Assembly: GCF_000003605.2 (NCBI RefSeq)
Contig: NW_003142306.1
Span: forward strand, 675,451 to 719,055
Source: Saccoglossus kowalevskii
Lineage: Eukaryota > Hemichordata > Enteropneusta > Harrimaniidae
DNA: 43,605 nt
Direction of reading: 5' to 3'
The notes below the pieces were generated by a model that was not told the origin of the DNA, ran no database searches, and worked only from the letters and a program-made list of their open reading frames with translations. The translations under genes were made by a program, and so were the position numbers. Positions within the stretch are counted from its first letter, which is position 1. The number at the start of each line of letters is the position of its first letter. Shown here piece by piece: positions 1 to 43,605 of this stretch.

Positions 1-995
1 TACTAATATCACAAAACAGTTACTGTGAGAAACTACCTATCAAGACCTGAAACATATCTGGGTTTTGAGTACTTTCAAATATTTTTATTTTATTTTGTAA
101 GTTAACACAAGTTGGATTCGAAACTTCGTTTGTTGACACTATTTTTTTTAATTATAGGTACGTACTTTAAATAGAGGAACATGATTTATCATAGAACACA
201 AAATGCATAGATACAAAATAACTTCTTTCTAATGAACAAACAATAGGTTCATCAGGGTACTTTTTTAAACCGTTTACTATAAAGATATACACGTTCATAA
301 CACTCAAAATATCATAAATGTAGTGTCAAAATACACCTCGGTAATTCGAGTTATGCAATAAATGTCAATAATATCCCTAGAAATTTTGAAATATCTATTT
401 TTATTAATTTGCATATTTGTAATAGACAATTCTATTGAACTAAAATCTGCAGTTCCAAATGGGAAATCCATGATGTATAAATTATAACATAAATAAAACA
501 GTATGGCAGAGTAGTAAAGTGAAACGCATAAAGTATAATAGACACACGCACCCCGTTTATAACCAACTCATCGTCCAATGGTACTCTTGGGGAATTAATG
601 TTGTTAATAAAATCAATATTTAATATCAGTGACGTAATTCTTCATGAAATCATCATCGCTGATAATTACCCTGTCACATTAGTTTAATAAATAAACGACG
701 GTGACGCCCCTGCTATACTAGATGAGTGATGAATACAGACGACACGGTATATTGCATAATGGTCAGTAAAATATGCATGGCCGGCAGGAAAATATTTTGG
801 TTGAAGTGTTGTGTTCGTTCCGGCCGTCATACTGGATGACTGGGTTCCATGCGCATATACACCACCTGTGAATGTTTGTTTACTCTAACTTCGTACGCGA
901 TGCACGAGACAACCACCGTATATTAATGCATACAGAGATATGATAAATACGTGTATGTGTATCTCCAATGAGTTATCTCCAATACACATTTTCTA

Positions 996-1229
996 TCAAT
1001 CGCGCCCTCTAGTGACCGGGTGCTTCTTTAACGTAAATGGCACAAAGTTCGTTTAAACGTCGACGCTGTTCATTAGTGAAGATTACGTTTTGAATTATTG
1101 TTACTGTATTCTAGACGGCGAATGACAACCAAACACAGTGGTCGATTTGAACGAAATTGTCTTCATCCATATACTAGTACGACCTTTTGACGTCACAAAA
1201 GTGCTCCGTCATTAGAAAGCGCGATTTAT
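996..1229 (-). mobile_element. Element A copy 1 (inverted-repeat MITE)
   Basis: The left end carries ATCGCGCCCTCTAGTGAC and the right end GTCATTAGAAAGCGCGATTT; the two are imperfect inverted repeats about 230 bases apart. The inside shares CCAAACACAGT...GATTTGAACG, in reverse, with the copies at 27952 and 30328. There is no coding capacity, so it is a non-autonomous DNA element. Confidence 0.7.
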
Positions 1230-2522
1230 GAGATGATGTATTGTATTTATGCATACTTAATTAGGTCACATGACAGGGCGCGCCTAAATCCTAACACCAA
1301 GACCATCACTATTTCAGGAGTTATTCCTATGTGGCCAGTTACTGTAGCATTTCCACTCATGTCACAATGAACACTTCATTGCCGTAGCATCATTGACCTC
1401 CCAACTCAAACTAGTGTAACGACGTGTGTTGTCGATGCCATGCAAGACATATCCTACTTCAAAATGGATGTCCCTATAGATAACTGAACTGCTTTATAGT
1501 TGAACCTATAATATGGTAAATAAATTGATTACCGAAACTACTAATTACGTATAAATATAAATGAAATATCTGAACACATAGTAATTAAATATATATTTAA
1601 AAAAATGAAAAATAAACTAAGATCTCAATTCTCATCAAGTCAGATGTTTGGAATTTCTCGATCGTACGTTCAGTAGACAAGCCACATTTTGTAAAATTGT
1701 ATTTTATATCAGCGATAAATGTTTTATAATCTTTTTAATACTACAAAACATACATGCTTTCTGCTACGGTGATTATTGTTTTGTCTTATCTTGTTTTTGT
1801 ACGTGTTTGACTGATGACATCCGACAGCTGAACTTATAAAGAACTTATTTAAAGTCTACACATATTGCTTAAACCTTTTGTTAATTACTAGTTCCGGTTG
1901 ATTTACCAGCATTCATCTACAGGGAACACATATCCGAAATGCTTACTACCGTCGGGAATACACGGGGAACAAACTTCCGACATGCGCACTACAGTCAAAA
2001 GCACAATGCAACACTGATCATATTTTCACTCTGGCAGCATCTCGATGTTATAATCTTGAATATTCAATGTGATTAGTAGGAAGCTTCATTGCAGAAACAT
2101 GATAGTTTTTCCAATAAGTTGAGGTGCCCTTTGGTACATTATATAAATTAAACTCCGGGTGGATCGTTTCATTAGGGCAAACAATTTGTAATTTGTATTT
2201 GCATGAGGATGTTTATCAGTAATTCCATGCCGTAAACGCTAAGAAAATTAGAGGTATACTTACATTGTTATACAATGAAAAAGTATCCAAATCAAACAAA
2301 AACAAGATAATATAAAAATTGTAAATAGTAACACCTCAGGAGGTAAAAGTTCCAAAAACAAAGTCGATTCAACGACACCAATACTGGCAATACTTTTGAA
2401 TAGTTGACCCAGATACTCTAATATGTCAGTCCGAAATAACAAGAATAAAACTAGTTGGTTTATCACTTCACGCATCATTACAAATCTATAGATAAATTAT
2501 TTTGGTACATAAAACAGTTTTC

Positions 2523-2585
2523 AGCCAATCAATCAATCATGCTATCATCGGTCATTGATTCCAACCATCAATCAATCAATCAATT
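2523..2585. repeat. ATCA-rich microsatellite
   Basis: AATCAATCAATCAT and then CATCAATCAATCAATCAAT, interrupted by about 25 bases. Short tetranucleotide repeat in the 5' flank. Confidence 0.7.
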
Positions 2586-3492
2586 AACGAGAGAGAAAAC
2601 TATTTTTATCTATCTCATCACCTATCTTTTTACACTAATTAATAAATAATGAGACCATATTAACATCAACAAATGATGCAGTCTGTACGACTGGACTGTG
2701 ACTGACAGTGTTAACAATTATAATTTTTATTTTTTCGTCATAATAATGAAAAGGTAAATCCGAGTGCTGTTGCAGTGAAGCATTTATTATAAAAAAGAAA
2801 ATAAAGAGAATAAAAAAAGCAAGTGCAGAACAATACAGCAATGACCGAATAAACTACATCAACATTTGTGTCCACTTTGCACCAACATCTGTTTACACAA
2901 CTCGAATACTCTTCTAATAATTACATTTATGGCCAAAAAAACTCTTTGATCGTTATTATTATAATATTTAAATTTATTCTAGTTGTAATTCTTCATCACA
3001 TAGGTCATACTTTAAATGTACGATAAAAGTGATGTTTTGCATAACACACATGCAATTGGTTGAACCCTATCCAATATCATTAATATGTTATATCAAACCA
3101 TGAGCTTCATTGATAGTACATTATTACGGTGGGTTACAAAACCATGTTTGATGCTATGTTCTTGCAAACAAGACCCATTCAATAAATTAGGTTTGAACGC
3201 AGTTTACACTTGTGCGTTTGAACATTGCGTAATTGGGGCGATACTATTTATTGTGTTCGAACATCGCAAATACATTTGTTGGTCTCTTGTTGGGCATTGT
3301 GTTATTGTACGCTCACACTCCGGGGCTCGAACGTTGCACCAACACGTTTGTGCTTGAGTAATCCACATATATGCATATAGCTTGTGTGTTTGTGCGTGCC
3401 TCGGATCAAGGCGATTGTTTTACTGATAACACGTAATAATATGCATTATCAAATGCTATATAGCTTAACTATCATAATATTCTCCTTCACAG

Positions 3493-3816
3493 ACAAATGT
3501 AATGACCTAACTGATGTTATCCCTGTAAGTAATTGCGTGATTACATCATCGACTATGCCAGATAAGTCATGTAGATGGGAAATAATCGCCACTGACGGTG
3601 AAAAGCTTGTCCTACGGTTTAGTGAGATTGGCTTACTAGTAAATGATGTTCTAAAAGTTTACTCTGGTGAAAAACCTCCAGATGATGAGACGAATGAACA
3701 AGAGAGGATTGATAGAGGTGACACGAATAAGGATATCATAATCCGCGACAAGAAAGCTTGGATCGTCTTTAAATCGTATGGATTAAACTCTGGGTTTAAG
3801 GTACATATCCAGGCAA
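3493..3816 (+). CDS. Exon: CUB domain 1
   Basis: The acceptor is TTCACAG and the donor GTAAGT; the exon is phase 1-1 and codes for about 107 residues. It starts DKCND, has CRWEI in the position of the CUB C-x-W motif, and ends [20 protein letters not shown], the usual final strands of a CUB domain (W-hydrophobic-F-S...GF-hydrophobic). It has three cysteines rather than four and lacks the usual P-x-Y loop before the second one. It is the first coding exon seen, and no EGF precedes it within the window. Confidence 0.8.
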
Positions 3817-6800
3817 GTAAGTATGTGTTACTTATGTCTACAATCAGCTTCTGTGTACTACGGTTTACACTAACATACATGTATCGCGATAGGGATTCAC
3901 TCTATCAATGTTTGGTCATATGTTGGCAACATGGAAAACACGGTAACGGAATATCCATGACAAATTGGCGAACACATCTTAGTGAGCGAAATTTTGGTTT
4001 TCATGTTTGATGTATAATTACCATCATCGCATTACATCACAAGAGAATATATCGAATACCGTGATAATCTGACCAAATTAAGGTAGCATCGTTTTTTCTC
4101 TATTTTTTTGGTTTTTAATACACATAACAAAATTACATGCATATGTTATATAACTTGTATGTTTTTTATTAAGAGTCAGTAATTTTAAATTTGAATATCT
4201 TGTATTCCACTTCTAAGGTAATAATTTTTGCAACAACAACCCTTGTGAAAATGGCGGTACATGCATAGATGAGGCATTTAGTTACCGATGTGACTGCCGT
4301 GCAACTTTTGGTGGAGATAACTGTGAGATAGGTAAGTCTGACGAGTATAGAAAAGTGTGAACAATGAATAATCTATCAAATGTGTTTTTACAATGACTAC
4401 TAAATCCCAATGAGCTCGTCACAATTTTAATTTAAGAAATCACTAATTATAAATGACCCCAAGATGACCCCAAGATTTGGCCATTGCATCATACTTGTAT
4501 TTGTCTTGTATATCATGGCAGTTCCGTGTAATAAAGCGGTTTAATAATTTCCTTTATCTCTATAATGTGTAAACTAATGGTAATCAGTTACGCAAATGAG
4601 CCAGAACGCTCTACAAACTTGAATACGTGCATTCTAATTACGATCACTACGTTAGTTTTCAATCTCCAGAAGCTGTGGTACGGACAGGATATCAGGTTCG
4701 TGACCCTACCCTAATGTGAAGTAGTTTTCAATTTTTCATCGCCAAAAAATGATTATACCCATTTATTAAATTTGACTTTGTAGGGTCACTCAATTAAATA
4801 TTTTCTATCTACAACTTTAATCATATAGGGCCTACTTTGTTAAATTTCCAATAAAAAATGTTTATTATGATTACAATGACTAGAACTAATACAGTGCTTT
4901 CTCTAAATCACGCTGTATATGTCAATATGAACAATGAATAACTTTATATAACTTGCCTCTTTATAGGTCGTTGTGGCAAAACGGGAATCACTTTACCTGC
5001 TGGTAGTTCGGTGAATATTTCCTCACCAGATTATCCTAACAACTACACCAAAGATGAAGATTGTTTGTGGAATGTCCACAGTCCCGATGGATCCGCCATC
5101 TTTTTCCGTTTTTTCGACTTCGAGACAGAAAGAGATTTTGACAAGGTGGAGATTGGATATGGCACTAGACACACAGACGAAACTAAAACTAATAACTACT
5201 CTGGGTTGATTAATTCGAAAAAGTACAGCGTCATCGATGACTCGAATATTTGGATTAAATTTACGTCAGATTCTGGTAATAGTAGAAGAGGGTTTATTCT
5301 TGGCGTTACAGCAGGTGAGGTTTCCATTCAGACCGAAGCCAATCTTTTGGGTTTTAATTAATGGATATGTGAAACCGGTTGCTATGGACATTAATTTCGG
5401 GAATAATTATGTATTTTGGGGTTAAAAAGTTATTTTACAAATGCAAAAAGATTTTTAATGAGAAGTTGCCAATGACACAAAAAGCCATCCGGATTGATTC
5501 TGGATCCGGTTGCCATGGAGATGAAATATTGGCAGGGATTCTTCACCATTGTCACATTGTATAATTCGTAGATTGAATAAGCTATACAATATCTTTTTAA
5601 TTTGATCGCACATGTTTACGTTCTACGCAAAAAGACTGGTTGGCAAAAATATAGTTCGTTTGTTTTTGCTTTCAGATATCGACAATTGTTTGTCAATTCC
5701 TTGTCAAAATGGAGGTACATGTAGTAATCAAATGTTCAAGTTCACGTGCGACTGTCCCATTGGTTATGAAGGAGTATCATGTCAATACGGTAAGGGTATA
5801 CAGTGAAAGGCACAACACTAAGGCTTTGCTTATGAACGTATTCATATAAATCTGCAAAAGCCGACCGTCAGCTTTCATTCAAGTTTAAATATTCAACAGA
5901 GATTGGCTAAACACTGTTCTACGCTCACAATGTACGCACATGTCTTCGCGTGGCATAGGAACGCGGAACGCCCACATACTCAAAATGAAGTTATTGCTGA
6001 TTGGATAATGTTGAACTATTTCATTAATATGAACTAGAACTTAAACGCTGAAGTCACAATGTCGAATTGATCAATTTTATTTATAAACTGTATATTTATA
6101 ACACGTTGATAACGATCATAGTGTTATGCCCTTTATTGTTTAAGACAGACATACAGACAGACAAGCCGGTAGCCAGGACGGCTCTCTGTTGGTTCTTACG
6201 ATACTTACATTAGACAGACTTCGGAAAATTACTTTATGTACTTTCTGGGTAGTCTTGAAGATTTGTAAGAATTGAACCCCGAGAATAAGTAAAGTTGAAT
6301 GCTTCACAGACTTGAATGTTGAAATATTCAGCCGATCGAAACTTGGTAATGCGTAGTGTCGACGCAATGGTATCAACACTCAAAAAAGAATTAGGCACAG
6401 ACTCAAGCAAACCGGAATGAGATATGTCCGAAATCTGTACTCAAAGAATTACCTTGTACAAAGCCACGGCCACAAATTCAGGTTTTGGGGCATTTTTTTC
6501 ATTTGTTTCCACCTAACTACAGGTGTGACCTGCCTGGCAAGTTTGAACAAAATCGAACAACGAAAAAAAACACAAAAAAGTTAAAAAGCTGATCCTGACG
6601 AAAATGTTACCCCAACCTTCCGGATCAACGTTTTTTGCAACGAAGAGTGGTAAAGTACAATAGCAACTTCGAGCACTCACTCAGGAAGAGTAGAATGAGA
6701 TATATCTGCGATTTTGACTTCAAGGTCTATAGGAGGGGATACACATGGCGCAAAAATATGGCATCTATAGTGCAGGTGTGGCCTGTATGTTAAGTTTAAA

Positions 6801-9800
6801 CGTAATCGGCCAAGCCAAAAAAGGAAAAGAGTTAATACGAGTTAATACGTACATGTCTTCTTTTGAGTACGTGAGCGTTCTGCAGTTGTTATGTCCATTA
6901 AAGTATAGGCACGCATATGAGGGCAAAGTTGAGCTCTTAACCGTTCACTTTCAAATATTTGAATTTTCTGACGTCCGCTATAACGTCACCCAATTATTTG
7001 TTTATAGATCAGTGTGGCAAAGACACAATTGATGTGTATCTTGGGAAAAAACCGTACACGCTGACATCGCCAAATTACCCCGATCTCTCGTGCGTCTGGA
7101 AGATACGCGCTAATACCGGAACAGAACTAGTGGTGACCATTGTTAAAAACAATATGGCCATGACGATTGGTTCAGGTGATGACCCGGATGATACTAGTAG
7201 TATCGGGAAATATGAAGATTCTACAAATCAGATAACTATTTCAAACACCAATATGTGGATTAGTTTTACTACCAGTAGTTTTGGAAGTAGTGGATTAAGT
7301 GGATTCAAAATAGAAGTTATAGCAGGTACAGTTATACTTTATTCCAAAACTCACAAAATTCTCTCGAAAATCCCCCAAAATTATAAATTTAATTATCGTT
7401 GAACAGAGATTTCTGTTTTTGTATGAAAACTGTCGAACACAGTAACGCTGTTTCAAATATTGATACAGGAACTTGGGCGTTCACGGTCTTATGTTTGTTT
7501 TTAGTGTTTGTCGTTTTTTATATGTATACAGTTTTGGCTTCACGTTGACAAAATTTCGGAGCTCTATCACAAGTGGAACATACTATAAAAAATACTCAAA
7601 TACATGTAATCCACATAGCTCGCCGATTTAAAAATCGTTTTGTCCAATCCAGGGTGTTGCTGCTCAAAAACAAGTTTATTTTTAAAAAGTTTGTACTCCC
7701 CACTTGGAGTACGTAAAAGTAAACGGCTACTGTTTGGAACAAAGAAACCTTCCCAGTAAACGGTAAATTGTTTAGAATACCGTTATACACCTTAACCTGT
7801 TCTATGTGTTCTACTCACTTTATCGACAGTATTTATCAGTAGCGCCCAAGTACGTGGTTGGAATGTGTCCATTCTATTAATATCTTTTACACATTCTATT
7901 TTTACTCTGCTTAAAACATATTTGATCTCATTCATTCGTCATTACATACTATGCGTCTCTAATAGGAAACGCTGTCACCGTGACAACAGTCACAACCTAG
8001 TGCTGATTAGTAAGCGTTGTTTTGTATCAGACTTTCGCGTGCCGGTCCGCAAAAATACTAGTAGTAAATGAATGACGTCACAATGTGACGGTCTATAAAT
8101 AGTAAAATGTGCTGTATTTTCTATATAGATGTAGACGCCTGTGTTTCCAATCCCTGTCTCAATGGTGGTATATGTAATAACGACCCATTAGTCTATCGAT
8201 GTGCGTGTGGAGTGGCGTTTGATGGTAGGAATTGTGAAATAGGTAAGTATCACGTTCTCATCGATAGGAAACATTTGTTGTCGATATGCATTTATTTTCA
8301 AGTGATGTGTGTACGAAACAACACAAACGTCAAAGTTAACTTTTTTTAATTTTTCACTTATTTCTTTTTCAAAAAATAAGATCATGAAATGCAACGTAAT
8401 TTCAGACCCACACCTACCGTGACTGTATTAATATTCACTCGATTTTCGTTCATAAGTAAAATCAACTATAGAAGTTAAAATCCAAGTAAACATGCAAATT
8501 ATCAATAGAACTCGTTATTTCACATTGTTTATAACCGTCGACCAGACGCTTCCTACGTTTTTTGGCGAGGATTTGTCTTCGCTCTTCATTAACAAAATAT
8601 ACTATTGAATAAGTAAAGACAACACTACAGGCAGCGCAGATGTTGTGAGAGGGTGGTGTAAGGGAGTCGCTGTTAAATGTGAACGTAGACGTCGTGAATT
8701 GTGGAATATCCCGGGGTAGATCTTACCTTCTGCAGACGGTTTTTGCCTAACTATCAATACATTATATTGTATCCACAAGCATCATGGTCTATCGCTAAAT
8801 CACCATTGTGTATCATCCATGCAGCATAATGTATCTGCAATGCATTATTGGATACTATCTATATTATAAAGCACTTATTATGTATTTCCGATGCGATATG
8901 ATGCATTATTATGTTCTGTGTTCTCTACAGATCGGTGCGGGGAAAGAAATATGGTAGTCGGGTTTAAAACGAGCGCCACTATACAGTCGCCGAACTATTC
9001 TGACAGACTGAACTATGGTTCCAATGAAGACTGTGCCTGGCGTATTCACGCCGCTGAGGGCGCGGAAATCGTGCTGGTTATTCGAGATTTCCGCACAGAA
9101 GAGAAAATCGACACGTTGAGAATTGGTTCGGGGACTGTAGTTGATGCAAAACAAAAAGGGACTCCTTTCAGTGGTAATCTGAAAATACGGGAAATTGTAG
9201 TACCAAATAAAGATGCATGGATGCGGTTTGAGAGTGATGATGTTGACAACTATCCTGGGTTTTGGATAGAAGCAGTGGCTGGTAAGTTTATATCGCAAAG
9301 CATTTCTGTACATCTAAGTACGTTACTATAAACTACAAATCTGGTGATACAATACTTGACATCAAATCTTTGGGAGTGGAAGCATCAAGCACTCTTTTGA
9401 CACGGAATACACTATCATATAAAGAGGGTGGGCAAGGGGGTAGCTGATACAGTTTTACGGGAAATAAAAAGGGCCTTTTACAATTTACAAAGAAAAAAAG
9501 ACGTTTTTACAGTTTACAGTGATAAAAAATGGAACATTGAATGGTCCGAAGAGCTCTCCGACTCAAATTCTCCGCCATTGCTGCGCCGCGTGTAGAGACG
9601 CATGCGCATATTACCCTCGTAATGCTCTTCATTCGATTAGAGGGCCTTTCTTTACGTCTTGACATTCAATTTTGCAGTGAATTGTGTCATCTAGTCGTTT
9701 TACAGTTTCAAAAATGTAATTTCCCTGGATTATTCTTTACGATTTTTTTTATTTGGATGTAAATTCTTGTACGTACCGAGAAAATGACACATTTTTACAG

Positions 9801-12800
9801 TGTACGAAAAAATATTTGATTGATTACGTTGTACGTCTAGCCTGTGATTACAGAATTACGGAATTTATTTTTTCAATTTACGTTGTACGAACCAAAAAAT
9901 ATTGCAATTACGTTGAACGAAAATAACCTTTGCCCCCCTCTATAAATTGCACTCACTAATGACTGTGACGTTGAAGTGCAAAATTTAGCATTGTGTTTGT
10001 ATGTGTAGTCGTTCGTCGTCAAGGATATAGTCAAGTCTCCCGATTAGAGATCAAAACAATACCAACGCTTTGAACGGCCTTCGTGTTACCCATTTACGTG
10101 ATAGAATTGTTTCATTACTTGAGGGCGCTATTATAAAAATTGTTTATTGCCTGACATAATGCTATCATATATCCTCGGGAGCGGAGCTACGTCACGGACG
10201 TTTTACGTTGCTAAGACGCGCACCACTGTACCACGTATTTCTATGGGCTTTGTGTGCGCTGCTGTGGAACGCCAGTGGAGCCGGTGAAAATTCGAGAAAA
10301 CAACACAAACTTACCCCAGACCATTCGTCCCGGTGTTATCGCTATCGCCACACGAGACTCCAGCTTGTCTCCTATACAATTTTCCTTCCGCCCACTTAAT
10401 TTTAATATTCATATGACCTTTGCACTGACATCGATAGCCAATCGCATTCGACCGCGGACGTCACTCTAAATAAACAACTGAATAAATTAATATANNNNNN
10501 NNNNNNNNNNNNNNNNNNNNNNNNNNNNNNNNNNNNNNNNNNNNGGTGTGTTCCTTCGGGTTCCGAAGTCGCACGAAACGAGTTCATGTTCCGTTATCTT
10601 TCGCAAGTAAAACAGGTCGATATGTATTAAACATGGCATTTGTTTTCTTGTTTTAACCCCCTTATTACGCAAGCTTCCGTCGAAGTGGTGTTTTTTTCGA
10701 CGATTTGTGGCATGTTGCAAAACGAACGAAACATTGCGGCATTCTTAGCGGTGGATAAGGAATCGACTATGTCGTCACATTTATGTCTCGTTTGAAAGAG
10801 AATAAACAACCGCTCAGAAAAATATGTTGCTAATATTTAAGTGCGGTGCCTTGAAATCGCCTTGCCCGACGTCCAAATTTCAAAAGGATGTTCGATTTGC
10901 AATGACGACCGTTCATATGTACTAGGCGACGTTACTAATTACTACTAGGGTCGGTGTTTGCATTAAGAATTATAGAACAAAAGATCAGCAAAGCGGTGCT
11001 TTTGTCGGCGATTTTGTCAAAGGGAATATTGATAAAATGTTGCAAACAGAATCGCGAGTTGGGTGAAAAATTGCGCCGGCGGCATTCTCAGCGATGCGAC
11101 ACCCGAGAAACACCGTGTCACGGTGCATTCGTGCATCAGTACACCGAAGAAATACATACATATTGTTGCGGACGACTATTGTAGACTGTGTTCGTGTAGT
11201 CTTCGAGTTTGTGGACAGTTAAAGTCGTGTGTGAATTTATTCAAGCCAGGAAAAGCAGGAGGGATAACTTATGGAAATCGTCTTTCCAATTTGATCCAGT
11301 GCGACGTTGTGAAAGGAGCGACTCTGTCGTCTCATCTATGTCTAGTTTGTAAGAGAAAGATTGATAACGCAGAAAAATCCGCCAATAATGTAAAACAGTG
11401 GCGTGAAATTGTCAGTCATTCTAATATCTCCCAACCTGTGAACGAAAGGGTTAAGCGTGCTGCCTTGAAATCGCCTGCCCGACCACGTTCAAGTTCAAAA
11501 CGACGTTCCATAACTTTCTCACATTCAATTTGCAATGATGACCGCAGTTCAAATGTACTTAGCGACAATTTCCTTAGAAATCATTTTGATTTGATTTATG
11601 GATGGCGAGCACCGACACTCCGATCCGATGAACCACAGTCCCTCAACACCCTCAACACCCGGTGTTGAGGGACTCGGGTGTTGAGGGACTGTGGATGAAC
11701 TAATCAAAACTGAAATGGCGCGTGTCACGTGACTTTGTTTACTAAAGATAGCGTGGGCGTTTGATTGACACTCAACTCATTAGTATTCCACCAATCACAG
11801 CTACATCTACTTTCTGGATGTGCGCAGTCAAATTGTATAGGAGACAAGCTGGAGTCTCGTGTGGCGATAGCGATAACACCGGGACGAATGGTCTGGGGTA
11901 ACACAAACTCAACTTTGAAGTAATCCTGAACAACCAAATTCATATATGTTACACACGTAGGGCTAATCTTGTTACACTGTTCAGGGGACTCTCATCAACC
12001 ATCGCAAAGTACCGTTTTCTGCGAGTTTTTGGTCTTTGTTTTCACCGCGAGGGTTGCCAGGCGGTAGAAAATGCCCGGATGTCCGCCCTCGAGGATTGTG
12101 ATCGTTTCTTTCAGAATTCAGCGAAAAAAATGGGGTCAATGAAACAACAACGTCATATAAGCGCCCTGTCACTAGAGGGCGCGATTTATAGTAATGACGT
12201 ATTTTACTTACATTGTTGTCATGCATTGTAGTTAGGTTTTTCCGTCATACCAAATATATTAAAATTTAACCACGGTGATCATTTTCAGAATAAAATAAAA
12301 AGGATTACATTCCTGTTTTCGCTTTGATGTTGCTCAATACTTGTATTACGCAGGGCTCAATTTCACATGCCTCTGAACTGAACAGAAACACTATGTCACT
12401 TCTTCATCCATACAGATGTGAACAACTGCTCTTCAAATCCTTGTCTAAATGGTGGCAAGTGTACAAATCTATTATTAGACTACGAGTGTGAATGTCAGGC
12501 CTCGTATGGAGGAAGAACATGTGAGATAGGTAATATATGGGGGGGCATGGAGATAGATGCCACCGAACATAGCCAATTTAGGCCGATACACTTATTTGCT
12601 TGCTAAACAAAACAGCGGTGAGCGAGTGGTTTACGTGCTGTAACAATTAAGTGACAATGATTTAAGTCGTGTGTGTATCACGACTGTCGCGAATTGGGAA
12701 GTTTCTTCTGTCAAATTGTTACTGTGAATATTCGTAGTAAATTTGTTGCATATTTGAGAGTTGTGGTTATGACATGTAAGAACGAATATTATAGAACGAC

Positions 12801-15800
12801 CGTTGGCAAATTCAAACATCTGTGTTATAAAAAAAAATATTAATGTAATTTTCCCTAACTAACGGTGTGATGAAAATGTATACCGAGGACTAAACGCAGA
12901 AACCCTTACCATTATTTTATTCGGGAAAATAGCTCAAAAAATCTCAAAAGGTCGTAATTTTGCGTAATGACCATTGAGTAATGTCTATCGTTTTTTTCCG
13001 TGTGCTAATGTGATAACAATTATACGTAGCGAATCGGGAAGTTTGCGTCTTGTGCCTGTTACACAAATAGTGTCAATTTCATTTTCTTTTGTCACCATGG
13101 TTACATAGTTCAGGGGAGCAGTGAACCGGGAACAATAGTATTTGAGTCGCAAAACAGATCATGCGGTTCTTTCAGCAAGACCTCGGCTAACATTTGCATT
13201 TAGGTTTATTAATTTTTACGTAGTATTATATTGAGTATATTGTCATAATTTATTTTCGGTTAAAATTTTTTTTTAATGATTCTAATAAGGTGATATGACG
13301 AAAATACAAAAATAGATGAGTTTATTTTGCATGCAGGATGACTGCGCAATTAAATATTTTTTTATTTGCCATATATTGTTTTCTCTAGCTCGATGCGGAC
13401 CTGGGGATATACTGCTAACCCTCGGTAGTAAGGCCAACATAACATCACCAAACTTTCCAAACGACTATGACAAAAACGAAGAATGTACGTGGATCTTTGA
13501 AGCTGTCGACGGCACTGAGATTGTTTTTGAATTTATTGTACTGGAGACACAGCAAATCTTTGACACGATCACCATCGGATCCGGAAAAGACACATTCAGA
13601 GACAAATTATTCACTTTCAGTGGTGACCGTGACCGTTATGATACACCGTACGTTGTTAACGATAGATACGCATGGGTTTCGTTCGAAAGTGACATGTATA
13701 TACACAGTAGAGGATTCGTTATTCAAGTTTCAGCGGGTATGTATAAATAATAGTATTCATCATCATTTACTGATTTTATTTCAAGTGTCATGTCAGTTTA
13801 TATATAAGTTATAAATCTACAAAATTAGTGGAAATTATGCAGATTATATGGGAAAAAGTGAAACATGGCCCTTTGAACATAAAAAACGTCAAATGGTCAT
13901 TTGTTTGGATAATTATAGGAGTTGTAGAGCAACATTTGCGTTGAGAGGAGAAAATTAATATTTTCAAGATATAAACGTCATTTCTCCAAATTGGCACTAT
14001 GCTTACAAGCACTTGTACGAGCTTAAACTCAAACTAGCTGGCGTGAAGTGTGCGTTATTGTTTGCGCACAACGCAAATACTTTTTGCGCTTCGACTCAGA
14101 GAGTCTGCATTGTGTGTAGAAGTAGGCGATCGAAAGCAAGATACTTATATTGTACAGATTATATGGAACAAATTCCCTTTAAAACCTTGTGAATAAACTT
14201 CTTCCAGTCACTCAATCACTGTTATGATATGATATATATTAGCACTTTGTTATTTGTATATTTTGCGTCTACAATGTTTTAGCATATTTAATTTGTTTCA
14301 TGGGAATGTACACAAGGCTTTATTTGGGTAATTTTTTGCTAACAAATGTTTATTATATGTCATTTATAGATATTGATGCCTGTATTTCGAGTCCATGCCA
14401 AAATGACGGAACGTGTACAAATGTACCTTTTGGCTTTACTTGCCACTGCGCTGGCAACTACACAGGAGACAGATGCGAGATTGGTAAGTGAAAATAGTAT
14501 CTAGACATCGCGCTGAATAGTTACCTTCCCGGGTCATTTCATGCCACTTTATCGAATGGTGCTTGCTTAATAATCATACAAATCGAACACATTCATGAAT
14601 AAGGTATCACATAGTCTATTGTGACGTCATTGGAAATTGCGTCCTGTGGCGTATATAAAATACTTTGTTACGCAACTCTCAAAATTCTGATGACGTTGTT
14701 CTATTATCTCACAGGACAGTGTGGAGTATTACGATACGACTTGCGCGGAGGAAACACGGCTAACATCAGCTCGCCTCTATATCCGTACTCTTATGAGCGT
14801 GATACGACCTGTAACTGGACAGTCAATGCCGTTGATGGCGTCGGCGTGTCTATAACCGTTCTAGAGATCAATATTGCCGATGACCAGCTGACGTTTGCCG
14901 GTGGCAGTAAGATAAATCGCGTATTTACCAGTGGAAACACTCACCAAGAAACCTATGAAATACAGGGATCCGATATTAGCATCGTTTTTGAGAGCAATGC
15001 TACTCTCGAAGGCTCTGGTTTCTACTTGAAAGTCATTGGAGGTATGCAGCACATTTGAAGCTGGTTAATAACATTGTTACTCTTTGGCTGTATTTTATAC
15101 ATGTTGTCTGTCCAACATTTTTGGATAGCCATGCCAATCGTATTGAAATATTTAAGTTATCTAAATCATAGACATGGATTCCCCGAGAAGAATTTATCTT
15201 AGTGAGACTGTAATCACAAATCACTTTTGTGCATTTGTTCGTAACTGTCTATACCGAATGTACAGTCAGCATAAGCGTGCTTCGTCCATCAGCCAGACAC
15301 AGGCATTTGCTGCACGTCCCGTACAGACGAGTAGATTATATTAGTCATTCAATCAGTCTTGTTAACCTTTGATGATTTTAATTTATCTTTTTCAGATGGC
15401 AATGACTGTGCATCGAATCCATGTCAACATGGCGGTACATGCACAGACGGATTGTTTCGATATGTATGCACGTGTCTGCGTGCATATAGGGGAGTAAACT
15501 GTGAAATTGGTGAGTGGCCATTCAATATTTTTTTGTAATCTCTGATGTACGAATGTTCATTGTGAACGTAAAAAAATACATCATGATAACTCGTAACTCG
15601 AGATATCGTATTAATTACACGAGAGCTATACTGTCTATGCCTCTAATACTTTTTTGAAGATTGAACAATAGTTCTCCCGAACGAATTCGCTGGCTACAGA
15701 ATTGACCTTGTATGTGTGAATACGGGCACACGAAGTAACAGACGTTCCTAGTTGCATTCTGGGAGATAAAACATTATTATGATATTATTGGTTTTTACCC

Positions 15801-18800
15801 GTAGACTGCTGCGGTGAACGAAACATAAGGCTTTTCAGTGGCGATTCGGCCATCATTGAATCATTCAATTTCCCAAACAACTATCTGGACGACACGGAAT
15901 GTATATGGGAAATAAAAGCCTTGGACGAGGCTAGTCTGCAGTTTTGGTTCCTTACATTTTCCACGGAGATTGAGAGAGATGTGGTTGCCCTTCAATTTGG
16001 TTCACAGCAACGGATACTGACCTTATATGGCAACTACACAAATTTAAAGATGACGCTTCCTTATCGCGAAGCCCTACTCATATTCACGACTGATTCCAAG
16101 AACACCGATGTAGGATTTCAGGTTCTAGTGAAAGCAAGTGAGTATAGGCGGAACTATTATCAAGCGGGGGTAACAGTTATAATTTACTTGTGGCATTGTG
16201 TTTGCCATAGTGTTGTATATTCCGGAGCTAAGTCTCAAATGAGTTAAAATAACAAAAAAATGCACATCCCTCTACGAAGAAAAAAGAATACATGTTGAAA
16301 TAGGGGGCGCCCTATCCCTATTGTCTTTTTACCTTGCCCGTACCATCAAAGATGGAAGGGAAAGGTATATTAAGAGAAAGATTTTTGTCCGGCGTTGTCG
16401 TCGTAATTGTTATTGTGTGCGTAATAACTGTATTAATTCTATTCCAAACTTCACCAAACTTGGTCAACTTATTCATCAGTCTTCCCTGAATTTGAACAAC
16501 AGATGTCTTATATGAAAATATCATGCAAAAATTGATTGAGTAAATCTGATAAAATATTTTGACTGTTTCTACTTGACTGGTCACTGGTGATACACATCAA
16601 AGGTCACTGATCTCAGTGGAAATATGCATTGTTGTATGTGTTCAATGAAGCAAATGATTTATCTTGTAATAATATCCTTGGTAATGTATCTCAGAATCCC
16701 ATACTGGGTTTCAAAACCAACTCATGGAGAGATTGCACAGTCTGATACACATTTGCAAACCTACCAATAAAATCTTTATAGAAAACAAGATGTCGGAAAA
16801 TCAATATAAGCACTCCTATGAACTGGGTGCCAAACTTTGATCAAGATCTGAAGCTAATAGAAAATCTGTTTAGTTCAAAGTTATCAAATCAAAAACAATA
16901 CATATAAAATATATATAAAGCATCCACATTTTGAAAAGAAAATTGTACTAAAATATATGTATTCTGTATTTGACAAACAGTTCATTCGACAAATGAAAAC
17001 TCACAGGAATTTGTTTCAGCTATTGGAACAGAATGATAGAGCTTTTATAATACTAATTTGAAAACGCACTTCAAAAACAAAGATTGCAGTGTTTGAAGAT
17101 GTAGGTTCTCAGGAGGCAACAGTACTGTTGACTTCTCTCTCCACTGGACACCAACTAACTATTTAAGTTGATTTGCATACAAAGCAGAGCTTGTAACATG
17201 ATAGTTATTCATAAAGGTTTTTTTTTTACTTTTCATATAATACAGTAGTTACACAATGAATATAATAAGGCAGTTCATATTTGTCTCAGTGAATCATTAA
17301 TTTTGACATACATCTGCATAAAATACTTGGACAAAAGCCAGCTAAGATTTTCTGTTATCTTGCATGTTTCATCAATCTATTCACGTCTAAATGCAGCACT
17401 TTTTTCTGAGATGAGACATTTGTTTTAATACTAAATTACTTTGAATAAAGCTGGAAATTATGTCCCTTAAAATAATTTTAAGTTTTTTTACGATATTTAC
17501 ATCTATCAAGGACATTCAGTAGACTGATTCCCCACTGTTGGTTCAACCCCAAAACTTGTTTGTATTCAAAATTAATTATGACAATACATATTCATATTGA
17601 AACAAACTATGATAAAGGGAATAATATTATATAACAAAGCGCAATGTCACCAGAGTTTAACTATGTTTATGAAACGATCTCAGTTCACAGATTTATTGTT
17701 CCTGTCCAGATACATTCTGCTGCTACCCACGTGATAATTGCAAAGTACTAACCAAAGTATAAAGATAGGTTTGAATTTGCCATTAAATTAAATAAACGTA
17801 ACTGTAATTTTCGGTCATGAGCTAAGTTCCAGATTAGTGTCTACACCCACCCCGCCCTGAATATGTTCTCATAATTGCCACTTTCGTTTCCGTTGTTCTG
17901 GATTTAATAACAGTGTAGTTTATTTTGAGCTGTTATTCAAAAAGGATAAAAAAAATGACAACCGAACTACTATTCGAACAAAAAATAGGTCCATGTAAAT
18001 GGCACATTTATGCATTGATGATATACTAGTATGTAAATTATGGAAATTGTATCGTATAGGAGAAACCCCATTGTAGACTTTTGATGATTAATATTTTAAT
18101 TTTAATTGAAGCGGTGAGTCGTCATCTACGCATGTGTCAGCTAGCCATAGCGTGTCATTGTTTACAAACAAGCGACTACCCATGAGCCTTTGCGTTCTTA
18201 GCGTGTGATGTTATCATCGCTTGGGACTCAATCACCGCGCGTGCGATTGTTTTTTTCAAAATATAAAACGAATCCAAAGACTATCATGAAACTTTATTGG
18301 GTAAGTCTTAGGCATTGGCGTATATTGGCTTACGTATGAAACTCCTTTGAAAGTACAAACCCTTGTTACACTGACACATTTCTGAAATGAATGCACGAAG
18401 GCGTTTCACTGTGTCCTAGATGTGTTATGTCACGTGATCACAGTCACGTAGCCACGCGTTGCAATACAAGCATAAATCATCACGAAAACCCTGCGTTTAT
18501 TATTAACTGTTGTTACCTATTTTAAATTATTCATAAACTAATCAACTCAAGTGCCGCTAGCTATATGAATACAACTGACATCACATCTTCATATATTCAT
18601 AAGATAAAAAAGGTGTTAATGTATACAGCAATAATGAGATGAAGTCACGTGATCTGGGTGGTTGAACATAATACTCTTGAGTTTGTAAGAGTGTGCTCAT
18701 TAATTTGTTTTTGCTACATTTTTTTATAAAAAAAATTTAAAATTAAATTTATAACTGGCTATTCAGCAATCGAATTTCATAATAAAAAGGCATTTTGTAG

Positions 18801-21800
18801 TTATAATGTACACATTTATTGATATTATGAAACCATTTATTTTCGCTGGCATTCAATTTCACTATTTTGAGCATATTCACTGGGTTTAAAGTTCACGAAT
18901 CTGGCAAGGAAACAATAGTTATTTTTCATGTCAACGTCGATTTATGGAGCATTGCAATTGTCACATCGTGTTCTGTTCGACGCTGGGATTATGTGACCGA
19001 TGTTGGTTAATAACACTGACTGTCTCATACTTGAGGCATAATAATATATTGTATTTACTCCACCTAGTTCCATCACTTGAGAGTAGCGCACTGAGATATG
19101 GCGTCTACAACACTCGTGCATTTAATTGGTACGGAGCAGCATCTCAGTGCAACGTCACAGGTGGTAGGCTAGCCACATTATCCAATCAAACGAATAGTGC
19201 ATATATTAACGAGGTGTTACAAACGAAACAGCTAACGGACACGCAGTTCTGGTTTGATGCATGCCAAAGAGCGACTAAAACTGGTCCGTACCAGACGAGT
19301 TATGGACAGAAATTATCTTGGATTAATTGGGATGAAGATGAACCAAACGAACTGAGTATTATAAACACGTGTCTGAGTCTATCGTAAGTAGTTAGATAAA
19401 TATATTATAATATTGTTATTATAAACGGTTAGTAAGAACGTTTACGTGTCCTTCATATGTACTAGTACATTATGAAGCAGGTAATATATGAATTAAGAAA
19501 ACGCAAAAACTTTAATATTTCCAACTAGTAGAAATACGTTAAAACACTTTATAAAATACACAATTAGGTCTGCCAGAACAAAGTACAGTGATTCTGTTCT
19601 TCGAGGGAATTGACAATTTCTATACAACGTTTTTGACTCATTATTTGACATTTCCATAGAGCCACTGAAGATGATGAAGTGAAAATAAAGGCAAACGATA
19701 AGTCAACTGAACAGTACTTCATATGTGAAAATGACGGTAACCACATTTATATATGTATCAACGCAATGAAATTGACGTGGCTGATCACCTCAGCCAAATT
19801 GAATTCCTTTACCGAATATATAAAATATATTTTTGATGCACTCACTCGTGACAATTTTTTTTATTTTGCACAAGTAAATTATAATTACAATAATAAAAAA
19901 TAATAATAATATTATTACTTAGGATAATAACTGGTTATGTATATTTCGTATTTTCATTAGTATCCACTCTTGTTCAGATAAACTTATCATCTTTCTACTG
20001 ACCAGTGAGATTAAGCATGTAGGGGTTATATTTGATATTATATTCTATATTACACATCTTGCTCTATTCCAGGGCTAACAAACGTTGCATACAGGAAAGA
20101 CGCATGGCTAATCCAAAACGAAGAATATATATCTGATCCAGACATCGTTGACGGAATCATGGAATGCCCTAACAAAATGACGACCGAAGACAGTAGTACA
20201 GCTGGTAGATCTTGGAGAGTAAATCTTGGGAGCACTTTCCAAATTGTTGGCGTTAAATTACACTTGAGATCGTCTTCTTCATTTGATTGTGAGTCACATA
20301 ATATACATTGCAACTAACTACTAGTAAAATTAATTTATGTATTAATCCTCTTACAATAGCCAATGACAAACGCGCTTTTTGGGTTGATACACGTAACCAA
20401 TTACCAATAAGTGTTTATGCTTAAAATACATGGCATTTACACAATACATTTGTATAATATCAAGTTATTACGAGGATACCGAAAAGTATGCACGAAGACA
20501 GTACAGCAGGAGTATCGACCGACGCGAAGCGTAGGTCGATTCGACGGCATACTGTCTGGCAGCCATGTTTGATTATATTATTAGAGAACGCTTACGCGCG
20601 TAATCATTCCATATTTGGAATTTGCATTTCCTTATATGGTAGGATGAAAATGCCCCATGCAATACTGCAAAATTGCGGCACGCCGTAACTTATGGCGTTA
20701 CGGTGACAGATGTATAATGATATATTTTGTATTTCAATTAAGAAAATAAGGGAACGTTCTTGTTATATCCAAACATTGCAGCTGATGAGTTCGTTAATGT
20801 TGATGGTCTTGAAGTGAGAGCTGGTCCAAATTCTACCTTATGCCGTCGTACACCAAGTGAAAGTGTTGAAATGCCTCTGGTTCTCAGATGCGATGTGTCT
20901 TTAATTGGTCGGTACGTGACTGTCTATTCGCCATCTGAATATCTAGAGATGTGTGAATTTCAGGTCTTCACGCCTCTTGGTAAGCATTGTTAGTTTATCT
21001 TCCTAAACTGACTAGAATTTATTCGATCGTGATTGGCCGCCGAAATCTCATTTAGAGTGACAGAGGCACGAGACTTGTTTAGCCCCCTCCCGGATAGTTT
21101 TCTATTTACTATGTAATCGCATCCGCTGTTCCCCTGACCATATGAACCAGGATATGTTCGAGGATGTTTTGAACGTGGATGCAGTGGATAGCGATGACGG
21201 ATGGACCACTATTAGGGAAGGGTTCTCAACAACATCTCGGCGGTCGGTTGTAAATAGATTCTATTCTACTTCTAGATTCTAACAAATCTGTTAAAGAATT
21301 GTCAGTTTTAACACGTACGATAAATGCTATGAGTCACAGCTTACAAACCACAAACAACTTGAATTATACATGTATTCAGTGGAAAACATATGTCAATTTG
21401 GTAAGACAGCTAGCTGTTTGGTATCTCTCGTTAAATGCATAAATCACAATACTTATTTGAATTACTATTACAGATGCGGAAACGACTTGTATGGGTGGAG
21501 ACGTTGAGCTGACATGTCCTGAAAGTAAACAAATCATGTTGCTATATGCAAATTACGGCCGCACGTCAGCCAATAGCTGCTACCTTCGCACGAGAGACCA
21601 TATGCACACAGATTGCTACACCTGGACATCGGAGTGGGATAAGTTTTTGAATGACTGTAAACAGGGAAGTCAATGTAATGTCCATCTGACGCCCAGCACT
21701 CAAATAGAAGATAATATAAAGTGCAATGGTGCGAGTTTTTATGCTGAGACGGCGTATCAATGTAAGTCATAGAACTATTTGACCGAGTTATTCAGTTATT

Positions 21801-24800
21801 CTACAGCGGCTATCGGTCTAGGTTGAGACATAATTTTTATAAATGTGTTGTAATAAGTATCTAACACGATGCAGTATGTATGATGTAACATACTGTATGA
21901 ACACAAAAGTGACAGGAACACTTTTCTTGGTCGCCAAAGAACCCTGCTCACACTTAAATTCATCTCACTGACGAGTTTTTATGGCTATAGTGAAAATATT
22001 ACGACATATAAAAGACCTTATGCGCAGATGACTAATTCATTCTGTATAGATAGCACTTATATAAGTGTTAGTATATCTAATTATTTCTAACGATGCGAGG
22101 CAAACTCTCTCCAAAACTCAGCAAAGGACAGAAGATTTACTTACAATGGGCACTGAACTTGCATTTGCTATTGATTATCTACCTTTCCGTGATTTTTAAA
22201 CTATATATATCACAGCTATTTTTACGCCTTAGATTCACAAAATAGTATACTTCATTAGAATAAATCATTACATGGACAAATAGTCGACTCGCGTCATTTA
22301 TTATTGTGAGAAATAAAATTGTCTAGAGGATGACAATGTAGCTTTCCCAAGACGCAGTCGTAGAATACGATAATACTCGTGTACTCGTGTATGTGAATCG
22401 AGGGCTGTAACACGTAATAATATAGCATGTTTACCCACATTTGGAAAACTTGTTTTCCATCTTTCGATACTCCTCTCTGTAATATGGCATTACCGGAATA
22501 TCATTGTGTTACATACAAAATGAATGTTAAAATTTAGCGGGATAATACTTGCTCGATAGGGCGTTCACTCTTCGGGTATCTCGTTTTTACAGGTTGTGAT
22601 ATATATGACATTGTGCCCAGTTTACCAACCGACGACATTTCGTCCGCTGTGATACACTGGCCAACCTCTAAGGACGAGTCGTCTTTCACAATGATGGAGT
22701 TGTTCTTCGAAGAATCGTACAGTGAGCTGGGTATCAATTTTCTGACTGAGAAAGAGGATGCCCCTTTCACCAGTGTGTTAATAACAGCTGATGACGTCAC
22801 GGTCAGCAGCGGAACTACACCAATTACGGCGATACAATCTCAAAGTATCGATCTGAAAAAAAGGTTGTACAATCCATTGTGGTTTGCCCGAGAAGGTGAT
22901 ACATTCTCTATTGCGGAAGCAGAACAAGTACCATTCCTAATATGGAAGGTTGACAACACACCTCGTCTCAGTCACCTTATGATCACCCTGATCGGAAGTG
23001 ATGGGCACATTCGCCAGTGTCCCCGAGATGGTAAGTAGTTTGAACTCGTGTATCATATTTGTTAATGGTATCTTGAGGTTCTGTATATAGTATGCATTCA
23101 AAGTAAAACTATTCAATGTAGAAAATACTCTTTTACTTTTACATTACAATACAACTTCACTATAAATCGCACCCTCTAGTGACAGACATTTCTGTGACGT
23201 AAATGAATGAAAGGAGTGTCATTCAAATCGTCAGATTTATAGTCGATTTATAGTCGTTCGCCAATGAAAAGACATATTTTGGGAGATTTACAATGTTCTT
23301 AATAACAAACGACTACAGCGAAACACGTGTCAATGCGAACGACCATACTTTTCATCCATATACGTCATTTTGACGTCACATAGATATTTATCGCTAGAGG
23401 GCGCGACTTTAAAACAAAATGTATTATCTCTGGAGACTGGTATCTTTTCCAGAAAATAACTAAACCATCTATATTACGTATATATTTTAATATGTTAATA
23501 TGTACACAAAAAATACCGTTAGGATTTGATTTTGAGGGACATAAAATTGACATTTCAATAAACAAACATCGGCATGTTCAGGAAATAAAATATTATCATC
23601 AAATGTTTGTTACCTTCAAGAACATTGAAGTTTATTTTATTGGTCGAAAACGAAGAGTTGTGTTGTGGGGCTGGTTTCCATAGTGATACAACGACATGTT
23701 CTAATAGTTTACTCATACACGATGTTTTCACCAAAATTTAACCGATTAGAGGAAATTGAAACTTAAAATTATAACATTTCAACACGTCAACTATTATCTA
23801 GTCATCCCTGGGTCGAGATTATTTACACTTGGCCAACATCACCATGGTAACTGATGTAAATTATTTTGTTTCGATTTGATGCAAGATTGATTTGCATATT
23901 ATGCATGTCATTATGTTGCTGCTATGCCATCAACAATGTTTTATATATTTACAGACTACGCGATCCCATGCCGATATAATCCATGTGAACGTGGAGCAGC
24001 CTGTTATATTACACCCACTAAGTTATTCTGTGATTGTCCGGAATATTGTTCAGGTGACAGATGTCAAACATGTGAGTATATAAGATGAATAATCGCGCTG
24101 CAAATCGATCGTCTCAAGCTGAACTTGATCTTTTGTTATCAACTTCAGTTACTAAAATCAAACTTAAATATTACTGTTTGTGTGTAATTTAAAGCGGGGG
24201 AGTCGTCACCTGCGCATGCGTCAGATGTCTATAGCGTGTCATTGTTTACAAACAAGCGTCTACCATGAGCCGTTTTTAGCGTGTGTTGTTATNNNNNNNN
24301 NNNNNNNNNNNNNNNNNNNNNNNNNNNNNNNNNNNNNNNNNNCCCCCCCCCACTCAGGATCCATAGGGGGCCGCATGCGCGTTCCCATTTTCTCGGGAAA
24401 GAGGGTACTTTTTGACGATCTGTCTCGGGAACATTTTCCCGAGAAAATCGTAGAAAAGGGGGTATTTTTTGCTTGTTTTCCCGAGATTCTCAAAATAGGG
24501 GGTGTATTTCAAAACACTTCCCGAGATATACAAAAAAGGGGGGTTTAAAAGGAGTTCTAGACTGAAAAGTTCCCTAGATAGGGGGTGAAATTCATCGGAA
24601 AAGCCCGTGAAAGGGGGGGGTTAAATTTTCTTCTTTTCCCTAGATAGGGGGGGGGGGTCAAAAAAAATGAGGGAACAAGCATAGGCCCCCCTAAATATAG
24701 GGAGTGGGGGGGGGGGGTGACGACCCTACCGCTTTAAAGTCTTACATGCTGGACGCACAACCTTGATTTATGCACTGATTTATATGGTAAGAATTGCCAA

Positions 24801-27800
24801 TATCCCCATTAAAGCGAAAATAGTACAAATTATATTGTAATAGTTTTGTTGCTGACTTGATGACATTGTTAGAATAAAAATACTGATGCTATTGTATCTA
24901 TTTATTACAAGAAGGCATATCCTCCGCGACAAACCTCGTGATCTGAAGACATCACTTTACGTAAATGTAGTTATGATATAACTACCTTATATAAACTCTT
25001 ACATATAAGTTGTTATGGCTTCTTCGGAATACACAAGTAGTACAGCCAAACAATAGTGGACGAATGTGTCGTTTCAATGATTGTTGTTATGTATTATTCA
25101 CAAATAGGTAATCGTTGGCGGAGTGATCTGCGTTGTGGTCCTGGTTTTGATGCACCGGATGGACAAACTGCACTCTGTGACCCGGAAGGAGAATCACCTT
25201 GTTGCTCCGCTAAAGGAAGATGTGGAATAGGATCTGAAAATTGTGACTGTCCGAATTGCAATGATTATAGAATTGCATCGCCAGGTAATTAGTTAATGTA
25301 TATTATAAACTTACATAGTTTTACGAGTTGATCGTTGTTGCTGGTAAGCAAATTGAAATAAATGTTGAAATTGTATGGAAATTGATCAAGCACGGCGGTA
25401 AACTTTATGTAAATGCAGACATGTTTATTGGTTAAAGCGGGAGGGTCGTCACCTGCGCACGCGCGAGAATTGAGTCCCACGCGACGATAACAGCATACGC
25501 TAAAAACGCAAAGGTTCATGGGTAGACGCTTGTTTGTAAATAATGACACGCTATGGGCATCTGACGCATGCGCAGGTGACGACTTAAGCTCTCGAGAGCT
25601 GAATGTATGAGAAGATCCAAAATGTCTGTTCAGCGTTTTTTCAAGCCTAGTGTTGTATCTTTCTCCCTCAATTTGAGACTGAAACGAGTATGCATGCAAT
25701 AATTCAGCTGTTCTCATGTTTTAATTTTTTTGTCATCTGAGGACATGCTCCATGCTTTCCCCCTGAGTGGGAGATTGAGTGGGAGGAGGGCGCTGTCTCT
25801 CTTACTTTCCCGCATAGCTACAATATGAGTTTTTCGTGCTCCGCGAATTATGTCTTCTACGGACCTGAAAGCATCATATGTATCCAGGGTCGTTGGAATG
25901 ACGACGTTCCACTGTGTCTTGGTAGGAAACCTCAAAAGGACTCCCGTGTTGCACTTACATGTATATGTCAGTTCAGTGAACTATAGTGCTATAGGCTATA
26001 AAGCTGTGTGTGGTATTTTTAATTTTACTTAGAGACGAAGCACTTCTGTTGCACCAAACTAACATAGGTTGTACACTAAAATGGCGGCGATCGTCACGCT
26101 GCGTCCTGTTTGATATGGGACCCATAGTGACGTGCACAACGCGTGTAAAATACATTTTTTTGTTTACGTGAAATTCGAACACGTACTGCGCGACGACTTT
26201 TTGCTTGAGTCGCTACCCATTTACAAAGAACAGTATTTGCTATTAACAGATAATAATTGATCAAAGCATTATCTATGATGTGAACATTGTCCTGGTTTTG
26301 CCCCCGAAATCCATTTTCTACTGCCCATGCGTCGACTGTTCCAAATATAATTGTTACATACGTCAGGGAAACAGTGATGGCGGTAGAATTGAACACTAAT
26401 TGGGGGGTCAAAACAAGTCTCTCTCTCTCGCTCTCAGCGAGATCTCCGTATCCATTTGTGAATGAGGTCTATTTATGCTACAGAAGTATTTCGTCCTTAA
26501 GGGAATAATGTACTGGAAATGTAACTAGGGATACGTAACTTTTCTAAAACCATATATCAGTGTGGATCACGCGATGTTTATTATAACTCGTTCACCAGGA
26601 GTCTAAAATGTTGTCTTGCATGATCTTTGACGGATATCTTCTTCTATTCTTATGTGAGTTGCATGTCCCTAGTTACCAGCCCATTACTAATTAAAATGTT
26701 TAATGTCGTAGACCATGTGAACTAAATGTTGTTGTATAAAGTAGTTCCATTACAGTATTAATTGACACATAGCACAATACATGAACTAACTGCATTATAT
26801 GAAAAGATTGCCAAACTACTTTGTAAGAGAATAGACAATTATGATCCATACAAATAACGTACTTGGTGTTGCAGTACTTTAGGAAAATTTACAGTTCTTG
26901 TCATTAGAATGATGTATTGGAATGTACTGATGAAAGAAGCAAGGTTATCACAATCCAGTTTAGAAATGTTATTCAAAATCTCCAAAACGTTTGGGGTTGA
27001 GTTATTTGTACTCATTCTATGAAACAGGGCATTGCTTTTATTTTGAAACGTTGTATTTACAACTTTGCCAGTGGTTTGAAGATGCCTGTGACCATATAAG
27101 GTCTGGCATATCAAAAACAAAATTGCATGCATAAATTAAATTCACGCATGCGTAGACGTGTGTAAACACACAATATTTAGTAAATGTGTCACGCAATGCA
27201 TGGCATGTGCTTAAGTTACTGTGTCACGTGGTTTTGGTGATAATTGCAATTGACCACTCCATCAATGTTTAGAACTATATCCACCAATCAGAATATAGTA
27301 TATTGACACGTAATTTACCCTTGACATGATGTAAACCAAATTCCAGTAATGAATGGCTTTCTTTATTACTCCTGTACCTGTTTATGTCCAAAAGATAACA
27401 ATAACACTACAACAGCGCCGCCAAGAGCTTCGTCATTATCCCTAATAACACCAAGGATCTCAAAAGTATGCGGCCAGCCCAAAATTCCAGATCACAGCAA
27501 ATTTGCGGAAAAATACATGTTTCCGATGAAATCTGGTAAAATACAAATAGAATGTGAAGACGGATTCACGTTGAATGGAAGTGGGAGCTACGTATGTAGT
27601 GGAGCAGGTTGGATTTCAGATAATGATATATCTTGTAATGGTGAGTGTTGGTGAGGCAATGCAACCACCACTCTTGTTTACTGGCATTACTCTATTTAGT
27701 GTAGTTAGTGCATAATTCCTCTCCTTTCTCGACGTGTCTTTGTATCTGTCAGTGTCTTCATTTATTGTTGGTTTATTTACTATCTTGCTATTGTCTATGT

Positions 27801-30800
27801 AATTGGTGTTTCGTCAATAAATACAGCAATCTCTTATACCACTCATTTTGTCTTCATTTGTGTTTCTTCTTATGCGTGGTCAAGTAAAACCTCAGACAAC
27901 TAATAAAATTAGTTGTCTGTGGTCAAACAAAGTAGGTATACACCTTTCCTATTAATCGCGCCCTCTAGTGACAGACCGCTTCCGTGACGTCAAAATGACA
28001 TTCGTTCAAATAGTTCACAGTGTTTGGTTGTGTAGTCGTTTTTCATCTAGAATATTATAATATCTTCCAAAAACATAATTTTAATTTGATGGGATATTAC
28101 AGATCAGAACGATTAGAACGGCCTCCGTGTCATTTATTTACGTCATATAAACGACCCTTAACTTGAGGGCGTGGTTTATTGGTAGGGGTATAGAAGAACA
28201 AGAAAACCTTTATAGTGTTAACTCAATCTTAATTTCGTGTGATAAATGCTATGTGTATAAATTTTATTCCGCATAATTGAAAATACAAAAGATTACGAAA
28301 ACACATTTTCGTATTCTTAGTTTGACATATTTTACATCACATTCAAATTGTCATTTGTGTATATGTTATCGCATTCACTATGCATTTAACAATAAGTTGA
28401 AGGCAATAACACATTCGGGGTAATATACAGAAAACGCAGATTGTGTCAATGGAACAACGCTTATCTTTATTTATTTTATCTATAATATAAAGTTTTGCTT
28501 TTACAATCTGTCCAAAATATCTTGTATTACATCTGTATGACTAATCAATATCCTGAAATAAAATAAGTTCGATCAATATATACATATGATGACTTACACA
28601 ATTAATATATACATATGATGACTTACACAATTAATATATACATATGAAGACTTACACAATCAATATATACATATGAAGACTTACACAATCAATATACACA
28701 TATGAAGACTTACACAATCAATTAATACATATGAAGACTTACACAATCAATATATACATATGAAGACTTACAAAATTATTATATATATATATGAAGACTT
28801 ACACAATCAATATTCACATATGAAGACTTACACAATCAATATACACATATGAAGACTTACACAATCAGTATACACATATGAAGACTTACACAATCAATAT
28901 ATACATATGACGACTTACACAATCAATATACACATATGAAGACTTACACAATCAATATACACATATGAAGACTTACACAATCAATTAATACATATGAAGA
29001 CTTACACAATCAATATATACATATGAAGACTTACAAAATCAATATATATCTATGAAGACTTACACAATTAATATATACATATGAAGCCTTACACAATCAA
29101 TATACACATATGAAGACTTACACAATCAATATATACAGATGAAGACTTTATATGGCACATGAGATAAATCAGTTCAGATTGTACAGTGTTGCCATATTAG
29201 TGGAATTCACATGCTCAAATTCATTTAAAAAATCAGATTTATTCCCGTTGATGTTGTGAAATTACCAATGCACATAAACGTTGGTGTCAGGAACCCCAAG
29301 TGTGTTGAATATCATGCCACGTAAGTTTGGGAAACGTAGAATCTTTTCTTCAAAAACGTTTTTTTTTTATATATTGACAGCTATTTGCTTTATGCCGAGT
29401 AAACCTGCGCATGGTGAAATTATTTCCACAATACCTGCTGATATTGGTGATTATACGGTAATATCATTCTCTTGTGATGAGGGATTCGTCATCAATGGAA
29501 GTGCTGATATCACGTGCATGAAAGGAAAATGGGATACGGGTATCCCAGAATGCATTGGTAAATTATTCTTCCTAGTGTAATAATCACAATAATAATCATA
29601 TCACAATCACACACAGCCGTGTTGACTCACCCTTATTGGTTACCAGGATACAATACATACATTCGATCACGGAACCTCTTTTAAGGTCTAGCTTATATAA
29701 ACAATTGGAAACTTGTGTTTTTCAGATACTGATGAATGCTTTGATGTAAGTGACCGATGCAGTCCACACATACGTCATGAGAAATGTAGCAACACTGTGG
29801 GTAGTTATTCATGCATCTGCTCAGATGGTTATACATTGAAAGAAGGAGTGTGTTCGCCACGGCCAACTGTACAAGGAGAGTGGTGCAAAAATGAAGGTAC
29901 GTTGATATCATTTGTGACTGCGACACATTCATCCAGGGTCTCTTATAATTTGTTCTCCCTGGATATATGTAAATTTCCCCTATGTCAAGTGATGCTATGA
30001 TTCGATGATCTAGGATTTTGGTTCACTTCATACAACCAAACCTGAAATAGTCGTACGAATTTGACATGAAAAGATCAAAACAACAAAGTACATTAATCCA
30101 CCTGTCTCTTAAAAAGTAATTGTACCAGTGAAGCCACAATTTGTTTTCTTTTCATTTACAACAGATGTTCTATTTCTGAGATGTCCCGATGAATATGGGG
30201 CTAACGGGAATTTGATCTGGGAAGAAATCAATGCAAACTGTACAACTGAATGGCTTCCCTGCCCACGCAATACTATTGGTAAGTTTGTCATGTGGTTTTT
30301 GAGAAGTGTCGCATCCATGTTTCTTATAGGTCGCGCCCTCTAGCGACAGAACGCACATGTGCCTCCAAAATGACCCATAAGATTGAAGGCAACATCGTTC
30401 AAATCGATAGGTGTGTTTGGTTGTGTATTCCCACGTGATCTAAAATGTAGTCAAATCTCTCAAAAATATAATCTTTATTAATGAACAACTACAGATCAAA
30501 ACGATATCGCCGCCGTGAATTACATTCGTCTCAGCCATTGACGTCATAAAATCACTTCGTCGTTAGAGGGTGCTAGTCATATGAAGGGTGCATAGTAATA
30601 CTCTGTTTATGTTATTTTGTTGTATACATAACCAATAACTGCCCATTTAAAAGTTGTTCAAATTGTCACGTGTTCTGTGTTGTTGTGAAAATCGGCTTCA
30701 GTTTAAGGTCTGGTAGGACATGAATAATGTGGGTTTGTTGTCGAGTCACATCAACAACATTTAGAGAATTATTTATAAAGTGCGTGTTTTGGAACAAAAA

Positions 30801-33800
30801 AGGAAACTTTTTTGTTTTATTTTGATTGGTGAAATACAGGATAATATTTTTATTGTATGAACAGGATTGGACGTAAATATATGTGAGTTTGTGCAATCAT
30901 TTTTAAAATGATTAAAATTATGATCATGATTAAAATATGTTAGACCATATACAATTGTCATAATGCGACCGGTTAGATTTACATCATCAGCTACCTGTTC
31001 ATATTAATGCATGGCAATAGAATGTTTACTCTGTATAATTATGTTATTAATTGATTAATTATTATTTATTAGGTTTTATGAGACGATACTGTGACATGTT
31101 TGGTAGTTGGTTACCCCCTGATACAACTGGCTGTGTGTCTAAACGTATATTGTCAATGTTCGATAAGGTGAATACTAAGAGCTAATAAACAAGCTTGTTA
31201 TGTGTCTCGTATGTTCTAAATTGGTTATATCAATGATTGATGAGACGAGAATATTTTTCATTCTTTTATCTTTCCACGAACATATGTACGATGCTCTCTT
31301 GTTTTTGAAAGCACGTCTCGGTATGCTTTTTCAATGGAAGTTATATACACGACCGAAATATTGTACAATGAATAAACACGTGTTAAATGTCAAACTATTA
31401 TTGTGTATTCCATAGTTACCTGACATAGCAGACGTCCAATCCGTTGATGATTTGATGACGTCACTGGGCAGTGTTACGAAAAAAGGCAGTGTATCTGTGT
31501 CTGGTGACCTCCTAGCTGCAAGTGAACTCATTATGCAAATTATGTGGAAACGTCCATTATTGTTACCGGGTCAAGAAGACGAGAAATCAGCTTTGTTAAA
31601 GGTATAACTATTCTGATATTTTAAGTGGTTGTGGTAAATATGATGTAGTTTTAGATATTGCTGAAATATTGTCATTTTTTTTTCTTACAAACCACAATAC
31701 CTTATAAATTGTTGCAGTGGCCGGACCTTATTACAATAAAAAAAAACTCTTCAATGTTTGGCTAAAATTGTTATGATGAAATCAGTTTATTTTTGATAGA
31801 AGCTAGTATTGCCTGAAGTATAATACATATAATCTATGAAAATATGAAGTTTTAATTTTTATTTTTTTTTACTTATAAAATTAATTCAAATACAAAAAAA
31901 CAGAATTAGTATCGAACTTTTCTCCCTTCATTGTATTAACTTTTACAAACTAATAATATAATATTATTGTATTTGTACACAATGTCCACAAGGATATACA
32001 ATTGTGCATGATACTAAGTTATAGTATTAAACAGTCATACACTTGACAAGCTGCTACATATTATTGGGTTGTTGTGCCTAGCTGTGAATATAACCATGTG
32101 AACTGATGTTTTACAGAACGTGTTCAGAGTGGCTGGTTCGTTTCTTGATGATACTCAATTCAGTATGTGGGAAAACGTGTACCAGGTGAGATGAGTATCT
32201 GTTAAACATGAGTTCACTCACTCGTGGCATGTAACTTCTGTCGTTATCAGCAAACAGATACTAATATTCAAATTTATGCTGATTCATTCAATCAGTAAAA
32301 CAGCCTGGCATTCAGCAGACACCCATGTCTTTGTGAAATGACAGCAAGTATAGTCGCAATTTCTATTTAAAACAATGTATATATTAAGTAGGCTGGAGTT
32401 GCGTGGAGTTCAACGATGTTCAGGAAAAATAATGACGATATATCATTATTTCCATACTTTCATTACGGGTTTATTCTAATAAACTAATAGAAAGGTCACC
32501 AGAGAATCTTTGGATTCATAGAAAGTAATCAAATTTACATTTCATCTTTGTTTCGAATTATGTGACAAATGTGTCCAGTATATTGGATGTCATATCCCAT
32601 AATTCTATTCATATCTGCTCATGCTATTTCATATATTGGAGATACTAAATTAAATAAAATTTGAATAAACTTGATTTATGTACTATATCTATAGAATAAA
32701 GGTCCATCACGTGGTGCTGACGATATTGTACTCGGTTTAAAACGATTTATTGATGATATATACGTATACACTAATTGGTCATCAGTGAAGGAACTATCCA
32801 TTGAAACTAACAACATAGGTATGACCATATATAAATATTATGTTTAATGTCGTAATGTTATTATTATATATATAGAGTATGTTTTACGTAAATCTATCGG
32901 AAATAGGTTGTTCAGACACATGTATTATTCCGTTACTGAATTGAATAGTTGAATGAATTTTCAGTTGTTTATTTGTTTGTAATTTGTTTGATTTTGTTGA
33001 TAGCGAGATACGATACCGTATTGCATCTAAAATACTTTTTCATTCTCTTCTGTCATTTTGTATGTTGACCCCTGACCTGCATAATCATGTAATTTGCAAC
33101 AGTGGGCGTGGCGACGTAAGATAATGAAACACTATTTGAAAGTTAGCGATATCTCGGCAATCATTTGAGTCCAAGGTACCTTGACAGTTGGTCTCTTGGT
33201 TGTTTTGTATTTTTGAACTTATACATTCCCTCATACATTGCGAATATAAAATAGTAATTTGGTGTGATATTCGTTGTACTTTAGTGACATAACGTTCCTA
33301 AATTAGTAATTATTCAACATTATTATATTCACCATTCATTTTTTTGCAATTTGGAAGATGATTAATTATGTTTTCTATTCTAATGAATATTTTTAAATAT
33401 TTTTTTCTAGTATTTGAGGCATATCAGATAAATTCTACTAGCGACAAAGTGTTTGACTATCCCAGTGAACTATTACCTTCTCGTAGAAGACGAAGTGTGG
33501 GCAGCATGGGAGGAAATGAAAGTGTAATATACGTTCCTCCAGACGCAATGATATCAAGTGACATAGGTAAAACATTATTATTGTGAGAGTAGTGTTAGAT
33601 GGCTCTGCTTAACAATTGTCTAAATATTGATCTTTGCAATCGTTGAGAACTGGTTTTTTTTCTCATATTCTCTTTCGAGTATAGCAATCGTAGTAAAGCC
33701 AATTTACAATAGTGTCACTCGCACCAAAAACTGATGGGTAACTGTGAACAAAATATGTCACTAATTTTAGCGAGAAAACTAGACTCTTTATTTTTGTATA

Positions 33801-36800
33801 AACTTCATGACTGTTATTAGACTGCAACTTTTATAACGTTATATCGTTTTCGCAGCGTAAACTGTTTATCCTTTTCAGTAATATCATGCGTTAATATCAG
33901 TCGTTCTGTGTGGTGCTTGATGAATATTTTATATCGTAATTATACCACATGACATTTGCGTTCATTTCCAATGAATTCATCGCACTATTATCTATTAAAC
34001 CTATTTTTAATCAAACAAATTTCAGACAAGATGCCTGTTCTGGTTACAGTGGTTTACCGTTCACTTGCCGATATACTTCCACCGACATTCGTAGAGAAAG
34101 AGTGAGTATATTGATCCTGTTTATATTTCGTATTTAGTGATAATGACTGAAACCCATCGTAAATTTGAACTATTTTGTTATTAATTGGCAATTTCTTGCA
34201 ATGATATAGTTAGTATTGGATCCACAAAACTTTTACATATATGTTATAAAGTTAATTTGAAAACATAACTTTAGCCTTAATCTGCTTTTTAACCATTAAC
34301 TTATTAAGTTGAAAGTGTATAGACATCACTATCTCACTAGATGTGGAAGCACGTTCATTTTCATGAACTTACATGGTTAGGTTACAACCATTATACACGA
34401 CATACATTGTAGTATGCTACAATTAATACAACCTAATTTTCACCTTTGTCTATAGGATAGTTGTAAAGAAGTGGATGGGTACCTACCGTACAAATGCAGT
34501 TGCAAACAAGGTCAACTCTGATGTGTTGTCTGCCACTTTGTATCCAGAAAATATCAGACGAACAACAAGGTTCACTACTCCTATTACTATGAAATTCTAT
34601 CATAGGGAGGTAAGAATACAGGGAAAACTTCTTCACATTTTCCAAACAGTATTCCTTCGTGTGTTCCACTTATCGTGTTTTGTGGCCATTATTAAGTTGT
34701 GTTTGGTTGCTATTATAACAGAGCCCACGGTTTATGTGAGCAACCGGCGACCACATGTAAACGTCACACACTGTTCCCAAACTTTGCTTTGTATAGTGTT
34801 ACAAGTGATAATCATCAGAATTGAGGTTTAGTTCCTATATATATTTGTGCCTCCAAGTTAGGTACTTTTTAATGTGTCTGGAACCGGGTCTATAGTTTCA
34901 GCATTCATTACTTTACTTATCCATATAAAAAAGAACTATAGTCTAAGAATATACATATACAATTTTCGCAAAATTGTCTGAAAGAGGTATCCATTTTTGC
35001 ATCTTAGTTCCTCGAATGGTCTGGAGCTCCTGGCAGCAGAATCTATCATGCATTCAGGGTAGTCCCAGGGGTCGACTGGATGAGAACAGTTTTAATTCCA
35101 TCGCCATATATATTACATGTACCTAATTTGCTTATATGTATATACAGAATATACATATATGTTATATACATAACACAGAATGTTACCAATTGACGTTGAT
35201 GCGACTATAGACTCGTGTATTGTTTGACGCCACAGTACTGACAATAAAACTGCTCCTTCTTAATTGAGCCAGTCTCTGTCAGGCTAGGAAAGTTCAATGT
35301 TTACTGACCTTGTGGAAATTCGGCTCAACAAACGTGTTCAATTAGTGATATCAGACACTGTCGCTTATGGAAATTTTTGTTAGTGGTTGTGTGACATTTA
35401 TTAAGACATGTGATAGATCCAAAGGTTTTTGGGACATTTGTATAATAGGCCTAAGTTAATAAATGATTTACAGTTTGTTAATATCGATTTTTTTTACATA
35501 ACAGCCTGGTACTAAACCTGTGTGTGGATTTATGGTATATGGACACACCAATGGGTAAGTTACATAGCTTCAGAATCACGATGTTGTCGTGAAATGTCAA
35601 TAGCCATCATTATTATACATCTGTCGTGCCGTAATTTTGCGGTATTTTACAGGGTATTTTCATCCTACCATATAAAAATGCGAACGTTTTGGATTTCGGC
35701 ATTCCCATGATGTATCGTTGGAAGGAAAAGTTGTATAATAACAAGGTTATTACGAGGACACCTCAAAGTATGCAATCAGACAGTAGGCCGTCGCATCGAC
35801 CTCCGCTGCGCGTCGGTCGATATTCCCGCTGTACTGTCTTCAAGCATACTTCGAGGTATCCTCGTAATAACCTCATATTATATTTATATGTTCATGTCTA
35901 TCTACATGGACAATGTAACTGAAACTAGTCATCTAAACGTTATTTGAACGTTTAAAATTTTGAAATTTTAACATGACGTTCCAGCAAAGGCCAACTGTGA
36001 CGTTGATCGCATACATATCATTCAAAATACTTACTACAAATATAATATCGTACATGAGCCTATGATGAATAGTGTATATTATTATTTTATAATTTGATTG
36101 GTTTCCAGAATATGGAGTAAAGATGGATGCTGGGAACTATTCACTGATTACGATGAAAACTTCACAGTTTGTCAGTGTGATCACCTCACGGAGTTTAGCG
36201 TTGTCATGGAGATATATACAGATGAGGTAATAAACCATCGCTTTTAACGTACTAATGCTGTTTTACATCTGACCAAATAATAATGCATCTCGCAGACTCT
36301 ATATAAGAAAGCGCGTTCTTATCGGTTGCGCGCGATTTAAAGCGCGGTGGTCGTCGCGCAGCGCGTGTTCGAATTTCATGTAAATAAACAATGTATTTTA
36401 CACGCGTTGTATACGTCGCTATGAGTCCCATATCGAACAGAACGCGGCACGACGACTGTCGCGCTTTAAACATAAGGCATATTAATGCTACACTGTTATC
36501 TTTTACAGCTGTACTCACAAAACACTCAGTTATGGTTTATTAAAATTGCTCTTGGAATCGGCATATTTCTCCACTGCGTAACAAGCGCACTTCTACTTTT
36601 ATCTGGGTAACTATTTTATATATATGTATGTAATTATTACGCAATAATATGTAATGTTATGTTATCGTAAGTATTCATGCAATATAACGTAATAATATAA
36701 TTGGTCATTAGTATGTAATCAATGTATAAGTATGTATAGTATAAAATCATGTAATAGTATGTAAATATTGTATCAGTATGTTATCAATGTATTAACATGT

Positions 36801-39800
36801 AATATATACATTAGCATGTAATTAATGTATTATTATGTAATCGTGTAATCAGACTAATGATTCCACAGTTATATGTCATATCAATTTTACGTATGTAGGT
36901 TACGCAGTGATTATTACTTCGTCTTGAAGAATATGTCATCATCACTCTTACTCTGGATATCTTTCGTCTTTGTTGCTCTTCTAGTTGAAGAAAAAAGTGT
37001 AAGTTTCGCTAAAAAAATATCGACTAAACTATTCACGTATTGTTATAGTAATCTTGTATTACGTTTTACAGTGGAATATTACAAATGTTGCATATGTATT
37101 TTGTGTTGACAGGTATCGTGTAAATTTATCGCTACGGGAATTCATGCATTGTTTTTGTGCTGTTGTTCTTGGATACTGATAGATGCCATACATCTGTTCC
37201 TCAGAATGAAGTCATTTATATATAAGGGTTTACGAACTAGGTATGTGGAAAAATGCTGAACATTATTGAATATTATATTCAGTGCCAATTTTTCAGAACT
37301 AGAATATCATAGTTATATTATGAATAAACATTTTATGAGAATGAATGAATTTGAATCGATAAATGGAAGAATGAATGAATTTGAAATAATAAATGAATGA
37401 ATGAATGAATGAAGAATTGAAATAATAAATGGATGAATGAATGAATGAATTTGAAATAATAAATGAATGAATGAATGAATTTGAAATAATAAATGAATGA
37501 ATGAATGAATTTGAAATAATAGAGTTTGTTTTAATCAGGGGTTCAATAACGTGACTGCAAAACCGAATTATTCCAATTTGTGTTGTGTTCGCTCAATTGT
37601 CCTCAACAGACTGCGTTCATTAGTCTAGACAAACAAATTCATGGTATATATTACGATACATTATTGTCTTTCAGAGTTGCTTATCTTGTTGCGGGATGGC
37701 TTGTTCCTGTTGTGTTTGTTACTGTCTTTGCTGTTGGGAGTGGTATCGAATACAGAAATGCCAAACAGTACGTAAACTATAAGTTCAGTATTACCTGAGT
37801 GTTATTGTATTGCATCTTTGTCCATATTCCAAAAGACAAACAGAATAGATTTTTCGTCAATCATAGCGAGTATCACTTGTTTTATATCATAGCTTTTTAA
37901 CAAGAACATTTTGATCATGTATCGATTATATTACAGATGCTGGGTCGTAACTGGTACACTCTCACTAGCCGTGATTTTACCAGCATTAGTGTTGTTTACG
38001 GTGAGTAAGCTAAGTGCACGTATGTTTCAGCATATGGTTTACCATATACATTCGTGTTGAATGTGACCCATAGGTAATTTTTATTTCACATTTCAAATCA
38101 TTGCCTCACTTACATCGTGTTATTTCTTTGTCAGTACGAATATTTTAAATTCACGATGTCCACGAGCCTTGTTGTGGCTACTGCCTGTCAACTACGTAAT
38201 GCTTTTCTAATCATTTCCCTAAAGAGTTGTATTTTTTTGTTTAAAAATGAAAGTATGGTGATTGTATTCAAGTTATATGCATTTTCTGACCAACGTATTG
38301 AGGTTCCGTTTTCTGTGTATACATCCATTGATAGCACCAAGTTATGGACAACTAATATTTTGATTGAACAATGTATGTTTAGAGTGTTATCATACGTTTT
38401 ATTTTTATTTATCTGAATTTTTTTCTTAAAGTGTCGTCGAAATTCTTCACATGTGTAACAATTTCTTACGAGTTTTGTCTTAGTATCATTCAGCCATATT
38501 GTAATCATTTATTGTATATTACAATATCTTGACAAACATGACAAAGGACAAGACAAGACATGAACACATACATTAGTTTGTACATCCGGGACTTCAAACC
38601 ATTTACCATTCTAAGCTAATGATTTATATTATTTACATTTTCAGGCAACGATAGTTTTTCTTGTAATGGCGTATCGGTTGTTGTCTAAACACAAAACTAA
38701 GAGTCAACTTATTGAGTACAAGAAAACTTGGTATGTGAATGTTATATTACGAGTGATATGTCAGTATACAGTGGAATGTAAATTGCAATTAACGTCGTAA
38801 ATAACTTTCTGTTAATCTATAGTGTTCCATGAAAGTAATTGTTAATCATCGCATGAGTCTAATCGGAGTTTTCACTTACTAGTAATTGCCATGGTTTATT
38901 TCTGTGATAGTTCTTATTCAGCCAGTGACCTCTTTTATACAATTTGATTGATGTTGAAATTTAACACTTTATTTATCTGTTTCATAGGGTCGACATTCGT
39001 TCACTTATTATCGTGTTTCTGTTATTCACGTTGAGTTGGATTGTTGGTATAGGATCTACTTCAAGAATGGATCTCGAAATTATCAGTTATTTCTTTGCCT
39101 TTCTTATTTTCTTTGAGGTAAGTAAGATTACAGTTTTCAAGTTCAAACGTCTCTGGAAATCCTGAACAAAAATGGAATTTTAAAACTCAGTCACGATATG
39201 ATATACCAAAGTTGCATCCAAATTAAGTTAAGATTGTAGAAATTAGAAATTTAAGATCGCCTTTTATAATACGTAACAATAAACTCACTAAGTTAGGAAG
39301 CTGTATTGCCCCTGTGGGTCAGTTACTTTGTAGGTGAGTTTCTCAATGAATGTGGTGACAAATAAGGGCATGATATCTACACTTCTAATGTTTCTTATTT
39401 TCGCAACAAAACAACGTCATGTTTACACATTCTATATTTTATCTTGTTAACTGGGAGTGTTGTTTCACATATCGTGAGGGCAATTTCAATACAGACATAT
39501 GAAAGACAAACAAGGCAACTTACAATTACTAGCAATACAAGTAGCATTTGACTATCCGCAAACATTTATCTTATACACAGAGTTTTTTGAGACTGGGTCT
39601 AGGATACATAACATCGTACACAGTAGCCGATGTTAGCTCAACTTATGAATGCTCTTTCACCAACAAATATTTTATATTTTCCAGGCTTCTATCGTCTTTT
39701 TAAGCTACTGCGTATTTAATGAGGAGGTAAGAACAACACTAAGCATATGCGCACTGCTTTTTAAACTATTCATCTGTTGTTGTATTCCAAATTTTCTGAA

Positions 39801-40527
39801 TTGCAAAGCACTGAATACACAAGCTACTGCTTTGCAGATGAACACTTTGAGATCAGACACCTCCATCTAACCCTTAGACTAATATGCTAAGAATCGTTAG
39901 CAACATTAATTTTGCTTAGCTCTTTTCTTACTCTTTCCTTCATTCACGTGGCGTATTACAAATTACCTAAGAACACTTACCCTCCGGCACTCTGCTCACA
40001 CTAAAGTTCGCTTTAAATTTCAGCTTATCATTGCACTTCGTGTTCGCTTGTGTGCTGGGCTAGAGTGGCAGGATGCTTGGGAGGACTTGAAGAAAATGGA
40101 GCAACAAAGAATGGATTTACTGAAGCAAGCCAAAGAAGAAGTGGAAAGAAAGAAAATACAGAAGTATGAAGCAAAACATAGAAGATCTACATCGAAGGAT
40201 GGCATGCATGGCTTATATGTAGTGGTAGGTTTTGATATATCAACACTCATATATTTTGTACATTAAAATAATTATATTTATAGATTGTACAAATATCAAG
40301 CGATGTAATGATTGTTGTTGATACAAGTTCAGTGATTAATGAGTCTTTCAAATTCCGCAAGTTTGGTCTCCTGGTACTATTAGTAATTACTATAATAATT
40401 AATTATGGAATATTCTGACATATATTCACAGGCAAAGCGGAGTAAACATACAAGAAACCACATGGAAATCCCAAGATATAGCTCAGAAGACTTGGAGAAT
40501 GAAGATCTTACCGAAAGTAGAGTATGA
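3493..40527 (+). CDS. Large lectin-rich adhesion GPCR (45 exons, 5' incomplete)
   Basis: The gene span is given here; coding exons are listed separately. Forty-five exons with GT/AG borders join into one frame of 2,603 residues plus stop, with matching phases at every junction. The order is 7 CUB and 6 EGF alternating, C-type lectin, fucolectin-like, SUEL lectin, unknown module, EGF, hevein-like, 3 sushi, EGF-CA, HRM, GAIN, GPS, 7TM, tail. HRM-GAIN-GPS-7TM is the core of adhesion GPCRs: surface receptors that self-cleave at the GPS and signal through a tethered agonist. The long ectodomain with four lectin-type modules suggests binding of glycans on cells, matrix or microbes (inference). The start codon and signal peptide are not visible. 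It could be two neighbouring genes fused in my model, but uninterrupted phase-1 joins argue against this. The weakest joins are the 2.9 kb intron before 19068 and the start of the exon at 27395. Confidence 0.85.
4218..4331 (+). CDS. Exon: EGF domain 1
   Basis: This 114-base, phase 1-1 exon codes for one EGF module: [20 protein letters not shown] followed by a C-D-C turn and a final cysteine before EI. The six cysteines have the C-x(4)-C-x(5)-C-x(8)-C-x-C-x(8)-C spacing of the classic EGF fold. The donor is GTAAGT. The length is identical to the five other EGF exons of the CUB/EGF block. Confidence 0.88.
4967..5314 (+). CDS. Exon: CUB domain 2
   Basis: Phase 1-1 exon of about 116 residues. 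It begins RCGKTG, has the strand [20 protein letters not shown] typical of CUB (SP-x-YP-x-x-Y...C-x-W), and then DKVEIGYG and NIWIKFTSD, ending in a glycine-phenylalanine strand (GFILGV). An acidic residue cluster before the second cysteine and the DKVEI aspartate fit a calcium-binding CUB. Only the first disulfide pair is present. NIS and NYT are possible N-glycosylation sites. Confidence 0.9.
5676..5789 (+). CDS. Exon: EGF domain 2
   Basis: A 114-base, phase 1-1 exon starting [20 protein letters not shown] and ending in a CDCPIGYEG turn and a last cysteine. The D-I-D-N start resembles calcium-binding EGF modules, although the central hydroxylation-type Asn/Asp motif is weak. Acceptor TTTCAG, donor GTAAGG. 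Confidence 0.9.
6405..6830. repeat. Old tandem duplication in intron after EGF 2
   Basis: GGAATGAGATATGTCCGAAA near 6412 and TAGAATGAGATATATCTGCG near 6691, then GGTGTGACCTGCCTGGCAAG near 6521 and GGTGTGGCCTGTATGTTAAG near 6774, are similar in the same order. The offset is 250 to 280 bases with small indels. The copies are diverged. Confidence 0.45.
7008..7325 (+). CDS. Exon: CUB domain 3
   Basis: Phase 1-1 exon of about 106 residues beginning DQCGKD, with [20 protein letters not shown] and a final strand GFKIEVIAG. Like CUB 1 it lacks the loop between YP and the second cysteine (PDLSC instead of P-N-x-Y-x(4)-C), so it is the shortest of the seven and unlikely to keep the usual calcium ligands (inference). 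Two cysteines only. The donor is GTACAG, a weaker site than its neighbours. Confidence 0.85.
8129..8242 (+). CDS. Exon: EGF domain 3
   Basis: A 114-base, phase 1-1 exon. It begins [20 protein letters not shown] and continues through a C-A-C turn to NCEI. Six cysteines in EGF spacing. Acceptor TATATAG, donor GTAAGT. Confidence 0.9.
8931..9281 (+). CDS. Exon: CUB domain 4
   Basis: Phase 1-1 exon of about 117 residues. It begins DRCGERN, shows [20 protein letters not shown], then DTLRIGSGT and AWMRFESDD, and ends GFWIEAVAG. The acidic N-E-D before the second cysteine, the DTLRI aspartate and the later serine-aspartate match the layout of calcium-binding CUB domains. Two cysteines. It is followed by the largest intron of the CUB/EGF block, which is full of mobile sequence. 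Confidence 0.9.
9418..9944. mobile_element. Element E (527 bases, GC-rich inverted ends)
   Basis: The left end TATAAAGAGGGTGGGCAAGG is the inverted counterpart of the right end CCTTTGCCCCCCTCTATA. The interior contains repeated TTTTACAG and TACGTTGTACGA-like words. No transposase is encoded. It is directly followed by element A copy 2. Confidence 0.55.
9943..10135 (+). mobile_element. Element A copy 2 (diverged)
   Basis: The ends are AATTGCACTCACTAATGAC and GAGGGCGCTATTATA. The interior shares GTGTAGTCGTTCGTC and GAGATCAAAACAATACCAACG with the copies at 27952 and 30328. It abuts the right end of element E at 9944. Confidence 0.6.
10311..10382 (-). repeat. 72-base inverted repeat, left arm
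   Basis: By eye this is identical over 72 bases, in reverse, to 11830-11901. It contains CCATTCGTCCCGGTGTTATC and CACGAGACTCCAGCTTGTCT. Read on the minus strand, the arm is followed by GGTAAGT, a good splice donor. The perfect match implies recent duplication or gene conversion. Confidence 0.9.
10495..10544. other. Assembly gap (50 N)
   Basis: Fifty N within the transposon-like region between CUB 4 and EGF 4. A round 50 usually means a gap of unknown true size. Confidence 0.95.
10745..10935 (+). pseudogene. Decayed second copy of ZAD-like frame
   Basis: ATGTCGTCACATTTATGTCT, AGAGAATAAACAACCGCTCA, CTTGAAATCGCCTTGCCCGA and ATTTGCAATGACGACCG line up, in order, with the intact frame at about 11322-11560. 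Stops and small indels break the reading frame, so it cannot be translated. It is a remnant of a neighbouring tandem copy. Confidence 0.65.
11063..11668 (+). CDS. ZAD-like zinc-binding reading frame (transposon or repeat gene)
   Basis: Open frame of 201 residues. [15 protein letters not shown] and [13 protein letters not shown] give two C-x-x-C pairs about 60 residues apart, with a leucine-rich middle. This is the layout of the ZAD (zinc-finger-associated) domain, usually followed by C2H2 fingers. Here the rest is a basic, serine-rich tail ([13 protein letters not shown]) that runs into a hairpin, so it is either truncated or the first exon of a longer gene. It lies inside an intron of the receptor, between the 72-base inverted repeats. 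Whether it is expressed is unknown; the start at 11063 is only the first ATG. Confidence 0.5.
   Translation: MKNCAGGILSDATPEKHRVTVHSCISTPKKYIHIVADDYCRLCSCSLRVCGQLKSCVNLFKPGKAGGITYGNRLSNLIQCDVVKGATLSSHLCLVCKRKIDNAEKSANNVKQWREIVSHSNISQPVNERVKRAALKSPARPRSSSKRRSITFSHSICNDDRSSNVLSDNFLRNHFDLIYGWRAPTLRSDEPQSLNTLNTRC
11633..11694. repeat. Perfect 18-base-stem hairpin with inner palindrome
   Basis: CCACAGTCCCTCAACACC at 11633-11650 pairs perfectly with GGTGTTGAGGGACTGTGG at 11677-11694. Inside the loop CTCAACACC-C-GGTGTTGAG forms a second stem. The sequence lies at the end of the ZAD-like frame and would break or end it. Confidence 0.85.
11830..11901 (+). repeat. 72-base inverted repeat, right arm
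   Basis: Reverse complement of the left arm at 10311-10382 without a mismatch by eye. On the + strand it is followed by GGTAACA, a possible donor, and preceded by CCACCAATCAC, a CCAAT-type word. The two arms therefore look like outward-facing promoter and first-exon copies (inference). Confidence 0.9.
12150..12191. mobile_element. Element A end fragment
   Basis: GTCACTAGAGGGCGCGATTTATA at 12168-12190 is a complete A-type terminus, with a CGTCATATAAGCGCCC stretch before it. I see no matching left end nearby, so it is a fragment. The terminus itself is listed in two parts: GTCACTAGAGGGCGCG and ATTTATA. Confidence 0.5.
12416..12529 (+). CDS. Exon: EGF domain 4
   Basis: A 114-base, phase 1-1 exon. 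It begins [20 protein letters not shown] and ends with a CECQASYGG turn and TCEI. NCS is a possible glycosylation site. The donor is GTAATA, less ideal than in the sister exons. Confidence 0.9.
13389..13736 (+). CDS. Exon: CUB domain 5
   Basis: Phase 1-1 exon of about 116 residues. It begins [10 protein letters not shown] and shows [19 protein letters not shown], then [16 protein letters not shown], and AWVSFESDM, ending GFVIQVSAG. This is the most typical CUB of the set, with the acidic calcium-site pattern intact. Two cysteines; NIT is a possible glycosylation site. Donor GTATGT. Confidence 0.92.
14370..14483 (+). CDS. Exon: EGF domain 5
   Basis: A 114-base, phase 1-1 exon. It begins [20 protein letters not shown], with [14 protein letters not shown] at the end. 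The usual N-G-G between cysteines two and three is N-D-G. NYT is a possible glycosylation site. Donor GTAAGT. Confidence 0.9.
14715..15041 (+). CDS. Exon: CUB domain 6
   Basis: Phase 1-1 exon of about 109 residues. It begins [10 protein letters not shown], has [20 protein letters not shown] and ends GFYLKVIGG. The acidic residue usually found just before the second cysteine is threonine here, so calcium binding is doubtful. Two cysteines; NIS and NWT are possible glycosylation sites. Donor GTATGC. Confidence 0.9.
15396..15509 (+). CDS. Exon: EGF domain 6
   Basis: A 114-base, phase 1-1 exon. It begins [20 protein letters not shown] and ends through a C-T-C turn to NCEI. Acceptor TTTTCAG, donor GTGAGT. 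It is the last of the six equal-length EGF exons. Confidence 0.9.
15805..16137 (+). CDS. Exon: CUB domain 7
   Basis: Phase 1-1 exon of about 111 residues. It begins [10 protein letters not shown], has [20 protein letters not shown], and ends in a GFQVLVKA strand. The SP of the usual S-P-x-Y-P is replaced and a third cysteine sits next to the first. It is followed by a 2.9 kb intron with no EGF exon, so the CUB/EGF alternation stops here. Donor GTGAGT. Confidence 0.85.
16138..19067. other. Intron between CUB block and lectin block
   Basis: I see no coding exon in this 2.9 kb intron. About 16300-17000 looks like old degenerate repeat sequence. A diverged copy of inverted-repeat element B lies at 18108-18250. 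The expected EGF after CUB 7 is absent; I searched for the C-N-G-G pattern without success. Confidence 0.6.
18108..18250 (+). mobile_element. Element B copy 1 (diverged)
   Basis: GAAGCGGTGAGTCGTCATCT, TAGCGTGTCATTGTTTACAA and AAGCGACTACCCATGAGCC match, in order, the copies at 24188 and (reversed) 25432. The right end is decayed. Confidence 0.65.
19068..19383 (+). CDS. Exon: C-type lectin domain, N-terminal part
   Basis: Phase 1-2 exon of about 105 residues. It carries [32 protein letters not shown], an FWFDACQ strand and [14 protein letters not shown]-x-x-A-x-x-x-C, GG-x-L-A and W-x-x-W...EPN are core C-type lectin motifs; EPN is the signature associated with mannose-type calcium-dependent sugar binding. 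The long-form N-terminal cysteine pair is missing, so this is a short-form domain. NVT and NQT may be glycosylated. Confidence 0.85.
19660..19736 (+). CDS. Exon: C-type lectin domain, C-terminal part
   Basis: A 77-base, phase 2-1 exon reading [14 protein letters not shown] and then [14 protein letters not shown] is the typical last strand with the final conserved cysteine of a C-type lectin domain. The usual WND calcium motif is not seen; the matching region reads KIKAND, so the second half of the calcium site is partly changed. Confidence 0.8.
20073..20288 (+). CDS. Exon: fucolectin-like (FTP) domain, N-terminal part
   Basis: Phase 1-1 exon of 72 residues. [41 protein letters not shown] match the eel fucolectin/tachylectin-4/pentraxin-1 pattern (N-V-A...VDG...W-x-V-x-L-G...I-x-x-V-x-hydrophobic), a relative of the F5/8 type C fold. 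Members bind fucose with calcium. Acceptor TTCCAG, donor GTGAGT. Confidence 0.8.
20464..20559 (-). mobile_element. Element D copy 1 (truncated)
   Basis: GTTATTACGAGGATACCGAA, AGTATGCACGAAGACAGTAC, TATCGACCGACGCGAAGCG and a final ACTGTCTG match, reversed, the 130-base element at 35744. The second arm of the hairpin is missing. Confidence 0.7.
20782..20979 (+). CDS. Exon: fucolectin-like (FTP) domain, C-terminal part
   Basis: Phase 1-1 exon of 66 residues completing the previous one. It contains [34 protein letters not shown] and LEMCEFQVF. The C...GRYV...L-x-x-CE-hydrophobic-x-V end is diagnostic for this lectin family. NST is a possible glycosylation site. Confidence 0.85.
21142..21370 (+). 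pseudogene. Possible decayed retroelement frame
   Basis: An ATG at 21142 opens a 46-residue frame ([20 protein letters not shown], then [15 protein letters not shown]). After a shift a second frame reads [20 protein letters not shown]. The acidic then basic make-up recalls ORF1 or gag-like proteins, but I see no zinc knuckle or polymerase. It sits in an intron and does not fit the receptor. Weak call. Confidence 0.25.
21474..21761 (+). CDS. Exon: SUEL / galactose-binding lectin domain
   Basis: Phase 1-1 exon of 96 residues carrying a whole domain. It begins [20 protein letters not shown], then [29 protein letters not shown] and [16 protein letters not shown]. The A-x-YGR motif, the late C-x(5)-C pair and the closing hydrophobic-Y-x-C match the sea-urchin-egg lectin (SUEL) fold seen in rhamnose-binding lectins and in latrophilin receptors. 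That fold is known in other adhesion GPCRs, which supports the gene model. Donor GTAAGT. Confidence 0.9.
22593..23030 (+). CDS. Exon: unrecognised ectodomain module
   Basis: This phase 1-1 exon is the longest of the gene (438 bases, about 146 residues) and I do not recognise its domain. It begins CCDIYDIV and ends IRQCPRDG, so cysteines lie only at the two edges and could close the module. Between them it is mostly predicted beta-strand with an acidic first half and a [11 protein letters not shown] and LIWKVDN second half. Position between lectin modules and EGF says extracellular. It may be a diverged beta-sandwich. Acceptor TTTTACAG, donor GTAAGT, and the frame is kept with both neighbours. 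Confidence 0.75.
23163..23411 (+). mobile_element. Element A copy 3
   Basis: Left end AAATCGCACCCTCTAGTGAC and right end ATCGCTAGAGGGCGCGACTT are inverted repeats about 250 bases apart. The inside shares CATTCAAATCGT and AACGACTACAGCG with other copies. It lies in the intron after the unrecognised module. Confidence 0.75.
23955..24071 (+). CDS. Exon: EGF-like domain 7
   Basis: Phase 1-1, 117-base exon. It reads [20 protein letters not shown], then [14 protein letters not shown]. The cysteine spacing is EGF-like, but one extra cysteine lies in the last loop and the N-G-G is R-G-A. It is one codon longer than the six EGF exons of the CUB block, so it is probably not part of that duplication series. 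Confidence 0.8.
24188..24739 (+). mobile_element. Element B copy 2 with long G-rich interior and gap
   Basis: It starts TTTAAAGCGGGGGAGTCGTC and ends GACGACCCTACCGCTTTAAA, an inverted pair. The left 100 bases match the other B copies (CATTGTTTACAAACAAGCG, ACCATGAGCCGTTTTTAGC). A 50-N assembly gap follows, then a run of C and a G-rich interior in which C-C-C-G-A-G-A and G-G-G-G-G-T-like blocks recur. The true length is unknown because of the gap. Confidence 0.65.
24293..24342. other. Assembly gap (50 N)
   Basis: Fifty N inside element B copy 2, just before a C homopolymer. The low-complexity neighbour is the likely cause of the break. Confidence 0.95.
25108..25284 (+). CDS. Exon: hevein-like cysteine-rich module
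   Basis: Phase 1-1 exon of 59 residues. It reads [14 protein letters not shown], then [17 protein letters not shown] and a CDCPNC end. The RCG...C...CCS-x-x-G-x-CG...C-x-C pattern resembles the hevein/chitin-binding type 1 fold, and [10 protein letters not shown] modules of this kind occur in invertebrate deuterostome lectin proteins. The aromatic residues that stack on chitin in plant hevein (two Trp and a Tyr around CCS-x-W-G-W-CG) are lysine, arginine and asparagine here, so chitin binding is doubtful. Confidence 0.7.
25432..25590 (-). mobile_element. Element B copy 3
   Basis: TTAAAGCGGGAGGGTCGTCA at the left and GCGCAGGTGACGACTTAAGC at the right are inverted ends. Between them lie CGCTAAAAACGCAAAGGTTC and CGCTTGTTTGTAAATAATGA, the reverse complement of the interior of copies 1 and 2. 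Length about 159 bases, no coding capacity. Confidence 0.75.
25742..25921 (+). CDS. Exon: sushi (CCP) domain 1
   Basis: Phase 1-1 exon of 60 residues, easy to miss because no long frame starts upstream. It carries a [11 protein letters not shown] start, [20 protein letters not shown] and [10 protein letters not shown]. The V/M-x-F-x-C...Y-x-hydrophobic-x-G...C-x-x-G-x-W-x(4)-P-x-C pattern is the sushi signature with all four cysteines. The acceptor is a T-rich tract ending CATCTGAG and the donor is GTAGGA. It joins in frame with both neighbouring exons. Confidence 0.8.
26081..26203 (+). mobile_element. Element C copy 1
   Basis: TTTGATATGGGACCCATAGT, AACGCGTGTAAAATACATTT, GTGAAATTCGAACACG and GCGCGACGACTTT match, reversed, the copy at 36335. 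It is about 120 bases and has lost part of its ends. Confidence 0.7.
27395..27640 (+). CDS. Exon: Thr/Pro linker and sushi (CCP) domain 2
   Basis: Phase 1-1 exon of about 82 residues. [13 protein letters not shown] forms a short linker that is probably glycosylated. [32 protein letters not shown] and a [12 protein letters not shown] end make up a sushi module with four cysteines. The 5' border is the least certain of the gene: an acceptor ending at 27346 (TTCCAG) would keep the same frame and add 16 residues with four cysteines (YYSCTCLCP). I chose 27395 because it has the better pyrimidine tract. Donor GTGAGT. Confidence 0.8.
27952..28180 (+). mobile_element. Element A copy 4
   Basis: Left end AATCGCGCCCTCTAGTGACA and right end GAGGGCGTGGTTTATT. 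The inside carries CGTTCAAATAGTTCACAG and GTGTTTGGTTGTGTAGTCG, shared with copies 5 and (reversed) 1. It lies in the intron between sushi 2 and sushi 3. Confidence 0.75.
28573..29148. repeat. 29-base minisatellite, about 20 copies
   Basis: The unit is ATATACATATGAAGACTTAC plus ACAATCAAT. I count 20 copies. Variants (GATGAC, ATTAATAC, CAAAAT) mark a higher-order repeat: ATTAATACAT recurs at 28721 and 28984, and the units after it repeat in the same order. It lies in the intron just before sushi 3. Confidence 0.92.
29381..29557 (+). CDS. Exon: sushi (CCP) domain 3
   Basis: Phase 1-1 exon of 59 residues: [33 protein letters not shown] and [10 protein letters not shown]. All four sushi cysteines and the G-x-W...P-x-C end are present. 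It follows directly after a minisatellite in the same intron. Acceptor: long T tract and GACAG; donor GTAAAT. Confidence 0.88.
29726..29896 (+). CDS. Exon: calcium-binding type EGF domain
   Basis: Phase 1-1 exon of 57 residues. It begins [20 protein letters not shown], then [20 protein letters not shown] and a late cysteine, followed by a linker ending GEWCKNEG. D-x-D-E-C and N-T-x-G-S-Y-x-C-x-C are the EGF-CA signature, including the asparagine of the hydroxylation site. Donor GTACGT. Confidence 0.9.
30165..30278 (+). CDS. Exon: hormone-receptor motif (HRM), first half
   Basis: Phase 1-1 exon of 38 residues: [20 protein letters not shown], then [16 protein letters not shown]. The G-x-hydrophobic-x-W...CP-x(4)-G pattern with the following exon forms an HRM domain, which sits just before GAIN in many adhesion GPCRs. 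Donor GTAAGT. Confidence 0.8.
30328..30578 (+). mobile_element. Element A copy 5
   Basis: Left end GGTCGCGCCCTCTAGCGACA and right end CGTTAGAGGGTGCTAGTCA. The inside shares CGTTCAAATCGATAGGTGTT and ACTACAGATCAAAACGATAT with copy 4. It splits the two halves of the HRM domain at the intron level. Confidence 0.75.
31073..31167 (+). CDS. Exon: HRM, second half
   Basis: Phase 1-0 exon of 31 residues: [20 protein letters not shown] and then [12 protein letters not shown]-x-C...G-x-W...C finishes the HRM motif. It is the first exon of the gene's 3' half to leave the phase-1 rule. Donor GTGAAT. Confidence 0.8.
31416..31601 (+). CDS. Exon: GAIN domain, part 1
   Basis: Phase 0-0 exon of 62 residues. 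[20 protein letters not shown] and [12 protein letters not shown] form a helical stretch like GAIN subdomain A of adhesion GPCRs. It connects HRM to the autoproteolysis fold. Assigned by position and helical pattern, not by a strict motif. Confidence 0.75.
32117..32185 (+). CDS. Exon: GAIN domain, part 2
   Basis: A short phase 0-0 exon of 23 residues ([19 protein letters not shown] is its end). Acceptor TTTTACAG, donor GTGAGA. It continues the GAIN helical subdomain; the W after a run of polar residues is common there. N-V-F-R at the start completes the helix from the previous exon. Confidence 0.75.
32695..32818 (+). CDS. Exon: GAIN domain, part 3
   Basis: Phase 0-1 exon of 41 residues: [20 protein letters not shown], then [16 protein letters not shown]. 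The layout (helix, then a strand with S-hydrophobic-E-T-N-N-hydrophobic) fits the end of GAIN subdomain A passing into subdomain B. NWS may be glycosylated. Acceptor ATCTATAG, donor GTATGA. Confidence 0.75.
33411..33566 (+). CDS. Exon: GAIN domain, part 4, with polybasic site
   Basis: Phase 1-1 exon of 52 residues. It carries [20 protein letters not shown] and [12 protein letters not shown]. The RRRRS run is a strong candidate for a furin-type cut, lying in a Gly/Ser-rich loop upstream of the GPS. NST and NES may be glycosylated. Donor GTAAAA. Confidence 0.78.
34026..34101 (+). CDS. Exon: GAIN domain, part 5
   Basis: Phase 1-2 exon of 25 complete codons plus split ones: [21 protein letters not shown] strand plus L-x-x-I-L-P is typical of the GAIN beta-rich subdomain, where a strand with hydrophobic residues precedes a loop. 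The ends match the following exon in phase 2. Donor GTGAGT. Confidence 0.78.
34456..34609 (+). CDS. Exon: GAIN domain, part 6
   Basis: Phase 2-0 exon of about 52 residues. [14 protein letters not shown] and [12 protein letters not shown] are the strands that lead into the GPS: N-S-x-V-hydrophobic-S-A and I-T-hydrophobic-x-F-x-H are standard features of adhesion GPCR GAIN domains. Acceptor TCTATAG, donor GTAAGA. Confidence 0.85.
35505..35554 (+). CDS. Exon: GPS, first part
   Basis: A 50-base, phase 0-2 exon: [17 protein letters not shown]. The cysteine corresponds to the first of the four GPS cysteines (C-x-F/W...). Acceptor CATAACAG, donor GTAAGT. Confidence 0.85.
35744..35873 (+). mobile_element. 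Element D copy 2 (130-base near-palindrome)
   Basis: AGGTTATTACGAGGACACCT at the start pairs with AGGTATCCTCGTAATAACCT at the end, and pairing continues through AGTATGC and ACAGTA. A CGACCTCCGCTGCGCGTCGG core lies in the middle. It is a foldback-type non-autonomous element in the intron between the two GPS exons. Confidence 0.8.
36109..36226 (+). CDS. Exon: GPS cleavage site and tethered agonist
   Basis: Phase 2-0 exon of about 40 residues: [20 protein letters not shown], then [21 protein letters not shown]-x-x-G-C and C-x-C-x-HLT-x-F are the complete GPS signature. Cleavage would fall between L and T of HLT, and TEFSVVM would be the tethered agonist. All four GPS cysteines are present across the two exons. 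NFT may be glycosylated. Confidence 0.93.
36335..36471 (-). mobile_element. Element C copy 2
   Basis: TTTAAAGCGCGGTGGTCGTC at the left and CGACGACTGTCGCGCTTTAA at the right form inverted ends. The interior is the reverse complement of copy 1. The ends also resemble those of element B (TTTAAAGCG...GTCGTC), so B and C are probably families moved by the same transposase. It sits in the intron before TM1. Confidence 0.75.
36509..36606 (+). CDS. Exon: transmembrane helix 1
   Basis: Phase 0-2 exon of 33 residues. [20 protein letters not shown] and LLLLSG form one hydrophobic helix in the position of TM1 directly after the GPS. Donor GTAACT. Confidence 0.88.
36612..36850. repeat. Degenerate ATGTAAT/GTAT-rich repeat
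   Basis: Words such as TATGTAAT, ATCAATGTAT and AGTATGTAA recur about every 15 to 40 bases without a strict period. It fills the intron between TM1 and TM2 and appears to be decayed low-complexity sequence. Confidence 0.6.
36899..36998 (+). CDS. Exon: transmembrane helix 2
   Basis: Phase 2-0 exon of about 34 residues. It reads [20 protein letters not shown] and [16 protein letters not shown]...hydrophobic helix is the usual first intracellular loop and TM2 of secretin/adhesion receptors. Acceptor TATGTAG, donor GTAAGT. Confidence 0.88.
37113..37240 (+). CDS. Exon: transmembrane helix 3
   Basis: Phase 0-2 exon of about 43 residues. [20 protein letters not shown] and [15 protein letters not shown] match TM3 of class B2 receptors (C...hydrophobic-H-x-x-x-L...W-hydrophobic-hydrophobic-hydrophobic-D/E). 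The early cysteine is the one that pairs with the second extracellular loop. The usual glutamate is aspartate. Three cysteines in a row (CCC) are odd. Confidence 0.9.
37341..37521. repeat. Compound TGAA microsatellite with 30-base period
   Basis: Blocks of ATGAATGAATGAATGAAT are separated by TTGAAATAATAA, giving a period near 30 bases and about six units, with the first ones degenerate (TTGAATCGATAAATGG). It lies in the intron between TM3 and TM4. Confidence 0.9.
37675..37767 (+). CDS. Exon: transmembrane helix 4
   Basis: Phase 2-2 exon of about 31 residues: [20 protein letters not shown], then [12 protein letters not shown]-hydrophobic-hydrophobic-P is the TM4 signature of the family. The donor GTACGT at CA is chosen because it restores Q-C-W-V with the next exon, giving the conserved C-W of extracellular loop 2. 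Confidence 0.88.
37937..38000 (+). CDS. Exon: extracellular loop 2 and start of TM5
   Basis: A 64-base, phase 2-0 exon: [22 protein letters not shown] is the conserved loop-2 motif (partner of the TM3 cysteine), and the P in the hydrophobic helix is TM5. Donor GTGAGT. Confidence 0.88.
38645..38730 (+). CDS. Exon: rest of TM5 and intracellular loop 3
   Basis: Phase 0-2 exon: [20 protein letters not shown], then QLIEYKKTW. The end of TM5 is followed by a basic loop, fitting a G-protein-facing segment. Donor GTATGT. Confidence 0.88.
38988..39117 (+). CDS. Exon: TM6 and start of TM7
   Basis: Phase 2-0 exon of about 44 residues. [20 protein letters not shown] is TM6, with L-S-W-hydrophobic-hydrophobic-G in the family position. 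It is followed by an extracellular loop and [13 protein letters not shown], the first half of TM7. Acceptor TTCATAG, donor GTAAGT. Confidence 0.9.
39685..39726 (+). CDS. Exon: end of TM7
   Basis: A 42-base, phase 0-0 exon reading [14 protein letters not shown]. The F-x-x-Y-C-V-x-N-E-E end is the highly conserved finish of TM7 in adhesion GPCRs. Donor GTAAGA. Confidence 0.9.
40024..40224 (+). CDS. Exon: cytoplasmic tail, charged helix
   Basis: Phase 0-0 exon of 67 residues. [10 protein letters not shown] is the membrane-near start. Then a long run rich in E, K, Q and R ([20 protein letters not shown] and [13 protein letters not shown]) is probably one extended helix or coiled coil. The donor could be GTAGGT after GTG (chosen) or GTAGTG six bases earlier; both keep frame. 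Confidence 0.82.
40432..40527 (+). CDS. Exon: C-terminal end with stop codon
   Basis: Last exon, 31 residues and a TGA at 40525-40527. It reads [20 protein letters not shown] and [10 protein letters not shown]. The last three residues S-R-V match a class I PDZ ligand (S/T-x-hydrophobic at the C-terminus). Acceptor ATTCACAG. No further open frame continues. Confidence 0.85.
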   Translation, partial: AKRSKHTRNHMEIPRYSSEDLENEDLTESRV

Positions 40528-40675
40528 AAGCATTAACAAATGTTAATGTTACTAATTGTGTGGACACATTGTCAAATGAAACGTATGCACCTGTAATGGT
40601 TCAAATATAGCATTTAATGAAATGTGTTGTAAATCATCAGACAGAGCAAAATGATTGATCGTATGATATTTGATT

Positions 40676-40681
40676 ATTAAA
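40676..40681 (+). promoter_or_regulatory. Possible polyadenylation signal ATTAAA
   Basis: ATTAAA, the commonest variant of the AATAAA signal, lies 149 bases after the stop codon of the receptor gene. In AT-rich sequence such a hexamer is frequent by chance, so it is only a candidate for the transcript end. Confidence 0.3.
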
Positions 40682-43605
40682 CTACCTTATTCCTTGAACA
40701 CAAATTCGATATTCCATATCCATCATGTGTACATATTTTATAGTAATCTTCAATGCGTCATTCAGTATCACAACCTTGTATTCTATGTAATATATTTTTC
40801 ATTTACAAACTTAATAACTGTACCACATATTTTAGCAAATGTGAGCATGGGAGACTAAAGACGGCGATTTGATTATAACAATCTGTGTCAAAATTATTTC
40901 AAACAAATATAGGTCACGCCTAGAGGACAATTGTCATGGTAACTGTGCTTTTTGTAGGTAATCTTCTTTGATCAGCTCTCTAACATTGGCTACTATGTAT
41001 GGGAAAACGATCATATGTGCACAGGCACAGTTCGGTTTGTACTCGCCTATTATTTCGAAAAGTTATATAAAGAATGTAGTACAATGTGCTATGCATTTTT
41101 CCAAGCTTTGCAAACAATTAAGTGTACTTAAAGTTAAATTTGTAATTTTATAAATTGATCTTTGATGATAATTTTGATATCGACAGTACTTTTTTATCTT
41201 TCCCTTCCTCTTTTTTTAAAATTCTGATGTTTCTTCTACCAGAGTTGATGGTCAGGATTTTACAAATCATACTTTGTACATATATTGAAGCTCTGTACCG
41301 TTTTACATAAACCTTATATTTCAAAATTATTAACTTTTTAAACTTCCAGGCAATGCATAATGTCGAATTAAATGCGAGGTGGACTGGGTGGGAGTTATAA
41401 CATTTCCTCTTTTGAGGATGTTTCACTTCACCATTATTAGGAGTTTTAGTAATATTCCAAACGTATTTGCCAAAGCTGATTTAGGAAAATATTCTCGACC
41501 CGTGCAAGGCCATGTATTTTCAGCAAACTTTTGTCTGAATGCACAGATATTAGATTATGCTTTGTAATAATTGTTTTTATACATATATTGTTTGACTTTT
41601 CACTTTATATGACCAGTCTTTCAAGTCAATGATACTCGCAGGGGCTTATCATAAACTCGCCTACACATGTTTACAATTGTTAAGACCATCTGTTCATTGG
41701 CAAACCTAGTGTAGTGTAGTGTCGGGCTTTGAGTTGAATACAACAGAAGTATTCCCATAACCCAAAGCTACTGGGACATTACGATTAATAAGATGAATTT
41801 CACATGTACTGGTAATCATAGAACAAGATCGCTCTGAAAGAAATTCGATAGTAGATTTATTCAGTAGAAAAGTCTGTTTAAATATAAAATATCATTCAAA
41901 AATATTGTGTTTCTACTATAAAAATATAAACCTAAAAAACATGGTGTTTCAAATTCAATTGCATGTGTGCATCAAACTGCTTTAATAGACAGTTCAATGT
42001 AGCCAGGATATAGACTACAATTCAGCTACTGACGTCTCGAAAGACTGCAATGATTTTGCTTATCAAGTATGCAAGTATATTGGAACTATTAAGATTGGGG
42101 TGTTGGTACTTTCACAGCTGTGGCTATTTGAAAGCGCGTAATAGCGTTCTTGTTCGACATTAGCATAGTCAGATCAGCTGTGTGCTATATTTATCAGTCA
42201 GTGAGGAGAGAAAGTAACCAGTGCAAGTAGAGTATTTGAGTTACGTTCTATGAAACATAAAATGCGAGTTTTCTTATGCAACCTTAAGACACGAACTTTG
42301 AACTTGTGTACAATTTGGAGATGCACACGTAGATCTTGTTACTCACATGTATTCTTTTCCAATATACAATGAAGTAGATTTTTTTAGAAATTGCCAAATC
42401 CGTATATAAATAATGTAAAAACTAAATATTTAATTATTGTAACTATTACTTTTTGGCTCGTTTCTATTTTTCTATAATTCGCTAACCTTAAACAGTGAAC
42501 AGTTTTTGTTAAGCATTTACTAGAATATTTATCTTTCTTTAGCCCAAAAGTATCATTTACTAGCGTTTGTTCCAAGCATTACCCGTGTAAGGGGAAATTA
42601 CTTTCTAAACGAGGTTATTTTCAGATAATCCATATGATTAGTACAACTTTCCCTTCACCGTTTAAAAATGAGACTTTTTTCAACAACCTTTTCCATACCG
42701 ACAAACCTTGTCACTCTACTGAACGTATTGCTGGTTAATTGCAACATATAGTTCATTATAATACGTACGTAACTCAAGTGGCCAATTGTTCTGCTTTACA
42801 AAATGAGTTACGTAACACACTAACACTGACAACGCGCAACAGGCGATGAGGTCGCAGAAAAAGCACCTACAACTGTAAACAGTCGAAGTATTACTACGGT
42901 ATAACCAATCAGGAAGTTTAAAAGCATGGTACTATAGTAACAAAATCCATTAAGTAGAAAGATTCCAGTGTAGAACATTTTGACGATTGATTGACATTAG
43001 AATAGCAAAGTACTAGTACCGCCACCTGGATGCATGTCCAACTGTGGTTCATAGTACTAAAGTACCGAGTTTCCCACGTTGAGGATTGAGAAACTAGGTT
43101 TAACTCAATGATTTTAGGCAATTTTCCGAATATACGTTCAAATGTAAACATTATATTTACCTCAGTTATACATCGATTGGGGGTGATATTGGATTACAAT
43201 TACTGTACCTACAACAGATCCTTGGATTTTAACTGGCGGGTCCCATGAAAACAGACAATTGTATTTCCAGTGCGCACACAACTGCCATTCTGAAATTAAA
43301 CTGCCATGTCTCTTGCTGGGAATATGAACTCAAATCCAGTATGCCCACAACAATTTACCTGCTCAGTCTCGTGCAGTGTGCCTCACAACATACTAATGTG
43401 GGATTCAACTACCATGCCCCATACTGGTTGCATGAAAACTGCAACTTTTATCTGCAATATGCCTACAATAACATGCCTGTAATCCATATTATATGTACTG
43501 ACGTATACATCAACACATTGATAAAATGTTGTTACATTATATAAACAAGCAGCCTCTCGGCTGAGATAGCTCCGCTGTTAGCAATGCATATACACCAAGT
43601 ATCAA
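40682..43605. other. 3' flank, no gene recognised
   Basis: AT-rich sequence after the receptor gene. Open frames on both strands are short, show no known domain and have no clear exon borders. The only structure I see is a weak tandem duplication at 43265-43480. Confidence 0.6.
43265..43480. repeat. Weak tandem duplication in 3' flank
   Basis: CAGTGCGCACACAAC near 43270 and CAGTGTGCCTCACAAC near 43374, then ATGCCCACAACAA near 43340 and ATGCCTACAATAA near 43459, recur in order. The period is about 104 to 117 bases. No function is seen. Confidence 0.4.

Follow-up and report, generated by a model that had tools for sequence, protein, structure and literature searches.

The gene described here looks like a real and very large cell-surface receptor gene of the acorn worm Saccoglossus kowalevskii, and we read it from its sequence, at a probability of about 0.6, as one gene for an adhesion GPCR that would cleave itself and would use most of its lectin folds to bind something other than sugar. 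The window, by which we mean the whole stretch of DNA analyzed, measures 43,605 bases and forms the end of a contig of 719,055 bases; the assembly as a whole has 572 Mb, and the gene occupies 3493-40527 on the + strand. The mitochondrial DNA also points to Saccoglossus, probably S. kowalevskii: the single COX1 match lies on a contig of 17,037 bases on which, with genes named by eye, COX1 runs against the majority of genes, ND2 stands before ND1 and CYTB comes after ND5, and within COX1 one AAA codon occupies a Lys site and ATA occupies sites where Ile is conserved. PMC3121625 and PMC2697986 report for Saccoglossus kowalevskii an inverted COX1, a transposed ND1 or ND2, AAA read as Lys and ATA read as Ile, and for hemichordates and Xenoturbella that ND5 and CYTB are neighbors. 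Its 45 exons form a single open frame of 2,603 residues plus a stop codon, without an internal stop. Exon 1 (3493) opens mid-codon and the 5′ end of the gene is missing; upstream of the window, no strong module exon was found in the readable part, the remainder being partly N. Seven CUB and six EGF exons alternate at the start of the protein and are followed by a C-type lectin, an F-type lectin, a SUEL domain, an orphan exon, an EGF, a hevein-like module, three Sushi domains, a calcium-binding EGF, an HRM-like domain and then GAIN, GPS and 7TM, with the following positions and evidence:

3493-3816, 4967-5314, 7008-7325, 8931-9281, 13389-13736, 14715-15041, 15805-16137, + strand: CUB exons (within exons 1-13); Pfam CUB, seven stretches over four pieces, E up to 1
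4218-4331, 5676-5789, 8129-8242, 12416-12529, 14370-14483, 15396-15509, + strand: EGF exons (within exons 1-13); Pfam EGF, six stretches over three pieces, E up to 1
19068-19383, 19660-19736, + strand: C-type lectin, exons 14-15; Lectin_C 28.3 bits (cut-off 22.6), mosGCTL-1 E 2.3e-7
20073-20288, 20782-20979, + strand: F-type (fucolectin-like) module, exons 16-17; eel agglutinin 1k12, E 1.2e-4
21474-21761, + strand: SUEL/rhamnose-binding lectin, exon 18; Pfam 40.6 bits (cut-off 31.4)
22593-23030, + strand: orphan module of about 145 residues, exon 19; unmentioned in the sequence-only reading
23955-24071, + strand: EGF-like, exon 20; cysteine pattern and weak PDB matches to EGF domains
25108-25284, + strand: hevein-like chitin-binding-type module, exon 21; amphioxus BbtPGRP3 closest, E 2.1e-9 over 55 residues
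25742-25921, 27395-27640, 29381-29557, + strand: three Sushi domains, exons 22-24; Pfam
29726-29896, + strand: calcium-binding EGF, exon 25; EGF_CA 36.0 bits (cut-off 27)
30165-30278, 31073-31167, + strand: HRM-like domain, exons 26-27; HRM best family, 19.3 bits, E 0.0016, below cut-off 26.2
31416-36226, + strand: GAIN and GPS, exons 28-35; GAIN 54.9 bits (cut-off 26.5), GPS 33.3 bits (cut-off 22.5), HL/T motif
36509-36606, 36899-36998, 37113-37240, 37675-37767, 37937-38000, 38645-38730, 38988-39117, 39685-39726, + strand: 7TM, exons 36-43; 7tm_2 60.2 bits (cut-off 20.6)
40024-40224, 40432-40527, + strand: cytoplasmic tail and stop codon, exons 44-45

The exons were rebuilt with a gene-finder based on codons and splice sites, together with three-frame reading and phase matching by hand. 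The rebuild was made without the exon list of the sequence-only reading, but the ends and totals of that list were known beforehand, and it returned the same totals, 45 exons in one frame and 2,603 residues, and the same missing 5′ end. A strict gene-finder run gave 37 exons, most of which were retained in the final model, and several of the exons from GAIN to 7TM, which the gene-finder missed or misplaced, were set by hand. A low-penalty run with 311 exons was an over-prediction and was replaced by the stricter one, and a 21-nt gene-finder exon at 17710 was omitted as spurious. For exon 17, a start at 20743 was rejected because joining exon 16 to it created a TAA, and the acceptor at 20782 restores both the open frame and the 2,603 residues. 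All 44 introns are GT-AG, a count made with the start of exon 17 at 20743, and the final start at 20782 is likewise preceded by AG; the splice sites are strong, their medians lying close to the 99th percentile among all GT and AG sites. The + strand scored 362.9 with the gene-finder (30 exons above 5), compared with 13.8 for the reverse complement and 3.3-8.6 for five order-2 Markov sequences (no exon above 5 in any of these), a strand and random control that is partly circular because seeds taken from this very strand had served to train the models. The introns also carry repeats. In one of them, two inverted copies of a 72-base sequence (100% identical) enclose about 1.6 kb (10311-11901). 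Between the copies are the first N gap (10495) and an open frame of 210 residues whose zf-AD match is weak and under the cut-off (E 0.016), and the whole element looks like a DNA transposon. Another intron contains, at 28572-29148, about 20 copies in tandem of a 29-base unit (91% matches).

The protein was cut into ten pieces for the Pfam scan, in which CUB, EGF, Lectin_C, SUEL, Sushi, EGF_CA, GAIN, GPS and 7tm_2 came out above their cut-offs. The piece with the F-type module had no Pfam family above the cut-off, its sole match being F5_F8_type_C_2 at E 0.015, and a genome search at E 0.001 gave no F-type copy besides the one in the window. The hevein-like exon 21 reached 12.4 bits with Chitin_bind_1, below the cut-off of 27.8, and the first Sushi (exon 22), scanned alone, reached 20.1 bits, slightly under its cut-off of 20.7; no Pfam match was obtained for exon 20 scanned alone or for exons 20-22 scanned as one piece. 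Exon 19 had no relatives in Pfam or among PDB sequences, and its own copy was the only one in the genome at E 0.001. The HRM-like assignment draws on position, spacing and exon phases in addition to the Pfam match, the phases being the same as in a second receptor on contig C3044 of this genome. The distance from HRM to 7TM, about 320 residues by hand count, falls inside the spacing of 280-330 given in PMC12716839. Pfam, 1k12 and BbtPGRP3 thus bear out the proposal that CUB/EGF repeats and four lectin-type modules stand on an adhesion GPCR with a GAIN-GPS-7TM core, with the HRM match staying below the cut-off.

The C-terminal part has the hallmarks of an adhesion GPCR, as a GAIN-GPS unit adjoins a 7TM of the class B/secretin type. 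The nearest solved relatives of the 7TM include ADGRD1 (E 7.5e-22), ADGRL3 and ADGRG6, and ADGRD1 outscores ADGRL3. Cleavage in adhesion GPCRs takes place at an HL/S or HL/T motif that is followed by a hydrophobic tethered agonist, and 16 residues of exon 35 comprise an HL/T motif and then a hydrophobic stretch. The GAIN exon at 33411-33566 also has an RRRRS stretch (33482-33496), which we take to be furin-like and which might be a possible second cleavage site; the aligned C3044 receptor has no basic run.

A single gene across 3493-40527 is likely on sequence grounds, and the case for it does not come from the open frame along most of its length. Every one of exons 1-13 (3493-16137) is phase 1-1, and among the first 26 introns 25 have phase 1 (nearly all of those before GAIN), and therefore the upstream exons would join in frame regardless and the open frame says little until HRM. 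The same exons would also join if there were two neighboring genes, one for a CUB/EGF/lectin protein and a separate one for an adhesion GPCR that starts between the lectin exons and HRM, and a 50-N gap at 24293-24342, between exons 20 and 21, would suit such a division. This gap adjoins a dispersed repeat with three copies that are 83-88% identical (18106-18245, 24189-24292 and 25456-25584), and the second copy ends at the N gap, which may account for it. A crude, threshold-bound signal-peptide scan returned 18 rows, with candidates that include 3441, 3453, 13316, 13331, 27575 and 29314, but it gave no start-exon candidate at 16137-25108, the N gap within being unread. The candidates at 27575 and 29314 fall between the lectin exons and HRM, where a second gene would have to begin; however, 27575 overlaps exon 23 in a different frame, and the hydrophobic stretch of 29314 is the pyrimidine tract at the acceptor of exon 24. 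The candidates before exon 1 (3441 and 3453) and those that precede exon 9 (13316 and 13331) were set aside by judgement along with 29314, the hydrophobic stretch being in each case such a tract. The C3044 receptor, in which EGF, C-type lectin and SUEL lie upstream of HRM-GAIN-7TM on one strand (in a stretch that is partly N), also argues against a division, and we consider two genes improbable. An assembly misjoin at the N gap, or a decaying or unexpressed gene, is in our judgement very improbable: there are two 50-N gaps, at 10495 and 24293, and the second adjoins the dispersed repeat, but the 45 exons have neither stop nor frameshift and their splice sites are strong.

The second receptor deserves a closer comparison with the gene in the window. 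At C3044:1083159-1103789, an EGF, a C-type lectin (53.7 bits), a partial SUEL (40.8), an HRM (33.4), a GAIN (102.3) and a GPS (30.1) are followed by a 7TM on one strand, as in the window gene; the module order is incomplete because the stretch is partly N, and the 7tm_2 match spans only positions 56-137, near the contig end. Seven of the eight comparable HRM/GAIN exon slots agree in phase between the two genes, exons of 69 nt and 50 nt have the same length in both, an additional intron divides one slot in the window gene, and the HRM-GAIN regions are colinear over 308 columns (20% identical, 27.7 bits). The GAIN exon phases are partly general, because a latrophilin-like gene has some in common with the window gene, the 50-nt exon among them, and its score against the window HRM-GAIN (29.3 bits) is slightly above that of C3044. 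This latrophilin-like gene lies at C1055:184001-214000, where SUEL exons precede the exons for GAIN and 7TM, all of them on one strand. In contrast to the window gene, no CUB, Sushi or hevein-like module was seen among the gene-finder exons at C3044 (the stretch being partly N and CUB and Sushi not Pfam-scanned), and its SUEL keeps a Lys where that of the window gene has a Phe. Judged by its sequence, the C3044 receptor would be an independent case of a lectin stack before HRM-GAIN-7TM, and as such it speaks for one gene in the window. Other adhesion GPCR exons lie on the opposite strand of the window's contig (C3325:25001-85000 and 95001-125000), with HYR-like exons recognized by eye.

If the window holds a single receptor gene, what its four lectin-type modules would bind can be approached through their sugar-contact residues. 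The calcium-dependent, mannose-type site of C-type lectins consists of EPN, WND and an extra Glu; the C-type domain of the window gene retains EPN and ND but not the Trp that would complete WND, nor this additional Glu, nor one of the inner Cys residues, and judged by these residues it is the only one of the four that keeps most of a sugar site. In the SUEL domain, Glu42 is replaced by Met and Lys120 by Phe, while Tyr63, Arg65 and Gly117 are retained; PMC2430599 describes sugar-binding SUEL domains by a Glu at +1 from the first Cys and a Lys in loop 2, the positions of this Met and Phe, and in the SUEL of mouse Lat-1 every substitution tried at Glu42 or Lys120 strongly cut or abolished binding. 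The hevein-like module has, in BbtPGRP3 numbering, Lys for Trp53, Arg for Trp55 and Asn for His62, so that only Ser51 is kept of the four residues (Ser51, Trp53, Trp55 and His62) that mark chitin binding in PMC4610682. There, BbtPGRP3 is an amidase, the two tryptophans are its chitin-binding ones, and a W53A/W55A double mutant showed no binding to chitin beads. The fucose triad of F-type lectins is His52/Arg79/Arg86, within the motif HX24RXDX4(R/K), according to PMC5712786, and in an alignment to 1k12 the module of the window gene retains only Arg79 of the triad, has lost the adjacent Cys pair and does not match the motif.

Other copies in the same genome give these replacements different weights. 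For SUEL, 20 of the 36 other matches listed were examined (mostly top-ranked, and only one of the eight from an array on contig C4360), and among these the Lys is kept in 18/20, the Glu in 5/20, the Tyr in 17/20, the Arg in 18/20 and the Gly in 9/20. For the hevein-like module, 20 of the 39 other matches listed were examined (one of the eleven from an array on contig C120), and these have Ser in 19/20 and His at position 62 in 15/20, no Trp at position 53 (0/20), and at position 55 Trp in 14/20, Arg in 3/20, Gln in 2/20 and a stop in 1/20. The loss of the SUEL Lys in the window gene is thus unusual, given that 18 of the 20 copies examined retain it, and the losses of the SUEL Glu and the hevein Trp53 weigh less because they are common among the other copies. 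The two arrays are near-regular and lie on small contigs, with the hevein-like copies at C120:895-11347 (11 listed, about 1 kb apart) and the SUEL copies at C4360:2301-11800 (8 listed, about 1.3 kb apart), and they reflect either recent tandem amplification or an effect of assembly.

The sequence-only reading had proposed multivalent glycan recognition, with epithelial or innate immune sensing as a speculative example. In this view the four lectin-type modules would jointly recognize glycans of microbes or of the host, and the 7TM would report the contact. Four lectin-type folds do stand on a single chain, the hevein-like module finds its nearest solved relative in an amphioxus peptidoglycan recognition protein, in the chitin-binding domain, and some of these positions also differ among other copies in the genome, so the sites may have shifted their specificity and not died; the absence of known contacts does not prove that there is no binding, because domains can switch specificity. 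However, the residues needed for rhamnose and for chitin binding are replaced and two of the three fucose contacts are lost. The proposal is therefore not supported for the SUEL, hevein-like and F-type modules, and the C-type domain with its EPN and ND is left as a possible sugar binder, and a receptor that reads glycans with all four modules seems unlikely to us. As three of the four lectin-type modules are without known sugar contacts, the receptor more likely recognizes something else, and an antenna that would bind protein or matrix is more likely, on these residues, than one that reads glycans at many points.

Among known receptors, ADGRG6 (GPR126) resembles the window gene in having CUB plus HormR/HRM-GAIN-7TM. 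It also has a pentraxin domain and a SEA domain, neither of which was found by Pfam in the window gene, where CUB alone of these extra modules is present. The latrophilins (ADGRL) are alike in combining SUEL/RBL with HRM, GAIN, GPS and 7TM, but the window gene has no olfactomedin match in Pfam, has lost the sugar residues of its SUEL, carries many extra modules and places ADGRD1 above ADGRL3; the olfactomedin domain of latrophilins may be lost outside chordates, according to PMC2430599. Adhesion GPCRs of amphioxus, an invertebrate deuterostome, share module types with the window gene in their N-termini, among them Lectin C-type, CUB and discoidin domains, whereas the accessible part of that text (PMC2246102) names no hevein-like module and does not give the exact stack seen here. 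Drosophila furrowed and CG9095 combine C-type and F-type lectin domains with CCP/Sushi on a membrane protein, as the window gene does, but they have a predicted transmembrane domain, and GAIN-7TM, SUEL and hevein-like modules are not mentioned in the sections available of PMC5712786; with its GAIN-7TM, the window gene falls outside this furrowed-type class of F-type, C-type and CCP without GAIN-7TM. The same sections report that furrowed acts in cell adhesion and that the sugar residues of CG9095 are degraded in both lectin domains, so CG9095 may serve, by analogy, as a precedent for lectin modules with degraded sugar residues. A literature search in open papers found none with the module order of the window gene.

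We propose that the receptor would act as other adhesion GPCRs do, the difference being its recognition antenna. The GAIN domain would cleave itself at HL/T, and the N-terminal fragment, over 2,200 residues long, would stay attached to the 7TM after cleavage. The rod of CUB, EGF and Sushi domains and the mostly non-canonical lectin folds would bind a protein or matrix partner, and the C-type domain alone might add a calcium-dependent sugar contact. Binding of a ligand, or pulling, would then uncover the tethered agonist, a stretch of ten residues, and so activate the 7TM.

More broadly, we tentatively suggest, as a possibility that we hold with less than even confidence, that a small class of adhesion GPCRs arose in hemichordates when lectin modules of the innate-immune type were gathered before HRM-GAIN-7TM. 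In the member found in the window, these would include a hevein-like module akin to that of amphioxus PGRP, and its sugar sites would then have been largely dismantled, leaving protein-recognition or force-bearing modules in a receptor of more than 2,600 residues, together with an orphan module without another copy in the genome. The window gene widens the range of ectodomains known from adhesion GPCRs, and it is a case where counting lectin modules would mislead about function. Together with the C3044 receptor, which has the SUEL Lys that the window gene lacks, it gives a natural pair of lectin-stack receptors within a single hemichordate genome, in which sugar binding can be set against the use of such folds as protein-binding modules.
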